This document shows positions 1-64,000 of a DNA stretch of 64,000 bases, piece by piece. Each line of letters starts with the position of its first letter. Position 1 is the first letter of the stretch. The stretch covers positions 1-64,000 of the forward strand of contig NZ_ATYR01000033.1 of NCBI RefSeq assembly GCF_000427785.1, written 5' to 3'. This DNA comes from Massilia alkalitolerans DSM 17462. GTDB lineage: Bacteria; Pseudomonadota; Gammaproteobacteria; Burkholderiales; Burkholderiaceae_D. The notes beneath the pieces were generated by a model. The model worked only from the letters and a program-made list of their open reading frames with translations. It did no database searches and was not told where the DNA came from. The position numbers and the translations under genes were made by a program.

Positions 1-72
1 GGGCGCGGCATCCAACTGCTCGGACCCGAAGTGCCCCTCGGGTGAGTAATAAGCTCAGGTTGGATAATACAA

Positions 73-187
73 GGGTGGGCGGCTGCACCAGGCATGTGGC
101 TTCGTGGCAAAGTGGATGCCGCCCACGCGTTCAAACCCGTGCGAAAAGACGGCGCGTCTGAGCGTGGACTGGTTGAACGCGCGGGCG
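73..187. repeat. Degenerate copy of a dispersed nested inverted repeat
   Basis: This lies in the gene-free first 299 bases. It contains GGGTGGGCGG (73-82) and an inner inverted pair GCGTTCAA (127-134) / TTGAACGC (173-180). The same words occur in the better preserved elements at 37712-37809 and 48206-48347, so this looks like a diverged member of one intergenic repeat family. Nothing else is seen in 1-225 apart from it. Confidence 0.55.
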
Positions 188-225
188 GCGCGGGCGCCAG
201 CTGGCCGCGAAGTGAAGCGTACGCC

Positions 226-251
226 AAAAAAACGCCGGGCGAACCCGGCGT
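226..251 (-). terminator. Rho-independent terminator of the leftward aromatic operon
   Basis: Read on the minus strand, arms ACGCCGGG and CCCGGCGT pair perfectly around the tetraloop TTCG and run into a tract of seven T. It lies about 50 bases past the stop of the reductase gene, so it should end the four-gene leftward operon. Confidence 0.85.
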
Positions 252-299
252 AAAGGAGGAATTGCAAGTTTCGTGGCCGCGCATGCGGCCGGGGGAGAT

Positions 300-1277
300 C
301 TACAGGTCGAGCACCAGGCGCTCGCACTTGGCGCGCGAGCAGCACACCATCATCGAGGTGTTGGAGGCGCGCTGGGAGGCGGTCAGGACTTCGTCACGGT
401 GGTCCACTTCGCCTTCCAGCACGGCGACCTCGCAGCAGCCGCAGATGCCGGCCTCGCAGGACGAATCGACCGCGACGCCGTTCTCCTGCAGCACCTGCAG
501 GATGGTGGCGCCGGCCGGCACGCGCAGCTCGACGCCGCTCCTGGCCAGCTGCACCACGAAGCCGTCGCCGCCAGTGGCGACCGGCTGGCTGGCGCCGAAG
601 CGCTCCAGGTGCACGGTTTCCGGCGCACGTTCCGCGGTGGCGGCTTCATAGGCGGTCAGCATCGGCGCCGGGCCGCAGCAGTAGAAGTGGCTGCCGCTGG
701 GGGCGGCTGCGACGACGGCGCCCAGGCCGAGCACCGTGCCCGCTTCCTCGTCCACGTGCAGGCGCACGCGCTCGCCGAAGCGCGCCAGCGCCGGCAGGAA
801 GCCCAGGTCGGCGCGCGAGCGGCTGGCGTACCACAGTTCGAACGAGGCGCCCAGTGCTTCCAGGCGCTCGGCCATGCACAGGATCGGGGTGATGCCAATG
901 CCGCCGGCGATCAGCACCGTGTGCGCGGCATCTTCGACCAGCGGGAAGTGGTTGCGCGGCCCGGACAGTTCCAGCAGGGCGCCGACGCGCAGCTGCTCGT
1001 GCATGTAGCGCGAGCCGCCGCGGCTGTTGGGGTCGCGCTTGACGCCGACCAGGTAGCGCTCGGGAGACTCCTGGGCTTGCAGCAGCGAGTAGGAGCGGGT
1101 GATGCCGTTGCCCAGGTGGACGTCGACGTGGGCGCCCGGCGTCGCTGCCGGCAGCTTGGCGCCGCTTGTCGATACGAACTCGAACACCTGGATGTCGCGC
1201 GTGACGTAGCTGACCGACTGCAGGCGCACCTGCAGCCGGGCGCCTTGGGCGGCGGAAGAAGGAAGGGGCGCGTTCAC
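300..1277 (-). CDS. Phthalate-dioxygenase-type (PDR/VanB) ferredoxin reductase
   Basis: A 325-residue iron-sulfur flavoprotein that would pass electrons from NAD(P)H to a partner oxygenase. The order is FMN-binding barrel first (RSYSLLQ near residue 60), then an NAD-binding domain (IAGGIGITPI near 120), then a C-terminal plant-type [2Fe-2S] ferredoxin domain. The cluster cysteines are at about 274, 279, 282 and 312/313 (C-x4-C-x2-C spacing). This layout and length are typical of single-chain reductases of Rieske oxygenases such as phthalate dioxygenase reductase or vanillate demethylase reductase. It is the last gene of the leftward operon, three bases after the FAH-family gene. No Rieske oxygenase subunit is in the window, so the electron acceptor is unknown. 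Confidence 0.9.
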   Translation of the reverse strand: MNAPLPSSAAQGARLQVRLQSVSYVTRDIQVFEFVSTSGAKLPAATPGAHVDVHLGNGITRSYSLLQAQESPERYLVGVKRDPNSRGGSRYMHEQLRVGALLELSGPRNHFPLVEDAAHTVLIAGGIGITPILCMAERLEALGASFELWYASRSRADLGFLPALARFGERVRLHVDEEAGTVLGLGAVVAAAPSGSHFYCCGPAPMLTAYEAATAERAPETVHLERFGASQPVATGGDGFVVQLARSGVELRVPAGATILQVLQENGVAVDSSCEAGICGCCEVAVLEGEVDHRDEVLTASQRASNTSMMVCCSRAKCERLVLDL

Positions 1278-1280
1278 GGC

Positions 1281-2159
1281 TCAGTCCTGGGCGGCGCGTA
1301 CGTCGACCCGCATCGCACCGATGCCGGCGATCTCGCACTCCATCACGTCGCCCGGCAGGACCTGGCCGACGCCGGCGCAGGTGCCGCTCATGATGATGTC
1401 GCCCGGGTACAGGGTGTAGTAGCTGGACGCCCAGGCGATCTGCTCGGCGATCCCGATGATCATCTCGGCGGTGTTGGCCTGCTGGCGCACTTCGCCGTTG
1501 ACCGCCAGGCGAATGTCGAGCTTCTGGGCGTCGCCCACCGCGTCGGCCGTCACCAGCCAGGGACCGAGCACCGCGTAGCTGTCGACCGACTTGCGCAGCG
1601 AGCGGTCTTCCGGGCCGCGTACCGTCATGTCGAGCGCGATCGCATAGCCGGCCACGTAATCCAGGGCCTCGTCGACGGAGACCTTGGCGGCGGTCTTGCC
1701 GATCACGACCCCGAGCTCCATCTCGTGGTGCGACAGGCGCTGCGGGAAGCGCAGGGCCACGCCCTCGCTGGGGCCGACCAGGCTGCTGGCCGCCTTCAGG
1801 AACAGGCCCTGTTCGCGAACCTCGCCCTTGTAGCGGTCGGTGAAGGTGGCCTGGTCGGCGTTCGCCTCGGCCACGTGGTCGGCATAATTGACCGGCACGC
1901 CGATGATCTTGCCCGGGTTGGCCACCGGGCTCAGGAAACGCGCGCGCTCGGCCGGGATCGAGGCGGCGCCAGGGAGCAGCTGGTTGATGGCGACGCGCAC
2001 CAGGTCGAGGTTGGCCAGCAGCAGGTCGCCAGGCAGGGCCGGGTAGCGCGCCGGCGGCAGGGCCTGCAGGGCCGCGCTGACGTCGTAGACACGGCCGTCG
2101 ACGACGGCGCCCAGCTGCGCTTGTGCGCGTTGTTCTTGTGTGTACCAGCAGATTTTCAT
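1281..2159 (-). CDS. Fumarylacetoacetate hydrolase (FAH) family protein
   Basis: A 292-residue FAH-fold protein. These enzymes cleave or hydrate beta-diketo acids; in gentisate-type pathways they act as fumarylpyruvate or maleylpyruvate hydrolases. The metal-binding region HHEMELGVVIGK (two Glu) and the downstream DMTVRGPEDR with its Asp are present, as is the C-terminal SGTCAGVG segment. It sits between a gentisate-dioxygenase-like bicupin (25-base gap) and the reductase (3-base gap). That supports hydrolysis of the ring-cleavage product made by the bicupin. Exact substrate is inferred from context only. Confidence 0.88.
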   Translation of the reverse strand: MKICWYTQEQRAQAQLGAVVDGRVYDVSAALQALPPARYPALPGDLLLANLDLVRVAINQLLPGAASIPAERARFLSPVANPGKIIGVPVNYADHVAEANADQATFTDRYKGEVREQGLFLKAASSLVGPSEGVALRFPQRLSHHEMELGVVIGKTAAKVSVDEALDYVAGYAIALDMTVRGPEDRSLRKSVDSYAVLGPWLVTADAVGDAQKLDIRLAVNGEVRQQANTAEMIIGIAEQIAWASSYYTLYPGDIIMSGTCAGVGQVLPGDVMECEIAGIGAMRVDVRAAQD

Positions 2160-2184
2160 GGTGATCTCTTTTCAGTGAAACGTG

Positions 2185-3192
2185 TCAGGCGGCTGCCTGG
2201 ATTTCTTCCTTCAGCAGGCCGAGGCGGCGCAGCACGTCGGCGTCGGAGACGACGAACAGTCGCGCTCCACCCTCGCTGTGGTGCGACGCCCAGTTGTGCT
2301 GGGGCAGGGTGAAGGTGTCGCGCGGGCCCCAGGCGATGCGCTGTTCGCCGATCCGGGTCTCGCCATGGCCTTCGACCACGGTGCACACCAGGTTGGCGTT
2401 GCTGCGTGCCGGCAGGGTCGGCACGCCGGCGTCGAGCTGCAGCATGGCGGTATCGAGCATCGGCATGGCCCCCTGGCCGTCCAGCGGGTTCACGTAGCGC
2501 ACCCGGCGCGCGCCGTTGGGCGAGCGCGGCGCATGCTGCAGGGCGCGCACCGCGTCGGCATACGGATAGCGGAACAGCGGCGAGTGGTCGCGCCGTCCCT
2601 GGATTTGCTCCGGGACGATGCCGGGCGCGGCGAAGGCGGCGTCAAACATGGTGATCGGCGCCTCGCCGATCGGGCCGGGCTGGAACACCACGGTGCCCAG
2701 GTGCTGGTGCAGCGGCACGTCGAGCACGTCGAGCCAGACCACCGGCGCGTCGCCGTCGTGGCGGTGCTCGTGCCAGCACATGCCGGGCGTGAGCACCAGG
2801 TCGCCGAAGGCCATCGGGCACTCCTTGCCGTCGACCAGGGTGACGGCCCCGGCGCCTTCGAGCAGGAAGCGCAGCGCGTTCATGGTGTGGCGGTGCGGAC
2901 GGGCGGTTTCCCCCGGCAGCAGGCACTGCAGCGCGGCCAGCACGCTGCCACAGGTGAATTCGTCGGCCAGCGAGGCGGCGTGCGGGCTGAGCATCTGCAG
3001 CACGCGCCGCTGCACCGCCGCCGGCGAGGTCTCCTGGAAGGCCAGGTCGACCAGAGGACGGGTTTCAATCCAGCGCCAGATGTGGGCGTTGGCCGGCGGC
3101 GGCGGCGGCTTGTGCGCGTTCGGGCTGTCCCACAGCGGCGCCAGGTGGGCCGCATGCCAGATCGGGTAGGGGTCGCGGACGGACTCGGTCAT
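2185..3192 (-). CDS. Bicupin ring-cleavage dioxygenase, gentisate 1,2-dioxygenase-like
   Basis: A 335-residue two-cupin protein. The N-terminal cupin carries the iron-ligand pattern of gentisate and 1-hydroxy-2-naphthoate dioxygenases: PHRH (two His) near residue 98 and WHEHRH (third His) near 138. The C-terminal cupin (about 230-315) lacks an obvious His triad, as is usual. Such enzymes split the ring between the carboxyl-bearing carbon and the adjacent hydroxylated carbon with Fe(II). The FAH gene directly downstream fits as the next step. The preceding gene resembles a dihydroxyphthalate decarboxylase, so the substrate may be a substituted gentisate or salicylate rather than gentisate itself. 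Confidence 0.85.
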   Translation of the reverse strand: MTESVRDPYPIWHAAHLAPLWDSPNAHKPPPPPANAHIWRWIETRPLVDLAFQETSPAAVQRRVLQMLSPHAASLADEFTCGSVLAALQCLLPGETARPHRHTMNALRFLLEGAGAVTLVDGKECPMAFGDLVLTPGMCWHEHRHDGDAPVVWLDVLDVPLHQHLGTVVFQPGPIGEAPITMFDAAFAAPGIVPEQIQGRRDHSPLFRYPYADAVRALQHAPRSPNGARRVRYVNPLDGQGAMPMLDTAMLQLDAGVPTLPARSNANLVCTVVEGHGETRIGEQRIAWGPRDTFTLPQHNWASHHSEGGARLFVVSDADVLRRLGLLKEEIQAAA

Positions 3193-3202
3193 GCTTTGCT
3201 CC

Positions 3203-4189
3203 TTACAGCTTGAAGGATTCGAAGGTACCCGGATGGAACAGGTCCTCCGGCGTCACGCGGCGCGAGGACAGGCCCTGGCGATGGTGGTGGTCGAAGAACT
3301 TGTCCAGCACGTGGCGGTTCTCGTCGATGCCATAGGACCAGAAGTCCTCGCCCATCAGCTCGCGCGCCTCCTTCAGGCGCTCCTCGGCGAAGGGCAGGGT
3401 GATCTTGGTGGCCGAGGTTTCGCCCAGGTGTTCCAGCGCCAGGTGCTTGGACTGGTTGAAGGCCTTGAACACGGCGCCCGGCAGCCACGGATGCTGCTCG
3501 GCCAGCGAGCGGCGCACGCCCAGGATGTGCATGATCGGGAAGATGCGGGTACGGCGGTAGTAATCCTTGGCCGCGACCACCGGGTCCGGGAACAGCCAGC
3601 CGATGTTCGGCGTGCCGGGCTCCACGTCGGGCGCGCGCGGCGCCACGTAGGCATCGATCTCGCCCTTGGCCAGCAGGCTGGAGATGGTCTCGCCCTCGGG
3701 TGCGTCTTCGAGGCGCACGTCCGGCGGCAGCGCCAGCTTGATCTTCTCCGGGCGGCCGGCATGCGAGATGCCGCCGCGCACCCAGGTCACGTCGGACGGC
3801 AGGATGCCGTAGTCGTCCTCCAGGATCGAGCGCACCCAGACGTTGGCGGTGAGCTGGTACTCGGGCAGGCCGATGCGGCAGCCGCGCAGGTCCTCGGGGC
3901 GCTTGATGCGGTCGGTGCGCACGTAGATCGCGGTGTGGCGGAAGGCGCGCGACAGGAACACCGGCACGCCGACGTAGGGCAGGGTGCCGGCGGCGGCCTT
4001 GACGGTGGAACTGGAGAGCGACAGCTCGCAGATGTCGAATTCCTCGGCGCGGAAGGCGCGGAAGAAGATCTCTTCCGGCGACAGCGTCATGAAGACGGGA
4101 TCGACGCCGTCGATCTGGACGGCGCCATCGATCAGGGGGCGGCAACGGTCGTAATTGCCGATGGCCACGGAGAGCTGCAGTTTGTTCAT
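3203..4189 (-). CDS. 4,5-dihydroxyphthalate decarboxylase-like protein
   Basis: A 328-residue protein of the Pht5 family, which shares a fold with periplasmic substrate-binding proteins but acts in the cytoplasm. No signal peptide is seen at the start (MNKLQLSVAIGNYDR). Recognisable stretches are the N-terminal YDRCRPLIDG, the central LRGCRIGLPEYQLTANVW and the C-terminal SYGIDENRHVLDKFF with its family-typical His region. Characterised members decarboxylate 4,5-dihydroxyphthalate to protocatechuate. It is the first gene of the leftward operon and is transcribed divergently from tetR across 262 bases. Here it may act on a different dihydroxy-aromatic diacid. Confidence 0.8.
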   Translation of the reverse strand: MNKLQLSVAIGNYDRCRPLIDGAVQIDGVDPVFMTLSPEEIFFRAFRAEEFDICELSLSSSTVKAAAGTLPYVGVPVFLSRAFRHTAIYVRTDRIKRPEDLRGCRIGLPEYQLTANVWVRSILEDDYGILPSDVTWVRGGISHAGRPEKIKLALPPDVRLEDAPEGETISSLLAKGEIDAYVAPRAPDVEPGTPNIGWLFPDPVVAAKDYYRRTRIFPIMHILGVRRSLAEQHPWLPGAVFKAFNQSKHLALEHLGETSATKITLPFAEERLKEARELMGEDFWSYGIDENRHVLDKFFDHHHRQGLSSRRVTPEDLFHPGTFESFKL

Positions 4190-4388
4190 GTGTTTCCTTG
4201 ACGGGTGGGACGTGGGACGCGCAGGCGCCGCCGGATGACGCTATTTTTTGTGATCGAGGGGAAGCGAACAACGCGGGAACGGTCATTTCAGCTATGCGTT
4301 CCCCGCATGGCTCGGTGCGAGCATGCGCAAAGCCGCATAGCTTGTGGCTTCAAGTAGGCGCGCCCGGCGACCGAAGCGTCCTTTGCAG

Positions 4389-4417
4389 TGGTAATGTTGC
4401 AATCTCCCGTGTTACCA
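4389..4417. promoter_or_regulatory. Candidate TetR operator in the divergent promoter region
   Basis: TGGTAA (4389-4394) and TTACCA (4412-4417) form an inverted pair with a 17-base spacer, 35 bases before the tetR start and inside the region shared with the leftward operon. The position suits an operator for the adjacent TetR protein. It is inferred from symmetry only. Confidence 0.4.
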
Positions 4418-4451
4418 TTTTTTCTTTCCTGTCAGCCGAACCCCACTGCCC

Positions 4452-5156
4452 ATGTCCATGATCGACCGCCCCCGCCGTTCCGGAGAACACCGCACCAGCG
4501 CCGCATCGCGCGAACGCATCCTCGATGCTGCATTCGAGGTGATCCGGGACGAGGGCTACAGCGGCGCGACCATGGCCAAGGTGGCCAAGAAGGCCGAGCT
4601 GCCGGTGGGAAGCGTGTACTGGCACTTCGAGAACAAGGACCTGCTGCTGGCGGCGCTGATCGACACCAGCTATGCGCGCTGGCACAGCCAGGTGGCCAGC
4701 ACCCTGCAGCCGCAGGCGGGGGAAAGCTTCGGTGAGCACATCGAGCGCCTGTTCGGCGCCGTCGACGCCGAGCGCCAGTACGATGCCGCCGACTTCTGGC
4801 GCCTTGGCGTGATCCTGAGCGTCGAAAAGTCGGTGCGCGAGCAGGTGGCGCGCGAGCGCTTCCTGCACATCCGCCAATTGCAGCGCGTCGAATTCGCGTC
4901 GTGGTGGCGCAAGACCCTGCCGGAAGCGCTGCTGGCCCACGACCCGGGCCTGCCGGAACGCCTGAGCGGCTTCACCCTGGCGCTGCAGGACGGGAACGCG
5001 ATCGCCGGCGCCTCGGGCGAGACGATCAAGGCCTTCCGGCCGATGCTGGCGTCCAGCCTGGCGCACCTGGTCGAACAGGCCCAGGCGCAGTTAGCGTCCC
5101 AGTCCAGCATGGCGCGCAAGCGGCGCAAACCGGAACCGGCCGAAGCCAAGGCCTGA
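4452..5156 (+). CDS. TetR/AcrR family transcriptional regulator
   Basis: A 234-residue regulator with a classic N-terminal TetR helix-turn-helix at about residues 17-62 (GYSGATMAKVAKKAEL followed by VGSVYWHFENKDLL). A helical ligand-binding domain and a basic C-terminal tail rich in Arg and Lys follow. It lies between the two arms of the aromatic cluster and is divergent from the decarboxylase-led operon, so it is the likely ligand-responsive repressor of both arms. A strong terminator follows it, so the rightward catabolic operon has its own promoter. Confidence 0.92.
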   Translation: MSMIDRPRRSGEHRTSAASRERILDAAFEVIRDEGYSGATMAKVAKKAELPVGSVYWHFENKDLLLAALIDTSYARWHSQVASTLQPQAGESFGEHIERLFGAVDAERQYDAADFWRLGVILSVEKSVREQVARERFLHIRQLQRVEFASWWRKTLPEALLAHDPGLPERLSGFTLALQDGNAIAGASGETIKAFRPMLASSLAHLVEQAQAQLASQSSMARKRRKPEPAEAKA

Positions 5157-5192
5157 ATGCGGCGCCTGTGGGCGCAAGCCAGACTCCTTCCG

Positions 5193-5218
5193 GGCCGGCG
5201 ATCGCCGGCCTTTTCTTT
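5193..5218 (+). terminator. Rho-independent terminator after tetR
   Basis: The 18-base perfect palindrome GGCCGGCGATCGCCGGCC (5193-5210) is followed by TTTTCTTTT. It separates tetR from the downstream catabolic operon. Confidence 0.85.
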
Positions 5219-5233
5219 TGCGAAAATAAAATG

Positions 5234-5263
5234 TTGATTCTAGAACGGAGATTCAGCTAATAT
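5234..5263 (+). promoter_or_regulatory. Candidate sigma-70 promoter of the rightward aromatic operon
   Basis: TTGATT (5234-5239) and TAATAT (5258-5263) are spaced by 18 bases, in an AT-rich patch that stands out from the GC-rich surroundings. It lies just after the tetR terminator and about 75 bases before the hydrolase start. Confidence 0.55.
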
Positions 5264-5339
5264 GTCTCGACCACTGCGCAGCCGGCACTTTGTCCGGCGC
5301 GCGGAAGGCAACCGAACCTGAAGCTCAATGGAGGAAGAC

Positions 5340-6194
5340 GTGGCGATCGTGACCGAAGAAAACACTAGCAAGCGCATCAAGACCAAAAACTGGGACATCC
5401 ACTATCACGAGGCAGGGCAGGGACATCCGCTGGTGCTGGTGCACGGCGGCGGCCCCGGCGCTTCGGCCTGGAGCAACTACAACCCGAACATCGCCACCCT
5501 GGCGCGCAAGTACCGCGTGCTGGCGGTCGACCTGCCCGGCTGGGGCAAGTCGCAGGCCGTTACCTACGACAAGCGCGACAACAGCGGCGCCCTGGCCGAG
5601 TTCCTCGAAGCGCTGGGCATCACCCAGGCCGCCTTCGTGGGCAACTCGATGGGCGGCTCGTCCTGCATCCGCCTGGCCTACGAGCGCCCGGAACTGGTGT
5701 CGCACCTGATTACCATGGGTTCCTCTGCCGGCGTGCCGGGCATCTTCGATCCGGCCGGCCTGAGCGAAGGCGTGAAGGCCCTGGAAGCGGCCTATTTCAA
5801 CCCGTCGATCGAGACCATGCGCAAGTTCGTCGAAGGCATGGCCTTCGATACCCGCCACGTGACCGACGAACTGCTGGCCGAACGCGTCAAGGCGGCCCTG
5901 GCGCGCCCCGACCACATCGAAGGCTGGAAGAGCGGCCACGGCAAGCCGATGGTCAAACTGGACACGCAGCGCGTGCCCACCATTTCGGCCCCGACCCTGT
6001 TGATGCACGGCCGCGACGACCGCACCGTGCATTTCAGTTCGGCCCTGGTGCTGGCGCGCATGATCTCGAATTCGCGCGTCTACCTGGTCAACCGCTGCGG
6101 CCACTGGGTCCAGCTCGAGCACACCGACGAGTTCAACCGCGTGATCGAGTCCTTCATCGAAGGCAACCCGGTCGCGGTGCGCCAGGCCGCCTGA
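5340..6194 (+). CDS. Alpha/beta hydrolase, meta-cleavage product (C-C bond) hydrolase
   Basis: A 284-residue alpha/beta-fold hydrolase like BphD, HsaD and TesD, which split the vinylogous diketo acids made by extradiol dioxygenases. The oxyanion-hole motif HGGGPGASAW is near residue 30 and the nucleophile elbow GNSMGG near residue 100. The acid is in HGRDDRTV and the catalytic His is in CGHWVQLEH. The GTG at 5340 has a good ribosome site (GGAGGA) and is chosen; an in-frame ATG at 5328 overlaps that site and is the alternative. It begins the rightward operon and is followed by the extradiol dioxygenase expected to supply its substrate. Confidence 0.9.
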   Translation: MAIVTEENTSKRIKTKNWDIHYHEAGQGHPLVLVHGGGPGASAWSNYNPNIATLARKYRVLAVDLPGWGKSQAVTYDKRDNSGALAEFLEALGITQAAFVGNSMGGSSCIRLAYERPELVSHLITMGSSAGVPGIFDPAGLSEGVKALEAAYFNPSIETMRKFVEGMAFDTRHVTDELLAERVKAALARPDHIEGWKSGHGKPMVKLDTQRVPTISAPTLLMHGRDDRTVHFSSALVLARMISNSRVYLVNRCGHWVQLEHTDEFNRVIESFIEGNPVAVRQAA

Positions 6195-6278
6195 GCATGC
6201 CGGCAGGGCCGGGCGCTGCTGCGTCCGGCCTGAATGAGTATTCCAGAACCTGAAATCAACAAAACGAGGAGACAGCGA

Positions 6279-7172
6279 ATGATCAAATCGCTTGCCTATC
6301 TGGGCGTGCGTTCGCCCGACTACCGGGAATGGGAGCGCTTCGGCCCCGAAGTGCTGGGCCTGCAGGTGGCCGGACACGGCGCGGACGGCGCGGTGCGCCT
6401 GCGCCTGGACGAAGTCGCCCATCGCATCGTCATCCACCCGGGCGAGCGCAATGCGGTCGCCTACATCGGCTGGAGCGTGCAGGACGAGGCCGCGGCCAGG
6501 GAGGTGACCGCGCGCGTGAACGCCCACGGCATCGAGGCATCCCGCGCCACGCCGGAAGAATGCGCGGAGCGCAAGGTCGAGGGCTTCTACTGGTTCAAGG
6601 ATCCGTCCGGCTTTCGCCATGAACTGAGCTGGGGCCTGCACCATACCGTGGCCGCCTTCCGTCCGGGCCGCGCGATCTCGGGCTTTCGCACCGCCGACCA
6701 GGGCCTGGGCCACGTGGTGCTGGCAGTGAGGGACCTGGACGAGGGCGACCGCTTCTACCGCGACGTGATGGGCTTCCACCCGTCGGACACGGTGCGCGAC
6801 GGTCCGCTGGTGGCGCACTTCTATCACCTGAACGGGCGCCACCACTCGCTGGCGATCGCCGCGCTGCCGACCCGCGAGGTGGCTTTCCTGCACCTGATGA
6901 TCGAGGTGAATTCGATCGACGACGTCGGCACCGCGCACGACATCTGCCTGCAGCGCGAGATCCCGATCACGACCACCCTGGGCAAGCACAGCAACGACCA
7001 GATGTTCTCGTTCTACATGTACACGCCGTCGTGCTTCCGCCTCGAGTATGGCTGGGGCGGACTGGACGTGGACCCGGACCTGTGGACGCCGCGCACCTAC
7101 GACAAGCCGAGCAGCTGGGGCCACCGCCGCCAGCACGCGGAACTGACCGCCCTGAAGCTGGACGAGGCATGA
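6279..7172 (+). CDS. Type I extradiol catechol dioxygenase (VOC superfamily)
   Basis: A 297-residue two-domain vicinal-oxygen-chelate protein of the BphC/HsaC class, which cleaves catechols next to the diol with Fe(II). The C-terminal catalytic domain shows the 2-His-1-Glu ligand set: His in GHVVLAVRDLDE, His in HHSLAIA and Glu in FRLEYGWGG, with the nearby family Tyr in MYTPSCFRLEYG. The start is the ATG at 6279, preceded by CGAGGAGACAG; an upstream in-frame ATG at 6234 has no good ribosome site. It sits between the C-C hydrolase and an HsaA-like hydroxylase, giving a hydroxylate-cleave-hydrolyse set. Confidence 0.92.
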   Translation: MIKSLAYLGVRSPDYREWERFGPEVLGLQVAGHGADGAVRLRLDEVAHRIVIHPGERNAVAYIGWSVQDEAAAREVTARVNAHGIEASRATPEECAERKVEGFYWFKDPSGFRHELSWGLHHTVAAFRPGRAISGFRTADQGLGHVVLAVRDLDEGDRFYRDVMGFHPSDTVRDGPLVAHFYHLNGRHHSLAIAALPTREVAFLHLMIEVNSIDDVGTAHDICLQREIPITTTLGKHSNDQMFSFYMYTPSCFRLEYGWGGLDVDPDLWTPRTYDKPSSWGHRRQHAELTALKLDEA

Positions 7173-7227
7173 GCGCCCGACCCGCCCATCACACCTATCG
7201 CAAGACCTAGAATTCAAGGAGCGCAAC

Positions 7228-8400
7228 ATGCATCCGGTACGAGAAACCATCATTGGCAACATCGACAGCTTCGTCGAGCAGGAAGTCCCCAGCATCGAAC
7301 TGGGCCGCGTGACGGACGAAGGCGCGCGCCTGATCCGCGATAGCGGCCTGGTGCGCATGCTGCAACCCAAGCAGTACGGCGGCTTCGAGGCCGACCCGCG
7401 CGAGTTCTACCAGACCGTGATCGACCTGGCCTCGCGGGCCTCGTCGCTGGGCTGGGTCGGCTCGGTGGTCGGCGTGCACCCGTTCCAGTTCGGCCAGGGC
7501 GACCCGCGCATGCAGGAAGAAGTCTGGGGCGAAGACCACGACACCTGGACCGCGTCGCCGTACGCGCCGATCGGCCGCGCGCGCCGCGTCGAGGGCGGCT
7601 ACATCCTGAACGGCCAGTGGCCGTTCTCGTCCGGCACCGACCACTGCACCTGGGCCGTGCTGGGCGTGCTGGCCGAGCAGGACGGCGGCCCGGCGGGCGA
7701 ATACACCCGCCTGATGCACTTCGTGCTGCCGCGCGCCGACTACGAGATCCTGCAGGATTCCTGGAACGTGATGGGCCTGCAGGGCACCGGCAGCAAGGAC
7801 GTGCTGGTCAAGGACGTGTTCGTGCCGGACTACCGCACCTATGACGTGCAGGCCCTGAACGACTGCGAATACGCGGCGCGCCATCGTCCGGACAGCGTGC
7901 TGTACCGGATTCCGTTCGACCTGTTCTTCCCGGGCGCGATCTCGGCGGCGACGCTGGGCATCGCGGCCGGCGTGGTCAAGCACTTCGCCGACTACACCGG
8001 TAGCCGGGTCAGCCGCATGGGCGTGAAGCAGACCCAGAACCCGTACCACATGGCCTCGCTGGGCGCGGCCCTGGCCGACATCGACGCCTCGTGCCAGCAC
8101 GTGGTCAACGAGATCGGCGAGATCTACAAGCTGGTGCAGGCCGGCGGCAAGGTGACCCGCGAGATGAAGTACAAGGCGCGCGTGAACCAGGTGCGCGCCG
8201 TGCGCCGCGCGGCCGAGGCGGCCGCCGAGGTGTTCAAGCACGCCGGCGGCAACGCCAGCCGCGTCACCAACCCGATCCAGCGCACCTGGCGCGACCTGTC
8301 GGTGGCCATGGGCCATGCCTGCAACGTCGACGATCCGGTGTACGCGGCCTATGCCGGCTCGCTGTACGGCATTCCGGTGCCGCGCGGCGTCGTCATCTGA
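7228..8400 (+). CDS. Acyl-CoA dehydrogenase-fold flavin monooxygenase (HsaA-like hydroxylase)
   Basis: A 390-residue protein with the acyl-CoA dehydrogenase fold that resembles the oxygenase of two-component flavin phenol hydroxylases such as HsaA. Features are the N-terminal helical domain, the middle beta domain (GGYILNGQWPFSSGTDHCTW near 110-130, typical of these hydroxylases) and the C-terminal helical bundle ending in HACNVDDPVYAAYAGSLYG. It would hydroxylate a phenol ortho to its OH to give the catechol for the extradiol enzyme. Known relatives need a separate flavin reductase; none is visible in this operon. The ribosome site AAGGAGCG precedes the ATG, and the stop overlaps the nadC start. 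Confidence 0.85.
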   Translation: MHPVRETIIGNIDSFVEQEVPSIELGRVTDEGARLIRDSGLVRMLQPKQYGGFEADPREFYQTVIDLASRASSLGWVGSVVGVHPFQFGQGDPRMQEEVWGEDHDTWTASPYAPIGRARRVEGGYILNGQWPFSSGTDHCTWAVLGVLAEQDGGPAGEYTRLMHFVLPRADYEILQDSWNVMGLQGTGSKDVLVKDVFVPDYRTYDVQALNDCEYAARHRPDSVLYRIPFDLFFPGAISAATLGIAAGVVKHFADYTGSRVSRMGVKQTQNPYHMASLGAALADIDASCQHVVNEIGEIYKLVQAGGKVTREMKYKARVNQVRAVRRAAEAAAEVFKHAGGNASRVTNPIQRTWRDLSVAMGHACNVDDPVYAAYAGSLYGIPVPRGVVI

Positions 8401-9293
8401 TGCCGACGGCTCCGGACGCCGGCATCGACCGGGAGCTCCTGCGGCAGGTCGAGGCGGACGTAGCCCGCGCCCTCGCGGAAGACGTCGGCGACGGCGACCT
8501 GAGCGCGGCCCTGGTGCCGGACGGCGCGGCGCGCGCGACCATCGTCTGCCGCGAGGCGGCGGTGATCTGCGGCCAGCCCTGGGTGATGGAAACCCTGCGC
8601 CAGGCGGCGCCGTCCGCGGTCGCCACCTGGCACGTGGCCGACGGCGGACGCTGCGCGCGCGGCCAGGCCATCGTCGAGATCGCGGGAGCGGCGCGCGGCC
8701 TGTTGACCGCCGAACGCACCTGCCTGAACTTCCTGCAGACCCTGAGCGCGGTGGCGACCAGGACCGCCCAGCACGTGGAGGCCGTGGCCGGCACCGGGGC
8801 GGCGATCCTGGACACGCGCAAGACCATACCCGGCCTGCGCGTGGCCCAGAAGTACGCGGTGCGCTGCGGCGGCGGGCGCAATCACCGCATGGGCCTGTAC
8901 GACGCCATCCTGATCAAGGAAAACCACATCGCGGCCGCCGGCGGACTGGGCGCGGCCTTCGCTGCCGCCCAGCGGCTGGGAGCGGGGGCAAGGTTCATCC
9001 AGGTCGAAGTCGAAACCCTGGACCAGCTCGAGGAAGCCCTGCAGGCCGGCGTGAGCATGGTCCTGCTCGATAATATGTCGACCGCGCAGATCCGGCGTGC
9101 GGTGGCGCTGGCGGCCGGGCGCTGCAGCCTGGAGGTGTCCGGCGGCGTCACCCTCGAGCGCCTGCGCGAGCTGGCCGAGACCGGGGTCGACCGGATCTCG
9201 GTCGGCGCCCTGATCAAGGACATCCGCGCGATCGACTTCTCGATGCGCTTCCAGGCCGCGCCGGTCGAATGCGCCGCCGCGATGCCAGGCTGA
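8400..9293 (+). CDS. nadC: Nicotinate-nucleotide pyrophosphorylase (carboxylating), quinolinate phosphoribosyltransferase
   Basis: A 297-residue NadC that makes nicotinate mononucleotide from quinolinate and PRPP, releasing CO2 and pyrophosphate. Visible family motifs are LTAERTCLNFLQTLSAVAT, DTRKTIPGLR, KYAVRCGGGRNHRMGLYD, ILIKENHI, EVETL and the C-terminal EVSGGV with DRISVGAL. The ATG overlaps the stop of the hydroxylase gene (TGATG), so translation is coupled. Finding nadC inside an aromatic degradation operon rather than next to nadA/nadB is unusual. It may salvage a pyridine dicarboxylate formed by, or related to, the pathway. It could also be the sole genomic nadC. Confidence 0.93.
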   Translation: MPTAPDAGIDRELLRQVEADVARALAEDVGDGDLSAALVPDGAARATIVCREAAVICGQPWVMETLRQAAPSAVATWHVADGGRCARGQAIVEIAGAARGLLTAERTCLNFLQTLSAVATRTAQHVEAVAGTGAAILDTRKTIPGLRVAQKYAVRCGGGRNHRMGLYDAILIKENHIAAAGGLGAAFAAAQRLGAGARFIQVEVETLDQLEEALQAGVSMVLLDNMSTAQIRRAVALAAGRCSLEVSGGVTLERLRELAETGVDRISVGALIKDIRAIDFSMRFQAAPVECAAAMPG

Positions 9294-9301
9294 GCCCCGG
9301 C

Positions 9302-10441
9302 ATGACGCTGCCCGCCGTGGTCGCGCTGATGGTGCTGGCGCATACCGCCTTCGCCGGCGGGCGGGTCGCGCTGAGCCTCTCGGCGATCCGGCTCGGCGCC
9401 ACGCCGCTGGAAGTGGGCCTGGTGATCGGCCTGCTGGCGCTGGTGCCGATGCTGCTGTCGGTGCATGCGGGACGCTGGACCGACCGGCGCGGCAGCGTCA
9501 AGCCGACGCTGCTCGCATTGCTGCTGCTGGAAGCCGGCCTGCTGCTGGCGCTGCTGCCTTCGCTCGGCGGCCTGGGCGCCAGCGCGGTCCTGCTCGGCAG
9601 CGGATTCATGCTGGTGCACGTGGCGCTGCACCATGCGATCCTGGCGGGTGGGCCGCCGGAACAGCATACGCGCGCCTACTCGATGCTGGCGCTCGGCAAC
9701 TCCGTTTCGAGCATCGCCGGCCCGGTCATGGCCGGCTTCCTGCTCGACCTGGCGGGCGGCGCCTGGACCTTCGTCGCGCTGGCCGCCTTGCCCTTGCTGG
9801 CCCTGCTGGCACTGTCCAGGATGGGCGCCGGCACGGGCGGCGTGCCCGGGCCGGACCCGCGGCAGGGCAGGGCATCGGTCATGGACTTGCTGCGCCATGC
9901 GCCGCTGCGCGCTGTGCTGGTGGTGAGCGCGCTGCTGTCGATGGGCTGGGACCTGTTCAGCTTCATGATGCCGCTGCACGGCAGTGCGCTCGGCCTGTCC
10001 GCCTCGCGCATCGGACTGGTGATGGGGGCCTTCGGCGCCGGCACCTTCGTGGTGCGCATCTTCGTGCCGCTGCTGGCGCGCCGCTGGTCGGCGTGGCAGG
10101 TGCTGGGCGGCGCGCTGGGCCTGGCGGCTGCGGCCTACCTGGCCTTGCCGCTGGGACGCGGCTTGCCGTGGCTGCTGGCATGCGCCTTCGTGCTGGGCCT
10201 GGCGCTGGGCTGCGCGCTGCCGATGATCATGAGCGCCATCGGCCAGGCTGCGCCGCCGGGACGCGGCGGCGAGGCGATCGGGATCCGCTCGATGCTGGCC
10301 AATGCCAGCCAGACCATCCTGCCGGTGAGCGTCGGGGCGCTCGGTTCCGCGGGCGGCACCCAGGTGGTGTTCTGGGTGCTGGGCGCCGCGCTCGCCGCCG
10401 GCATGCTGTTCGCCAGGGCGCAGCAGCCGGCGCGCGGCTAG
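9302..10441 (+). CDS. MFS transporter
   Basis: A 379-residue major facilitator with about 12 hydrophobic segments and the loop 2-3 motif AGRWTDRRGSVKP (the MFS motif A region) near residue 58. It begins 8 bases after nadC; the start could also be the in-frame ATG at 9269, which would overlap nadC. As the last gene of the rightward aromatic operon it may import the aromatic substrate or export a by-product. The direction cannot be told from sequence. Its stop overlaps the stop of the convergent small membrane gene by 4 bases. Confidence 0.85.
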   Translation: MTLPAVVALMVLAHTAFAGGRVALSLSAIRLGATPLEVGLVIGLLALVPMLLSVHAGRWTDRRGSVKPTLLALLLLEAGLLLALLPSLGGLGASAVLLGSGFMLVHVALHHAILAGGPPEQHTRAYSMLALGNSVSSIAGPVMAGFLLDLAGGAWTFVALAALPLLALLALSRMGAGTGGVPGPDPRQGRASVMDLLRHAPLRAVLVVSALLSMGWDLFSFMMPLHGSALGLSASRIGLVMGAFGAGTFVVRIFVPLLARRWSAWQVLGGALGLAAAAYLALPLGRGLPWLLACAFVLGLALGCALPMIMSAIGQAAPPGRGGEAIGIRSMLANASQTILPVSVGALGSAGGTQVVFWVLGAALAAGMLFARAQQPARG

Positions 10442-10638
10442 CGCGGCTTGCCTCCCGTGAACCGGTCCTTGAGCATGACCAGCAGGGTCAGCAGGCAGGC
10501 GAACACCGGCGGGCCCCAGTCGTAGATGCGCAGCGGGCGCGAGCCCATGGTGGTGGAGAAGGCCATGACGACCAGGGTCCAGATCGATGCCGTGGCGATC
10601 ACGACGAGGGCATCCTTGAGTCTTGCGGCTTGGTGCAT
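10438..10638 (-). CDS. Small two-helix membrane protein, function unknown
   Basis: A 66-residue protein with two predicted membrane helices (about residues 10-28 and 43-57) joined by a short loop containing RPLRIYDWGPP. The start is the ATG at 10638; a longer reading frame exists upstream but overlaps the neighbouring gene. It lies 11 bases after the DoxX-like gene on the same strand and is probably co-transcribed. I do not recognise a family. Confidence 0.6.
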   Translation of the reverse strand: MHQAARLKDALVVIATASIWTLVVMAFSTTMGSRPLRIYDWGPPVFACLLTLLVMLKDRFTGGKPR

Positions 10639-10649
10639 GAGTCGGTCCT

Positions 10650-11102
10650 TTACAGGTTGGGTTTTACTTGTTTCGACCAGGGGAAGGCCGGCTTCGCCTT
10701 CACGCGGAACAGTTCGGCGTAGCTTCTGCCGTAGGCCAGAATGAGCAGGCCGCACAGCAGGAGTTCCTGCGTGCCCGTGAACAGCTGGCGCGGGTGGGGC
10801 GAGACGAACAGGTTCAGGTAGGCGATCTGGAAGGCGATGCCGGCCATGACCGCCAGCGCCAGCGGCGTCAGGACATTAAACAGCAACATCGACCCCAGCA
10901 CGATCTCCAGGTATTTGATGAAGGGGTAGAAGCCGATGTCGTTCATCGCGGCGAGGTAGGGGCCGACCGCGCCAGCCTTGCTGAAATCGGGGATGACGCC
11001 GAACACGGCGTAGTTGATTCCGGATTTGAGGAAGTGGATCGCGTAGTAGAAGCGCAGCCACATCACCAGGTATTTCCACGGGCCTTTTTCGGCATCGATC
11101 AT
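10650..11102 (-). CDS. DoxX-like integral membrane protein
   Basis: A 150-residue protein with about four membrane segments. The early LRFYYAIHFLKSGINY and the later EIVLGSMLLFNVLTPLAL resemble the DoxX/SURF4-like group, whose members are poorly characterised and often linked to redox or thiosulfate metabolism. The start at 11102 is chosen for its ribosome site GGAGACAAG. An upstream in-frame extension to 11237 lacks one. It forms a two-gene operon with the small membrane protein. The 314 bases between this gene and dedA hold only its leader and the dedA terminator. Confidence 0.65.
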   Translation of the reverse strand: MIDAEKGPWKYLVMWLRFYYAIHFLKSGINYAVFGVIPDFSKAGAVGPYLAAMNDIGFYPFIKYLEIVLGSMLLFNVLTPLALAVMAGIAFQIAYLNLFVSPHPRQLFTGTQELLLCGLLILAYGRSYAELFRVKAKPAFPWSKQVKPNL

Positions 11103-11341
11103 CTTGTCTCCATTGGTGTTATCGTTGTGAAGCGGAACGGCCAATGTAGAGTGCCGGTATGGACGGAGCAATCGCCATTCCTGCAATCCTGATATGCACA
11201 TCGCGATCCGTAAAATGTAACTAACCCACGAATACATCGCGCGAACAACATTCCTTCGGCGCCAACAACTACGGCGAGATTAACACTGCATCAGCCAGGC
11301 AATCAGCGAGAGGGGGAGATCACCGTCAGAATTTCACGGCT

Positions 11342-11389
11342 AAAAAAAACCACCCCATGGCCGGCAGGTGGCCGGGCATGGGGCGGTGG
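11342..11389 (-). terminator. Rho-independent terminator downstream of dedA
   Basis: On the minus strand an imperfect GC-rich stem (core CCCCATG / CATGGGG) is followed by eight T. It lies about 28 bases past the DedA stop. Nothing else is apparent in 11103-11341. Confidence 0.8.
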
Positions 11390-11416
11390 AGATATGCGGC
11401 GCCGGGAGGCGCTCTG

Positions 11417-12073
11417 TCAGCCCTGAGGGCCGACCGCGCGCTTGCTGCGATAGCGCTCCTGCATCCAGGCCAGGATGCCCGGCACCAGCGACAGCACGAT
11501 GATGCCCATGATGACCGCGGTCAGGTTGTCGTTGACCCATTTGATGTTGCCGAAGGCATAACCGGCCACGGTCAGCGACACGACCCACAGGGTGCCGCCC
11601 GACACGTTGTAGGCCAGGAAGGTCCGGTAGCGCATGCTGCCCAGCGCAGCGACGAAGGGCGCCAGGGTGCGCACGATCGGGACGTAGCGCGCCAGCACGA
11701 TGGTCTTCGGGCCGTGGCGCTCGAAGAAGCGCTCGGTATGGGCGATGTGTTCGGGCTTGATGAAGCGCAGCCGGTAGCCGTTCCTCACGCGATCGCGGAA
11801 CACGGTGCCGATCGCGAAGTTGACGATGTCGCCGAGCACCGCCGCGACGATCAAGAGCGGGATCAGCACCGGCAGCGAGAGCATGCCTTTCGCGGCCAGC
11901 GCGCCGGTCACGAACAGGAGCGAGTCGCCCGGCAGGAAGGGCATCACGACCACGCCCGTCTCGACGAAGATGACCGCGAACAGCAGCACATAGACGAGCA
12001 TCTGGTATTCGGCCGCGAGCACGGCGAGATGGCGGTCAAGGTGGAGGAACCAGTCGAGCAGGGTAGTCAGCAT
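11417..12073 (-). CDS. DedA family membrane protein
   Basis: A 218-residue member of the DedA/VTT family of inner-membrane proteins, some of which act in lipid-carrier recycling and membrane homeostasis. It has the typical acidic re-entrant stretch (FVETGVVVMPFLPGDSLLF near residue 35) and the Arg/Gly signature FFERHGPKTIVLARYVPIVR near residue 115. The start at 12073 (MLTTLLDWF) begins the conserved part; the longer frame to 12205 would run into the divergent pfk promoter. It has its own terminator and is probably monocistronic. Confidence 0.9.
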   Translation of the reverse strand: MLTTLLDWFLHLDRHLAVLAAEYQMLVYVLLFAVIFVETGVVVMPFLPGDSLLFVTGALAAKGMLSLPVLIPLLIVAAVLGDIVNFAIGTVFRDRVRNGYRLRFIKPEHIAHTERFFERHGPKTIVLARYVPIVRTLAPFVAALGSMRYRTFLAYNVSGGTLWVVSLTVAGYAFGNIKWVNDNLTAVIMGIIVLSLVPGILAWMQERYRSKRAVGPQG

Positions 12074-12216
12074 GTCGTATGTGTTTGGATGGCGTGGGCG
12101 GCATTGTACCTCTGCCGCGGTGACCTGCCCACCACGGCTGTGCGAATCCGCCACGAACGGCGCACCGTTCGCGCCGGCGCGCATGCTATAGTCGGCAGCA
12201 CCCACAGGAGGCGCCC

Positions 12217-13335
12217 ATGGAAACCCGCATCCAGCGCATTGCCGTCGTCACCGGGGGCGGCGACGCCCCGGGCCTGAACGCCGTGATCCGGGCGGTGGTG
12301 CTCGCATCCAGCCGGCACGGCTGGGAATGCTGGGGCATCCGCGACGGCTTCAACGGCCTGCTCGCGCCCGCCGGCTGCCTGGGCGAGCCGGTCATGCGCC
12401 TGTCGCCCGACGCCGTGCACGGCATCGCGCACCTCGGCGGCACCATCCTCGGCAGCACCAACCGCGGCAACCCGCTGCGCTACCCGGTTCAGGGCGCGGC
12501 CGGCCTGGAGGAACACGACCGCAGCGCCGAGCTGGTCGGCCTGTGCCGGGCGCGCGGCTTCGACGCGCTGGTGATGGTCGGCGGCGACAGTTCGATGGAA
12601 ATCGCCGCCTGCCTGCAGCGCCAGGGCTTGCCGGTGGTCGGCGTGCCCAAGACCATCGACAACGACCTCGACGCTACCAACCAGACCTTCGGCTTCGATA
12701 CGGCGGCCGGCTTCGCCACCGAATGCATCGACCGTCTGCACACCACCGCCGACAGCCAGCACCGCGTGATGGTGGTCGAGGTCATGGGACGCTACGCCGG
12801 CTGGATCGCGCTCCAGGCCGGCATGGCCGGGGGCGCCCATGTGATCCTGCTCCCCGAGATCCCCTTCGACCTCGACGTGGTGGCCGAGGCCATCGGGCGG
12901 CGCGACGCCGCCGGCCGGCGCCATGCGATCGTGGTGGCCGCCGAGGGCGCGCAGCCGCTCGGCGGCGAGCGCGCCCGGCTGGCGCCCGCGGGCGGCGGGC
13001 ATGCCGAGCGCCTGGGCGGCATCGGGGCCTGGGTCGAAGCGCAGCTGGCGCGGCGCACCGGCAAGGAATGCCGCAGCGTGGTGCTGGGCCACCTGCTGCG
13101 CGGCGGCAGCCCGTCGGCTTTCGACCGCGTGGTGGCGGCGCGCTTCGGCGCTTGCGCGGTGCGCGCGCTGGCGCGCGGCGAGTCCGGCGTGATGGTGGCG
13201 CTGGGCGGCCAGGAGATCGGCACCGTGCCCCTGGGCGATGTGGCGGGCCGCAGCAAGCGGGTGCCGGTCGACGGCGACATGGTGCGCACGGCGCGCGAGC
13301 TCGGCATCTGCTTTGGCGACCGGACAGTTTGCTAG
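12217..13335 (+). CDS. pfkA: 6-phosphofructokinase with atypical donor-site residues
   Basis: A 372-residue PfkA-family enzyme phosphorylating fructose 6-phosphate. Motifs are GGGDAPGLNAVIR (phosphate donor), GTILGSTNRGNP, GGDSS near residue 127, PKTIDND near 146 (catalytic Asp), VVEVMGRYAGW and the C-terminal GHLLRGGSPSAFDR. Classical ATP enzymes have GGDGS and PGTIDND. Here the Gly at the first site is Ser and the Gly at the second is Lys. Lys there is typical of pyrophosphate-dependent and group III enzymes, but those carry Asp or Glu-Gly at the first site. The phosphoryl donor is therefore uncertain. Ribosome site CAGGAGG. An FNR-type box lies just downstream. Confidence 0.88.
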   Translation: METRIQRIAVVTGGGDAPGLNAVIRAVVLASSRHGWECWGIRDGFNGLLAPAGCLGEPVMRLSPDAVHGIAHLGGTILGSTNRGNPLRYPVQGAAGLEEHDRSAELVGLCRARGFDALVMVGGDSSMEIAACLQRQGLPVVGVPKTIDNDLDATNQTFGFDTAAGFATECIDRLHTTADSQHRVMVVEVMGRYAGWIALQAGMAGGAHVILLPEIPFDLDVVAEAIGRRDAAGRRHAIVVAAEGAQPLGGERARLAPAGGGHAERLGGIGAWVEAQLARRTGKECRSVVLGHLLRGGSPSAFDRVVAARFGACAVRALARGESGVMVALGGQEIGTVPLGDVAGRSKRVPVDGDMVRTARELGICFGDRTVC

Positions 13336-13367
13336 GCTTGCCAAAGCATCAAGACTTCGGTTCGATT

Positions 13368-13381
13368 TTGATTTAAATCAA
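13368..13381 (+). promoter_or_regulatory. FNR/Anr-type box upstream of the stress operon
   Basis: TTGAT-TTAA-ATCAA is a perfect match to the FNR/Anr consensus TTGAT-N4-ATCAA. It lies 67 bases before the universal stress protein start, a suitable distance for activation under oxygen limitation. Confidence 0.8.
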
Positions 13382-13448
13382 AGATTTTTAGCATTCGCGA
13401 GGACAGACTAGTCCTCGACCGTTCCTCCACCCCTGTCTGGAGATTGCC

Positions 13449-13907
13449 ATGTACCGACGTATCCTGGTCCCGACCGACGGGTCGCCCGTTTCCGAAGCGG
13501 CGGTCGATGCCGCCATCGAGTTCGTCCACGGCCGCGAGGACAGCGAGATCGTGGCGCTGTCCGTCGCAGTTCCCGAACCCACCTTCCAGTCGCTCGAAGG
13601 CGCCATGGCCTACGATCCGGGCCTGCAGATGGACGTGCTGCTGGAGCATGCCCAGCGCTATGTCGATGCCGTCGCCGCGCGCTGCGCAAAGGCGGGCTTG
13701 GCCTGCACGGCGCTTACCTGCAGCGCGCTCGACCCCGCCGAGGCGATCGCCGATACCGTCCGCGAACAGCAATGCGACCTGATCGTCATGGGTTCGCACG
13801 GCCGGCGCGGCCTGAGCCGTCTGCTGGCCGGCAGCGTGACCCAGGCCGTGCTCGCAGGCGCGCCGGTGCCGGTCATGGTCTTGCGGCCGGCCGCCGGCGC
13901 CGGCTGA
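13449..13907 (+). CDS. Universal stress protein (single domain)
   Basis: A 152-residue UspA-fold protein. The N-terminal ILVPTDGSPVSEAAVDAA strand-helix and the C-terminal nucleotide-binding pattern G-x2-G-x9-G-S (GSHGRRGLSRLLAGS near residue 117) indicate an ATP-binding Usp. A perfect FNR-type box lies upstream, so it is likely induced at low oxygen. The diguanylate cyclase gene follows after 10 bases and is probably in the same transcript. Confidence 0.93.
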   Translation: MYRRILVPTDGSPVSEAAVDAAIEFVHGREDSEIVALSVAVPEPTFQSLEGAMAYDPGLQMDVLLEHAQRYVDAVAARCAKAGLACTALTCSALDPAEAIADTVREQQCDLIVMGSHGRRGLSRLLAGSVTQAVLAGAPVPVMVLRPAAGAG

Positions 13908-13917
13908 GGGCGGCGTC

Positions 13918-15063
13918 GTGCAGATGGGGAAACAGCGTCCGGCCTCATCTCCATTCCGGGCCGCGCGCCTGACCGGTGAGCTCGCGCCCGACGACGAACG
14001 CGAATTCGGCCTGGCGCTCGACCGCAGCCTGTCCGGCATGCTGCCGGCGCTCGGAGGCTTGTTCGGCCTCGGCGTGCTGCTGTTCAGCGCATGGGACTAC
14101 TGGATCGCTCCCCAGCAGGCCCCCACCACTGCGCTAATCCGGCTGGGCCTGGTCCTGCTTGGCGCCATCGGCTATCGGGACTGGGACGGGCGCATCCCGC
14201 TCGCCTGGCGTTGCGCCCTGGTTTACGTCACCCATGCCGGCGCGATGATCCTCAGCGCCGCCCTGCTGCCCGATGGCCTGTTGCTGGCGCTGCCGGCGAT
14301 CACGGGGGTGATGTTTCCGCTGGCCTTGGTCGAACCGCGCCTGCTTCGCTTGTCTGCGCTGGTCCTGGCGCCGAGCCTGCTATTCCTTGGACTGGCGGCA
14401 GCGCAGTTGCCGGAGCCGGCCTTCGCCAGCAGCGTGCTGGCCTACCTCGTGATGCTCGGCCTGGTGGCGGGGGTGGCGCGCTTCCAGGGACGGCTGGTGC
14501 GCAGGAACTTCCTGGCCGAGCGCGCCCTGCGCCATGCCGCCCGCCACGACAGCCTGTGCGGGGTGCTGGCGCGAGGCTACCTGCTCGAACTTGCCAGCCA
14601 CGATATCACGCTGGCGCGGCGCTACGCCCATCCGCTGGTGATCGCCATGCTCGACATCGATTTTTTCAAGCGCGTCAACGATACCTGGGGCCATCCGGTC
14701 GGCGACGCGCTCCTGCGTGCGGTCAGCCAGGCATGCGCGGACCTGCTGCGGGCCAGCGATTACTTCGGCCGGGTCGGGGGTGAGGAGTTCGTGTGCGTCA
14801 TGCCCGAAACAACGGTCGAGGAAGCCCTCACCTGCGCCGAGCGCATGCGAATGGCCGTCGGCGCGATCCGCCTCGCGATCCCTCGGGGCGAAGTGCGCTG
14901 CACGATCAGCATCGGGGTTGCCGGCCTGACCCCCGGGCATGCCGGTATCGAGGATCTGCTGGCCGATGCCGACGCGGCGCTGTACCGGGCCAAGTCGAAC
15001 GGCCGCGACCGCGTCGAGCTGGCGCGCGAGACCATGCCGGCCTCCGAACCGGGTAAGCCATGA
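13918..15063 (+). CDS. Membrane-anchored diguanylate cyclase (GGDEF)
   Basis: A 381-residue protein that would make c-di-GMP at the membrane. About six hydrophobic segments span residues 40-185. A GGDEF domain then runs from about 205 to 370. The substrate region MLDIDFFKRVNDTWGH, the active-site GGEEF and an RxxD inhibitory site (RASD) upstream of GGEEF are all intact, so it should be active and feedback-inhibited. The start is GTG 13918 or ATG 13924; the sequence does not decide. Its stop overlaps the ATPase start (ATGA), so the two are translationally coupled. Confidence 0.92.
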   Translation: MQMGKQRPASSPFRAARLTGELAPDDEREFGLALDRSLSGMLPALGGLFGLGVLLFSAWDYWIAPQQAPTTALIRLGLVLLGAIGYRDWDGRIPLAWRCALVYVTHAGAMILSAALLPDGLLLALPAITGVMFPLALVEPRLLRLSALVLAPSLLFLGLAAAQLPEPAFASSVLAYLVMLGLVAGVARFQGRLVRRNFLAERALRHAARHDSLCGVLARGYLLELASHDITLARRYAHPLVIAMLDIDFFKRVNDTWGHPVGDALLRAVSQACADLLRASDYFGRVGGEEFVCVMPETTVEEALTCAERMRMAVGAIRLAIPRGEVRCTISIGVAGLTPGHAGIEDLLADADAALYRAKSNGRDRVELARETMPASEPGKP

Positions 15064-17624
15064 AGGTCGAGACCGGCGCCGCCGCCCCCGCGGGACTGGA
15101 CAGCGAAGAAGCCGCCCGTCGCCTGGCGCGCGACGGTCCCAACCGGCTGCCCGACTCCGGCAAGCGGCGCTGGCGCCGCATCGCGCTCGATGCCGCGCGC
15201 GAGCCGATGTACCTGCTGCTGGTCGGCGCCGCGGTCCTGTACCTGGTGCTGGGCGAACCGTTCGAAGGGGCCTTCCTGTTCGGGATGGTGGTCCTGATGC
15301 TGTGCATGACGCTGTACCAGGAGGGCCGCACCGAGCGCGCCCTGCAGGCGCTGCGCGAGCTGCGCGCACCGACCGCCCTGGTGTGGCGCGACGGCAGCGC
15401 GCGGCAACTGCCGGCCGGCGAACTGGTGGAGGGAGACCTGGTCGAGCTGGGCGAGGGCGACCGGGTGCCGGCCGACGGCCTGCTGCTGGCGGCGGCGGGC
15501 CTGCAGGTGGACGAGTCGCTGCTGACCGGCGAATCGGTCCCGGTCGGAAAGCTGGCTGCGCCGCAGGACGGTGAGGGGGCGGTCCAAGCGCAGGCACCGG
15601 GCGGCGCCGACCTGCCGTGGGTGTATTCCGGCACGCTGGTGGTGCAGGGGCACGGCCTGGCGCGGGTCAGCGCCACCGGCGTGCGCAGCGAGATCGGCCG
15701 CATCGGGGCGGCGCTGGGCGGCATCGCGCCGCCGCCCGGGCGCCTGCAGCGCGAGACCAGGGCCCTGGCGCGCCGCTTCGCGATCCTGGGTGGCGCCGTC
15801 AGCGCCGCGCTGGTCCTGCTGCTGGTGCTGCGTGGCCAGGATCCCTTGCAGGCGCTGCTGGCCGGCATTGCGCTGTCGATGTCCATGTTGCCGGAGGAGT
15901 TTCCTGTCATCCTCACCGTATTCCCCGCGATCGGCGCCTGGCGCCTGGCGCGCAGCCAGGTGCTGACCCGGCGCCTGGCTGCGATCGAGATCCTGGGCTC
16001 GACCTCGGTGCTGTGCGTCGACAAGACCGGCACCCTGACCGAGAACCGGATGGCGGTCGCGCAGCTGTGGCGCGACGGCGGCATCCATGAGGGCGCCGCT
16101 GCGGCCGCGATGGCGGCGCCGTACCAGGAACTGCTGGCCTGCGCGCTGCGCGCCAGCCGGGCGCTCGGCAGCGACCCGATGGAGGCCGCGTTCTGGCGCC
16201 TGGCCGCCGACGCGCTGCCCGATGGCGGCGCGCCGCCGCCCGGCTGGACCCTGGTGCACGAGTACGGCCTGACGCCGCAGCGGCCGGCCCTGGTGCAGGT
16301 GTGGGATTGCGGCGACGGCCGCCTGCTGGTCGCCGCCAAGGGGGCGCCCGAGGCGATCGTGGCGATGTGCGGCGTGCCTGCGCCCGCGGGCGCCGCGCTG
16401 CTCGAGGCGGCCGCGCGGATGGCGGCGGACGGCCTGCGGGTGCTGGCGGTGGCGCGCGGCTGGGCTGCGGCCGGGGGCCGGGCCATGCCGGTCGAGCCCG
16501 CCGCCTTCGGCCTCGGGCTGCTCGGCCTCACCGCGCTGGCGGATCCGTTGCGCCCCGACATTCCCGCCGCCGTGGCGGCCTGCCGCGGCGCCGGCATGCG
16601 GGTCGTGATGATCACCGGCGACCATCCCGAAACCGCGCGCGCGATCGCGCGCCAGGCCGGGCTCGACGCCGGAGCGCCCGACGCGGTGCTGACCGGCGTC
16701 GCGATCGCCGCGCTCGACGACGCCGGGCTGGCGCGCCGCCTGGCCGACACCGACGTCTGCGCCCGCGTCGCCCCGCAGCAAAAGCTGCGCATCGTGCAGG
16801 CGCTCCAGCAGGGCGGCGCGGTGGTCGCGATGACCGGCGACGGGGTCAACGACGCGCCGGCGCTACGCGCGGCGGATGTGGGCGTCGCCATGGGCCGGCG
16901 CGGCACCGACGTCGCGCGCGAAGCCGCCGAGCTGACCCTGCTGGACGACCGCTTCGCTTCGCTGGTCGAGGCCATCGCGACGGGCCGGCGGATCTTCGGC
17001 AACATGCGCAAGTCGATGTGCTACGTGATGGCGATGCACGTGCCGATCGCCGGCATGGCGCTGCTGCCCGTGCTGCTGGGCTGGCCGGTCATGCTGTACC
17101 CGCTCCATATCGTGTTCCTGGAACTGGTGATCGACCCCGCCTGTTCGCTGGCCTTCGAGAACGAACCGGCCGAGGCGGACCTGATGCGGCGCCCGCCGCG
17201 CGCCCCCGGCGAAGCCCTGTTCGGGCGCGCGGCCGTCGGCAGCGCGCTGGTCCAGGGCGCCTGGGTGCTGGCCTTGCTCGTGGCACTGTATGGCTGGGCG
17301 CTCTCATGGCTGCCGGAACCGGAGGCGCGCGGCGCCGCCTTTGCCGCGCTGGTGCTGTGCAACCTCGCACTGCTGCTGTCGAATCGCCAGCGCGACGGTG
17401 TCGGTAGCACGCTGCGGGTCGCCAACCCGGTGTTCTGGGCGATCGCCGGCGCGGCGCTGCTGCTGCTCGCGCTGGCGCTGTTCGTGCCGGCGCTGGCAGG
17501 GCTCCTCGACCTGGCCCCGCCGCCGCCCGCCGCGCTGGCCGCCGCCGTCGGCATGGCGCTGCTGGCGCTGGCCGGACTGGAGTTGCGCAAGTGGTCGGCG
17601 GGGCGGCGGCCGCAGTCGCGCTAG
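15060..17624 (+). CDS. Cation-translocating P-type ATPase (P2/HAD-IC type)
   Basis: An 854-residue P-type pump. It has the N-terminal cation-ATPase domain, TGES in the actuator domain (near residue 158), the phosphorylation motif DKTGTLTENRM (Asp near 321), GDGVNDAPAL in the hinge and C-terminal membrane helices. The ion-site helix reads PEEFPV where calcium pumps have PEGLP and heavy-metal pumps have CPC, so the transported ion (Ca2+, Mg2+ or H+) is uncertain. Pumps of this kind are often grouped with Usp genes in anaerobic/stress clusters. It starts within the stop of the cyclase gene. A second FNR-like box follows before the next Usp. Confidence 0.9.
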   Translation: MKVETGAAAPAGLDSEEAARRLARDGPNRLPDSGKRRWRRIALDAAREPMYLLLVGAAVLYLVLGEPFEGAFLFGMVVLMLCMTLYQEGRTERALQALRELRAPTALVWRDGSARQLPAGELVEGDLVELGEGDRVPADGLLLAAAGLQVDESLLTGESVPVGKLAAPQDGEGAVQAQAPGGADLPWVYSGTLVVQGHGLARVSATGVRSEIGRIGAALGGIAPPPGRLQRETRALARRFAILGGAVSAALVLLLVLRGQDPLQALLAGIALSMSMLPEEFPVILTVFPAIGAWRLARSQVLTRRLAAIEILGSTSVLCVDKTGTLTENRMAVAQLWRDGGIHEGAAAAAMAAPYQELLACALRASRALGSDPMEAAFWRLAADALPDGGAPPPGWTLVHEYGLTPQRPALVQVWDCGDGRLLVAAKGAPEAIVAMCGVPAPAGAALLEAAARMAADGLRVLAVARGWAAAGGRAMPVEPAAFGLGLLGLTALADPLRPDIPAAVAACRGAGMRVVMITGDHPETARAIARQAGLDAGAPDAVLTGVAIAALDDAGLARRLADTDVCARVAPQQKLRIVQALQQGGAVVAMTGDGVNDAPALRAADVGVAMGRRGTDVAREAAELTLLDDRFASLVEAIATGRRIFGNMRKSMCYVMAMHVPIAGMALLPVLLGWPVMLYPLHIVFLELVIDPACSLAFENEPAEADLMRRPPRAPGEALFGRAAVGSALVQGAWVLALLVALYGWALSWLPEPEARGAAFAALVLCNLALLLSNRQRDGVGSTLRVANPVFWAIAGAALLLLALALFVPALAGLLDLAPPPPAALAAAVGMALLALAGLELRKWSAGRRPQSR

Positions 17625-17714
17625 CTTGCCCGTCGACGACGCACCGGATGGCCCGGGATCATCAGGATGGGCCTGGCCATCGGGCGTTCTCGGGCACCGG
17701 CGAACCTGGCGCAT

Positions 17715-17728
17715 TTGATGTAGGTCAA
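17715..17728 (+). promoter_or_regulatory. Near-consensus FNR/Anr box
   Basis: TTGAT-GTAG-GTCAA differs from TTGAT-N4-ATCAA at one base. It is 59 bases before the tandem Usp start, so a second low-oxygen promoter is likely for the usp-adh pair. Confidence 0.65.
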
Positions 17729-17787
17729 AGACATGCGCAGCGTAGATGGCGAGACTGCAACAGCCAGCAAAACATGGGAGGTGATCG

Positions 17788-18624
17788 ATGAGCTACCGGA
17801 CCATCGTCGTGCATGCCGACGAATCACGTCACGCGCCGCAACGACTGCGCATCGCGGCCTGGCTGGCCGGGGAGCATGGGGCGCACCTGGTAGGTGTCGC
17901 CGCCATCGGCGTCTCACGCGAGGTCTTCCCCCATGGATACAAGGCGGTGCCGGGCAGCCTCGAGGCCAGCTATTTCGCTCCCCTGCACGACGCGGCAGGG
18001 CGCGCGCTCGCGCAGTTCGAGGCGCTGGCGGGCGAAGCCGGTGTCGCGTCCGAGAAACGGCTGGTGTGCGACCTCCCGAGCGAAGCCCTGGCGCGGCTGG
18101 GACGCTTCGCCGACCTGGTCGTGGTCAGCCAGGACGACCCGGATGAAGCCTTGAGCGAGACCGTCGTGCGCATCCCCGAGTACGTGGCTTTCACTTGCGC
18201 CCGCCCGGTGCTGGTCGTGCCCTGCGCCCCGGTCCTGCCCGGTCCCTTGCGCCATGTGCTCGCCGCCTGGAACGGCAGCAAGCAGGCGGCGGCGGCGCTG
18301 CACGCCGCGCTGCCGCTGCTGCGGCGCGCCGCGCGCGTGACCGTCGTCGCCTTCCGTCCGCCCGGCGACACCGAGCTGGGCGAGCCGCAGCACCAGGCCG
18401 ACCTCGGCGCCTTCCTCGCGCGCCACCAGGTCCGGGCCGGGATCATGGCGATCGAGCGCCGCCTCGACGGCGGGCAGGCGCTGCTCGGGCTGGCGGCGCA
18501 GGAGGGCTGCGACCTGCTGGTCATGGGCTGCTACGGCCATTCGCAGTTCCGCGAGCTGTTCCTCGGGGGTGTCACGCGCTACGTGCTGCAGAACGCGCGC
18601 TTGCCCGTCCTGATGGCGCACTGA
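17788..18624 (+). CDS. Tandem-domain universal stress protein
   Basis: A 278-residue protein of two Usp domains, about residues 1-145 and 150-278. The second domain has a nucleotide-site-like GCYGHSQFRELFLGG near residue 245, but the usual final Ser/Thr is Gly; the first lacks the motif. ATP binding may therefore be weak or limited to one domain. The ribosome site is GGGAGG. It is preceded by an FNR-like box and followed after 20 bases by a zinc alcohol dehydrogenase, probably in one operon. Confidence 0.9.
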   Translation: MSYRTIVVHADESRHAPQRLRIAAWLAGEHGAHLVGVAAIGVSREVFPHGYKAVPGSLEASYFAPLHDAAGRALAQFEALAGEAGVASEKRLVCDLPSEALARLGRFADLVVVSQDDPDEALSETVVRIPEYVAFTCARPVLVVPCAPVLPGPLRHVLAAWNGSKQAAAALHAALPLLRRAARVTVVAFRPPGDTELGEPQHQADLGAFLARHQVRAGIMAIERRLDGGQALLGLAAQEGCDLLVMGCYGHSQFRELFLGGVTRYVLQNARLPVLMAH

Positions 18625-18644
18625 ACCAACGGCAGGAGGATTCC

Positions 18645-19700
18645 ATGGAAATGATGAAAGCGGCAGTCTTTCTCGGCCCCGGCCGGATCGCGCTGGAGCG
18701 CAAGCCAGTGCCCCGGGCGGGGCCCGGCGAAGCGGTGGTCAAGGTGACGATGACGACCATCTGCGGCACCGACGTCCATATCCTGAAAGGCGAGTATCCG
18801 GTCGCGCCGGGCCTGACCATCGGCCACGAGCCGGTCGGCGTGATCGCCGAACTCGGCCCGGGGGTGGAGGGCTACGCGCTCGGCCAGCGGGTGGTGGTGG
18901 GGGCGATCACGCCTTGCGGCCAGTGCCATCCCTGCCTCGAGGGCCACCAGTCCCAGTGCGGCGGACATGCGCTCGGCGGCTGGCGCTTCGGCAACACGAT
19001 CGACGGCTGCCAGGCCGAGTACGTCCGGGTGCCGTTCGCGATGGCGAACCTGTCCCCGATACCAGACGGATTGAGCGACGAGCAGGTGCTGATGTGCCCC
19101 GACATCATGAGCACCGGCTTCGGCGGCGCCGAGAACGGCGCGATCCGCATCGGCGACACCGTGGCGGTCTTTGCCCAGGGGCCGATCGGCCTGTGCGCTA
19201 CCGCCGGAGCGCGCCTGCGCGGCGCCAGCCGCATCATCGCGGTCGACACGGTGCCGGCGCGGCTGGAGATGGCCAGGCGGCTGGGGGCGGACCACGTGAT
19301 CGACTTCCGGCAGGCCGATCCGGTCGAGGCCATCCTTGCACTCACCGACGGGCGGGGCGCCGACGTCACGATCGAGGCCCTGGGCACCCAGCAGACCTTC
19401 GAAAGCTGCCTGCGCGCCCTGAAGCCGGGCGGCACGCTGTCGAGCCTGGGCGTGTATTCGGGCAAGCTGGACCTGCCGGTGGACGCCTTCGCCGCCGGCC
19501 TGGGCGACCACAAGCTGGTCACGACGCTTTGCCCCGGCGGCAAGCACCGGATGCGGCGGCTGATGGACATCGTCGCCCAAGGCCGGGTCGACCTGCGGCC
19601 GCTGGTGACCCACCGCTTCCCGCTCGAGCGGATCGAGGAAGCCTACGACCTGTTCGCCAACCAGCGCGACGGGGTGCTGAAAGTGGCGATCGTTCCCTGA
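18645..19700 (+). CDS. Zinc-dependent alcohol dehydrogenase (MDR family)
   Basis: A 351-residue medium-chain dehydrogenase/reductase. Catalytic-zinc ligands are in ICGTDVH and GHEPVG. The four structural-zinc cysteines lie in CGQCHPCLEGHQSQC near residues 93-107. The NAD(P)-binding turn is QGPIGLCATAG. The ATG at 18645 has the strong site AGGAGGA; the longer upstream frame overlaps the Usp gene and is rejected. Under an FNR-like promoter it may reoxidise NADH at low oxygen by reducing an aldehyde or ketone, but the substrate is unknown. Confidence 0.92.
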   Translation: MEMMKAAVFLGPGRIALERKPVPRAGPGEAVVKVTMTTICGTDVHILKGEYPVAPGLTIGHEPVGVIAELGPGVEGYALGQRVVVGAITPCGQCHPCLEGHQSQCGGHALGGWRFGNTIDGCQAEYVRVPFAMANLSPIPDGLSDEQVLMCPDIMSTGFGGAENGAIRIGDTVAVFAQGPIGLCATAGARLRGASRIIAVDTVPARLEMARRLGADHVIDFRQADPVEAILALTDGRGADVTIEALGTQQTFESCLRALKPGGTLSSLGVYSGKLDLPVDAFAAGLGDHKLVTTLCPGGKHRMRRLMDIVAQGRVDLRPLVTHRFPLERIEEAYDLFANQRDGVLKVAIVP

Positions 19701-19716
19701 TGCGGCGAGCGGCGGT

Positions 19717-20211
19717 TCAGGACGCGACGCCCTCGATGAAGTCGGGCTGCGACGCGTCGCGCGGGTCGCGCAGGAGGAGCACCGGAATGCTGGAATTGGC
19801 CAGCACGTACTGCGCCACGCTGCCGACGAACAGACGGTTCGCGTCGTTCGGCCCGTGCGTGCCCATCACGATCAGGTCGCAGCCATGTTCTTCCGCGACC
19901 CGGATGATGTCGGGGCCAGGCGCCGAGGCCAGCGGCGTCTCGGCATCGCAGCTGACGCCGGCCTGGCGGGCGATGTCCAGCACCGTCTCGACGTGCGCCT
20001 GCGCGGCCCGGCGGGCGCGTGCGAATTCGGCCTGGGCGCATTCGTTGTCCGGTGTGGCGTTGCCGTTTTCCGGCCGGTGGAACTGCGGTTGCGCCACCGA
20101 GACCGCGACGACGCGTCCGGCGCCCGAGCGGGCGAGCAGGGCGCCCATCTGGGCGGCGCGGACGGCCAGGTCGGAGCCGTCGGTGGCGATACAGACGCGT
20201 TCGAGGAACAT
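19717..20211 (-). CDS. Universal stress protein (single domain)
   Basis: A 164-residue Usp reading leftward. It has the N-terminal VCIATDGSDLAVRAA and an intact G-x2-G-x9-G-S site (GTHGPNDANRLFVGS near residue 128). The start at 20211 is the first residue of the Usp fold; longer frames upstream are unsupported. It is the third Usp within 7 kb and converges on the alcohol dehydrogenase gene. I see no FNR box in its 113-base upstream region shared with the PEP-CTERM gene. Confidence 0.9.
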   Translation of the reverse strand: MFLERVCIATDGSDLAVRAAQMGALLARSGAGRVVAVSVAQPQFHRPENGNATPDNECAQAEFARARRAAQAHVETVLDIARQAGVSCDAETPLASAPGPDIIRVAEEHGCDLIVMGTHGPNDANRLFVGSVAQYVLANSSIPVLLLRDPRDASQPDFIEGVAS

Positions 20212-20324
20212 GGTGTGGTCCTTTCGTCGTGTGTGCGGACAGGATCGAAAATACTCGAAACCTGGGTTGTGGTGCAAATGAAATATGCAGGGCGGCGCAG
20301 GCAAGCGCTGCACGGGAGGCTGAT

Positions 20325-21401
20325 ATGACGAACATGACCTGGCGACGCGCCTGCGCCACCGCCCTGCTGGGCATGCTGCCCCAGCTGGCCGCCGCGGCGC
20401 CCGATTATTTCTCCTGGACGGGAGCGGGCAGCAAGTACGCCCGCGCGCTCGCACTGAACAATCAGGGGCATTATGCGGTCAACAGCTTCGGACCGGAAAC
20501 GCCTTACCAGGGCGCCGCGATCATCCGCCAGCCCTTCGCGGAATCGGTCGGCGGCCTGGGCGGCTACATCACCCAGGTCCGCGCGCTCAACGACCTCGAC
20601 CAGGCAGTGGGCCTGTCGACCACGGCCACGGGCGAGGACCACGCCTTCCTGTATTCGGAAGGGCAGATACAGGACCTGACGGCCCGCTACGGCATCCAGG
20701 ATGCGCGCGACATCAACAACCGCGGCGAGATCGCCGCCCGCAGTCCGGATTTCCGCGCCGCAGTGCTCAGGGACGGCGTGGTCGACATCGTCGGCCCCGA
20801 GTACAGCGGCCCGGGCGACATCAACGAGCGCGGAGAGGTGCTGGTCAGCTACGACGCCTACGACAACGGATTCGGATCCCGCACCGCCGTGTACAGCCAA
20901 GGGATGCTGACCGAGCTGCCACGCTTCGGCGGCAGCCCGGTGTCCGGCCAGGCCATCAACGACGCCGGCTGGGTGACCGGCTACTTCACCCAGGCCGACG
21001 GCCGCAACCACGCCTTCCTCTGGGACGGCGACACCTACTTCAACCTGACGCCCCGGGCCCGCAACGGCTTCGCCTACGATATCAACAATCTCGGCCAGGT
21101 GGTCGGCGTCGCGGACGGCCGCGCCGTCCTGTATGCCGACGGCCGGCTGATCGACCTGAACACCCGCATCGACCGCGACGCCGACCTGTTGCTGATCGCG
21201 GCCGACGAGATCAACGACCGCAGCCAGATCCTGGCGCACCGCTGCGACCGCACCGGCGTGTTCTGCTACGGCTCGGTGCTGCTCGACCCGGTGCCGGCGG
21301 TGCCGGAACCGTCAACGCTGGCGATGCTGCTGGCGGGGCTGGGCCTGGCCGCGGCGCTGCCGCCGGGCCGCGCGCTGCGGCGCAGGCGAACCGGCGCTTA
21401 G
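20325..21401 (+). CDS. Exported PEP-CTERM protein with HAF-type repeats
   Basis: A 358-residue exported protein. The signal peptide is residues 1-24 or so (TALLGMLPQLAAAA). The body has at least five repeats of about 40-45 residues with cores like ALNDLDQAVGLS, DINNRGEIAARS, DINERGEVLVSY, AINDAGWVTGYF and DINNLGQVVGVA, each followed by an Ala/Phe-Leu-Tyr strand (HAFLYS, HAFLWD). These match HAF repeats of extracellular proteins and suggest a beta-propeller. The C-terminus has the PEP-CTERM signal VPEPSTLAMLLAGLGLAAAL plus an Arg-rich tail, marking it for exosortase/EpsH sorting, usually alongside exopolysaccharide. Ribosome site GGGAGG. Confidence 0.88.
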   Translation: MTNMTWRRACATALLGMLPQLAAAAPDYFSWTGAGSKYARALALNNQGHYAVNSFGPETPYQGAAIIRQPFAESVGGLGGYITQVRALNDLDQAVGLSTTATGEDHAFLYSEGQIQDLTARYGIQDARDINNRGEIAARSPDFRAAVLRDGVVDIVGPEYSGPGDINERGEVLVSYDAYDNGFGSRTAVYSQGMLTELPRFGGSPVSGQAINDAGWVTGYFTQADGRNHAFLWDGDTYFNLTPRARNGFAYDINNLGQVVGVADGRAVLYADGRLIDLNTRIDRDADLLLIAADEINDRSQILAHRCDRTGVFCYGSVLLDPVPAVPEPSTLAMLLAGLGLAAALPPGRALRRRRTGA

Positions 21402-21673
21402 CGGTGGAACTCCACGCAGAAGCGCACCGGCCCCGCGATGTCGACATGGTGCGGCACGCCCGGTTCGACGATGCCCGGCGTCCCGGGCGCGAGCAGGTGT
21501 TCTTCGGTCTCCGGCGCCTCGATCACATAACGCAGGCTGCCCTCGTGGACGACAATGCGGCCCCAGACGCCGGCCGCGGTGCTGTGCGCGCGCCGCAATC
21601 CCGCCGGCACCGTGTCCTGGTCGAAGATCGGCGTGCTCTTGTAGTGATCCAGCCCGGCGGGCAGGTGTTTCAT
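21398..21673 (-). CDS. DUF1971 (TehB/YeaR-like) small cupin protein
   Basis: A 91-residue protein matching DUF1971, a small beta-sandwich found in YeaR and at the N-terminus of some TehB proteins. Typical stretches are YKSTPIFDQDTVPAGL, AGVWGRIVVHEG and the ending EPGVPHHVDIAGPVRFCVEF. E. coli yeaR is nitrate/nitrite-induced, and this gene follows a truncated haemoglobin by 10 bases. A role in nitrosative or oxidative stress is therefore inferred. Its stop overlaps the stop of the convergent PEP-CTERM gene. Confidence 0.85.
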   Translation of the reverse strand: MKHLPAGLDHYKSTPIFDQDTVPAGLRRAHSTAAGVWGRIVVHEGSLRYVIEAPETEEHLLAPGTPGIVEPGVPHHVDIAGPVRFCVEFHR

Positions 21674-21683
21674 GTTGCTCCCC

Positions 21684-22058
21684 TCAAGCCACTTCGACGC
21701 GGCCGAAATAACCGTATTGCAGGCTGGCGGCGATGCGCCGGGCCGCCGCCAGGAAGGCGTCGGCGGTTTCCGGCGCGAACAGCCGCCGCGCATGCGCCTC
21801 GAACAGGCCGAGCCAGCGCCGGAAATGCTCCGCCCCGATGCCCTGCAAGCCCATGTGCTTGCCGTAGACATTGCCCTTGAACTCGCTACTCGACAGCATG
21901 ACCGAACACCAGAAGTCCACCATGCGCTCGAGGTGGGCTTCCCAGTTGGCGCCGATGGCGCCGTCGAATACCGGCTGCAACAGCTCGTCGCGCCGGATAT
22001 CGGCATAAAAATCCCTGACCAGCATGCTGATCGATTGGCGGTTCGGTTCGTGATACAT
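21684..22058 (-). CDS. Group III truncated haemoglobin
   Basis: A 124-residue single-domain globin. Family-typical residues are the early LVRDFYADIRRDELLQPVF, the central W-x-H-L-x-R-M-x-D-F-W region near residue 39, and the haem region GKHMGLQGIGAEHFRRWL near residue 66-83 with the proximal His candidate. Group III globins bind O2 or NO and are usually made under microaerobic or nitrosative conditions. It is the first gene of a two-gene operon with the DUF1971 cupin and is divergent from a LysR gene across about 100 bases. Confidence 0.9.
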   Translation of the reverse strand: MYHEPNRQSISMLVRDFYADIRRDELLQPVFDGAIGANWEAHLERMVDFWCSVMLSSSEFKGNVYGKHMGLQGIGAEHFRRWLGLFEAHARRLFAPETADAFLAAARRIAASLQYGYFGRVEVA

Positions 22059-22160
22059 ATCGTGCGGCTCCGGTGTACGGCCACATTGTGGCAGAACCGG
22101 CGGGTTCAGGCGAGATGTGCGGGTAGAATCGCCCTCATCATTGCAAACCAGGACAGATGG

Positions 22161-23063
22161 ATGACGGACCGGTTCGAGGAAATGCGCGTGTTCGCGGCCG
22201 TGGTCGAGGCGGGCGGCTTCACGGCCGCCGCGGGGCGGCTCGGGATGTCGAAGGCGGCGGTGTCGCGCCATGTGGCCGAGCTCGAGGAGCGCCTCGGCGT
22301 GCGCCTGCTGCACCGGACCACGCGCCGGCTCTCGACCACCGCGGAAGGCGAGCTGTTCCACGCGCGCTGCCGCGAACTGCTGGACCGGCTCGAGGAAGCG
22401 GAAGCCGAGCTCGGATCGGGCAGTACCACGGCCCAGGGCGTGGCCAGGGCCAATGTGCCGCTCAGTTTCGGCCTGATGCACCTGGCGCCGCTGTGGCCGC
22501 GGCTGCTGGAGCGCCATCCCGGACTGGAACTCGACGTCAGCCTGTCGGACCGGGTGGTCGACCTGGTGGACGAGGGCTATGACCTCGCCGTGCGGATCGG
22601 CCAGCTGCCCGCGTCCTCGCTGGTGAGCCGGCGGCTTGCCTCGACCCGGCTGGTGGCCTGCGCCGCGCCGGCCTACCTGGCCGCGCATGGCGCGCCGGCC
22701 CGGCCGGGCGAGCTGGCGCGCCATGCCGTCATCGGCTACAGCCTGTTCGCGTCCGGCGACACCTGGAGCTTTTCCGGCCCCGCCGGCGAGGAAACCGTCA
22801 AGGTGCAGCCGCGCATGCGCACCAACAATGGCGACACCTGCCGCGCCGCCGCGCTGGCAGGGCAGGGCATCATCCTCCAGCCCAGCTTCATGGTCGGCGC
22901 CGACCTGGCCGAGGGCAAACTGGTGGAGCTGATGCCGGGCTGGCGCGCGATCACGCTGGGCATCTATGCGGTCTATCCTTCGCGTAAATTCCTGGCGCCG
23001 AAGGTGCGGGCGATCATCGATTTCCTGGTCGAGGCATTTGCGGATCCGCCCTGGCGCGATTGA
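22161..23063 (+). CDS. LysR family transcriptional regulator
   Basis: A 300-residue LysR regulator with the N-terminal winged helix-turn-helix (FAAVVEAGGFTAAAGRLGMS then AVSRHVAELEERLG) and a C-terminal effector domain from about residue 90. It is divergent from the globin operon. It lies just upstream of the DOPA-dioxygenase/DoxX/FUSC genes, with a symmetric LysR-type site in between, so those are its likely targets. The effector is unknown. The start ATG 22161 is chosen because the LysR fold begins there. Confidence 0.92.
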   Translation: MTDRFEEMRVFAAVVEAGGFTAAAGRLGMSKAAVSRHVAELEERLGVRLLHRTTRRLSTTAEGELFHARCRELLDRLEEAEAELGSGSTTAQGVARANVPLSFGLMHLAPLWPRLLERHPGLELDVSLSDRVVDLVDEGYDLAVRIGQLPASSLVSRRLASTRLVACAAPAYLAAHGAPARPGELARHAVIGYSLFASGDTWSFSGPAGEETVKVQPRMRTNNGDTCRAAALAGQGIILQPSFMVGADLAEGKLVELMPGWRAITLGIYAVYPSRKFLAPKVRAIIDFLVEAFADPPWRD

Positions 23064-23069
23064 CGGGAT

Positions 23070-23088
23070 TGTTCCATAAAGTGAAACA
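23070..23088. promoter_or_regulatory. Candidate LysR operator
   Basis: TGTTCC-N7-GAAACA is a near-perfect inverted repeat with an internal T-N11-A arrangement typical of LysR sites. It starts 7 bases after the lysR stop and about 75 bases before the DOPA dioxygenase start. Confidence 0.5.
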
Positions 23089-23162
23089 GTCATATCCGCT
23101 CTAGACTATTTATCGACGCTGCATAAGACAATAAGATGGGGTCTTTCACGAGGAGAGACACC

Positions 23163-23948
23163 ATGATCCGCCTTCCCGCCCTGTTCATCTCCCACGGCTC
23201 GCCCATGCTGGCGCTGCAGGACAGCCCGGCGCGCCGCTTCCTCGAACAGCTCGGCGCGACGCTGCCGCGTCCGCGCGCGGTGCTGGCCGTGTCGGCGCAC
23301 TGGGAGACCATCGGCGCCCCGGCCGTGAGCCTGGCGCAGCAACCCGCCACCATCCACGACTTCGGCGGCTTTCCGCGCGCCCTGTTCGAGATCCAGTATC
23401 CGGCGCCGGGAGCGCCCGGACTCGCCGAACGCGCCCTCACCCTGCTGGAGCAGGCCGGCATCCAGGCCGGACGCAGCGCCGGGCGCGGGCTCGACCACGG
23501 CGCCTGGGTGCCCCTGCGCCTGATGTATCCCGATGCCGACGTGCCGGTCACCCAGCTCTCGATCCTGCGCGACGGCGATCCCGCCGCCCACCTGCGCATC
23601 GGCCAGGCCCTGGGCGCGCTGCGCGACGAAGGCGTGCTGGTGCTGGCCTCCGGTTCGTTGACCCACAACCTGCACGAATACCGGGGCCAGGCGGTCGAGG
23701 CGCCGGCACCCGCGTGGGTGGACGACTTCGCCCGCTGGATGCAGGCCTCCCTCGAGAACGGCGACCAGGCCGAGTTGCTGGACTACCGCCGCCGCGCCCC
23801 GAACGCGGTACGCAACCACCCGACCGACGAGCACCTGCTGCCCCTGTTCGTCGCCATGGGCGCGGGCGGGCCGCAAGCGCGCGCCACCCGCCTGCACGCG
23901 AGCGTGGAACACGGGGTGCTGGCGATGGACGCCTATGCGTTCGACTGA
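23163..23948 (+). CDS. ygiD: 4,5-DOPA-extradiol-dioxygenase family protein (class III extradiol)
   Basis: A 261-residue LigB-type class III extradiol dioxygenase homologous to E. coli YgiD and plant DODA. Metal ligand candidates are His in LFISHGSPM, His in VSAHWET, His in GLDHGAWVPL and His in SLTHNLHEY. Relatives cleave L-DOPA or other catechols, but the physiological substrate in bacteria is often unknown. The ATG at 23163 follows GAGGAGAGACACC. It is the first gene of a LysR-adjacent set with DoxX and an FUSC exporter, a grouping often seen in response to electrophiles or phenolics. Confidence 0.9.
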   Translation: MIRLPALFISHGSPMLALQDSPARRFLEQLGATLPRPRAVLAVSAHWETIGAPAVSLAQQPATIHDFGGFPRALFEIQYPAPGAPGLAERALTLLEQAGIQAGRSAGRGLDHGAWVPLRLMYPDADVPVTQLSILRDGDPAAHLRIGQALGALRDEGVLVLASGSLTHNLHEYRGQAVEAPAPAWVDDFARWMQASLENGDQAELLDYRRRAPNAVRNHPTDEHLLPLFVAMGAGGPQARATRLHASVEHGVLAMDAYAFD

Positions 23949-24018
23949 AGCGAACGGTGCGCCCGCGAATCGGTCGAAGGGCGATGATGTCAGTACAACT
24001 CATCCGGAAGGAGTGATC

Positions 24019-24444
24019 ATGCAAACCACAAACCTTGCGCCGCGCAGCATGGACGACGAAGGCAAGCTGCTGCTGCGCGCGGCGCTGGCGATCATCCTGC
24101 TGTTCCATGGCTTCTCCAAGCTTGCCGGCGGCATCGGCCCGATCACCGGCATGGTCGAAGGCGCCGGCCTGCCGGGGGTGTTCGCCTACGGCGTGTATGT
24201 CGGCGAAGTGGTGGCGCCGCTCCTGATGCTGGTCGGGCTGTTCACCCGCGCCGCGGCGCTGGTGGTGGTGATCAACATGATCGTGGCGGTGCTGCTGGCC
24301 CATACCGCGCAGTTCTTCACGCTCAACGACACCGGCGGCTGGGCGCTCGAGCTGCAGGGCATGTTCCTGGCCGCGGCGCTGGCGGTCGCGCTGCTCGGTG
24401 CCGGCCGCTACAGCCTGGGCGGCACGGCCGGTCGCTTCAACTGA
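24019..24444 (+). CDS. DoxX family membrane protein
   Basis: A 141-residue protein with four membrane helices and the DoxX-typical LRAALAIILLFHGFSKLAGGI and GVYVGEVVAPLLMLVGLFTRAAA. DoxX proteins are inner-membrane proteins often linked to redox stress. The ATG at 24019 follows GGAAGGAG. It lies 70 bases after the DOPA dioxygenase gene and 7 bases before the FUSC gene, so an operon is likely. Confidence 0.9.
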   Translation: MQTTNLAPRSMDDEGKLLLRAALAIILLFHGFSKLAGGIGPITGMVEGAGLPGVFAYGVYVGEVVAPLLMLVGLFTRAAALVVVINMIVAVLLAHTAQFFTLNDTGGWALELQGMFLAAALAVALLGAGRYSLGGTAGRFN

Positions 24445-24451
24445 GCGGACC

Positions 24452-25546
24452 ATGCGCCTTCCGCGCCGGCAGCGGTTGCGGGCCGTCCTGTCCGAGGAAC
24501 TGCGCCAGCTGACCACCGTCCAGGCCAGCGACCGCGCCTGGCCAATGCCGCTGGCCGCGGCGCTGTCCTCCGGGCTGCCGCTGCTGGCCGGCGCCGCGCT
24601 CGGGCGCATCGGCGACGGCCTGGTGGCCTCGCTCGGCGGCCTGGTGTTCCTGTACCTGCCCGCCACCTCGCTGGCGCAGCGCATGGTGGCGCTGCTGGCC
24701 TGCGCCTTCGGCATGCTGGCCTGCTATACGCTGGGTGCGGCCAGCGGCCAGTGGCCGCCGGCGATCATTCCCGCCCTGGTCGCGATCACGATCCTGGTGA
24801 CGATGACCTGCCGCATCTACGCGCTCGGGCCGCCGGGCAGCCTGTTCTTCGTGATGGCCGCCGCGATCGGCGCCTACAGCCCGGTGACGGCGGCCGAGCT
24901 GCCGCGCATGGCCGGCCTGTTCGGCTTCGGCGGCCTGCTGGCCTGCGCGGTCGGCTTCTGCTACAGCGTCTTCACGCTGCGCGGCCGCGCGCCGCCATCG
25001 CAGCCGCCCCTGCCTGCCTTCGATTTCGGCTACGTGGTGCTGGACGCGGTCGTGATCGGCGCCGCGGTCGGCCTGTCGCTGCTGGCCGCGCAGCTGCTGG
25101 CGCTCCCCAAGCCCTACTGGGTGCCGGTCAGCTGCCTGGCGGTGATCCAGGGCGTCTCGCTGCGCGCAATCTGGAACAAGCAGCTGCAGCGCGTGCTCGG
25201 CACCGGCGCCGGCGTGGCCCTGGCCTGGGGCCTGCTGTCGCTGCCGCTGGGCGGCTGGTCGGTGGCGGCGATGGTGATGCTGCTGACCTTCCTGATCGAG
25301 ATGCTGGTGGTGCGCCACTACGCGCTGGCCACGGCGCTCATCACCCCGCTCACGATCCTGCTGGCCGAAGCGGCGACCCTGGGCCAGGCGGCCCCAGGGG
25401 CGCTGGTGCAGGCGCGCTTCGTCGACACCCTGCTCGGATGCGCGATCGGCCTGGCCGGCGGCTGGTGCCTGCACAACCCACGATGTCGCGCCGCCGCCGG
25501 CGCCTGGTTGCGCCGCCTGGCGCCGGCCGGCGCGCGCGAGCGGTGA
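24452..25546 (+). CDS. FUSC family inner-membrane protein (aromatic acid exporter-like)
   Basis: A 364-residue membrane protein with two blocks of about five helices each (about residues 30-165 and 205-345). This is the half-size FUSC layout related to p-hydroxybenzoate exporter AaeB. Recognisable pieces are PYWVPVSCLAVIQG near residue 228 and the following RVLGTGAGVALAWG, the conserved FUSC core. Placed after a catechol dioxygenase and DoxX, export of a phenolic or aromatic acid is plausible but inferred. Confidence 0.82.
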   Translation: MRLPRRQRLRAVLSEELRQLTTVQASDRAWPMPLAAALSSGLPLLAGAALGRIGDGLVASLGGLVFLYLPATSLAQRMVALLACAFGMLACYTLGAASGQWPPAIIPALVAITILVTMTCRIYALGPPGSLFFVMAAAIGAYSPVTAAELPRMAGLFGFGGLLACAVGFCYSVFTLRGRAPPSQPPLPAFDFGYVVLDAVVIGAAVGLSLLAAQLLALPKPYWVPVSCLAVIQGVSLRAIWNKQLQRVLGTGAGVALAWGLLSLPLGGWSVAAMVMLLTFLIEMLVVRHYALATALITPLTILLAEAATLGQAAPGALVQARFVDTLLGCAIGLAGGWCLHNPRCRAAAGAWLRRLAPAGARER

Positions 25547-25548
25547 AC

Positions 25549-25947
25549 TCAGGCGGGGATTTCCGGCGGCTCGTCGAGCCAGCGCAGCGCGGCCGCGAGG
25601 TCGTTGTAGAACACCCGGTAGCTGCCTTCGCCCAGTTCGCCGAAGGCGATCCGGGCCCGGTAGGCGATGCGGGTATTGGCGACCAGGATCGCCCGGCGCA
25701 AGGGCAGGGGGCCGTAGCGCTCCCAGGCGCGCGACTCCAGATCCTGCTGCACCAGGGCGATGTCGACCGACGGGACATCCATTTCGAGCGAGTCGTACAG
25801 GACCTTCACCTGGCGGGTATCCTGCACCAGCGCGATGACGCGCCGCTGGCATTCCTCGAGCAGCGCTGCGGTGCAGGCGCCGCGGATGCGCGCGATGATG
25901 ATGTCGCCGACCGGCTCGACCCACAGTTGTTGGGTTTCCATTTTCAT
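25549..25947 (-). CDS. Conserved protein, possibly SpoIIAA/STAS-like
   Basis: A 132-residue soluble protein with alternating strands and helices (WVEPVGDIIIARIRG, then a helix with LLEECQRRVIALV, then KVLYDSLEMDVPS) that resembles SpoIIAA-like or STAS-like folds. The assignment is weak. It lies 19 bases after the LysR gene on the same strand, so the two probably form an operon. No catalytic motif is visible. Confidence 0.65.
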   Translation of the reverse strand: MKMETQQLWVEPVGDIIIARIRGACTAALLEECQRRVIALVQDTRQVKVLYDSLEMDVPSVDIALVQQDLESRAWERYGPLPLRRAILVANTRIAYRARIAFGELGEGSYRVFYNDLAAALRWLDEPPEIPA

Positions 25948-25966
25948 GCTCTCCTACATTTCAGCT

Positions 25967-26854
25967 TCAGTCCTGCAACAGCCCTGCCGCGAAGGCCCGG
26001 AAGGCTGGCAGCAAGGGCGCTTCGGTGCGGCCCGCCAGGGTCACGCAGGCGAAGCGGGCCTTGGCGTCCAGGCGCGGATGGAGCGGCAGTTCGGCCAGGC
26101 CACCGGCGCGCGCGGCCGCCGCCAGTCCCAGGAACAGGGCCTGCGAGCGGCCGACCGCATCTACCAGGCTGGCCACGTCTTCGCACTGGAGGGTGACCAT
26201 CTGTTCCGGCAGGGCCGCCGGCCCGTAGGCGGTCACTAACAGGCGCGCCACTTCGTCCGACAGTGGCGTGGAGGCGACCGGAAAGGCCAGCAGCTGCTCC
26301 AGCGTGAGCGTGTCGTGCGCCAGCAGGGGGTGGCCCGGGCGGCAGGCGAAGCAGGTGCGCAGCTCGCCGAGCGGCCCGGCCACCAGGTCCTCCGCCGGCG
26401 CGATGCTGCGCGCGTCCGCGACCAGGGCGTCGAGCTGGCCGGCGCGCAGCTGCACCAGCTGCTGCGCCAGCGGGCCGCGCGTGATGTCGAGCCTGACCCC
26501 AGGGTGCCGTTCGGCCATGTGGCACAGCAGCGGCGCCATCAGCATGGCGGCCGGACCCGATCCCATGCCGACGCGCAGCGCGCCGCCCGCACCGTGGCGG
26601 AAGATGTCTGCGCTGCGCGCCAGCTCGCCCGCATCGCGCACCAGGCGGGCGGCGCGCGCCAATACGTGGCTGCCCAGCGGCGTGAGCTCGATGCGCTTGC
26701 CGATGCGGTCGAACAGCGGCGCCCCCAGGTCTTCCTCGAGCGCCTGGATGCTGCGGCTCAGCGCCGGCTGGGTGATGAACAGGCGCTCGGCCGCGCGGCT
26801 GAAGGAGCGCGCTTCGGCGACAGCGATCAGGTGCTCCAGCTGTTTGATGTTCAC
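25967..26854 (-). CDS. LysR family transcriptional regulator
   Basis: A 295-residue LysR regulator with the N-terminal HTH (EARSFSRAAERLFITQPALS then RSIQALEEDLG) and an effector domain resembling CbbR/GltC-type members. It is divergent from the TRIC-type channel gene across 117 bases and followed by the SpoIIAA-like gene. Its target could be either neighbour; nothing in the sequence identifies the effector. Confidence 0.92.
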   Translation of the reverse strand: MNIKQLEHLIAVAEARSFSRAAERLFITQPALSRSIQALEEDLGAPLFDRIGKRIELTPLGSHVLARAARLVRDAGELARSADIFRHGAGGALRVGMGSGPAAMLMAPLLCHMAERHPGVRLDITRGPLAQQLVQLRAGQLDALVADARSIAPAEDLVAGPLGELRTCFACRPGHPLLAHDTLTLEQLLAFPVASTPLSDEVARLLVTAYGPAALPEQMVTLQCEDVASLVDAVGRSQALFLGLAAAARAGGLAELPLHPRLDAKARFACVTLAGRTEAPLLPAFRAFAAGLLQD

Positions 26855-26971
26855 GTCTCAGTCCTATGCGGAATATGCATCGATATGGCAATAATAATGC
26901 ATTGGACACATCGCTGGCCCCATCGTACCATGCCCCGCACCGAATTCCGCCATCCTGCCTCCCCCCTGAGA

Positions 26972-27613
26972 ATGAGCCTGCTCCACACGATCTACCTGGT
27001 CGCCATCGCGGCCGAAGCCGCGTCCGGCGCCCTGATGGGCATGCGGCGTCGCATGGACCTGTTCGGCCTGTGCGTGGTCGGCACCGTCACCGCGCTGGGC
27101 GGGGGCACCATCCGCGACCTGCTCATCGGCCACTACCCGCTCGGCTGGGTCGCGCACCCGGAATACCTGGCCTTCACCGTCGGCGCCGCGATCGCGGCGG
27201 CCCTGCTGGCGCGCCGCATGCATCGCCTCAAGACTGCTTTCCTGTGGCTGGACGCGCTCGGCCTGGTGGCCTTCACCGTGATCGGCTGCGACGTCGCCGC
27301 GTCCACCGGCGCGCATTGGGTGGTCGTGATCCTGATGGGGATGGCCACCGGCGTGTTCGGCGGCCTGCTGCGCGACGTCCTGTGCAACCAGGTGCCGCTG
27401 GTGCTGCAGCGCGACCTGTACGCCACGGTGTCCCTGGCCACCGGGGTGCTCTACCTGGGCTTGCTGGAGCTCGGCGTGGCCGCCGGTATCGCCACCACCA
27501 CCGCGATCGCGGCAGGCTTCGCCCTGCGCCTGCTGGCGCTGCGCTTCGGCCTGGCCCTGCCGGTGCTGGAAGCCGACACCAGCAGCTTCGACGAGCCGCG
27601 GGAGCACGGCTAG
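26972..27613 (+). CDS. Trimeric intracellular cation (TRIC/UPF0126) channel family protein
   Basis: A 213-residue membrane protein with seven hydrophobic segments built from two UPF0126 repeats. The duplicated signature is visible as ALGGGTIRDLLIG near residue 36 and VFGGLLRDVLCN near residue 122. Prokaryotic TRIC homologues form trimeric cation pores. The start could also be the in-frame ATG at 26930. The stop is immediately followed by the ATG of the penicillin-binding protein gene, so the two are co-transcribed although a functional link is not obvious. Confidence 0.88.
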   Translation: MSLLHTIYLVAIAAEAASGALMGMRRRMDLFGLCVVGTVTALGGGTIRDLLIGHYPLGWVAHPEYLAFTVGAAIAAALLARRMHRLKTAFLWLDALGLVAFTVIGCDVAASTGAHWVVVILMGMATGVFGGLLRDVLCNQVPLVLQRDLYATVSLATGVLYLGLLELGVAAGIATTTAIAAGFALRLLALRFGLALPVLEADTSSFDEPREHG

Positions 27614-29410
27614 ATGAGCGAAACCGGGCGCGTCGCCGCCGGAAAGGGCCATGCCTTCAGCGCCAGCCCGGTGCTGGAGAGCCGCCTGCCGGCCTGGCGC
27701 TCGCGCCTGCTGCTGCTGGTGCTGTTCGCCGCCTTCGCGACCCTGGCCGGGCGCGCGGTCTGGCTGCAGCTGTGGTCCGACGAATTCCTGCAGAAGCAGG
27801 GCGCGGCGCGCTATGCCCGCACGCTGGAGCTGCCGGCCACCCGCGGGCGCATCCTCGACCGCAACGGCGAGGTGCTGGCACTGTCGCTGCCGGCGCGCGC
27901 GGTGTGGGCGATTCCCGCCGAGGCGCGCGGCGCCGCGCCGGCGCAGCTGGACGAACTGGCGCGCCAGCTCGGGCTGGGCCGGGCGGAACTCGACGCCCGG
28001 CTCGACTCGCGGCGCGGCTTCGTCTACCTGAAGCGCCAGGTCGACCTGGCCACCGCCGGGCGCGTCCAGGCGCTCGGCATCGCCGGCATCCACACCCGCA
28101 AGGAAAGCCGCCGCCACTATCCGCATGGGGCCTTGACGGCGCACGTGGTGGGCTTCAACGACGTCGAGGACCAGGGGCAGGAAGGCATCGAGCTGGCGCA
28201 CCAGGCCAGCCTGGGCGGCACGGCCGGCAGCCGCCGCGTGATCCGCGACCGTCTCGGGCGCATCGCGGAAGACGCGGGCGGGCGCCTGCCCGCGCGCGAC
28301 GGCCGCGACCTGGCGCTGGCGATCGACGGCCGCATCCAGCATGCGGCGCGCAGCCATCTGAAGGCGGCGGTCGAACGCCACCAGGCTGCCGCCGGCGCCA
28401 TCGTGGTGCTCGACGTGGGCAGCGGCGAGGTGCTGGCGCTGGCCAACCTGCCGGACTACGACCCGAACGAGCGCAAGGGTCTTACCGGAGCCCAGCTGCG
28501 CAACCGGGCCCTGACCGACATCTATGAACCGGGTTCGGTGATCAAGCCCTTCACCATCGCGCTGGCCCTGGAGAAAGGCCTGGCCACGCCCGACACCCTG
28601 GTGGAGACCGCCCCCGGGCGCCTCACCATCGGCCGCGCCACGATCCGCGACGCCAGCCGGCACGACACCCTGACGGTCGCCGAGGTGCTGCAGAAGTCCT
28701 CCAACGTCGGCACCGTCAAGCTGGCGCTGCAGATGCCGGCGCAGGACATGTGGTCGATGCTGACCCAGGTGGGCTTCGGCCAGCCGCCGCAGCTGGGCTT
28801 TCCCGGCACGGCCGCCGGCAGCCTGCGGCCCCACCGTTCCTGGAAACCGATCGAGCAGGCCACCATCAGCTATGGACACGGCATGGCGACCTCCTTGATG
28901 CAGATGGCGCAGTCCTACCTGGTGTTCGCCCGCGACGGCGACATGATACCGCTCAGCCTGTTGAAGGTGGACGAGCCGCCGGTCGCGCGCCCGGTGCTGT
29001 CCAGCGCCAGCGCCGCCGCGGTGCGCGCCATGATGGAGCGCGCCACCTGGCCGGGCGGCACCGCGCCGCGCGCGCGGGTGCCCGGCTACCGGGTGGCGGG
29101 CAAGACCAGCACCGCGCACAAGCCGGTGGGGGGACGCTACACCAACCGCTACATCGCCGGCTTCGTCGGTTTCGCGCCGGTGTCGCGGCCGCGCATCATC
29201 GTCGCCGTGATGATCGACGAGCCGACCGAGGGCGGCTACTTCGGCGGGCGGGTGGCGGCGCCGGTGTTCGCCAGCGTGGTCCAGGATGCGCTGCGCACGC
29301 TCGACGTCGCGCCGGACGCGGAGGTCGAGGACATCCTGCCGGCGCCGATCGAGGCCGCGGACGAGGACGCGCTTGCGCCTGCGGCCGGGGAGAAGCAATC
29401 AACTACGTGA
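27614..29410 (+). CDS. FtsI-like class B penicillin-binding protein with a KTS motif
   Basis: A 598-residue class B PBP (septal peptidoglycan transpeptidase type). It has a short cytoplasmic tail, one membrane helix (about residues 33-50), the pedestal domain starting ELPATRGRILDRNG, and a transpeptidase domain. The active-site Ser is in EPGSVIKPF (near residue 309) and the SxN motif is SSN (near 361). The third motif reads AGKTSTAHK, KTS in place of the usual KTG. The gene is outside a dcw division cluster, behind a TRIC channel gene, so it is probably a paralogue of the essential FtsI. Altered beta-lactam response is possible but inferred. Confidence 0.9.
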   Translation: MSETGRVAAGKGHAFSASPVLESRLPAWRSRLLLLVLFAAFATLAGRAVWLQLWSDEFLQKQGAARYARTLELPATRGRILDRNGEVLALSLPARAVWAIPAEARGAAPAQLDELARQLGLGRAELDARLDSRRGFVYLKRQVDLATAGRVQALGIAGIHTRKESRRHYPHGALTAHVVGFNDVEDQGQEGIELAHQASLGGTAGSRRVIRDRLGRIAEDAGGRLPARDGRDLALAIDGRIQHAARSHLKAAVERHQAAAGAIVVLDVGSGEVLALANLPDYDPNERKGLTGAQLRNRALTDIYEPGSVIKPFTIALALEKGLATPDTLVETAPGRLTIGRATIRDASRHDTLTVAEVLQKSSNVGTVKLALQMPAQDMWSMLTQVGFGQPPQLGFPGTAAGSLRPHRSWKPIEQATISYGHGMATSLMQMAQSYLVFARDGDMIPLSLLKVDEPPVARPVLSSASAAAVRAMMERATWPGGTAPRARVPGYRVAGKTSTAHKPVGGRYTNRYIAGFVGFAPVSRPRIIVAVMIDEPTEGGYFGGRVAAPVFASVVQDALRTLDVAPDAEVEDILPAPIEAADEDALAPAAGEKQSTT

Positions 29411-29459
29411 TTTTCCTGGGGCTGGCTAGAGACTGAATCCCGGTTTTCGTCTATACCTT

Positions 29460-29481
29460 GTGGGCCGCATCGGCGGCCCAC
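29460..29481 (+). terminator. GC-rich hairpin between the PBP gene and the glycan locus
   Basis: GTGGGCCGC (29460-29468) and GCGGCCCAC (29473-29481) pair perfectly around ATCG. There is no T tract, so it may be a weak terminator or simply a palindrome. It sits 25 bases before the GH28 start. Confidence 0.4.
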
Positions 29482-29505
29482 GAAACAGGAGACCAGGAAA
29501 CCAGC

Positions 29506-30810
29506 ATGCCAAACCGTCTGTCCACCCGCCGCGCCTTGACGCTGTCCTTACTCTCGGCTCCCCTGTGGGGCTGCGCTTCGCCATCCACGCCCGCGCCGGC
29601 GCGGCGAACTTCGATCACGGAGTTCGGCGCCGTCGCCGATGCCGCCACGGTCAACACCACGGCCATCCAGAAGACCATCGACCACGTCGCGGCGCAGGGC
29701 GGGGGCACCGTGGTGGTCCCGAGCGGCGTGTTCGTCAGCGGCGCGCTGTTCCTCAAGCCGAAGGTCAACCTGCACCTGGACGAGGGCGCGGTCCTGCGCT
29801 GCTCGACCGACTTGCGCCACTTCCCGGCCGGCCGCACCCGCATCGAAGGGCATTTCGCGCCCAACTTCAATCCGGCGCTGATCAATGCGAACGGCTGCGA
29901 CGGCTTGCGGATCAGCGGGGCCGGCACGTTGGATGGCGCCGGCCGCCCGATCTGGGACCTGTTCTGGAAGCTGCGCAATGCCGCGCCCGATCCGCACAAT
30001 TTCAAGAACATCGGCATCCCGCGCGCGCGCCTGGCCCTGATCGAGCGCTCGAAGGACGTCAGCATCGAGGGCGTCACCTTCAAGGACTCCCAGTTCTGGA
30101 ACCTGCACCTGTACCGCTGCCAGCAGGTCACGGTGCGCAATGCCCGCTTCGTGGTGCCCGAGGACTACCACCAGGCGCCCAGCTCCGACGGCATCGACCT
30201 GGACAGCTGCCAGCACGTGCTGGTCGAGGGCTGCTACTTCTCGGTGACCGACGACTGCATCGCCGCCAAGGGCTCGAAGGGGCCGTTCGCGATGGAGGAC
30301 AAGGACAGTCCGCCGGTGATCGGCATCCGGGTACGCAACTGCGAGTTCCGGCGCGGCCACCACATGCTGGCCCTCGGCAGCGAGGCGACCCTGGTGCGCG
30401 ACGTCCTCATCGAGGATTGCCGGGTCACGGGCAAGGTGGACAGCCTGGCCGTCTTCAAGCTGCGCCCGGACACGCCGCAGCACTACGAGAACATCCATTT
30501 CAGGAACATCACGGTAGACAATTCCGGCGGCCAGATCGTCACGATCCAGCCCTGGACCCAGTATTTCGACCTGAAGGGTGCGCCGCCGCCGAAGTCGATC
30601 GTGCGCAACATCAGCCTGGTGGGCATCCGCGGACGCCTCAAGGCCTTCGGGACGATCAAGCCGAATCCGGGGCAGACATCGATCAGCGACGTCCTGCTGA
30701 AGGACTTCGATGTGCAGCTGGAGGGCGACAAGCTCGATACGGCGGATGTCGCCAATCTGCGCCTGGAGAACGTGATCGTCAACGGCAAGCGGGTCGCGAC
30801 TCATCAATGA
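29506..30810 (+). CDS. Glycoside hydrolase family 28 (polygalacturonase-like), exported
   Basis: A 434-residue right-handed beta-helix enzyme acting on pectic galacturonan or related rhamnogalacturonan. An N-terminal export signal (residues 1-24, ALTLSLLSAPLWGC) ends in a Cys that could be a weak lipobox. Catalytic-region motifs are SSDGIDLDSC (near residue 226) and TDDCIAAKG (paired Asp near 248). The usual GHG-S-IGS is replaced by GHHMLALGSE. These divergences suggest a specificity other than plain polygalacturonan. It opens the plant-polysaccharide locus and overlaps the GH43 gene by 4 bases. Confidence 0.88.
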   Translation: MPNRLSTRRALTLSLLSAPLWGCASPSTPAPARRTSITEFGAVADAATVNTTAIQKTIDHVAAQGGGTVVVPSGVFVSGALFLKPKVNLHLDEGAVLRCSTDLRHFPAGRTRIEGHFAPNFNPALINANGCDGLRISGAGTLDGAGRPIWDLFWKLRNAAPDPHNFKNIGIPRARLALIERSKDVSIEGVTFKDSQFWNLHLYRCQQVTVRNARFVVPEDYHQAPSSDGIDLDSCQHVLVEGCYFSVTDDCIAAKGSKGPFAMEDKDSPPVIGIRVRNCEFRRGHHMLALGSEATLVRDVLIEDCRVTGKVDSLAVFKLRPDTPQHYENIHFRNITVDNSGGQIVTIQPWTQYFDLKGAPPPKSIVRNISLVGIRGRLKAFGTIKPNPGQTSISDVLLKDFDVQLEGDKLDTADVANLRLENVIVNGKRVATHQ

Positions 30811-32333
30811 TGTTCATGAATCAACGCCGCGATTTACAAATCCTGCTCATATGTGCAGTGCTCGGCGGCCTGCCGCCGATCGCCTGCGCCGCCGAATCGA
30901 CCATCCGCAACGGCGTCTTCTGGAAGGACACGTCTGGCACGCCGATCTACTCGCAGGGCGGCGGCATCCTGAAGGTCGGCGACATCTATTATTGGTATGG
31001 CGCGAAGTATGCCGAGGCGGTCAGCTACGCCAGGGAGCCGGTTCCGAAGCCGAACAGCGCCAACCCGACGTTCAGCGCGGTAACGGCCTACTCGTCGACC
31101 GACCTGGTCAACTGGAAGTTCGAAGGCGAGGTGCTCAAGGCGGGCGCCGCCGGCAAGATGTTCGACCAGCCGGGCTGGGTCGGGCGGCTGGGCGTGGTCC
31201 ACAACAAGCGCAGCGGCAAATACGTGCTGCTGACCCAGTACAGCAGCCGGGAGAACGGCAGCGGCGTGCTGTTCGCCACCAGCGATTCGCCCACCGGCCC
31301 CTTCGTCTACCAGCGGCTGCAGACCCATATCGACCGGGTTGCCACGCCTACCTCCGGCGACCAGACCGTGTTCGTCGACGACGACGGCCAGGCCTACCTC
31401 ATCTTCAGCAGCGGCGGCGACCGGCGCAAGCTGTACGTGGCGCCGCTGCGCGCGGCGGACTTCCTGGCCGTGGAACCCGCGGCCCTGGTGCACGCGGCGC
31501 CAGCCGGCGGACGCGAAGGCAACGCCATGTTCAAGCACAAGGGCCTGTACTACTTCTGCTCGTCGGACCTGCACGGCTGGAACGCCTCGCGCAGCTTTTA
31601 CATGACCGCGAGCAGCATCACCGGCCCCTACACGCCGGAGAAGCTGATCGAGGGGACCGAGGCCGACTTTTCGCACGTGTCGCAGAACGGCTTCTTCGTT
31701 CCCGTGCAGGGCAGCGAAGCCACGACAGTGCTGTACGCGGGCGACCGCTGGAGCAACTATGCCGCCAACGGCATCGGCTACAACATCTGGACGCCGCTCT
31801 CCTTCGAGGGCGCCAAGCCGGTGTTCAACTCGCTCAGCGAATTCAGGCTCGATGCCGCCAAGGGCAGCTGGTCGGTCGGCAAGGGCAACAACTACGTGCT
31901 CAATCCCGGTTTCGAGGCCGACCGCGTGACGCAAACGGGCGTGGCCGGCTGGCGCACCAGCTGGACCAGCCTCAAAGGCGCGGCGCCCATCGTGAATACC
32001 CTGGAAGGCCGCAACAGCCGCTGGGCGCTGGTGCTGAGGCATCTTGATCCGAGCATGGGCAGCGCGATCCAGGACATCAAGCTGCCGAACGGCAGTTACA
32101 CCCTGCGGGCCTGGGTCAGGAGCAGCGGCGCCCAAGGCGTGGCGCGCCTGTTCGCCAGCGGCCACGGCGGCCCGGAAGCCGCGCATGTGTTCACCGGTGC
32201 GATCGGTGACTGGACGCAGGTGACGCTGCCCGGCATCGCGGTGCGCAATGGCAGCGTGCAGGTCGGGGTCTACACCGAGGGCAAGGACGGCCAGTGGCTG
32301 ATGCTCGACGACGTCAGCCTGGTCCGGGACTGA
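30807..32333 (+). CDS. GH43 protein resembling exo-beta-1,3-galactanase (subfamily 24-like)
   Basis: A 508-residue exported protein. Signal peptide residues 1-28 (LLICAVLGGLPPIACA). A five-bladed GH43 domain follows (about 35-350), then a C-terminal beta-sandwich (about 365-508) that resembles a carbohydrate-binding module. The start of the catalytic domain reads YSQGGGILKVGDIYYWYGA, typical of exo-1,3-galactanases of subfamily 24, which lack the usual GH43 base Asp at this place. The other two acids are in SGDQTVFVDDDG and GREGNAMFK. The target would be the beta-1,3-galactan core of arabinogalactan. It starts within the GH28 stop (ATGATG). Confidence 0.85.
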   Translation: MMFMNQRRDLQILLICAVLGGLPPIACAAESTIRNGVFWKDTSGTPIYSQGGGILKVGDIYYWYGAKYAEAVSYAREPVPKPNSANPTFSAVTAYSSTDLVNWKFEGEVLKAGAAGKMFDQPGWVGRLGVVHNKRSGKYVLLTQYSSRENGSGVLFATSDSPTGPFVYQRLQTHIDRVATPTSGDQTVFVDDDGQAYLIFSSGGDRRKLYVAPLRAADFLAVEPAALVHAAPAGGREGNAMFKHKGLYYFCSSDLHGWNASRSFYMTASSITGPYTPEKLIEGTEADFSHVSQNGFFVPVQGSEATTVLYAGDRWSNYAANGIGYNIWTPLSFEGAKPVFNSLSEFRLDAAKGSWSVGKGNNYVLNPGFEADRVTQTGVAGWRTSWTSLKGAAPIVNTLEGRNSRWALVLRHLDPSMGSAIQDIKLPNGSYTLRAWVRSSGAQGVARLFASGHGGPEAAHVFTGAIGDWTQVTLPGIAVRNGSVQVGVYTEGKDGQWLMLDDVSLVRD

Positions 32334-32334
32334 G

Positions 32335-33138
32335 TTACAGCCTACCGGCCGCCCACAGCACGCCGCGCGCGACCAGGTCGAGGTAGCGCGGGTCTTCCAT
32401 CTCGGCCGCGTTGTGGGCCAGCGTGGTGCTGAACACGCGCGTGCGCTGCGGGCCGTACAGGTGGGTCCAGGCCACCGTATAGACCTTGGCGCGGTCCGCT
32501 TCGATGCTCGATTCCGGCTGCGTCCCGGTCAGCACCGGCGTCACGCCGAAGCTGCTCAGGTTGTTGTACAGCTCGTCCTTGCCGGTCGTGTAGGGCACGA
32601 ATCCCTTCACGATCGGATGCTCCTTGCCTGCCTGGCTGAGGCGGATCGGCGACTGCGGCCCGTGGCCGCTGGACTGGATGCCGGTGAATTCGAACCAGCG
32701 CGCGTTGGCGTCGCCGGCCTTCACTGGCTGGCGCCAATCGCCGGAACGGTAGGAATGCATCGCACAGTGCAGGTTCACGGCCGGGATGCCCTTGCGGTGC
32801 GGCGCCAGCACGGCGTCGAGCGCCTGCGCGCTGTCCTCGTCCGCCGCACACTCATTGTGGATCACCACGTCATAGCCATCCGCATAACGCGGATTGCCAT
32901 AGATTGGCAGCGCCGGGCGCGTCGCCTTTTCTCCAGGTCTGGGGTCGTGGTAGACGTGGCTGACTTCGGCCGGCATGCGCTCCTTCAGCGCCCGTTCCAG
33001 CACCTCGCGCTGGCGCGGGTAGTCGTGGCAGCAGCCGCCGCTGACGATCAACACCTTGACCGGCCTGGGCGCCTCGGCATGCGCCGCGGGGAGGGTGGAG
33101 AGGAAGAGCGTGACGGCGCCGGCAATCGGTTTCAGCAT
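32335..33138 (-). CDS. ThuA domain-containing protein, exported
   Basis: A 267-residue ThuA-like protein with a signal peptide (residues 1-19, AVTLFLSTLPAAHA). It has the class I amidotransferase-like fold with VLIVSGGCCHDYPRQ, VVIHNECAADED and AVNLHCAMHSYR (His region near residue 140). ThuA proteins are linked to sugar utilisation (trehalose, glucosides) without a firm biochemical role. The start at 33138 has the site AAGGACATC; an upstream ATG at 33171 is less likely. It converges on the GH43 gene with a one-base gap and is divergent from the TonB receptor gene. Confidence 0.85.
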   Translation of the reverse strand: MLKPIAGAVTLFLSTLPAAHAEAPRPVKVLIVSGGCCHDYPRQREVLERALKERMPAEVSHVYHDPRPGEKATRPALPIYGNPRYADGYDVVIHNECAADEDSAQALDAVLAPHRKGIPAVNLHCAMHSYRSGDWRQPVKAGDANARWFEFTGIQSSGHGPQSPIRLSQAGKEHPIVKGFVPYTTGKDELYNNLSSFGVTPVLTGTQPESSIEADRAKVYTVAWTHLYGPQRTRVFSTTLAHNAAEMEDPRYLDLVARGVLWAAGRL

Positions 33139-33196
33139 GATGTCCTTCTTGTTCGGATGAGCAGCTTGCATGGTAGCCAGTCATGGCGTCTCGTGC

Positions 33197-33227
33197 GCAT
33201 GGCCATGCAAGCAATCACGATCGTGAT
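33197..33227. promoter_or_regulatory. Two adjacent perfect palindromes between thuA and the TonB receptor
   Basis: GCATGGCCATGC (33197-33208) and ATCACGATCGTGAT (33214-33227) are perfect palindromes whose centres are 18 bases apart. They sit between thuA and the TonB receptor, 22 bases from the shared locus operator. They may bind a second regulator such as a LacI-type protein. Confidence 0.4.
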
Positions 33228-33249
33228 CGCCGAGCCGATACATGTTTTG

Positions 33250-33278
33250 GTATCGGATTGGCCAAAAATATGATTGGA
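33250..33278 (+). promoter_or_regulatory. Shared locus operator, copy 1 (TonB receptor)
   Basis: GTATC-N13-ATATGATTGGA, 95 bases before the TonB receptor start. The same 29-base architecture occurs before the arabinonate dehydratase (40776) and ytfQ (52760) genes. The flanks are a partial dyad: the reverse of the right half is TCCAATCAT. Confidence 0.7.
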
Positions 33279-33373
33279 ACGGTCTCGATGCTAGGCCTAC
33301 CATTCCTGTCGAGCATGTAATAACAGCAAAGCCGCGGCACAGCGGCGATAACGACAACGACATCAGGAGACGT

Positions 33374-36268
33374 ATGAAACGCACATCATTCGGCCGCGCC
33401 GCGGCCAGTACCGGTCACGCCTTCGCACTTCGCGCCACGGTCGCCGCACTCGCCGGAGCAGGCCTGATGAGCGCCGCCACGGTCGGCGCCCAGGAGATTT
33501 CCCCCGCGGCCGCCGGAACGACGGAGCCGAGTGATACGCAGACCGTGGTCGTCACGGGCGTCCGGGCATCGCTCATCAAGAGCCTGGCGATCAAGCGCAT
33601 CAGCGACCAGGTCGTGGAATCGGTCGTGGCCGAAGACATCGGCAAGCTCCCCGATAACAATGTCGTCGAAGCGCTGCAGCGCGTGACGGGGATCCAGGTC
33701 ACCAACCGCGCCGGCGGTGAAGTCGGCGCCTTGTCGATCCGTGGCCTGCCCGACGTCCAGACTACCTGGAATGGCCGCAATATCTTCACCGCCTCGGGCA
33801 CGCAGGTCGCGCTCCAGGACATTCCCTCGACCCTGGTGCGCCAGATCGACGTCTACAAGACGCGCGACGCCAGCCAGCTGGAAACCGGGATCGCAGGCCA
33901 GATCGACGTCAAGTCGCTGCGGCCCTTCGATTTCAAGGGACCGCAAGTGTCGATTACGGCGCGCGAGACCTATCTGGATCCAGCTAAAAAATGGAACCCG
34001 CAGCTCAGCGCCATGTTCAGCAACCGCTGGGAAACCGGCTTCGGCGAGGTCGGCGCCCTGGTCAACCTGGCGGCCACCCAGACGCGATACCGCAACGAAA
34101 GCGTGACGCCGGGCGCCATGGTGCCGTTTACCAGCCCGAATGCGGCCGAAGTGCCGGCAGGGTATACGCCTTTGCAGCGCATCACCGACAACAATATCTG
34201 GGCGCCCGGTACCCGTACCGGCTTGCCGATGGCAGCGGGTTCGACGCTGGATTTCAACGGCAAGGCGCATCCTTATTACCTGGCGCGCGACGCCGTTTTC
34301 CAGAGCGACGTCCAGGGTGAACGCAAGCGTCCTGCCGCGAATATCGCCCTCCAGTGGAAGCCGAACGCCGATGCGGTCTACACCTTCGAATCGATGTACA
34401 ACGGTTATCGCGACAAGGCCTTCAATCAGCTGCTGTTCAGCTTTGTCGACTGGTGGGGCGATCTGGGCAGCAATCCGGCGGGGACGATCACGACCTTCCC
34501 GGGAACGAACGTCATCAAGACCCGCAAGGTCAACAACGTCTACGGCTTCAACAGCGGCGACTACACCACGTCGAAAACCGATTCCTTCGTCTATGCCCTG
34601 AACGGCAAGTGGAATGTCGGCGAGCGCCTGAAGCTGGACGGTGATCTGTCGTTCCAGACGAGCGAGTTCGACACGCAATTCACCGCCACCCGGATCGATC
34701 GCGTGGCACCGTCCATCGACGTCGACTTCAATGCCGGCGGCGATACGGCCTTCCGCTTCAATAACAATGCCGACCTGGCCGACCCGACCAAGTGGAATGT
34801 GGCGGAGTTCTACGACAACGCCAACCGCAACAAGGGCAGCGCCGCGACGGCCACGCTGGCGGGCGTGTTCGATGCCGACTGGGGCGCGCTGCAGACGCTC
34901 CAGTTCGGCGCGCGCCACGACGTGCGCAAGGCCTCGGAGGCGAACCGGACCCAATCGGCCTTCCTGGGCCGCAACCTGGCCTCGCTGGGGCCGCAGTATT
35001 CCATCACCAACTCCAACTTCGGCGCCGACATCTCGGACGTTCCGCGCTCGTGGGTGGAACCGAATGCCTATTACATCCGCGACAACATCGACGAGTGGCG
35101 CAAGCTGTATCACTCGGTCAACAGCAACTTCCTGACCACCGACCAGCTGCGCCTGCAGAAGACCTTCGAGATCGAGGAAAAGACGAGCAATCTCTACCTG
35201 ATGGGGAATTTCCAGAGCGAGCTGTTCGGCAATCGCCTGCGCGCCAATGTCGGCGTGCGCTACACCAAGGTCGATACCGACATGACTTTCTATAAGGTCG
35301 ATGCCACCACAAAGGCGGTCACGCCGTCCGGCGCCGACAAGTCGACCAGCAGGTTCCTGCCCAGCCTGACCCTGACCTACGATCCGGCCAAGGACGTCGT
35401 GACGCGCTTCAACTTCGGCAAGACCCTGCGCCGCCCGAACTTCGGCGACCTGAATCCCGTCCTGCAACTGGCCGACGACGTGTCGCGGGTGGGTTATGGC
35501 TCGGGCACCGGCGGCAATCCGGACCTGAAACCGACGCTCTCGACCAACTTCGACCTGACCGGCGAGTGGTACTTCCAGAAAGACAGCGCAGTCTACGGCA
35601 CTGTATTCAAGCGCAAGATCGACGGCCTGGTCGTGCCCCTGCGCCGCAAGATCCACGTCGACCCGGCGGACGACCCGTTCCGCAACTCGACCTCGGGCGG
35701 CGACCATACCAACGGCTATGACTACGTCATCAACTCCCCGGTCAACGCCTCCGACGGCACCATCAAGGGCGTCGAACTCGGCCTGATCTACTTCCCGAAG
35801 TGGCTGCCAAGCCCGCTGGACGGCCTGGGCTTCCAGGGCAGTTTTACCAAGCTGAGCTCCTCGCAGAACGTTCCCGAGGCGAATAGTGCCGGCGAAATCA
35901 TCGCCCAGCTCGAGACGCCGTTCTTCGGGGTGTCCGACCGCTCGTACAACGCCACCCTGGCTTACGAAAAGGGCCCGGTCAGCGCGCGCCTGTCCTATGT
36001 CTGGCGCTCCGCCTTCCTGGCCACCAACGAAGCCGCCCTGTTTGCCAACCCGATCGGCATCTGGCGCCAGCCCGAGAAGAGCGTGGACATGCAGGTCTCC
36101 TACAAGGTCAACGACAGGATGTCGGTCGATGTCGGCGCCATCAACCTGACCAACGAAATGCAGCGGCAGTACTACCACTTCGGCAATGCGGGTAACGAGC
36201 AGTTGACCAATTTCGGTACGGTCCAGGTCGGACGTTCGGTCTCGGTCGCCTTGCGCTGGAAGATGTAA
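33374..36268 (+). CDS. TonB-dependent outer-membrane receptor for glycan oligosaccharides
   Basis: A 964-residue TonB-dependent transporter. It has a signal peptide (residues 1-40, ending SAATVGAQ), a TonB-box-like TQTVVVTG near residue 57, the plug domain (about 75-190, LPDNNVVEALQRVTGIQV and SIRGLPDV) and a long beta-barrel ending in an aromatic-type C-terminus (VSVALRWKM). The family is common in glycan-using bacteria with large oligosaccharide ligands. Context gives arabinan or arabinogalactan oligosaccharides as likely cargo. Start ATG 33374 follows CAGGAGACGT. The shared operator lies upstream. Confidence 0.93.
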   Translation: MKRTSFGRAAASTGHAFALRATVAALAGAGLMSAATVGAQEISPAAAGTTEPSDTQTVVVTGVRASLIKSLAIKRISDQVVESVVAEDIGKLPDNNVVEALQRVTGIQVTNRAGGEVGALSIRGLPDVQTTWNGRNIFTASGTQVALQDIPSTLVRQIDVYKTRDASQLETGIAGQIDVKSLRPFDFKGPQVSITARETYLDPAKKWNPQLSAMFSNRWETGFGEVGALVNLAATQTRYRNESVTPGAMVPFTSPNAAEVPAGYTPLQRITDNNIWAPGTRTGLPMAAGSTLDFNGKAHPYYLARDAVFQSDVQGERKRPAANIALQWKPNADAVYTFESMYNGYRDKAFNQLLFSFVDWWGDLGSNPAGTITTFPGTNVIKTRKVNNVYGFNSGDYTTSKTDSFVYALNGKWNVGERLKLDGDLSFQTSEFDTQFTATRIDRVAPSIDVDFNAGGDTAFRFNNNADLADPTKWNVAEFYDNANRNKGSAATATLAGVFDADWGALQTLQFGARHDVRKASEANRTQSAFLGRNLASLGPQYSITNSNFGADISDVPRSWVEPNAYYIRDNIDEWRKLYHSVNSNFLTTDQLRLQKTFEIEEKTSNLYLMGNFQSELFGNRLRANVGVRYTKVDTDMTFYKVDATTKAVTPSGADKSTSRFLPSLTLTYDPAKDVVTRFNFGKTLRRPNFGDLNPVLQLADDVSRVGYGSGTGGNPDLKPTLSTNFDLTGEWYFQKDSAVYGTVFKRKIDGLVVPLRRKIHVDPADDPFRNSTSGGDHTNGYDYVINSPVNASDGTIKGVELGLIYFPKWLPSPLDGLGFQGSFTKLSSSQNVPEANSAGEIIAQLETPFFGVSDRSYNATLAYEKGPVSARLSYVWRSAFLATNEAALFANPIGIWRQPEKSVDMQVSYKVNDRMSVDVGAINLTNEMQRQYYHFGNAGNEQLTNFGTVQVGRSVSVALRWKM

Positions 36269-36292
36269 GCCGCAGCCGCTGAAGTAAAAGCA

Positions 36293-36325
36293 GGGGCACT
36301 GCAGGATTGGATCCGGCAGTGCCCC
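36293..36325 (+). terminator. Hairpin after the TonB receptor gene
   Basis: GGGGCACTGC (36293-36302) and GCAGTGCCCC (36316-36325) pair perfectly with a 13-base loop, without a T tract. It may terminate or attenuate between the receptor and the symporter gene. Confidence 0.5.
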
Positions 36326-36349
36326 CGGGTCGTTCGGAAGGGAATGCAC

Positions 36350-37702
36350 ATGCACACACAAAAACTCTCCACCCTCGAAAAAGCGGGTTTCGGCGCCGGC
36401 GACATGGCGCTCAACGTGGTGATCTCGTCGATGATGCTGATCATTACCTTCTTCTATACCGACATCTACGGCATCCACACCGCCGACCTGGCGGCCCTGT
36501 TCGTGGCCGTCAAGGTGGTGGGCGCCGTGGCCGACCTGGCGATGGGGCAGGTGACCGACTCGGTGCTGACGCGCTGGGGGCGCTACCGGCCCTGGTTGCT
36601 GCTGCTCGCCGTGCCCTACGGCCTGAGCGTGTTCCTGGTGTTCTCCACGCCCGACTGGGGCTATGACGCCAAGCTGGTCTGGGCCTACTCGACCTACATC
36701 CTGATGACCCTGATGACGGCGGGCGTCGGCATTCCCTACATCTCGCTGATCAGCGGCCTTACCTCGGACCCGCAGGAACGCCTGTCGGCCAATGGCTACC
36801 GCCTGTTCTTCGCCAAGATCGGCGCCTTCATGGTGACCATCATCGTGCCGATGCTGGCCAGCTGGTGGGACCCCGGCAACCAGGCCGCCGGCTACCAGGC
36901 CGCGATGGCGGTGATGGCGGCAATGGGCGTGCTGCTGTTCCTGCTGTGCTTCTTCACCACCACCGAGCGCGTCGTCCACAAGGTCGAGAAGCAGCCCTTG
37001 ATGGACCAAGTGCGCGTGCTGATGCAGAACGACCAGTGGCTGATCCTGTGCGCGGTGTGTGTGACCGGCACCATCGGCTACGTGATCCGCGGCTCGGTGG
37101 CGATCTACTACGCCAAGTATTACCTGGGCGGCGACACGGCTACCGTCTCGGCCTTCCTGTCCACGGGCGTGGCGGCGGCGATCCTGGCCATGGTGGTGTC
37201 CACCTGGACCACCAAGTTCTATTGCAAGGTCAAGCTGTTCCGCAACACGCAGATCCTGGTCGCCGTGATCAGCCTCCTGATCTACTTCCTGGTCAAGCCG
37301 GGCGACATCGTGCTGGCCTTCGTCCTGTACTTCATCCTGTCGCTGGTGGTGGACCTGCACGCCCCGGTGTTCTGGTCGGCGATCGCCGAGACCATCGACT
37401 ACGGCCAGGTCAAGACCGGCAAGCGTGTGTCGGGCTTTGCTTTCGGCGGCATCTCGGTGTGCCAGAAAGCGGGCATGGCGGTCGCGGGCGGCATGGTCGG
37501 CATCCTGCTGGATTACTTCCAGTACCAGCCGAACCAGGAGCAGTCGGCGCTGGCGCTGCAGGGCATCGCCCTGATGCTGTCGGTGATCCCGGGCTTCTTC
37601 CACTTCCTGATGGGCGTGCTGATGTTCAAGTACCGCATCAGCGACAGCTATTACGACACGGTCAAGGCCGACATGCGCACGGCCGGGTACGTCGCCGGCT
37701 GA
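36350..37702 (+). CDS. GPH-family (glycoside-pentoside-hexuronide) cation symporter
   Basis: A 450-residue, 12-helix inner-membrane symporter of the GPH group (MelB, XynP, YicJ). Features are the N-terminal GFGAGDMALNVVISS, the helix 2 region DLAMGQVTDSVLTRWGRYRP and the C-terminal half ETIDYGQVKTGKRVSG, a strong GPH signature. It would bring disaccharides or short arabino-oligosaccharides from the periplasm into the cytoplasm, where the signal-less GH43 next door could act. ATG 36350 is spaced better from GGAAGGG than ATG 36344. Confidence 0.92.
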   Translation: MHTQKLSTLEKAGFGAGDMALNVVISSMMLIITFFYTDIYGIHTADLAALFVAVKVVGAVADLAMGQVTDSVLTRWGRYRPWLLLLAVPYGLSVFLVFSTPDWGYDAKLVWAYSTYILMTLMTAGVGIPYISLISGLTSDPQERLSANGYRLFFAKIGAFMVTIIVPMLASWWDPGNQAAGYQAAMAVMAAMGVLLFLLCFFTTTERVVHKVEKQPLMDQVRVLMQNDQWLILCAVCVTGTIGYVIRGSVAIYYAKYYLGGDTATVSAFLSTGVAAAILAMVVSTWTTKFYCKVKLFRNTQILVAVISLLIYFLVKPGDIVLAFVLYFILSLVVDLHAPVFWSAIAETIDYGQVKTGKRVSGFAFGGISVCQKAGMAVAGGMVGILLDYFQYQPNQEQSALALQGIALMLSVIPGFFHFLMGVLMFKYRISDSYYDTVKADMRTAGYVAG

Positions 37703-37711
37703 CGTATGTCG

Positions 37712-37809
37712 ACCGCGTGGGCGGCAAAGCCGCCCACCCTACAACGGCGTATACCCGTAGGGTGGGCGGGTCGTAATTCGGGCCACTGGCCCGAATTACC
37801 CCACGCGGT
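37712..37809. repeat. Nested inverted-repeat intergenic element
   Basis: Outer arms ACCGCGTGGG (37712-37721) and CCCACGCGGT (37800-37809) enclose CCGCCCACCCTAC (37730-37742) / GTAGGGTGGGCGG (37757-37769). They also enclose a 27-base perfect palindrome (37773-37799; arm GTAATTCGGGCCA). It is related to the element at 48206-48347. It lies in the gap between the symporter and GH43 genes. Confidence 0.8.
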
Positions 37810-37838
37810 GATAAACAAACTTTGAAACGAGATTGACG

Positions 37839-38789
37839 ATGCAAGAAACCATTCTGAAACCCCTGATCGAACAGCGCGCCGACCCCTATATCTACAAGCA
37901 CACTGACGGCTACTACTACTTCACCGCCTCGGTGCCGCAATACGACCGCATCGAGCTGCGCAGCGCCGGCACCATCGCCGGCCTGGCGCAGGCCCGGACC
38001 GTGGACGTCTGGACCAAGCCCGACACCGGCCCGTACTGCGAACTGGTGTGGGCGCCGGAGATCCATTTCAACCAGGGGGCCTGGTACATCTATTTCGCCG
38101 CGGCCCCGAGCCGCGAGATCAAGCACAAGCTGTTCCAGCACCGCATGTACGCGATCCGCAACCAGAATGCCAATCCGCTCGAGGGCGAATGGGAGTTCAT
38201 GGGCCAGGTCGACACCGGCATCGACAGCTTCTGCCTGGACGCCACCACCTTCACCCACAAGGGCCAGTTGTACTACCTGTGGGCGCAGAAGGACCATGAG
38301 ATCGAGGGCAACTCCAACCTCTACATCGCGCCGATGAAGACGCCGTGGCAGATCGAGGGCAAGCCGGTCATGCTCAGCAAACCCGAGTTCGACTGGGAGA
38401 CGCGCGGCTTCTGGGTCAACGAAGGCCCGTCGGTGGTGCGCCGCTACGGCAGGATCTTCATCAGCTACTCGGCCAGCGCCACCGACGAGAACTACGCGAT
38501 GGGCCTGCTGTGGGCGGACCAGGACGCCGACCTGCTCGACCCCGGCTCCTGGACCAAGTCGCCCGAGCCGGTGCTGCGCACCTGCTACGAGCACGGCATC
38601 TACGGTCCGGGCCACAACAGCTTCACCTATGCCGAAGACGGCGAGACCGTGATGCTGGTCTACCACGCCCGCACCTACACCGAGATCGTCGGCGATCCGC
38701 TGTGGAACCCGGACCGTCACACCTTCGTGAAAGCCCTGCGCTGGGACGCAGACGGCATGCCGGTATTCGGCCGGCCATCGACCAACTGA
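37839..38789 (+). CDS. Cytoplasmic GH43 glycosidase (arabinofuranosidase/xylosidase type)
   Basis: A 316-residue GH43 five-bladed propeller without signal peptide. Catalytic acids are visible as Asp in RADPYIYK (base, near residue 14), Asp in CLDATTF (near 132) and Glu in VNEGPSV (near 195). Being cytoplasmic and directly after the GPH symporter, it likely finishes imported arabino- or xylo-oligosaccharides to monosaccharides. ATG 37839 is preferred over the TTG two codons earlier. Confidence 0.88.
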   Translation: MQETILKPLIEQRADPYIYKHTDGYYYFTASVPQYDRIELRSAGTIAGLAQARTVDVWTKPDTGPYCELVWAPEIHFNQGAWYIYFAAAPSREIKHKLFQHRMYAIRNQNANPLEGEWEFMGQVDTGIDSFCLDATTFTHKGQLYYLWAQKDHEIEGNSNLYIAPMKTPWQIEGKPVMLSKPEFDWETRGFWVNEGPSVVRRYGRIFISYSASATDENYAMGLLWADQDADLLDPGSWTKSPEPVLRTCYEHGIYGPGHNSFTYAEDGETVMLVYHARTYTEIVGDPLWNPDRHTFVKALRWDADGMPVFGRPSTN

Positions 38790-38812
38790 GCCACCAACCG
38801 AGGAAGAACGTC

Positions 38813-39883
38813 TTGCGAGACCTGAGCAACCGCGGCATCACCCAGGCGCCCTATGGACGGCTGGCAAACGGCCAGGCCATCACCGAATTCACACTGGCCA
38901 ACGCGAACGGCCTGGTGGCCAAGATCATCGATTTCGGCGGCATCATCACCGCGCTGCACGCGCCCGACCGCGAGGGGCGCTTGGCCGACGTGGTGCTGGG
39001 CCTCGACACGCTGGCCGATTATGAAGGCGAGAATCCCTACTTCGGCGCCCTGATCGGACGCTATGGCAACCGCATCGCCCATGGCCGCTTCACGCTCGAC
39101 GGCCGCGACGTCGTGCTGCCGGCGAACGACGGCGAGAACCACCTGCACGGCGGCCCCAAGGGCTTCCACAAGGTCAAGTGGCAGGCCAGCGTGGAGGGCG
39201 ACAGCCTGCGCCTGGCCTACCGCAGCGTCGACGGCGAGCAGGGCTATCCCGGGAACCTGGATACCGTCGTCCACTACCAGCTGAACGACGACAACGAGCT
39301 GGTGGTGCGCTTCGAGGCCACGACCGACCGGCCGACGCCGGTCAACCTCACCCAGCACAGCTACTTCAACCTGGCCGGCGAAGGCGACATCCTCGAGCAC
39401 CTGCTTACCATCGACGCCGATACCTTCGTAGGGATCGATGCCGCATCGATCCCCCTGGGGACCTTGTCGCCGGTCACCGGCACGCCCTTCGATTTCCGCA
39501 CGCCGCGCCCGATCGGCGAGCGCGTCGGCCAGCCGGACAAGCAGCTGCGCCATGGCCAGGGCTACGACCACAACTTCGTGCTCAACAAGCCGAACGGCCC
39601 CGAAATGACGCGCGCCGCCCACGTGCTCGAACCGGTGTCGGGCAGGGTGCTGGAGCTGTTCACCGAGGAGCCGGGCGTGCAGTTCTACAGCGGGAACTTC
39701 CTGGACGGCTCGCTATCCGGCAAGGGCCGCAGCTACGGACACCGCAGCGGCTTCTGCCTGGAACCCCAGCATTTTCCGGATTCGCCGAACCGCCCGCGCT
39801 TCCCGAACGTGATCCTGCGCCCGGGCCAGGTGTACCGGACCGAGTCGCGCTTCCGCTTCTCGGTGCAGGGAGCCGAGGCATGA
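38813..39883 (+). CDS. galM: Aldose 1-epimerase (galactose mutarotase family)
   Basis: A 356-residue mutarotase interconverting alpha and beta sugar anomers. Family motifs are GGIITALHAPDREG, GRYGNRIAHGRF, NDGENHLHGGPKGFHK, LTQHSYFNLAGEG (catalytic His near 180) and EEPGVQFYSGN (catalytic Glu). No ATG exists in frame near the start, so TTG 38813 after AGGAAG is chosen. It precedes the lactonase gene with a 4-base overlap and probably supplies the anomer for L-arabinose oxidation. Confidence 0.92.
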   Translation: MRDLSNRGITQAPYGRLANGQAITEFTLANANGLVAKIIDFGGIITALHAPDREGRLADVVLGLDTLADYEGENPYFGALIGRYGNRIAHGRFTLDGRDVVLPANDGENHLHGGPKGFHKVKWQASVEGDSLRLAYRSVDGEQGYPGNLDTVVHYQLNDDNELVVRFEATTDRPTPVNLTQHSYFNLAGEGDILEHLLTIDADTFVGIDAASIPLGTLSPVTGTPFDFRTPRPIGERVGQPDKQLRHGQGYDHNFVLNKPNGPEMTRAAHVLEPVSGRVLELFTEEPGVQFYSGNFLDGSLSGKGRSYGHRSGFCLEPQHFPDSPNRPRFPNVILRPGQVYRTESRFRFSVQGAEA

Positions 39884-40767
39884 TGGAGCACTTCCTCGAC
39901 AATCGCCATGAGCTGGGCGAATGCGTGCTGTGGTGCGAGCGCACCGGGCGCCTGCTGTGGACCGATATTCCGCAGGCGACCCTGTGGTCGTATTCGCCGG
40001 CCAGCGGCAGGAGCGTAAAGTGGCCGATGCCGGAGCGCCTGTGTTCCTTCGCGCTGACCGGCAGCGACGATTGCCTGCTGCTGGCGCTGGCCTCCGGCCT
40101 GGCTTTTTTCCGCTTCTCGACCGGCGAGGTAGTGCGCATCGTGGATGTCGAAGCCGACATCCCGGCCACCCGCATCAACGACGGGCGTTGCGACCGCCAG
40201 GGCCGCTTCGTGTTCGGCATGTTCAACCAGGAAGACGGTCCAAAGCGCGCGCTGGGCGGCTTCTACCGCCTGAATACGGACCTGAGCCTCGAGCGCCTGC
40301 CGCTCGGGAATGCCGCCATTGCCAACAGCATCTGCTTCAGCCCGGACGGGCAGCGTATGTACTACGCCGACTCCGTCACGCGCGAGATCCGCTATTGTCA
40401 ATACGACCCGGGCAGCGGCGCGATCGGCGCCACGCAGGTGTTGGTGCCGGCCGACGCGGCGCCGGGGGAGCCGGACGGCTCCTGCATCGATGCCGAAGGC
40501 TGCCTGTGGACCACGCGCTGGGGAGCGGGGCAGGTGATGCGCTTCGCCCCCGACGGCCGGCTGGACCGGGTATTGACGCTGGCCGCGCCGCAGCCGAGCT
40601 GCCCGGCCTTCGGCGGGCCGGACTTCTCGACCCTGTATGTCACCAGCGCCTGGCTCGGCATGACAGGGGGCGACCGCGCCGCCGCGCCCCTGTCGGGCGC
40701 TATGTTCCACCACGCGCTGGAGGTCCGAGGCCTTCCCGAATCGCGCTTTCTCGGCGCTTTCAGATAA
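39880..40767 (+). CDS. SMP-30/gluconolactonase family lactonase, likely L-arabinonolactonase
   Basis: A 295-residue six-bladed propeller hydrolase. The metal ligand set is visible: Glu in ELGECVLW (near residue 14), Asn in TRINDGRCD (near 99), Asn in IANSICFSPDG (near 147) and Asp in PDGSCIDAEG (near 198). It would open L-arabino-gamma-lactone to L-arabinonate, the step before the dehydratase. Its ATG overlaps the mutarotase stop. Substrate is inferred from neighbours. Confidence 0.9.
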   Translation: MMEHFLDNRHELGECVLWCERTGRLLWTDIPQATLWSYSPASGRSVKWPMPERLCSFALTGSDDCLLLALASGLAFFRFSTGEVVRIVDVEADIPATRINDGRCDRQGRFVFGMFNQEDGPKRALGGFYRLNTDLSLERLPLGNAAIANSICFSPDGQRMYYADSVTREIRYCQYDPGSGAIGATQVLVPADAAPGEPDGSCIDAEGCLWTTRWGAGQVMRFAPDGRLDRVLTLAAPQPSCPAFGGPDFSTLYVTSAWLGMTGGDRAAAPLSGAMFHHALEVRGLPESRFLGAFR

Positions 40768-40775
40768 CGAATTTA

Positions 40776-40804
40776 GTATCAATATTGCGAAATATTTGAT
40801 TGGA
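40776..40804 (+). promoter_or_regulatory. Shared locus operator, copy 2 (arabinonate dehydratase)
   Basis: GTATC-N13-ATTTGATTGGA, 98 bases before the dehydratase start, differing from copies 1 and 3 at one base of the 16 conserved positions. The AT-rich patch contrasts strongly with the GC-rich flanks. Confidence 0.7.
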
Positions 40805-40902
40805 AAGTTATCTGGTCAGCTTTTAGACTTGCCTCATTGCTGAACAACACGACATGAGAGGGGGTAACCAGCCTCCCGTGGCGGAAACAACGAGGAGAAG
40901 GC

Positions 40903-42645
40903 ATGTCCGAGACGAAGAAAAAGACCACGCTGCGCTCGGCGGCGTGGTTCGGGACCCAGGACAAGAACGGCTTCATGTACCGGAGCTGGATGAAGAACCA
41001 GGGCATCCCCGACCATGAATTCCAGGGCAAGCCGATCATCGGCATCTGCAACACCTGGTCCGAACTCACCCCCTGCAACGCCCACTTCCGCAAACTGGCC
41101 GAACACGTCAAGCGCGGCATCCTGGAAGCCGGCGGCTTCCCGGTCGAGTTCCCGGTGTTCTCGAACGGCGAATCGAACCTGCGTCCCACCGCCATGCTGA
41201 CCCGTAACCTGGCCAGCATGGACGTCGAGGAATCCATCCGCGGCAATCCGATGGACGCCGTGGTGCTGCTGGTGGGCTGCGACAAGACCACCCCGGCGCT
41301 CTTGATGGGCGCGGCGAGCGTCGACCTGCCGACCATCGTCGTGACCGGCGGCCCCATGCTCAACGGTAAGCTCAACGGCAAGGACATCGGTTCCGGCACC
41401 GCCGTCTGGCAGCTGCACGAGCAGGCCAAGGCCGGCCAGATCACCATGCACGACTTCCTGTCCGCCGAAGCCGGCCACTCGCGCTCGGCCGGCACCTGCA
41501 ACACCATGGGCACCGCCTCGACCATGGCCTGCATGGCCGAGTCGCTCGGCACCTCGCTGCCGCACAACGCCGCCATTCCGGCGGTGGACGCGCGCCGCTA
41601 CGTGCTGGCCCACATGTCGGGCATCCGCATCGTCGAGATGGTGCACGAAGACCTGCGCCTGTCGAAAATCCTCAAGCGCGAGAATTTCGAGAATGCGATC
41701 CGCGTGAACGCGGCGATCGGCGGTTCGACCAACGCCGTGATCCACCTGAAGGCGATCGCCGGCCGCGTCGGCGTGCCGCTCGAACTGGAAGACTGGACCG
41801 CGATCGGCAAGGGCACCCCGACCATCGTCGACCTGCTCCCGTCGGGTAAATACCTGATGGAGGAGTTCTACTACGCCGGCGGCCTGCCGGGCGTGATCCG
41901 GCGCCTGGGCGAGGGCGGCCTGCTCAAGAACCGGGACGCGCTCACCGTCAACGGCAAGACCCTGTGGGAGAACTGCCAGGACGCGCCGATCTACAACGAT
42001 GAAGTGATCCGCAAGCTGGAAACCCCGCTGATCGAGGATGGCGGCATCCGCATCCTGCGCGGCAATCTGGCGCCACGCGGCGCCGTGCTGAAACCCTCGG
42101 CTGCTTCGCCGCACCTGATGCAGCACCGCGGCCGCGCCGTCGTGTTCGAGGATTTTGATCATTACAAGCAGCGAATCAATGATCCCGACCTGGACGTCGA
42201 CGCGAATTCGATCCTGGTGATGAAGAACTGCGGCCCGAAAGGCTACCCGGGCATGGCGGAAGTCGGCAACATGGGCCTGCCGCCCAAGCTGCTGGCCCAG
42301 GGCATCACCGATATGGTGCGCATCTCGGATGCGCGCATGAGCGGCACCGCCTACGGCACCGTCGTGCTGCACGTGGCGCCGGAAGCCATGGCCGGCGGCC
42401 CGCTCGGCATCGTGCGCGACGGCGACTGGATCGAGCTGGATTGCGCCGGCGGCGGCCTGAACATCGAGCTGTCGGACGACGAGATCCGCAGCCGCCTGGC
42501 CGAGCGCGCCGAGCAGAACAAGCCGGTCCAGCACAGCGGCTACCAGCGGCTCTACCTGGATCACGTGCTGCAGGCGGACGAGGGCTGCGACTTCGACTTC
42601 CTGATCGGTTGTCGCGGGTCGGCGGTGCCGAAGCACTCGCACTGA
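40903..42645 (+). CDS. L-arabinonate dehydratase (IlvD/EDD family)
   Basis: A 580-residue Fe-S dehydratase converting L-arabinonate to L-2-keto-3-deoxyarabonate. Cluster cysteines at residues 58 (SELTPC), 126 (VGCDKTT) and 199 (AGTCNTMG) match the spacing of sugar-acid dehydratases of the IlvD group, and Lys near 128 is the metal-site carbamate candidate. Overall it looks like pentonate dehydratases rather than dihydroxy-acid dehydratase IlvD. It starts a new transcript with the shared operator upstream; araD1 and the SDR gene follow. Confidence 0.92.
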   Translation: MSETKKKTTLRSAAWFGTQDKNGFMYRSWMKNQGIPDHEFQGKPIIGICNTWSELTPCNAHFRKLAEHVKRGILEAGGFPVEFPVFSNGESNLRPTAMLTRNLASMDVEESIRGNPMDAVVLLVGCDKTTPALLMGAASVDLPTIVVTGGPMLNGKLNGKDIGSGTAVWQLHEQAKAGQITMHDFLSAEAGHSRSAGTCNTMGTASTMACMAESLGTSLPHNAAIPAVDARRYVLAHMSGIRIVEMVHEDLRLSKILKRENFENAIRVNAAIGGSTNAVIHLKAIAGRVGVPLELEDWTAIGKGTPTIVDLLPSGKYLMEEFYYAGGLPGVIRRLGEGGLLKNRDALTVNGKTLWENCQDAPIYNDEVIRKLETPLIEDGGIRILRGNLAPRGAVLKPSAASPHLMQHRGRAVVFEDFDHYKQRINDPDLDVDANSILVMKNCGPKGYPGMAEVGNMGLPPKLLAQGITDMVRISDARMSGTAYGTVVLHVAPEAMAGGPLGIVRDGDWIELDCAGGGLNIELSDDEIRSRLAERAEQNKPVQHSGYQRLYLDHVLQADEGCDFDFLIGCRGSAVPKHSH

Positions 42646-42711
42646 CGCTGCCTAGCGCGGCCGCCGCGGCGGCCGCGCATTCTCTTTTATAACGACATCG
42701 GAGACCGGGCC

Positions 42712-43704
42712 ATGCTGCTCGTACAGTTCATCACCGAATCCCAGGAGCGCCGCATCGGCATCCTGCACGACAACACCATCCGCGTCGTCGGCGGCTATGC
42801 CACGACCCTCGAGCTCGCGCGCGCCGCCATCGCCGCCGGCGCCGGCCTGGCGCAGCTGGCCGACAGCGCCGCCACCAGCGAGCACTATCACTACGACGAC
42901 GTCGCCCAGGCCGGACGTATCCTGGCGCCGCTCGACCACCCGGACGCCGCCCACTGCTACGTCACCGGCACCGGCCTGACCCACCTGGGCAGCGCCGACA
43001 CCCGCGACGCCATGCACAAGAAGATCGGCGGCGACGTCGAGTCCCTGAGCGACTCGATGAAGATGTTCCGCATGGGCGTCGAAGGCGGCAAGCCGGCATC
43101 GGGCACGCCGGGCGTGCAGCCCGAATGGTTCTACAAGGGCGACGGCTCGATCGTGCGTGCAACCGGCCAGGACATCGAGATGCCTGACTTCGCGCTCGAC
43201 GGCGGCGAAGAGCCGGAGATCGCGGGCCTGTACCTGATCGGCGACGATGGCCAGCCTTATCGCCTCGGTTTCGCCATCGGCAACGAGTTCTCGGACCACG
43301 TCACCGAGCGCCAGAACTACCTCTACCTGGCCCACTCGAAACTGCGCAACTGCGGCGTCGGACCGGCGCTGCTGGTGGGCGAGATGCCGGGCCACGTGTC
43401 GGGCACGTCGCGCATCCTCGGCAAGGACGGCCAGGTGCGCTGGGAAAAGGCTTTTGTCAGCGGCGAGCAGAACATGTCGCACACCATCGAGAACCTCGAG
43501 TACCACCACTTCAAGTACGGCCTGTTCAAGCGTCCGGGCGACGTGCACATCCACTTCTTCGGCACCGCCACCCTGAGCTTCGCCGACAACATCTCGGTAC
43601 AAGCCGGCGAGACCTTCGAAGTGGAGTCGCCGCAGTTCGGCCCGGCCCTGCGCAACCGCCTGGCAGTGGTTGATACCGGCTTCGCGAAGGTGAAGCCACT
43701 GTAA
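42712..43704 (+). CDS. araD1: AraD1 family protein (FAH fold), acts on L-2-keto-3-deoxyarabonate or its oxidised form
   Basis: A 330-residue FAH-superfamily protein of the AraD1/GguC group. It has the early LVQFITESQERRIGILHD, the central FAIGNEFSDHVTERQNYLYLAHSK with the acidic metal region, and the C-terminal RPGDVHIHFFGTATLSFAD. AraD1 genes regularly sit in non-phosphorylative L-arabinose clusters. Two roles are possible: dehydration of L-2-keto-3-deoxyarabonate towards 2-ketoglutarate semialdehyde, or hydrolysis of its 4-oxidised form to pyruvate and glycolate. No semialdehyde dehydrogenase is seen in the window and an SDR follows directly, which leans towards the second. Confidence 0.88.
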   Translation: MLLVQFITESQERRIGILHDNTIRVVGGYATTLELARAAIAAGAGLAQLADSAATSEHYHYDDVAQAGRILAPLDHPDAAHCYVTGTGLTHLGSADTRDAMHKKIGGDVESLSDSMKMFRMGVEGGKPASGTPGVQPEWFYKGDGSIVRATGQDIEMPDFALDGGEEPEIAGLYLIGDDGQPYRLGFAIGNEFSDHVTERQNYLYLAHSKLRNCGVGPALLVGEMPGHVSGTSRILGKDGQVRWEKAFVSGEQNMSHTIENLEYHHFKYGLFKRPGDVHIHFFGTATLSFADNISVQAGETFEVESPQFGPALRNRLAVVDTGFAKVKPL

Positions 43705-43767
43705 GCATCGGCGGCACATTGACCGAAGAGCAAGGCCGCCTCACAATAAGAACGGACGGAGACATGC

Positions 43768-44535
43768 ATGACAAAGTTGGCTAGCTACCCCAGCCTGCAG
43801 GGCAGGCGGGTATTCGTGACAGGAGGCGGCACCGGCATCGGCGAAGCGATCGTGAAGGCGTTCGTTGAGCAGGGCGCGGTGGTCGCCTTCGTCGACATTG
43901 CCAAAGACGCGAGCGAAACGCTGTGCGCGAAGCTCGCCGATGCCGGCCACCGCGCGCCGGTGTTCCGCCATTGCGACATCACCGACATCCCCGCGCTGCA
44001 GCGCACGATGGCCGAGCTGGCCGAACAGCTGGGCGACTTCGAGGTGCTGGTCAATAACGCCGCCAACGACCAGCGCCACGACGTCGAGAAGGTCTCGCTC
44101 GACTACTGGAACGAGCGCATCGCCATCAACCAGCGCCCCATGTTCTTCACCGCGCAGGCAGTCCTGCCGGGCATGAAGAAGATGGGCGGCGGCTCCATTA
44201 TCAATTTCTCTTCCATGTCCTGGCATGCCAAGGGCGCGGGCTATCCGGTGTACGCCACCACCAAGGCGGCCGTGATCGGCCTGACCCGCAGCCTGGCGCG
44301 CGACCTCGGTCCCTTCGGCGTGCGCGTCAACACCGTCACGCCGGGCTGGGTGATGACCCAGCGCCAGATCGACCTGTGGGTCGACGAGGCGGCGGAACTC
44401 GAGATCAAGAAGGCCCAGTGCCTGCCGGGCAAGCTGATGCCGGACGATATCGCCGCCATGGTGCTGTTCCTCGGCGCCGACGACAGCAAGATGTGCACGG
44501 CGCAGGATTTCGTCGTCGACGCGGGCTGGACGTGA
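43768..44535 (+). CDS. SDR family oxidoreductase of the L-arabinose pathway
   Basis: A 255-residue classical short-chain dehydrogenase. It has the cofactor motif TGGGTGIG near residue 18, the Asp in FVDIA suggesting NAD preference, NNAA near residue 95, the catalytic Ser in INFSSMS and Tyr-x3-Lys in VYATTK. It would be either the L-arabinose 1-dehydrogenase that starts the pathway or the L-2-keto-3-deoxypentonate 4-dehydrogenase that feeds AraD1. It is the only pentose dehydrogenase candidate in the window. It follows araD1 by 63 bases. Confidence 0.9.
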   Translation: MTKLASYPSLQGRRVFVTGGGTGIGEAIVKAFVEQGAVVAFVDIAKDASETLCAKLADAGHRAPVFRHCDITDIPALQRTMAELAEQLGDFEVLVNNAANDQRHDVEKVSLDYWNERIAINQRPMFFTAQAVLPGMKKMGGGSIINFSSMSWHAKGAGYPVYATTKAAVIGLTRSLARDLGPFGVRVNTVTPGWVMTQRQIDLWVDEAAELEIKKAQCLPGKLMPDDIAAMVLFLGADDSKMCTAQDFVVDAGWT

Positions 44536-44614
44536 TGTGTAGCGGCTGAGTGCCGCTACGCTTCCGTCGACCTTCTCACTTCGAACTGTCATGCGCGCCA
44601 CTGGCGCCCATGAC

Positions 44615-44682
44615 TTCCCGCGAAGGCGGGAATCCAAGTTTCTCTGCACGCCACGAAATTGGGCTCCCGCCTGCGCGGGAGC
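44615..44682. repeat. Paired short hairpins of a dispersed REP-like element
   Basis: TTCCCGC/GCGGGAA (44615-44632) and GCTCCCGC/GCGGGAGC (44663-44682) form two small stems facing each other. The words resemble common betaproteobacterial intergenic repeats, though only this copy is in the window. It lies in the SDR-GH97 gap. Confidence 0.55.
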
Positions 44683-44700
44683 GACGTACCAGGAACGCCT

Positions 44701-46629
44701 ATGACCGCTCTGACCCGCACCACCCTGGCGCTCGTCGCCATCTTCAGCACCCAGGCGCACGCCGCCGCCCTGACCAGCCCGGACGGCCACATTTCCGTGA
44801 CCGTCAGCGCCGCATCAAACGGCACGCTCAGCTACGCCGTCGCCCGCCACGGCAAACCCGTCATCCTCCCGTCGCCGCTCGGCTTGCGCCTGGAAGGCGC
44901 CGACCTTGCGACCGGGCTCAAGATCGCCGCCACCTCCGCGATCAAGCCGGTCCGCGACAGCTATGAGCTTGCCACCGGCAAGAAGCGCCACATCAGCTAC
45001 GCCGCGAACGAGCAGGTCTACACCGTGCGCAACGCCCGGGGTCAGGCCATGGACCTGGCTTTCCGCGTCTCGAACGACGGCGTCGCCTTCCGCTATCGGG
45101 TAGCCGAGCCGGCGCTGCCGCACAAGAAGTTCATCTCCGAGGCCACCGGCTTCAGCTTCGACAAGTCCGCCAAGGCGTGGCTGCAACCAATGGCGGTGGC
45201 GCAAACCGGCTGGTCGAACACCAACCCGTCCTACGAAGAGCACTACCAGCGCGAGATCGCGGTCGGCACCCGGTCCCCGATGCCCGCCGGCTGGGTGTTC
45301 CCGGCCCTGTTCCGCAGCGGCGACACCTGGGTGGCGCTGACCGAGGCCAACATGGACGGCAGCTTCCACGCCTCGCGCCTCGACGCCGAATCGCCGGAAG
45401 GCCGCTACCGGTTAGCCCCTCCCATGGCCGCCGAAGTGTTCACCAACGGCGCGCTGCTCGCGGAAAGCCGTGGCGAGCTGGTGACGCCCTGGCGGGTGAT
45501 CGCGCTCGGTTCGATGAAGACCCTGGTCGAATCGACGCTCGGCACCGACCTGGCCGCTCCAGCCATTGCTTTCGACAAGGCGCGCGTCCAGCCCGGCCAT
45601 GCCTCGTGGAGCTGGGCGCTGCTGAAGGATGAGGGCACCGTCTTCGAGGTCCAGAAGAAGTTCATCGACTACGCAGCAGACATGCGCTGGGAGTACACCC
45701 TGGTGGACGCCGGCTGGGACCGCAGTATCGGCGACGCCAAGATGCGCGAGCTGGTGCAGTACGGCGCCAGGAAGAACATCGGCATCCTGGTCTGGTACAA
45801 CTCGTCGGGCGACTGGAACAAGACCCCGTTCACCCCGAAAAGCGCCTTGCTCACCCGCGAAGCGCGCAGCCGCGAATTCGCGAAGCTGGTCGAGATGGGC
45901 GTCAAGGGCGTCAAGATCGATTTCTTCGCCGGCGACGGCCGGTCGATGATCGCCTACTACGTCGACATCCTGGAGGATGCCGCCAAGGCGGGCCTCCTGG
46001 TGAACTTCCACGGCGCCACGCTGCCGCGCGGCTGGTCGCGCACCTACCCGAACCTGATGACCGTGGAGGCGGTGCGCGGCTTCGAATTCACCACTTTCGA
46101 ACAAAGCGACCAGGACGCGGTTGCTCCCCATGCCGCGATGCTGCCGTTCACGCGCAACCTGTTCGACCCGATGGACTTCACCCCCACCGTGTTCGGCGAC
46201 ATCCCGAAGATCCAGCGCAAGACCCGCAACGGCTTCGAGCTGGCCGAGTCGGTGCTGTTCCTGTCCGGGATCCAGCATTTCGCCGACACGCCGGAAGGCA
46301 TGGCCACCGCCCCGGCCTACGTGAAGGGCTTCCTGCAGGACCTGCCGCGCAGCTGGGACGAGACCCGCTTCGTCGATGGCTACCCGGGGCGCCATGTCGT
46401 GATCGCACGCAGGGCAGGGAAGACCTGGTACGTGGCCGGCCTGAATGCCGACGCAGCCGACAAATCGCTCGAGCTGGACCTGTCCTTCGTCGGGAAAGCG
46501 GGCGGCACCCTCATCACCGACGGCGAGGGCGAGCGCGCCTTCAGCCAGTCGCGCTTCACTGGCAGCAAGGGCGGCAAGCACAAGATCAGTATCAAAGCGC
46601 ACGGCGGCTTCGTCGCCGTATTCCAATAA
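44701..46629 (+). CDS. Glycoside hydrolase family 97, exported
   Basis: A 642-residue GH97 enzyme with signal peptide (residues 1-21, LVAIFSTQAHA). The N-terminal beta-sandwich (about 24-270) begins LTSPDGHISVTVSA. The (beta/alpha)8 barrel (about 275-545) contains YTLVDAGWD and the segment GVKIDFFAGDG near residue 405, where the Asp matches the nucleophile of retaining GH97 members. The C-terminal sandwich ends HGGFVAVFQ. GH97 includes alpha-galactosidases and a bifunctional beta-L-arabinopyranosidase/alpha-galactosidase. The latter fits an arabinose locus, but this is inference. Confidence 0.9.
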   Translation: MTALTRTTLALVAIFSTQAHAAALTSPDGHISVTVSAASNGTLSYAVARHGKPVILPSPLGLRLEGADLATGLKIAATSAIKPVRDSYELATGKKRHISYAANEQVYTVRNARGQAMDLAFRVSNDGVAFRYRVAEPALPHKKFISEATGFSFDKSAKAWLQPMAVAQTGWSNTNPSYEEHYQREIAVGTRSPMPAGWVFPALFRSGDTWVALTEANMDGSFHASRLDAESPEGRYRLAPPMAAEVFTNGALLAESRGELVTPWRVIALGSMKTLVESTLGTDLAAPAIAFDKARVQPGHASWSWALLKDEGTVFEVQKKFIDYAADMRWEYTLVDAGWDRSIGDAKMRELVQYGARKNIGILVWYNSSGDWNKTPFTPKSALLTREARSREFAKLVEMGVKGVKIDFFAGDGRSMIAYYVDILEDAAKAGLLVNFHGATLPRGWSRTYPNLMTVEAVRGFEFTTFEQSDQDAVAPHAAMLPFTRNLFDPMDFTPTVFGDIPKIQRKTRNGFELAESVLFLSGIQHFADTPEGMATAPAYVKGFLQDLPRSWDETRFVDGYPGRHVVIARRAGKTWYVAGLNADAADKSLELDLSFVGKAGGTLITDGEGERAFSQSRFTGSKGGKHKISIKAHGGFVAVFQ

Positions 46630-46654
46630 GAGTTCGACAGAACAGGAGACAGTA

Positions 46655-48199
46655 GTGAACGTATTCAAACCGACCATCCTCGCGCTCAGCGTCCTTGCAT
46701 CGGCCTCGGCCTTCGCCCAGGTGAACGTGAGCATCGACGCCACCAAGCCTGGCCCGGTGATCAACAAGAACGTCTACGGCCAGTTCGCCGAACACCTCGG
46801 CACCGGCATCTATGAAGGCCTGTGGGTGGGTCCGGACTCGAAGATCCCGAACACCCGCGGCTGGCGCAACGACGTGGTCGGCGCCCTGAAGGAACTGAAG
46901 GTCCCGCTGGTGCGCTGGCCGGGCGGCTGCTTCGCCGACGAATACCACTGGCGCGACGGCATCGGCCCGCGCAACAAGCGTCCGGTGAAGGTCAACACCC
47001 ACTGGGGCGGCGTGGCCGAGGACAACGCGGTCGGCACTCACGAGTTCTTCGACCTGGTTGACATCCTCGGCACCGAAGCCTACGTCAACGGCAACCTCGG
47101 CTCCGGCACCCCGCAGGAGATGGCCGAGTGGCTCGAGTACATGACCTCGGACAGCAAGTCGACCCTGGCCGAGCAGCGCCGCAAGAACGGCCGCAAGGAA
47201 CCGTACAAGGTCGCCTTCTTCGGCGTCGGCAACGAAGCCTGGGGCTGCGGCGGCAACATGAAGCCGGAATACTACGCGAACCTGTACAACCACTACGCCA
47301 CCTTCCTCAAGACCCCGCCGAATGCGCGTCCGAAGATGGTCGCCAGCGGCGGCCACAGCGACGACACCACCTGGACCGACGTCCTCAGCCGCGAGAGCGC
47401 CAAGTTCACCGACGGCATCAGCTTCCACTTCTACACGCTGCCGACCGGCGAGTGGGACAAGAAGGGCGCCGCGACCGGCTTCACCGAATCGGAATGGTTC
47501 AAGACCCTGCAGCAGACCATGCGCATGGATGGCTTCATCCGCCGCAACGTCGCCGTCCTCGACAAGAACGATCCGCAGAAGAAGCTCGGCTTCTACGTCG
47601 ACGAATGGGGCACCTGGTACGACGTCGAGCCGGGCACCAACCCTGGCTTCCTGTTCCAGCGCAACACCCTGCGCGATGCGGTCGTGGCGGCGCTGAACTT
47701 CAACATCTTCCATGCCCACGCCGAGCGCGTCCGCATGACGATGATCGCGCAGATGGTCAACGTGCTGCAGGCGATGATCATCACCGACAAGGACAAGATG
47801 CTGCTGACCCCGACCTACCACGCCTACAAGATGTACATCCCGTTCCAGGACGCGACCTCGCTGCCGACGGCCGTGAACAATGACGTGGCCTACTCGGTGG
47901 ACAACGCGAGCCTCCCGGGCATCAGCGCATCGAGCGCGCGCGGCAAGGATGGCAAGGTCTACGTGGCCCTGGTGAACACCAATCCGAACCAGGCCAGCGA
48001 CGTGAACATCGACCTGAAGGGCCAGGCCGCGACCGGCGCCACGGGGCAGGTGCTGACTGCCGAGGCGATGGATGCGCACAACACCTTCGACAAGCCGCAG
48101 GCCATCAAGCCGGCCCCGTACAGCGCTAAGGCGGTCAATGGCAAGCTGACGCTGAAGGTGCCGGCCAAGTCGGTGGTGGTCGTGTCGGTAGACGCGTAA
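46655..48199 (+). CDS. GH51 alpha-L-arabinofuranosidase, exported
   Basis: A 514-residue GH51 retaining enzyme releasing terminal L-arabinofuranose. The signal peptide is residues 1-21 (TILALSVLASASAFAQ). The acid/base Glu is at 194 in GVGNEAWG and the nucleophile Glu at 317 in YVDEWGTWY. Other family stretches are NVYGQFAEHLG, VRWPGGCFAD and FNIFHAHAERVRM. The start codon is GTG at 46655 after CAGGAGAC. Most GH51 enzymes are cytoplasmic, so an export signal points to work in the periplasm or outside. Confidence 0.94.
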   Translation: MNVFKPTILALSVLASASAFAQVNVSIDATKPGPVINKNVYGQFAEHLGTGIYEGLWVGPDSKIPNTRGWRNDVVGALKELKVPLVRWPGGCFADEYHWRDGIGPRNKRPVKVNTHWGGVAEDNAVGTHEFFDLVDILGTEAYVNGNLGSGTPQEMAEWLEYMTSDSKSTLAEQRRKNGRKEPYKVAFFGVGNEAWGCGGNMKPEYYANLYNHYATFLKTPPNARPKMVASGGHSDDTTWTDVLSRESAKFTDGISFHFYTLPTGEWDKKGAATGFTESEWFKTLQQTMRMDGFIRRNVAVLDKNDPQKKLGFYVDEWGTWYDVEPGTNPGFLFQRNTLRDAVVAALNFNIFHAHAERVRMTMIAQMVNVLQAMIITDKDKMLLTPTYHAYKMYIPFQDATSLPTAVNNDVAYSVDNASLPGISASSARGKDGKVYVALVNTNPNQASDVNIDLKGQAATGATGQVLTAEAMDAHNTFDKPQAIKPAPYSAKAVNGKLTLKVPAKSVVVVSVDA

Positions 48200-48205
48200 G
48201 GCTTT

Positions 48206-48347
48206 CCGTAGGGTGGACGGCTCCGCCGTCCGCGCGTTCAAATCACGGTTGCGGGCCACGCGCATGTTTGGTCCCGCATAGGGTGGTTGAACGCGCGGAG
48301 TGATCTGGTCCAGTGGACCAGATCACAAAGACCCGTCCACCCTACGG
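48206..48347. repeat. Nested inverted-repeat element with perfect 15-bp ends
   Basis: Ends CCGTAGGGTGGACGG (48206-48220) and its exact reverse complement (48333-48347) enclose CGCGCGTTCAA (48231-48241) / TTGAACGCGCG (48287-48297). They also enclose a 25-base perfect palindrome (48301-48325; arm TGATCTGGTCCA). It has a MITE-like shape without coding capacity. Related copies are at 37712-37809 and 73-187. Confidence 0.85.
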
Positions 48348-48371
48348 GTCGCGACAATTCAGGAGTTTGCA

Positions 48372-49388
48372 ATGTCTTTACTCTCACGCCTCAGCGCGGG
48401 CGTGCTGGCGCTCGCCACCGCGCTCCCTGCCTCCGCCGCCCAACTCGAAGTCCACGACCCCGTGATGGCGAAAGAGGGCGGCAAGTACTACCTCTTCAGC
48501 ACCGGCCCCGGCATCACCCTCTACAGCTCGGCCGACATGAAGTCGTGGAAGCCGGAAGGCCGCATCTTCGCCGGCCAGCCCACCTGGGCCAGGACGGCGG
48601 CGCCGACCTTCAACGACCACATCTGGGCACCGGACATCTACCACTACAACGGGAATTACTACCTGTACTACTCGGTGTCGGGCTTCGGCAAGAACACCTC
48701 CGGCATCGGCGTGACGGTCAACACCACGCTCGACCCGCGCTCGCCGAACTACAAGTGGGAAGACCAGGGCATGGTGCTGCAGTCCATCCCGGGCCGCGAC
48801 CTGTGGAACGCGATCGATTCGCACGTGATCGACGACGAGAACGGCACGCCCTGGATGTCCTTCGGCTCCTTCTGGACCGGCCTCAAGCTCGTCAAGCTCG
48901 ACGCCAGCCGCACGGAGCTGGCCGAACCGCAGGAATGGCACACCATCGCCCGCCGCGACCGTCCGGCTTTCGTACCGGACGAAGAGGCCGGTCCGGCCCA
49001 GATCGAGGCGCCTTTCATCTTCAGGAAGAACGGCTGGTACTACCTGTTCGCTTCCTGGGACCTGTGCTGCAAGGGCAAGGACAGCACCTACAAGGTCGTG
49101 GTCGGCCGCGCCAAAGCCATCACCGGCCCCTACCTCGACCGCCAGGGCGTGGACATGGCCAAGGGCGGCGGTACGCTCGTCATCCAGGGCGACCGCGATT
49201 GGAAGGGGCTGGGCCACAACAGCGCCTATACCTTCGACGGCAAGGATGTCATGGTGCTGCACGCCTATGAAAGCGCCGACCGCTACAAGCAAAAATTGAA
49301 AGTGCTGGAGATGAAGTGGGACGGCGACGGCTGGCCGCTCGTCGACCAGTCTGAACTCAACCGTTACCAGAGCGTCCGCCTGCCATGA
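48372..49388 (+). CDS. GH43 arabinan endo-1,5-alpha-L-arabinanase-like, exported
   Basis: A 338-residue exported GH43 (signal residues 1-22, LALATALPASAA). The base Asp is in VHDPVMAK (near 28), the pKa-modulating Asp in NAIDSHVID (near 154) and the acid Glu in AQIEAPFIF (near 213). With HIWAPDIYHYNGNYYLYYS the domain resembles endo-arabinanases. It would cut the 1,5-arabinan backbone for the GH51 and other enzymes. The stop overlaps the GH127 start (ATGA). Ribosome site AGGAG. Confidence 0.9.
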   Translation: MSLLSRLSAGVLALATALPASAAQLEVHDPVMAKEGGKYYLFSTGPGITLYSSADMKSWKPEGRIFAGQPTWARTAAPTFNDHIWAPDIYHYNGNYYLYYSVSGFGKNTSGIGVTVNTTLDPRSPNYKWEDQGMVLQSIPGRDLWNAIDSHVIDDENGTPWMSFGSFWTGLKLVKLDASRTELAEPQEWHTIARRDRPAFVPDEEAGPAQIEAPFIFRKNGWYYLFASWDLCCKGKDSTYKVVVGRAKAITGPYLDRQGVDMAKGGGTLVIQGDRDWKGLGHNSAYTFDGKDVMVLHAYESADRYKQKLKVLEMKWDGDGWPLVDQSELNRYQSVRLP

Positions 49389-51730
49389 AGCTCCGTCTCG
49401 CCGCACTTGCCTTGCTCGTATCGACCGCCTGGGCCCAGGCGGCCGAGTTGTTCCCCCTGGCCGACGTGTGCCTGAAGCCCGGCCCCTTCCTCGACGCCCA
49501 GGCCACCGACCTGAACTACATGATGGCGATGGAGCCGGACCGCCTGCTGGCGCCCTTCCTGCGCGAGGCCGGCTTGAACCCGCGCCAGCCGAGCTACGGC
49601 AACTGGGAATCGACGGGGCTCGACGGCCACATGGGCGGCCACTACCTGTCGGCGCTGGCGCTGATGTATGCCGCGACGGGTGACACCGAGGTGCTGCGCC
49701 GCCTGAACTACTTCGTGGCGGAACTCAAGCGCGCGCAGGGAGCGAACGGCGACGGCTATGTCGGCGGCATTCCCGGCGGACGCCAGGCCTGGCGCGACAT
49801 CGCGGCGGGCAAGCTGGAGGCCAGCAACTTCTCGGTCAACGGCAAGTGGGTCCCCTGGTACAACCTGCACAAGGTCTACGCGGGCCTGCGCGATGCCCAC
49901 CGCTACGCCGGCAACGAGGATGCCCGCGCGATGCTGATCTCCCTGTCTGACTGGGCGCTGCGTCTGAGCGCGCATTTGAGCGAAGAGCAGATGCAGCAGA
50001 TGCTGCGCGCCGAGCATGGCGGCATGAACGAGATTCTCGCCGACGTGGCGCAGATGACCGGCGACGATAAATACCTTGCGCTGGCGCTGCGCTTTTCGCA
50101 CCAGGCTGTGTTGCAGCCGCTGGCGCAAGGGCAGGACAAGCTGACCGGCCTGCATGCCAACACCCAGATTCCGAAAGTAATCGGCTTCAAGCGCATCGCC
50201 GACATGACTGGGCGCCAGGACCTGGACCGGGCCGCGCAATTCTTCTGGCAGACGGTGGTCGAGCGCCGCTCGGTGGCCATCGGCGGCAACAGCGTCAAGG
50301 AGCACTTCCACGACACTGGAGACTTCGGTTCCATGATTGGCGAGGTCGAAGGGCCCGAGACCTGCAACACCTACAACATGCTCAAGCTGACGGGCATGCT
50401 GTTTCAGTCGGAGCAGAAGGGCAGCTATGGCGACTACTACGAGCGCGCGCTGTACAACCACATCCTGTCCTCGCAGCGCCCGGAGGGCGGCTTCGTCTAT
50501 TTCACGCCGATGCGGCCGAATCACTACCGTGTGTATTCGCAGGTCGACAAGGGCATGTGGTGCTGCGTCGGCTCAGGCATCGAGAGCCACGCCAAGTACG
50601 GCGAATTCATCTACGCGCACGAGGGCGACGCGCTGTTCGTGAACCTGTTCATCCCCTCGACGCTGCACTGGCGCGAGAAGGGCGTGCGCATTACCCAGTC
50701 GACGCGCTTCCCGGACGAGGGCAGCACCCGGCTGACGGTGGACGAGCCGGGCAGCTTCACCATGAAGATCCGCTATCCGGGCTGGGTCGCGGCCGGCAAG
50801 CTGGTGGTGAAGGTGAACGGCAAGGCGGTGAAGCTCGATGCGGCGCCGGGCGGCTACGTGAGCGTCGCGCGCGCGTGGAAGAAGGGCGACCGGGTCGACG
50901 TGCAGCTGCCGATGAGCACGCGCCTGGAGCAGATGCCGGACAAGTCGAACTACTACGCCGTGCTGCACGGCCCGATCGTGCTGGCCGCGAAGACGCGCAT
51001 GTTCGGCGACGAGGGGCTGAATTTCCTGGCCGACGAGTCGCGCATGGGCCACATCGCGGGCGGGCCGGTGTGTCCGCTGGAGGCGGCGCCGATGCTGGTG
51101 AGCGACTCGCTCGAGTTCCTGCGCCGCTTCAAGCCAGTGAAAGGCAAGCCGTTGACCTTCACGGCCCCGGGGCTGGTGCAGGGCGCCGCGGGCAGCGCGA
51201 CCGAATTCATTCCCTTCTTCCGCCTGCACGAGTCGCGCTACACGATGTACTGGCAGCATTCGACGCCGGCTGATTTCGAGCGCATGCGGGCCGAGAATGC
51301 CGCGCGCGAAGCGGACCGGCTGGCGCTGGACGCCCGTACCATCGACCAGGTGGCGCCGGGCGAGCAGCAGCCGGAGTCGGACCATTTCTTCAAGGGCGAG
51401 GGCATCGATGCGGGCGTGAACGGCGGACGCCACTGGCGCCATGCAAGCAAGTGGTTCAGCTATGAGCTGAAGGATCCGAAAGGGGAGGCGAAGCTGCTGC
51501 GGCTGAGCTTTGCTCGGGCCGATGCGGGACGGCGCTTCGATATCGAAGTCAATGGCGTGCTGCTGGCCGAAGTGACGCTTGCCAAGGATGCCGCCCAGGA
51601 GTTCTACACCGTCGACTACGCGCTGCCGGCGGCCATCCTGCAGGCCAAGCCGAACGCGTTGTCGGTGCGCTTCGTGGCCAAGCCGGGATCGGTGGCCGGC
51701 GGGCTGTACGGGCTGCGCCTGCTGCGCTAG
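49385..51730 (+). CDS. GH127 beta-L-arabinofuranosidase, exported
   Basis: A 781-residue enzyme with signal peptide (residues 1-19). The (alpha/alpha)6 barrel carries the GH127 zinc-cysteine site: Glu325 and Cys327 in EGPETCNTYNML and the pair Cys393/Cys394 in MWCCVGSG. In characterised HypBA1 a Zn-bound Cys of such a pair is the nucleophile. Beta-sandwich domains follow, including a C-terminal extension (about 680-781) that may bind sugar. The natural substrate class is beta-linked L-arabinofuranose in hydroxyproline-rich glycoproteins and some pectins. It is coupled to the upstream GH43. Confidence 0.93.
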   Translation: MKLRLAALALLVSTAWAQAAELFPLADVCLKPGPFLDAQATDLNYMMAMEPDRLLAPFLREAGLNPRQPSYGNWESTGLDGHMGGHYLSALALMYAATGDTEVLRRLNYFVAELKRAQGANGDGYVGGIPGGRQAWRDIAAGKLEASNFSVNGKWVPWYNLHKVYAGLRDAHRYAGNEDARAMLISLSDWALRLSAHLSEEQMQQMLRAEHGGMNEILADVAQMTGDDKYLALALRFSHQAVLQPLAQGQDKLTGLHANTQIPKVIGFKRIADMTGRQDLDRAAQFFWQTVVERRSVAIGGNSVKEHFHDTGDFGSMIGEVEGPETCNTYNMLKLTGMLFQSEQKGSYGDYYERALYNHILSSQRPEGGFVYFTPMRPNHYRVYSQVDKGMWCCVGSGIESHAKYGEFIYAHEGDALFVNLFIPSTLHWREKGVRITQSTRFPDEGSTRLTVDEPGSFTMKIRYPGWVAAGKLVVKVNGKAVKLDAAPGGYVSVARAWKKGDRVDVQLPMSTRLEQMPDKSNYYAVLHGPIVLAAKTRMFGDEGLNFLADESRMGHIAGGPVCPLEAAPMLVSDSLEFLRRFKPVKGKPLTFTAPGLVQGAAGSATEFIPFFRLHESRYTMYWQHSTPADFERMRAENAAREADRLALDARTIDQVAPGEQQPESDHFFKGEGIDAGVNGGRHWRHASKWFSYELKDPKGEAKLLRLSFARADAGRRFDIEVNGVLLAEVTLAKDAAQEFYTVDYALPAAILQAKPNALSVRFVAKPGSVAGGLYGLRLLR

Positions 51731-51737
51731 CGGCGCT

Positions 51738-52628
51738 TCAGGCGCGCATCGCCAGCGTCGTCTTGCAGCGCGGGTAGTAGATGCAGCCCCAGAATGCGCC
51801 GCGCTTGCTGTCGCGCGCGACCATGTTGGTGCCGCAGGAGGCACAGGTCGGTGTGCGGTAGTCGCCTTCGAAGGCGACGTCGAGCAGCGCCTTCTGCTTG
51901 TCGAGCGGGAGGTCGAGGATTTTCTTGACGAACGCGTCGCCGTCGAGCAGCTGGAGCGGGTTCGCCGCGCCGAACTGCAGCGCGTCCGGCGTATAGCTCC
52001 CGGTGGTGACGAAGATGCCTCTCCCGACGCCTTCGTGCACCATCACGCCGAGCAGCTCGCGAACTTCCTTGACCCCGACCGGATGGGTATTCCAGGCCTT
52101 GCACTGAACGATCGCCAGCGGTTTCGCCGGATCGACCTTGAACAGCTTGACGTCGATGCCACCGTCCGGCCCCGCGGCCAGGGTCGCCGTGGTAAAGCCG
52201 ACGGCTTCGTAGTACCTGGCGCAGAGCAGCTCGAAGCGCTTCCATTCCAGCATGCGCAGCGCCTCGCTCGACCACAGCGTTGGTGCAGCGGGGAGGCGCG
52301 TCGGTCCCGGCTTCTGGGCTGGCACCGCATCGGGTACGACACGCATGCGCGCACGCTCCCGGCTGGATCCGGATCGATGGTCTGACCCTCGAAACCCGGT
52401 ACGCAGCGCCGCCAGCACTGCCATGAAGGCCAGGGCGACGAAAACGATCCAGGACAGCGCGTCGAGATCCGGTTTCAGTGCCGACAGCGGCCCGCGCTCG
52501 GGCAGAAAACCCGGCAGTATCCAGCGGACGCCGAAGAAGGCGCTGACTGCGAGCGCGGCGCTGAACTGCCAGGGCAGCGCGACCAGATCGTTGACCAAAC
52601 CCTTGTTTCTGCGGCTACCCATATCCAT
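51738..52628 (-). CDS. Membrane-anchored Mrr-like restriction endonuclease with C4 zinc finger
   Basis: A protein of about 296 residues. It has two N-terminal membrane helices (about 22-38 and 59-76), an Mrr-type PD-(D/E)xK nuclease domain (GPDGGIDVKL with Asp near 159, then QCKAW with Lys near 177), and a C-terminal topoisomerase-type zinc finger (CASCGTN and PRCK, about 268-292). It resembles the broad group of restriction-endonuclease-domain membrane proteins of unknown role. It reads against the sugar genes and separates GH127 from the ABC importer. The start is uncertain (52628, 52622 or 52712). Confidence 0.85.
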   Translation of the reverse strand: MDMGSRRNKGLVNDLVALPWQFSAALAVSAFFGVRWILPGFLPERGPLSALKPDLDALSWIVFVALAFMAVLAALRTGFRGSDHRSGSSRERARMRVVPDAVPAQKPGPTRLPAAPTLWSSEALRMLEWKRFELLCARYYEAVGFTTATLAAGPDGGIDVKLFKVDPAKPLAIVQCKAWNTHPVGVKEVRELLGVMVHEGVGRGIFVTTGSYTPDALQFGAANPLQLLDGDAFVKKILDLPLDKQKALLDVAFEGDYRTPTCASCGTNMVARDSKRGAFWGCIYYPRCKTTLAMRA

Positions 52629-52759
52629 TCCATGTTGTCGTATGGAAATAATAGTAGTCGAGTATGCAGAAGTTGTCCCTGCTGAATCAGTCTCAACCCC
52701 GTTTTGATGCATCTTGCATGCAAGGAACGAATGGTTCGAAGGTAGTGATATCGAATCCG

Positions 52760-52788
52760 GTATCTACTCAAGCACAAATATGATTGGA
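52760..52788 (+). promoter_or_regulatory. Shared locus operator, copy 3 (ytfQ operon)
   Basis: GTATC-N13-ATATGATTGGA, identical to copy 1 at all 16 conserved positions, 55 bases before the ytfQ start. The left flank AATCCG and right flank ATCAG extend the dyad. Confidence 0.72.
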
Positions 52789-52843
52789 TCAGCATCACAC
52801 TTTGTCTTACGATTGCGAAACAACAATACCGGAGACTAAGGTA

Positions 52844-53806
52844 ATGACCCTCACCCGCAGAACCCTCCTGGGTAGCGCCGCCGCCTGCGCTGTCGCCCTC
52901 GCGATGCCGGCCTACGCCGCCAAACCCCTCACCATCGGCTTCTCCCAGGTCGGCGCCGAAAGCGAATGGCGCACCGCCAACACCGCCTCGATCAAGAGCG
53001 CCGCCAAGGCGGCCGGCGTCAACCTCAAGTTCGCCGACGCCCAGCAGCGCCAGGAAAACCAGGTGAAGGCGATCCGCTCCTTCATCGCCCAGCGCGTCGA
53101 CGTGATCGCCTTCTCGCCGGTCGTGGAAAGCGGCTGGGACACCGTGCTGCGCGAAGCCAAGGCCGCCAAGATCCCGGTCATCCTCACCGACCGCGCCGTC
53201 AAGGTGAGCGATCCCTCGCTGTACGTGAGCTTCATCGGTTCCGACTTCGTGGAAGAGGGCCGCCGCGCCGCGCGCTGGCTGGTCGAGCACCAGAAGAAGA
53301 ACCCGAACCGCAGCTACAACATCGTCGAGCTGCAGGGCACCGTCGGCTCGGCGCCGGCGATCGACCGCAAGGCCGGCTTCGCGGAAGTCATCAAGGACCA
53401 TCCGAAGCTGAAGATCATCCGCTCGCAGACCGGCGACTTCACCCGCGCCAAGGGCAAGGAAGTGATGGAAGCCTTCCTCAAGTCCGACCGCAAGAACATC
53501 AACGTGCTCTATGCGCACAACGACGACATGGCGATCGGCGCGATCCAGGCCATTGAGGAAGCGGGCCTGAAGCCGGGCAAGGACATCCTGGTGGTGTCGA
53601 TCGACGGCGTGCGCGGCGCGTTCGAAGCCATGTTGCAGGGTAAGCTCAACGTCACCGTCGAGTGCAACCCGCTGCTCGGCCCGCAGCTGATCCAGACCGC
53701 CCAGATGGTCAAGGCGGGCAAGCCGGTGCCGAAGCGGATTACCGTGAACGAGGGTGTGTTCCCAGCTGAAGTCGCGGCCAAGGAATTCCCGAACCGTAAA
53801 TACTGA
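52844..53806 (+). CDS. ytfQ: Sugar ABC transporter substrate-binding protein, YtfQ-type
   Basis: A 320-residue periplasmic binding protein (signal residues 1-25, ACAVALAMPAYA, with an RR near the start). It closely follows E. coli YtfQ, which binds galactofuranose and arabinose: GFSQVGAESEWRTANT, ADAQQRQENQVKAIRSF, VELQGTVGSAPAIDRKAGF, SQTGDFTRAKGKEVMEAF and YAHNDDMAIGAIQAI. Within this locus L-arabinose (probably arabinofuranose or arabinopyranose) is the expected ligand. It opens a four-gene importer operon behind the shared operator. Confidence 0.95.
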   Translation: MTLTRRTLLGSAAACAVALAMPAYAAKPLTIGFSQVGAESEWRTANTASIKSAAKAAGVNLKFADAQQRQENQVKAIRSFIAQRVDVIAFSPVVESGWDTVLREAKAAKIPVILTDRAVKVSDPSLYVSFIGSDFVEEGRRAARWLVEHQKKNPNRSYNIVELQGTVGSAPAIDRKAGFAEVIKDHPKLKIIRSQTGDFTRAKGKEVMEAFLKSDRKNINVLYAHNDDMAIGAIQAIEEAGLKPGKDILVVSIDGVRGAFEAMLQGKLNVTVECNPLLGPQLIQTAQMVKAGKPVPKRITVNEGVFPAEVAAKEFPNRKY

Positions 53807-53813
53807 GGCGGCC

Positions 53814-55337
53814 ATGCTCGCCTCGACCACCGTGGCGCCGGTCCTGGAAGTGACCGGCATCCACAAGCAATTCCCGGGCGTGAAGGCGCTGTCGGACGCG
53901 GGCCTGCGCCTGTTCCCCGGCGAAGTCCACACGCTGATGGGCCAGAACGGCGCCGGCAAGTCGACCCTCATCAAGGTCCTCACCGGCGTCTACCAGCCCG
54001 AGCGCGGCAGCATCCAACTGGATGGCCTGACGATCGCGCCGACGTCCACTCAGGACGCCCAGCAGCTCGGCATCAGCACGGTCTACCAGGAAGTGAACCT
54101 GTGCCCGAACCTGTCGGTCGCGGAAAACATCTTCATTGGACGCTATCCGCGCCGCTTCGGCATGATCGATTGGCGCGGCATGCGCCGCCAGGCTGCCGAA
54201 CTATTAAAACGCCTGCAGATCGATGTCGACGTCTCCCAGCCCCTGTCGAGCTATCCGCTCGCCATCCAGCAGATGGTCGCGATCGCGCGGGCGCTGAACA
54301 TTTCGAGCAAGGTCCTGATCCTCGATGAACCCACCTCCAGCCTGGACGAGAACGAAGTCCAGCTGCTGTTCTCGGTGCTGCGCGGCTTGCGCGATCAGGG
54401 CATGGCGATCCTGTTCGTCACCCACTTCCTCGACCAGACCTACGCGATCTCCGACCGCATCACCGTGATGCGCAACGGCGAGCGCGAAGGCGAGTACCTG
54501 TGCAGCGAGCTGTCGCGCCTGGCCCTGGTCAACAAGATGATCGGCGCACCGGCCGAGGCGCAAGAAGAAACCGGCAGTGCGTGCGCCGCAGCCGGCGAAG
54601 CCACCGAGACCTTCCTGCGCACCAAGGCGCTGGCGCGCAAGGGCGTGCTCAATCCGATCGACCTCGAGATCCGCAAGGGAGAATTGCTCGGCCTGGCCGG
54701 CCTGCTCGGTTCCGGCCGCACCGAGACCGCGCGCCTGCTGTTCGGGGCCGACAAGGCCGACGGCGGCGCGATCGAGATCGATGGCCGCAGCCGCGTGTTC
54801 TCCACGCCGCGCGACGCCATTCAACAGGGCATCGGCTTCTGCTCGGAAGACCGCAAGCACGAGGGCGCGATCCTGGCCCTGTCGGTGCGCGAGAACCTGA
54901 TCCTGGCGCTGCAGGCGCGCCAGGGACTGCTGCGCGCGATTCCGATGCGCCGCCAGCAGGAACTGGCGGCCCACTATGTGAAACAACTGGGGATCAAGAC
55001 GGCGAGCATCGAAACGCCGATCGGCACGCTCTCCGGCGGCAACCAGCAGAAGGTCCTGCTGGCCCGCTGGCTGGCCACCGAGCCGAAGCTGATGATCCTC
55101 GACGAACCGACGCGCGGCATCGACGTGCGCGCCAAGCAGGAAATCATGGATTACGTTACCACCCTGTGCCGCAAGGGCATGTCGATTCTGTTCATTTCGT
55201 CCGAGCTGCCCGAGGTGCTGCGCGTGAGCGACCGCATCGTCGTCATGCGCGACCGCAAGGCCTGCGGCGAGTACGGCCGCGGTGAGCTGGACGACAGTTC
55301 GGTGCTGCACGTGATCGCCGGGGAGGGCAGCGCATGA
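53814..55337 (+). CDS. ytfR: Sugar ABC transporter ATP-binding protein, YtfR-type
   Basis: A 507-residue double ATPase of the carbohydrate uptake 2 group. The first domain has Walker A GQNGAGKST (near residue 43) and Walker B LILDEPTSSLD. The second has a degenerate Walker A GLLGSGRTE, the signature LSGGNQQKV and LMILDEPTRGID. The degenerate second site is normal for this group. It starts 7 bases after ytfQ and overlaps ytfT by 4 bases. Confidence 0.95.
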   Translation: MLASTTVAPVLEVTGIHKQFPGVKALSDAGLRLFPGEVHTLMGQNGAGKSTLIKVLTGVYQPERGSIQLDGLTIAPTSTQDAQQLGISTVYQEVNLCPNLSVAENIFIGRYPRRFGMIDWRGMRRQAAELLKRLQIDVDVSQPLSSYPLAIQQMVAIARALNISSKVLILDEPTSSLDENEVQLLFSVLRGLRDQGMAILFVTHFLDQTYAISDRITVMRNGEREGEYLCSELSRLALVNKMIGAPAEAQEETGSACAAAGEATETFLRTKALARKGVLNPIDLEIRKGELLGLAGLLGSGRTETARLLFGADKADGGAIEIDGRSRVFSTPRDAIQQGIGFCSEDRKHEGAILALSVRENLILALQARQGLLRAIPMRRQQELAAHYVKQLGIKTASIETPIGTLSGGNQQKVLLARWLATEPKLMILDEPTRGIDVRAKQEIMDYVTTLCRKGMSILFISSELPEVLRVSDRIVVMRDRKACGEYGRGELDDSSVLHVIAGEGSA

Positions 55338-56398
55338 ACGTCGCTGTCAAGGAAACCGTGCTGGCGCCCGCGCAGGCCGTAAAACCCTCGGTGTTCCAGC
55401 ATGCGCTGTTCCGCCCCCTGGCGGCGCTGGCCTTGCTGCTCCTGATCGACTTCCTCCTGATTCCGGGCTTCTTCCACCTCGAGATCAAGGACGGCCACCT
55501 GTACGGCAGCCTGGTCGACATCGTCAACCGCGCCGCTCCCTTGATGCTGGCCGCGATCGGCATGACCCTGGTGATCGCCACGCGCGGCATCGACATCTCG
55601 GTGGGGGCGGTGGTGGCCCTGTCCGGCACCGTGGCCTCGATGCTCATCGGCGGCACCATGGTGATCAACAACGGCGTGCCCGAGTACGTGGCGCAGACGC
55701 CGATGGGACTGGCCCTGCTGGCAGCCATGGGCGCCGCCGTGCTGTGTGGCTTGTGGAACGGCGCCCTGGTGGCGGGCCTGGGCCTGCAGCCGATCGTCGC
55801 GACCCTGATCCTGATGGTGGCCGGGCGCGGCCTGGCTCAGCTGCTCACCGACGGCCAGATCGTTACCGTCTACTACCAGCCCTTCTTCTTCCTGGGTAGC
55901 GGCTACTTGCTCGGGCTGCCGTTCGCCTTGTTCGTGGTGATCGCGGTCTTTGCCGCTACCAGCCTGCTGCTGCGGCACACGGCGCTGGGCCTGTTCATCC
56001 AGGCGGTCGGCATCAATCCGGTGGCGGCGCGCCTGGCCGGCATCCGCACCGCGGCCCTGGTCGTCTTCGTCTACGTGTTCAGCGCGGCCTGCGCCGGCAT
56101 GGCCGGGCTGATGATCAGTTCCAACGTGAAGAGCGCGGACGCCAACAACGCCGGCCTGATGCTGGAGCTGGACGCCATCCTGGCAGTCACGCTGGGCGGC
56201 ACATCGCTCGCCGGCGGCAAGTTCTCGCTGATGGGCAGCATCATCGGGGCGCTGATCATCCAGACGCTCACCTACACCATCTATTCGCTGGGCGTCCCGC
56301 CCGAGGTCAACATGGTCGTGAAAGCAAGCGTGGTGTTCCTGGTCTGCATCTCCCAGTCCGACCAGTTCAAGAGCCTGTGGAAGAGGAGGGCGGCATGA
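55334..56398 (+). CDS. ytfT: Sugar ABC transporter permease, YtfT-type
   Basis: A 354-residue inner-membrane permease of the RbsC/YtfT family with about ten helices. Conserved loops are IATRGIDISVGAVVALSG and the EAA-like stretch LDAILAVTLGGTSLAGGKF near residue 278. It pairs with YjfF to form the channel. Starts are overlapped on both sides (ATGA with ytfR and yjfF), showing tight translational coupling. Confidence 0.94.
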   Translation: MNVAVKETVLAPAQAVKPSVFQHALFRPLAALALLLLIDFLLIPGFFHLEIKDGHLYGSLVDIVNRAAPLMLAAIGMTLVIATRGIDISVGAVVALSGTVASMLIGGTMVINNGVPEYVAQTPMGLALLAAMGAAVLCGLWNGALVAGLGLQPIVATLILMVAGRGLAQLLTDGQIVTVYYQPFFFLGSGYLLGLPFALFVVIAVFAATSLLLRHTALGLFIQAVGINPVAARLAGIRTAALVVFVYVFSAACAGMAGLMISSNVKSADANNAGLMLELDAILAVTLGGTSLAGGKFSLMGSIIGALIIQTLTYTIYSLGVPPEVNMVVKASVVFLVCISQSDQFKSLWKRRAA

Positions 56399-57372
56399 AC
56401 GCATTGACCACGCGCGTATCGAGCGCGCCCTGGTTCACCTCGGCCGCGACCGTGGTCCTGCTGGCGGCCATGCTGCTGGCCGGCGGCCAGGCCTATGAGG
56501 GCTTTCTGTCGCTGCAGGTGATGCTCAATCTGCTGATCGACAACACCTTCCTGCTGGTGCTGGCGATCGGCATGGGCGTCGTGATCCTCTCGGGCGGCAT
56601 CGATCTCTCGGTGGGCGCGGTGCTGGCCCTGGGCACCATGGTGGCGGCCTGGCTGCTGCAGGTGGCGCATTGGCCGCCGCTGGCGGTGATCGCCATCGTG
56701 CTGCTGGGTGGCGCGGCATTCGGTGGGGCGATGGGCGCCATCATCCATGTGTTCCGCCTGCAGCCCTTCATCGTCACCCTGGCCGGCATGTTCCTGGCGC
56801 GCGGCCTGTGCTACCTGATCAGCATCGAGTCGATCACCATCGAGGATCCGCTGTTCGTGGCCATGTCGCAGACCCAGCTGCCCTTCCTGGGCGGCTTCCT
56901 GTCCCCTGGCGCGCTGATCGCGATCGCCATGCTGCTGCTGGCGGTGTGGATGGCGCACTACTCGTCCTTCGGGCGCGCGGTGTACGCCATCGGCGGCAAC
57001 GAGCAGTCGGCCGCGATGATGGGACTGGCCGTGGGCCGCACCAAGGTAGCGGTGTATGCCTTCAGCGGCTTCTGCGCGGCGCTGGGCGGCCTGCTGTTCT
57101 CGTTCTACATGCTGTCCGGGTATGGCCTGCATGCGCAGGGCACCGAGCTGGATGCCATCGCGGCGGTGGTCATCGGCGGCACCCTGCTGACCGGCGGCTA
57201 CGGCTACGTCCTCGGCGCGCTGTCGGGCGTGCTGGTGCTCGGCACCATCCAGACCCTGATCGCCTTCGACGGCACCCTCAGCTCCTGGTGGACCAAGATC
57301 GTCATCGGCGCGCTGCTGTTCGTGTTCTGCGTGGTCCAACGCCTGATGGGCTTCCGTCAGAAGCAAAGCTAA
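56395..57372 (+). CDS. yjfF: Sugar ABC transporter permease, YjfF-type
   Basis: A 325-residue second permease of the importer, with VILSGGIDLSVGAVLALG, the loop YAIGGNEQSAAMMGLAVGRTKVAVYAFSG and LDAIAAVVIGGTLLTGGYG typical of the family. The start ATG 56395 lies within the ytfT stop. It is the last transporter gene; a GH43 gene follows after 29 bases with its own ribosome site and may be in the same transcript. Confidence 0.94.
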   Translation: MNALTTRVSSAPWFTSAATVVLLAAMLLAGGQAYEGFLSLQVMLNLLIDNTFLLVLAIGMGVVILSGGIDLSVGAVLALGTMVAAWLLQVAHWPPLAVIAIVLLGGAAFGGAMGAIIHVFRLQPFIVTLAGMFLARGLCYLISIESITIEDPLFVAMSQTQLPFLGGFLSPGALIAIAMLLLAVWMAHYSSFGRAVYAIGGNEQSAAMMGLAVGRTKVAVYAFSGFCAALGGLLFSFYMLSGYGLHAQGTELDAIAAVVIGGTLLTGGYGYVLGALSGVLVLGTIQTLIAFDGTLSSWWTKIVIGALLFVFCVVQRLMGFRQKQS

Positions 57373-57401
57373 TAAATATAAGCGATATATAAGGAGACGT
57401 G

Positions 57402-58361
57402 ATGAATAAGATGTCCGTACTCGTGGCCGGACTGGCCGCTGCATTGGCCGCGCCCCTGGCCGTGGCTTCGAATCCCATCGTGAAGGACATCTTCACCGCC
57501 GACCCGGCCGCGCTGGTCGACAAGGGCCGCGTCTACGTCTACGTCGGCAAGGACGAGGCGCCGGTCGGCGGCAAGGAATACGTGATGAACGAGTGGCGCG
57601 TCTACTCCAGCTGCGACATGAAGAAGTGGACCGATCATGGCTCGCCGCTGCGCTACAGCACCTTCAAGTGGGCCGGGCGCGACGCCTGGGCTTCCGACAT
57701 CGTCAAGCGCAATGGCAAGTACTACTTCTACTCGACCGTGGACCACGCCGCGCTCAAGAGCAAGGCGATCGGGGTCGCCGTCTCCGACAGCCCGACCGGG
57801 CCCTTCGTGGACGCCCGCGGCACCGCCCTGGTCACCAACGACATGACCAAGGAAACCCCGATCCCCTGGGACGACATCGACCCCGCCGTGTTCGTCGACG
57901 ACGACGGCCAGGCCTATCTGTACTGGGGCAACACGGTGATGAAGTACGCGAAGCTCAAGCCCAATATGATCGAGATCGACGGTCCGATCCACACCGTGGG
58001 CCTGGACAACTTCGTGGAGGCGGCCTACCTGCACAAGCGCAAGGGCACCTATTACCTCTCGTATTCGCAGAAGTTCCCGGAACAGACCGTGGTCATGAGC
58101 GGCCCGACGGCTACCGGCCCCTGGACCTGGGGTGGGGTGATCATGGAGAAGAACAGCAACGTCAACACGATCCACCAGGCCATCGTCGAATTCAATGGCA
58201 AGTCCTACATCTTCTACCACAACGGCAAGCTGCCGACCGGCGGCGAATACCGCCGCTCGGTTGCGGTGGAAGAACTGCACTACGGCCCGGACGGCAAGAT
58301 GCTGCCAGTGGCGCAAACGGCGGAAGGCCCGGCCGCCAACCCGTCGCCCGGATGCAAGTGA
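57402..58361 (+). CDS. GH43 arabinofuranosidase/xylosidase, exported
   Basis: A 319-residue GH43 with signal peptide (residues 1-21, LAAALAAPLAVAS). Catalytic acids are Asp in TADPAALVD (near 32), Asp in DDIDPAVFVDDDG (near 161) and Glu in FVEAAYLHKRK (near 207). The length and WASDIVKRNGKYYFY stretch resemble arabinoxylan or arabinan side-chain enzymes. It sits between the importer and its likely LysR regulator. The ribosome site is AAGGAGACGTG. Precise specificity is not deducible. Confidence 0.88.
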   Translation: MNKMSVLVAGLAAALAAPLAVASNPIVKDIFTADPAALVDKGRVYVYVGKDEAPVGGKEYVMNEWRVYSSCDMKKWTDHGSPLRYSTFKWAGRDAWASDIVKRNGKYYFYSTVDHAALKSKAIGVAVSDSPTGPFVDARGTALVTNDMTKETPIPWDDIDPAVFVDDDGQAYLYWGNTVMKYAKLKPNMIEIDGPIHTVGLDNFVEAAYLHKRKGTYYLSYSQKFPEQTVVMSGPTATGPWTWGGVIMEKNSNVNTIHQAIVEFNGKSYIFYHNGKLPTGGEYRRSVAVEELHYGPDGKMLPVAQTAEGPAANPSPGCK

Positions 58362-58390
58362 TAGCCACCGAGCAGTATTTCCATTGGATC

Positions 58391-58412
58391 GATATCACAA
58401 ATGATATGATTT
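58391..58412 (+). promoter_or_regulatory. Site related to the shared locus operator, upstream of lysR
   Basis: GATATC followed by CACAAATGATATGATT resembles the right part of operator copy 3 (CACAAATATGATT) with a 2-base insertion. It ends 4 bases before the lysR ATG, so it may be an autoregulatory half-site. The match is weaker than the three main copies. Confidence 0.35.
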
Positions 58413-58416
58413 CCTG

Positions 58417-59358
58417 ATGGATACGACGAACCCCAACTGGTTTCTGAAGGCGCGCCTCAAGACGCGCCAGCTGCTGCTCCTGATCGCGCTGGACGACTAC
58501 CGCAACATCCACCGCGCGGCCGAGGAACTCCACATGACGCAGCCGGCGGCGTCCAAGCAGATCAAGGACTTGGAAGAGATGCTGGAGGTGCGCCTGTTCG
58601 AGCGCCTCCCGCGCGGGATGGAACCGACCATCTACGGCGAGACCATGATCCGCCACGCACGCATGGCGCTCACCAGCCTGGCGCTGGCGCACGACGACCT
58701 GGTCGCCCTGAAGGCCGGCCTGTCCGGGCAGGTGGAAGTGGGCGTCATCATGTCGCCGGCGATGGCGCTGCTGCCGCGCGCGATCGCGCGCATCAAGGAG
58801 CAGGCGCCCTTGCTGCGCATCGGCGTGCATCTCGAGCCCAGCAACGTCCTGCTCGACAAGCTCCAGCGCGGCACGCTCGACTTCATGATCGGCCGCATCC
58901 TGGAGAAGGAAGACTCGAGCGGCCTGGTGTACGAGGAGCTGACCGAGGAACCCGCCTGCGCCGTGGTGCGTCCCGGCCATGCGCTGCTCGAAGCCAGGGA
59001 CCTGCGCCTGGAAGACATCGCCGACCAGCCCTGGATCCTGCCGCCACCCGGCAGCATCCTGCGCCACCGCTTCGACATGATGTTCCGCCGCGCCGGCCTG
59101 CAGCCCCCCGTGAACGTGGTCGACACCACCGCGCTGCTGCTCATCACCACGCTGCTGCAGCAGACCGATTCGCTGCACGTGATGCCGCAGGAAGTGGCGC
59201 AGTACTACGCGTCGCTGAACGTGATGCGCATCCTGCCGATCGAGCTGCCCTGCAAGATGGACGCCTTCGGCATCATCCGCCAGCAGGACCACCTGCTGTC
59301 GCCGGGCGCTGACCTGCTGCTCAAGCAGGTGAGGCTGGCGGCGTCCGAGATCTACTAG
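58417..59358 (+). CDS. LysR family regulator, GbpR/GguR-like, likely controls the arabinose locus
   Basis: A 313-residue LysR regulator. The HTH is at about residues 20-68 (DDYRNIHRAAEELHMTQPAA then KQIKDLEEMLEVRLFER), and an effector domain with the PRGMEPTIYGE hinge and VGVIMSPAMALLP follows. This type resembles GbpR/GguR regulators of galactose, arabinose and sugar-acid genes in proteobacteria. It lies at the end of the importer operon and is the only sugar-type regulator in the region. It is therefore the best candidate to bind the shared GTATC-N13-AT(A/T)TGATTGGA sites. Confidence 0.9.
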   Translation: MDTTNPNWFLKARLKTRQLLLLIALDDYRNIHRAAEELHMTQPAASKQIKDLEEMLEVRLFERLPRGMEPTIYGETMIRHARMALTSLALAHDDLVALKAGLSGQVEVGVIMSPAMALLPRAIARIKEQAPLLRIGVHLEPSNVLLDKLQRGTLDFMIGRILEKEDSSGLVYEELTEEPACAVVRPGHALLEARDLRLEDIADQPWILPPPGSILRHRFDMMFRRAGLQPPVNVVDTTALLLITTLLQQTDSLHVMPQEVAQYYASLNVMRILPIELPCKMDAFGIIRQQDHLLSPGADLLLKQVRLAASEIY

Positions 59359-59426
59359 CCCCGGACGGCGCAATCTCGTGCGCGTTTGGGGTGCGGTGCC
59401 ACGGGCATCCGTACGGTGCAGTATGC

Positions 59427-59443
59427 TATGCGTTTTACGCATA
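59427..59443. promoter_or_regulatory. Perfect palindrome upstream of maeB
   Basis: TATGCGT-TTT-ACGCATA is a perfect 7-bp-arm inverted repeat 33 bases before the maeB start, with an AT-rich TATGCTATGCG context. It may be an operator or part of the promoter. Confidence 0.5.
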
Positions 59444-59476
59444 CCTGCCTTCCGACATATCAAGAAAGAGGAACCC

Positions 59477-61696
59477 ATGAGCACTGAGAGCAGCCTCGGC
59501 GCAAACGTCGACAGCCAACTGCGCACCGACGCGCTGGAATACCACCGCAACCCCGTGCGCGGCAAGATCGAGGTGGTGGCCACCAAGCCGCTGTCGAACC
59601 AGCGCGACCTGTCGCTGGCCTATTCGCCGGGCGTGGCCTATGCCTGCGAAGAGATCGCCGCCGACCCCAGCACCGCCGCCGACTACACTTCGCGCGCCAA
59701 CCTGGTGGCCGTCATTACCAACGGCACCGCGGTGCTCGGCCTGGGCAACATCGGCCCGCTGGCCTCGAAACCGGTCATGGAGGGCAAGGGCTGCCTGTTC
59801 AAGAAATTCGCCGGCGTCGACGTGTTCGACCTGGAGCTGGCGGAGAACGATCCCGATAAACTGGTCGACGCCATCGCCATGCTCGAGCCGACCGTCGGCG
59901 GCATCAACCTCGAGGACATCAAGGCGCCCGAGTGCTTCTACATCGAGAAGAAGCTGCGCGAGCGCATGAACATCCCGGTCTTCCACGACGATCAGCACGG
60001 CACCGCCATCATCTCGAGCGCGGCCCTGCTCAATGCCCTGAAGGTGGTGGGCAAGGACATCGGCGCGGTCAAGCTGGTGGCGTCCGGCGCCGGCGCGGCG
60101 GCGATCGCCTGCCTCGACATGATGGTGAGCCTGGGCGTGAAGCAGGAAAACATCTTCGTTACCGACTCGAAGGGCGTGATCTGGCAGGGGCGCGAAGCCA
60201 ACATGGAAGCCAACAAGGCGCGCTATGCCCAAGACACAGAAGCGCGCACGCTGGGCGACATCGTCAAGGACGCCGACGTGTTCCTGGGCTGCTCGACCGC
60301 CGGCGTCTTGACCGCAGAGATGGTCAAGACCATGGCCGACAAGCCGGTGATCCTGGCCCTGGCCAATCCGGAACCGGAAATCCGCCCGGAAGTGGCCAAG
60401 GCCGCGCGCCCCGATTGCATCATCGCCACCGGCCGCTCCGACTACCCGAACCAGGTCAACAACGTCCTCTGTTTCCCCTACATCTTCCGCGGCGCGCTGG
60501 ACTGCGGCGCCACCCGCATCACCGACGAGATGAAGCTCGCCTGCGTGGGCGCGATCGCCCAGCTGGCCGAGGCCGAAGCCAACGACACTGTCGCCGAAGC
60601 CTATGCCGGCCAGGACCTGAGCTTCGGTCCCGACTACATCATCCCGAAGCCTTTCGATCCGCGCCTGATGGCGGCGATCGCCCCAGCAGTGGCAGCAGCC
60701 GCAGCAAGCTCCGGCGTCGCCGCGCGCCCGATCGCCGACATGGACGCCTACCGCGCGCGCCTGGGCGAGATGATCTACCACACCGGTTTCTTCATGAAGC
60801 CGGTGTTCGCCAAGGCCAAGGCCAGCCCGCGCCGCGTCGCCTATGCCGAAGGCACCGACCAGCGCGTGCTGCGCGCGGTGCAAACCGTGGTCGACGACGG
60901 CCTGGCCAAGCCGGTGCTGATCGGCGAAGCGCAAGCGGTCGAGCAGGCGGTCAAGCAGTCCGGCCTGCGCCTGACGCGCGGCGTGGATTACGAGCTGGCC
61001 GAACCCGACGGCAGCGGCGACGCCACTTTGCAGGGCACGCGCCTGCTGCAGTCGGGCCAGGTCGATGCGCTCATTTGCGGCATGGCGGGCAGCTACGACA
61101 GCCACCTGACCCATGTGCGCGACGTGATCGGCACCGCGCCAGGCACGGGCGTGCTGGCCGCGATGAACGCCCTGGTGCTGGACAAGATGACCCTGTTCAT
61201 CACTGACACCTACGTCAACGACAACCCGTCGGCGCAGGAACTGGCGGACATCACGCGCCTGGCCGCCACCGAACTGCGTCACTTCGGGCTGGAGCCCAAG
61301 GCCGCGCTGCTGTCGCACTCGATCTTCGGTTCCTCGGAGCGTCCCTCGGCGCGCAAGATGCGCGAAGCGCGCGAACTGCTGGCGACCAGCGCGCCGGAAC
61401 TGGCGCTGATCGGCGAGGTGCACGGCGACGCCGCGCTGTCCGAAGAGATCCGGCGCATGTACCAGCCGGCAGGCGAGGGCGCCGGTGGCTTTGCGGGCAG
61501 CGCCAACCTCCTGGTGATGCCCTCGCTGGACGCCGCCAACATCTTGTTCAACGTCCTGAAGGTCGCGGCAGGCAAGGGCGTCACCGTCGGCCCGATCCTG
61601 CTGGGCGCGGCCAAGCCTGTCCATATCCTCAGCCCGAGCGCGACCGTGCGCCGGGTCGTCAACATGACCGCGCTCGCGGTCGCAGCGGTGCGCTAA
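59477..61696 (+). CDS. maeB: NADP-dependent malic enzyme (MaeB type, with phosphotransacetylase-like domain)
   Basis: A 739-residue two-domain enzyme. The N-terminal malic-enzyme part (about 1-430) converts malate to pyruvate and CO2 with NADP; visible are [40 protein letters not shown] and the cofactor turn [10 protein letters not shown]. The C-terminal part (about 445-739) is a phosphotransacetylase-like domain ([19 protein letters not shown] and [16 protein letters not shown]). In MaeB relatives it is regulatory rather than catalytic. It is a housekeeping-type gene set between two glycan genes and may serve anaplerosis and NADPH supply. Confidence 0.95.
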
Positions 61697-61707
61697 ACCC
61701 TGCAATC

Positions 61708-61732
61708 CACGCGCCGGGTTCTCCAGCGCGTG
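61708..61732 (+). terminator. Probable terminator of maeB
   Basis: CACGCGC (61708-61714) and GCGCGTG (61726-61732) form a stem with an 11-base loop, followed by a T-rich run (TTCTCC then TTCTTTTCGTT). It lies 11 bases after the maeB stop. Confidence 0.5.
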
Positions 61733-61750
61733 TTCTCCACCTTCTTTTCG

Positions 61751-61783
61751 TTGCTCGTAACCATTTTGTAACCTATACTGGTT
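61751..61783 (+). promoter_or_regulatory. Promoter with GTAACC direct repeats before the GH43-GH3 genes
   Basis: TTGCTC (61751-61756) and TATACT (61774-61779) are spaced by exactly 17 bases, a good sigma-70 promoter. Within the spacer GTAACC occurs twice, 11 bases apart (61757 and 61768). AACCA (61759) and TGGTT (61779) form an inverted pair. An activator or repressor site distinct from the GATTGGA operator is likely. Confidence 0.6.
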
Positions 61784-61815
61784 GCGCTAACATTACGTGC
61801 ACGAAAGGAACTCGG

Positions 61816-63405
61816 ATGCGTTTCGGTCTCGCAGCGTGGGCGGCCATCGGCCTGTCCTGCGCAATCACCGCCGCGGCAGGCGAATACAGGAACCCGGTCA
61901 TCCCGGGATTCAACCCCGACCCCAGCATCTGCCGGGATGGCGAGGATTACTACGTCGCCACCAGCACCTTCGAGTACTTCCCCGGGGTGCCGATCTACCA
62001 CAGCAAGGACCTGGTCAACTGGCGCTTGGCCGGCCACGCGCTCGACCGCCCGAGCCAGCTCCCGCTCGCGGGCCAGAAAAGTTCGGAGGGCATCTTCGCC
62101 CCGACCCTGCGCTGCGGGAACGGCCACTTCTACATGATCACCACCAACGTGGCGGGCGGCGGCAACTTCATCGTCCACGCCACCAATCCGGCCGGCCCCT
62201 GGTCGGAGCCGGTCTGGATCAAGGACGTGCAGGGGATCGATCCCTCGCTGTTCTTCGACGACGACGGCAAGGTCTACCTCACTTACCAGGACGGCGGCGA
62301 ACGCGGCGGCATCGGCCAGGTCGAGATCGACGTCGCCACCGGCCAGCTGAAGGGCAAGCCGCGCCGCATCTGGAACGGCACCGGAGGCGTCTGGCCCGAA
62401 GGGCCGCACCTGTACAAGATCAACGGCTGGTACTACCTGCTGCATGCCGAAGGCGGCACCTCGTATGGCCACGTGGTCATCCTGGCGCGCTCGCGCCTGC
62501 CCTGGGGACCTTTCGAAGGCGCGCCGGACAATCCGATTCTGACCCACCGCGATCGCCCGGACCTGCTGCTGCAGGCGCTCGGCCACGCCGACCTGGTGCA
62601 GACGCCGGAGGGCAAGTGGTTCATGGTCATGCTCGGCGTGCGCCACCTGAAGCACAAGCACCACCTGGGCCGCGAAACTCTGCTCGCGCCGGTGGAATGG
62701 ACCCAGGATGGCTGGCTCAAGATCAATGGCGGCGCGCCGCTGCTCGAGAAGGTGGAAGCAGCGGGCTTGCCCGCGCCGCATCCGTGGCCGGCGCCCGCGG
62801 TGCGTGACGAGTTCGGCGCGCACAAGCTGGGCGGCGAGTGGATCTTCCTGCGCGGGCCGGCCCAGGACCTGTGGTCGCTGTCCGAGCGGCCGGGCTTCTT
62901 GCGCCTGAAGGGCAGGGAGCTGTCGCTGTCGGATATTGGCACCCCGGCTTTCGTGGGCAAGCGCCAGGCGCACCTGGACCTGCAAGCCTCGACGCTGCTC
63001 GACTTCACGCCGCGCGCCAAAGGCCAGCAGGCCGGGCTGGCGCTGCGCATGAACGAGGACAACCACTACCAGCTGCTGGTTGCCGGAACCGGCAAGGGCC
63101 GCGTGATCCGGCTCGTCACCCGGGTCAAGGGCGTGAGCACCGTGGTGCGCGAAGTGCCTCTCGCCGCGGGCAAGGTCGAGCTGAGCGTGCGCGCCACCCC
63201 GGAGCGTTACGTGTTCGGCTACCGCATCGGCGGCCGCGAAGTCGCGGACTTCGGCAGCGCCCCGACCGCGCCGCTCAGCTCCGAGGACGCGGGCGGCTTC
63301 ACCGGCGTGGTGCTCGGGATGGTGGCAAACAGCGCCGACGGCGCCCCCATGCCGCCGGCCGATTTCGACTGGTTCGACTACCGGCCGGCCGACGGCAAGA
63401 AGTAA
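61816..63405 (+). CDS. GH43 beta-xylosidase/alpha-L-arabinofuranosidase with C-terminal sandwich, exported
   Basis: A 529-residue XynB-type GH43 with signal peptide (residues 1-21, IGLSCAITAAAG). The propeller (about 24-320) has the base Asp in GFNPDPSICRDG (near 35), Asp in GIDPSLFFDDDG (near 137) and the acid Glu in WPEGPHLYKI (near 195). The C-terminal beta-sandwich (about 330-525), which completes the active site in XynB-like enzymes, contains LDFTPRAKGQQAGLALRMNE. It would remove terminal xylose or arabinose. The GH3 gene follows by 68 bases. Confidence 0.92.
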   Translation: MRFGLAAWAAIGLSCAITAAAGEYRNPVIPGFNPDPSICRDGEDYYVATSTFEYFPGVPIYHSKDLVNWRLAGHALDRPSQLPLAGQKSSEGIFAPTLRCGNGHFYMITTNVAGGGNFIVHATNPAGPWSEPVWIKDVQGIDPSLFFDDDGKVYLTYQDGGERGGIGQVEIDVATGQLKGKPRRIWNGTGGVWPEGPHLYKINGWYYLLHAEGGTSYGHVVILARSRLPWGPFEGAPDNPILTHRDRPDLLLQALGHADLVQTPEGKWFMVMLGVRHLKHKHHLGRETLLAPVEWTQDGWLKINGGAPLLEKVEAAGLPAPHPWPAPAVRDEFGAHKLGGEWIFLRGPAQDLWSLSERPGFLRLKGRELSLSDIGTPAFVGKRQAHLDLQASTLLDFTPRAKGQQAGLALRMNEDNHYQLLVAGTGKGRVIRLVTRVKGVSTVVREVPLAAGKVELSVRATPERYVFGYRIGGREVADFGSAPTAPLSSEDAGGFTGVVLGMVANSADGAPMPPADFDWFDYRPADGKK

Positions 63406-63414
63406 CAACATCAA

Positions 63415-63438
63415 GCCGCCGGCCGACGCGCCGGCGGC
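63415..63438. terminator. GC-rich hairpin between the GH43 and GH3 genes
   Basis: GCCGCCGGC (63415-63423) and GCCGGCGGC (63430-63438) pair perfectly with a 6-base loop and no T tract. It may set different expression of the two genes rather than stop transcription. Confidence 0.4.
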
Positions 63439-63473
63439 GGCAGCACACAACAAGAAATCAATCAGGAGACATC

Positions 63474-64000
63474 ATGCATCGCAAGAACCACGCCGCCGCC
63501 GCGGCGCGCACGGCCCTGGTCGCGGCCATTGCCGCCGCCTTCCCGCTGTTCACCGCCGGCGCCTTCGCCGCGCCCGAGCCGGCCGAGCCGGCCCAGAAGC
63601 CCTGGCTGGATGCCTCGCTCGACGCCGACCAGCGCGCCCGGTTGGCGGTGCAGGCCATGACCCAGCAGGAGAAGCTGCGCTGGGTGTTCGGCTATTTCGG
63701 CCACGATTTCGGCAAGAGCAAGAAGCACCCGGACGCGCTGCCGCAATCGGCCGGCTACATCCCGGGTACGCCGCGCCTGGGCTTGCCCGCGCTGTTCGAG
63801 ACCGATGCGGCCCAGGGCGTAGCCTCGCAGTCCGGCCCCAACGTGCGCGGGCGCACCGCCTTGCCCTCCGGCCTGACCACGGCCTCGACCTGGGACCCGA
63901 AGGTGGCCTACGCCGGCGGCGCCATGATCGGCTCGGAGGCGCGCGCTTCCGGCTTCAACGTCATGCTGGCCGGCGGCGTGAACCTGCAGCGCGAGCCGCG
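63474..64000 (+). CDS. Glycoside hydrolase family 3 protein, exported (5' part only, cut by the window end)
   Basis: The first 175 residues of a GH3 beta-glucosidase/xylosidase-type enzyme. The signal peptide is residues 1-33 or so (AAFPLFTAGAFAAP). The GH3 N-terminal domain follows, with RARLAVQAMTQQEKLRWVFGY, IPGTPRLGLPALFETDAAQGVA and FNVMLAGGVNLQREP, which contain the typical substrate-site Asp-Ala and the Arg-rich loop. The nucleophile Asp (SDW/SDY region) would lie beyond the window. Start ATG 63474 follows CAGGAGACATC. It probably shares the 61751 promoter. Confidence 0.9.
   Translation, partial: MHRKNHAAAAARTALVAAIAAAFPLFTAGAFAAPEPAEPAQKPWLDASLDADQRARLAVQAMTQQEKLRWVFGYFGHDFGKSKKHPDALPQSAGYIPGTPRLGLPALFETDAAQGVASQSGPNVRGRTALPSGLTTASTWDPKVAYAGGAMIGSEARASGFNVMLAGGVNLQREP

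Follow-up and report, generated by a model that had tools for sequence, protein, structure and literature searches.

Genes of the locus

The window, a stretch of 64,000 nucleotides from Massilia alkalitolerans DSM 17462, carries an arabinose/glycan locus with all genes on the + strand. It includes a gene for a TonB-dependent receptor (33374..36268; PF00593/PF07715, TIGR01782), which is followed by genes for a glycoside-pentoside-hexuronide symporter (36344..37702; PF13347, TIGR00792), a GH43 glycosidase (37833..38789; PF04616), an AraM-like aldose 1-epimerase and a sugar lactonase of the SMP-30 type (39880..40767; PF08450), the approximate start of which was placed by alignment. The coordinates of the epimerase (38747..39868) give the matched region only, which was 67% identical to L148:2711-3811, corresponding to PF01263. 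A lactonase/epimerase fusion (39178-40767) was considered because a 529-aa open reading frame had its lactonase domain confined to the second half, and was rejected since the epimerase is read in a different frame and stops shortly before the lactonase.

The next group starts with a dehydratase of the L-arabinonate type (IlvD/EDD family, 40903..42645; PF00920/PF24877), which scored 835.6 bits against PRK13016, below the cut-off of 882. It continues with a GguC/AraD1 family protein (42712..43704; NF040903, 522.5 bits, cut-off 340), an SDR dehydrogenase resembling sugar 1-dehydrogenases (43768..44535; PF13561, with NF053674 below its cut-off) and, by Pfam, GH97, alpha-L-arabinofuranosidase, GH43 and GH127 glycosidases (44659..51730). 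Pfam also assigned the genes at 52844..57372 to a sugar ABC importer of the ytfQ-ytfR-ytfT-yjfF type, the family of the E. coli importer YtfQ-YtfR-YtfT-YjfF. As YtfQ scored 396.8 bits with NF041827, below the equivalog cut-off of 510, the cargo need not be galactofuranose; judged by the gene neighbours, arabinose or arabinofuranose is more likely. Another GH43 glycosidase (57399..58361; PF04616) and a LysR-type regulator (58417..59358) follow.

Three copies of a 29-bp sequence

The original prediction had placed a 29-mer with GTATC at its left end before the TonB receptor, dehydratase and ytfQ genes. Exact matches were present on the + strand at 33250..33278 (copy 1), 40776..40804 (copy 2) and 52760..52788 (copy 3), and these were the only 29-mers found in the 64-kb window with up to three mismatches. 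Dinucleotide shuffles of the window contained on average 0.16 matches, and none of 100 shuffles reached three. From the ends of the copies to the start codons at 33374, 40903 and 52844 the distances are 95, 98 and 55 bases, within the predicted range of 55-100 bases. The surrounding AT-rich islands were also confirmed, with GC contents of 0.49, 0.37 and 0.40 at copies 1, 2 and 3 against 0.675 for the window. The source genome (6,111,684 bases) contained three exact 29-mers, none with one or two mismatches and 11 with three, while the backwards pattern used as a control gave four matches at up to three mismatches.

The genome was also scanned with a profile trained on 24 ytfQ promoters from other species, leaving out the promoters of the window. 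The three copies took ranks 1 to 3, with E values of 1.5e-14 (copy 3), 1.2e-7 (copy 1) and 4.4e-6 (copy 2). Within the window the three sites scored 79.3, 51.6 and 47.3 bits and the next match -4.1 bits. The strong profile matches in 6.1 Mb were limited to three rather than scattered at random, and all three genomic copies precede genes of one pathway. A tandem-repeat scan of 32000-53000 gave two short arrays, neither of them at a copy of the 29-mer.

When two mismatches were allowed, the 29-mer also matched within the LysR coding sequence, on the opposite strand, in many loci of Janthinobacterium and its relatives; these matches were taken as chance.

Organization of the promoter module

The predicted sites stood, but not their proposed size of 29 bp: each 29-mer forms the central part of a longer promoter module, which spans about 67 bp and has a fixed geometry. 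Counted from the first base of GTATC, conservation rises abruptly at -13 and extends to the -10 box at about +53, after which it fades; upstream of -18, outside the matrix, it amounted to 0.09-0.13 bit per base. Since the sites for this conservation profile were chosen with the matrix, conservation inside the block is partly due to selection. The module consists of a dyad GATAY-N8-RTATC, an A-tract, a second element overlapping the -35 box TTGGAW, 18 bp and the -10 box TAnnnT. The spacer of the 29-mer is constant in length, as described before, but not free in sequence, because positions 14-18 of the motif are the A-tract, which is conserved in orthologues.

An unguided dyad scan gave GATAY-N8-RTATC as by far the strongest dyad, with 7.92 against 5.10 for the runner-up. 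In 41 non-redundant sites its centre was at -4.5 relative to the motif, and the second element (GATTG-N5-RTATC) was centred at 29; counted from the transcription start predicted via the putative -35 and -10 boxes, these centres would lie near -64 and -31. The conserved columns were 22-36 for the second element, 24-29 for the -35 box and 48-53 for the -10 box. The second element was weakly dyadic: two pairs were present in all 41 sites and one pair in 20 of the 41, while the inner pairs were hardly conserved.

All three copies show this order. At copy 1 the upstream dyad GATAC-N8-GTATC (33237..33254), a predicted LysR recognition site, is followed by the second element GATTG-N5-GTCTC (33272..33286), a predicted activation site, and by a putative promoter (33274..33303) with -35 TTGGAA, an 18-bp spacer and -10 TACCAT. 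Copy 2 has the dyad GATAA-N8-GTATC (40763..40780), one base off the GATAY consensus, the second element GATTG-N5-TTATC (40798..40812) and the predicted boxes TTGGAA and TAGACT, also 18 bp apart (40800..40829). The corresponding elements of copy 3 are GATAT-N8-GTATC (52747..52764), GATTG-N5-GCATC (52782..52796) and, again with an 18-bp spacer, predicted TTGGAT and TACGAT (52784..52813).

A loose dyad had been proposed between the two halves of the 29-mer. The halves were found to belong to different elements, GTATC being the right arm of the upstream dyad and ATWTGATTGGA the left part of the second element together with the -35 box. The proposed dyad (centre 13.0) was outside the ten best with 10 pairs and came third with 12 pairs, its score of 5.09 being practically level with the 5.10 of the second element. 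Facing arms of two adjacent sites would give such a likeness between the halves, and the scan alone does not separate the proposed dyad from the second element. A single 29-bp operator with the halves GTATC and TGATTGGA was set aside because the conserved block already begins at -13 and the upstream dyad scores much higher.

By its sequence, the module appears to have the two-site geometry of a LysR-type activator, with a dyad near -65 and a second site over the -35 box. The T-N11-A core of LysR-type recognition sites is a tendency and no strict definition. The upstream dyad has the spacing T-N12-A (invariant T at -11, A at 2) and so does not match it.

The LysR-type regulator and its own promoter

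The protein encoded at 58417..59358 has an N-terminal HTH_1 domain (PF00126, E 7.4e-20) and a C-terminal substrate-binding domain (PF03466, E 1.6e-34), and its relatives listed from the PDB were LysR-type regulators. The best NCBIfam model was that of PcaQ, likewise a LysR-type catabolic regulator; however, the score of 182.9 bits was far below the cut-off of 303.8 bits, and PcaQ serves a different pathway. One further LysR-type gene of the window (26060-26851, - strand) was 25% identical to the Azospirillum homologue; a Pfam search with 25944-26909 on the minus strand, a frame other than that of this match, gave nothing.

At -26 of the LysR start lies a dyad of the same shape, GATAT-N8-ATATG (58391..58408, + strand), a predicted autoregulatory site that overlaps the extended -10 box TGATATGAT (58402-58410). 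Of 81 loci, 45 had this dyad in relaxed form before the LysR start, in 34 cases at exactly -26, compared with 63 of 32,501 background tiles and 0 of 69 controls. A stricter pattern was found in only 29 of the 81 loci, three times at other positions. The earlier guess that this LysR protein is the regulator of the sites is well supported at the sequence level by the dyad and by the co-occurrence described below, and the protein is likely to have this role.

Conservation of sites and regulator

An orthologue of the LysR protein was present in 39 of 61 genomes of the genus, in one of them as a fragment; sites were present in 40, and both in 39. In the genus a profile match ended 25-126 bp upstream of all 39 ytfQ and all 39 dehydratase orthologues, while none of three dehydratase paralogues in those genomes had one. 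The comparison of orthologous promoters suggested at the outset thus showed conserved sites. The co-occurrence is partly confounded, as LysR, ytfQ and dehydratase genes were gained and lost together within the genus. Of 80 LysR loci, 69 passed a filter that required a complete ytfQ start, and all 69 had an upstream site, 24 of these loci having served to train the matrix. Loci L064, L097, L098, L100, L102, L107, L114 and L115 had no site of at least 20 bits, and none of them passed the ytfQ filter.

Relatives of the LysR protein with 42-59% identity adjoin the same architecture in other families, and in four of five such distant loci it was the top match, the fifth being the Halomonas locus described below. 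An importer and an IlvD/EDD dehydratase were found near the LysR gene in the window and in loci L169, L170, L171 and L172. In Azospirillum a LysR gene beside chvE-mmsA-mmsB encodes a protein with 42% identity to that of the window, and the same two-site architecture precedes chvE, ytfQ and a lactonase gene; two of these three matches had low absolute scores, of 6.6 and 3.5 bits. Searched against the Massilia genome, the Azospirillum protein had the window LysR as its best match (E 5.4e-72; next 4.4e-22), the reverse search covering plasmid records only. From its place beside chvE we infer that it is GbpR, the record naming it only as LysR family. GbpR is the LysR-type regulator of the chvE/sbpA sugar-binding protein genes of Agrobacterium and Azospirillum, which belong to an importer for arabinose and galactose. 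Together with AraR of Halomonas it is the probable known kin of the Massilia regulator.

For Halomonas, a published study (PMC5507952) predicts that AraR, of the LysR family, controls divergent araM-led genes for oxidative L-arabinose use and importer genes. Locus L169 of Halomonas encodes a LysR homologue (42%) in the same setting, its neighbours being a divergent epimerase gene and genes for a periplasmic sugar-binding protein, a dehydratase of about 80% identity and GguC. The gapless matrix found no site in this 18.9-kb stretch (best match -6.7 bits). This is no clear negative, since the only exact GATAY-N8-RTATC of the stretch sits between the LysR and epimerase genes; by eye and post hoc, ATTGG..TTATG was seen toward the epimerase, one base further than in Massilia. 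The Massilia set differs from that of AraR in its TonB receptor, arabinan glycosidases and YtfQ-type importer.

Proposed regulation and alternatives

The three copies very probably form the common control region of an L-arabinose/arabinan regulon of this locus, governed by the LysR-type activator encoded at 58417-59358. A LysR tetramer would occupy the upstream dyad and the second element; when arabinose or a pathway intermediate is bound, it would alter its contact with the downstream site and recruit RNA polymerase. The TonB receptor, ytfQRT-yjfF and oxidative catabolism with the glycosidases (the dehydratase genes) would be switched on together, within operon limits that are themselves predicted. 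LysR may repress its own promoter through the dyad just before its start codon, which fits the overlap with the extended -10 box. As far as sequence comparison can tell, the profile and the orthologous promoters give good support to the original view that uptake across the outer and inner membranes and catabolism are under one switch.

It is unlikely that the operator is genuine and shared but bound by another regulator, whether a remote LysR paralogue or a protein of some other family, with the neighbouring LysR as a bystander. Such a binder would explain genome G017, where three good sites occur but the assembly contains no LysR orthologue (best 31%), and could be sought among the LysR paralogues of about 40% identity in several genus genomes, which also have a similar second class of sites, or among the further LysR-type genes of the Massilia genome, such as the one at 26060-26851. 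Yet this genome has its three sites with a single close LysR match (at E below 1e-60), and Pfam searches of 27 open reading frame readings between 32 and 64 kb revealed no other regulator. The fixed distance of the same-shape dyad from the LysR start in many loci, and the company that the architecture keeps with this LysR in other families and classes, also argue for the neighbouring protein.

That the copies are merely three similar core promoters in AT-rich DNA is very improbable. The right half does hold the -35 box, followed by an 18-bp spacer and a -10-like hexamer in all three copies, but the A-tract and the dyad located 20-37 bp upstream of the -35 box are conserved as much as the promoter boxes, and bare promoters would be expected in very many places and not as three strong matches in 6.1 Mb. 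A generic sigma-70 scan found no promoter in 52600-52900, nor in 57350-61850. Recent duplication of one promoter, or a mobile repeat, might account for three occurrences of one fixed geometry of about 67 bp and for the additional copies that related genomes have in front of TonB receptors, glycosidases and a transporter; it is hardly credible and, for a mobile repeat, unsupported, because spacers and flanks differ among the three copies by eye, and each resembles the copy before the same gene in other species, the dehydratase copy being identical across 29 bases in G046.

For the proposed regulon, a wider history can be sketched only tentatively. One LysR operator-promoter cassette, its geometry fixed from the dyad to the -10 box, may have been conserved in Alpha-, Beta- and Gammaproteobacteria alike and copied to new genes, recruiting TonB receptors and arabinan glycosidases in Massilia; a sister cassette (AAAAAATTATTGGT) might be that of a LysR paralogue, and the regulator's probably leaderless promoter might be blocked by the same dyad.

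A search of open-access papers gave no title or abstract opening that deals with this Massilia regulon. The predicted regulon is new, while its kind is already known: a LysR-controlled module common to three gene sets for the uptake and breakdown of plant arabinose would be an ordinary kind of bacterial switch. One predicted regulator links the receptor of the outer membrane, the importer of the inner membrane and the enzymes of catabolism, and further members of the regulon can be searched for from sequence alone. The module is a candidate arabinose-responsive promoter, and for Massilia, Janthinobacterium, Duganella and their relatives a specific regulator-operator pair is predicted to serve the oxidative use of arabinose and arabinan.

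Three copies of the module in the arabinose locus

The three 29-mers of the original prediction were all present exactly as described, at 33250-33278, 40776-40804 and 52760-52788 (copies 1, 2 and 3; forward strand). When up to 3 mismatches were allowed, the window contained these three copies and no more; shuffled windows gave 0.16 matches on average, and none of 100 shuffles reached three. The genome assembly of the strain (6,111,684 bases, 75 contigs) contained 3 exact 29-mers; 11 further sites differed from the pattern at three bases, and no site differed at one or two. A backwards control pattern gave 4 matches at up to 3 mismatches. The copies were located 95, 98 and 55 bases before the start codons (predicted, 55-100 bases), and the GC content at copies 1, 2 and 3 (0.49, 0.37 and 0.40 versus 0.675) agreed with the proposed AT-rich islands.

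Copy 1 is followed by genes for a TonB receptor, a GPH-type symporter, a GH43 enzyme, an aldose epimerase and a sugar lactonase. Downstream of copy 2 are genes for an IlvD/EDD dehydratase (of the arabinonate dehydratase type, with a score slightly under the curated cut-off), GguC/AraD1, an SDR dehydrogenase, GH97, an alpha-L-arabinofuranosidase, GH43 and GH127. Copy 3 precedes an importer of the ytfQ-ytfR-ytfT-yjfF type, a GH43 gene and a gene for a LysR-type regulator (58417-59358, forward strand; LysR). The locus looks like one for arabinan and L-arabinose uptake and oxidative degradation. Between the genes of the dehydratase set and those of the importer set there is, on the reverse strand, a gene with an Mrr-type nuclease domain and a topoisomerase zinc ribbon (51738-52712), and a malic enzyme gene with a phosphotransacetylase domain (59378-61696) begins about 20 bases after LysR on the same strand.

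Independent profile test and conservation in relatives

A genome scan with a matrix from the three sites had been proposed; it was carried out with a profile (R1) built from ytfQ promoters only, none of them taken from the window. R1 ranked 52743 (E 1.5e-14), 33235 (E 1.2e-7) and 40761 (E 4.4e-6) first in the genome, followed by a weaker site on contig C8 (E 1.0e-3) and another at E 0.4. The C8 site (L129, about 11833-11909 of the contig) has the form GATACC..ATATCGG..AAAAAGTTATTGGT and lies after a chemotaxis receptor gene, in front of an ORF that encodes an alpha/beta-hydrolase domain. Matrix scores in the window were 79.3, 51.6 and 47.3 bits, the next best being -4.1.

From the search for LysR homologues, the best 80 loci of 185 were used; they belong to Massilia, Telluria, Janthinobacterium, Duganella, Pseudoduganella, Undibacterium, Rugamonas, Roseateles and relatives. 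The window LysR shares 97% identity with its counterparts in Massilia agri and in two other Massilia strains. In these loci the motif occurred upstream of ytfQ; in the genus genomes it occurred in front of the dehydratase gene and of genes for TonB receptors or symporters. Among these best 80, 69 passed a filter for a complete ytfQ start (more than 70% identity, beginning no later than residue 14), and all 69 had a matrix match of at least 20 bits upstream of ytfQ. Of these promoters, 24 had served to train the matrix; the 45 independent ones include many that are close kin of each other or of the training promoters. The 11 loci outside this filter were left out of the count, and three of them (L065, L109 and L121) still had a site of at least 20 bits. 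Five of the six Roseateles-group loci scanned had a site of 22-44 bits; the matrix scan found none in the sixth (L115).

Conservation in orthologous promoters, on which the original prediction had been staked, was confirmed in the genus set: all 39 dehydratase orthologues (at least 87% identical) and all 39 ytfQ orthologues had a profile match that ended 25-126 bases upstream. Three dehydratase paralogues (about 48%) in the same genomes had no upstream site, and direct scans gave at best -12.9 bits. No site was found in front of four dehydratase homologues of 62-65% from other families either (best, -13.2 bits). In three of these four genomes LysR had no match at E 1e-60. The fourth (G082) encoded a LysR homologue of 53% identity at another place, and an 18.4-bit site lay immediately 3' of its gene.

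Anatomy and promoter geometry

The anatomy was determined from 41 non-redundant sites (under 85% alike), the best of each locus as chosen with the matrix. Positions are counted from the first base of GTATC. Conservation began at -13, the upstream bins outside the matrix giving 0.09-0.13 bit per base, continued through the -10 box (48-53) and then faded (0.43 bit at 50-59, 0.51 at 60-69, 0.24 at 70-79 and 0.10 at 80-89). The proposed 29-bp operator belongs to a real, conserved regulatory module, but its boundaries were drawn too narrowly. From 5' to 3', the consensus is GATAYC-AAA--G-RTATCG, then seven variable bases, CAAAAAW, TGATTGGAT--RTATC, a T-rich run and CCTAnnAT.

In an unguided dyad search, the centre at -4.5 (GATAY-N8-RTATC) was clearly first, with 7.77 for 10 pairs and 7.92 for 12. 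A centre at 29.0 was second in both searches (4.45 and 5.10), and these low scores relative to -4.5 indicate that the second element is weakly dyadic; two of its pairs occurred in 41 of 41 sites and a third in 20 of 41, whereas each inner pair was present in 0 to 7 sites. The dyad originally drawn between GTATC and the right half of the 29-mer (centre 13.0) was third with 12 pairs (5.09) but outside the ten best with 10 pairs. The window has two exact GATAY-N8-RTATC, in copies 1 and 3; the left arm of copy 2 is GATAA.

TTGGAW (24-29) and TAnnnT (48-53) were separated by 18 bases in all three window copies and fit -35 and -10 boxes. If transcription starts about seven bases past the -10 box, as predicted, the two centres lie near -64 and -31, where LysR-type activators usually have their recognition and activation sites.

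Probable link to the LysR regulator

A LysR orthologue was present in 39 of the 61 genus genomes, including a fragment in G054. Sites at E 0.01 or better were found in 40 of the 61, and site and LysR occurred together in 39. The exception, G017, had three good sites (73.8, 49.8 and 42.2 bits) on two stretches of its arabinose locus (L148 and L149), and no LysR orthologue was found in its assembly of 150 contigs with 7% contamination; a gap in the assembly or replacement of the regulator would account for this. The genes ytfQ and dehydratase, present in 39 of 61 genomes each, had almost the same distribution as LysR. The block was therefore gained and lost whole, so that the co-occurrence count alone is no proof of a link.

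The strongest additional point for LysR as the probable regulator is its own start. A dyad of GATAY-N8-RTATC shape lies at 58391-58408, at -26 of the LysR start. A relaxed pattern (RATRY-N8-RTATN) occurred within 45 bases upstream of LysR in 45 of 81 loci; relative to the aligned start, its position was exactly -26 in 34 loci and -32 in 6. The same pattern was present in 63 of 32,501 background tiles and in none of the 69 control regions upstream of other genes. A stricter pattern was found within 90 bases of the start in 29 of 81 loci, three at other positions (tiles, 81 of 16,302). The window dyad overlaps an extended -10 box, TGATATGAT (58402-58410), six bases 5' of the ATG, and no ribosome-binding site was visible by eye before LysR; a leaderless, self-repressed transcript is therefore plausible.

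Distant relatives and known systems

A LysR homologue was present in 75 plasmid records, from which five stretches were taken. In four (42-59% identity), the top matrix matches lay before the divergent or next gene and well over the next match, although the lower scores were weak in absolute terms: 30.5 and 8.6 bits versus -12.4 in Paraburkholderia, 20.7, 6.6 and 3.5 versus -19.7 in Azospirillum (before chvE, a lactonase gene and ytfQ), 15.5 versus -14.0 in Comamonadaceae and 24.0 versus -15.8 in Caballeronia. The matrix scan found no site in the Halomonas stretch (best, -6.7). Its sole exact GATAY-N8-RTATC in 18,918 bases lay between LysR and a divergent epimerase gene; by comparison, 41 exact dyads, true sites included, occurred in 1,577,756 bases of the LysR homologue loci (L044-L123). 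ATTGG..TTATG, read by eye after the fact, was shifted outward by one base compared with Massilia. The best match of the Azospirillum LysR in the M. alkalitolerans genome was the window LysR (E 5.4e-72; next, 4.4e-22). A second LysR-type gene of the window, identified by homology (26060-26851, reverse strand), was 25% identical to the Azospirillum protein (E 1.8e-17).

According to PMC4086400, chvE of Agrobacterium is regulated by GbpR when sugars are present, and PMC3141670 lists a putative gbpR next to sbpA and araC in Roseobacter. For Halomonas, PMC5507952 predicts a LysR-family AraR with its own motif for oxidative arabinose use, which would control divergent araM-led genes, an arrangement that matches the Halomonas locus fetched here. 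The predicted Massilia regulon appears to be of the GbpR/AraR kind; no description of it was found in the accessible parts of the open-access literature.

Further sites in related genomes

A second site class, of the TTATTGGT/TTATTGGA type with a shared downstream block, was seen at L137, L138, L140, L146, L151, L152, L155, L156, L157, L159 and L161, before ORFs of 962-1085 codons; the ORF of L138, the one checked against Pfam, encodes a TonB receptor. Each of the eight genomes with such sites also had a LysR paralogue of 40-41% identity, of which the second-class site is possibly the operator. A similar site before a TonB receptor gene in G045 (L136) occurred in a genome without such a paralogue match.

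In Massilia agri, an extra site with 2 mismatches lay just past LysR (L045, position 10947), 111 bases 5' of a GH43 gene. Sites outside the three standard promoters were also found at L130, L134, L135, L139, L142 and L160 in related genomes, in front of genes for TonB receptors (L130, L142 and L160), for GH43 and GH39 enzymes and for an MFS transporter. As judged from sequence comparison, the module is real and conserved; the extra sites suggest that the predicted LysR regulon is probably larger in other species.
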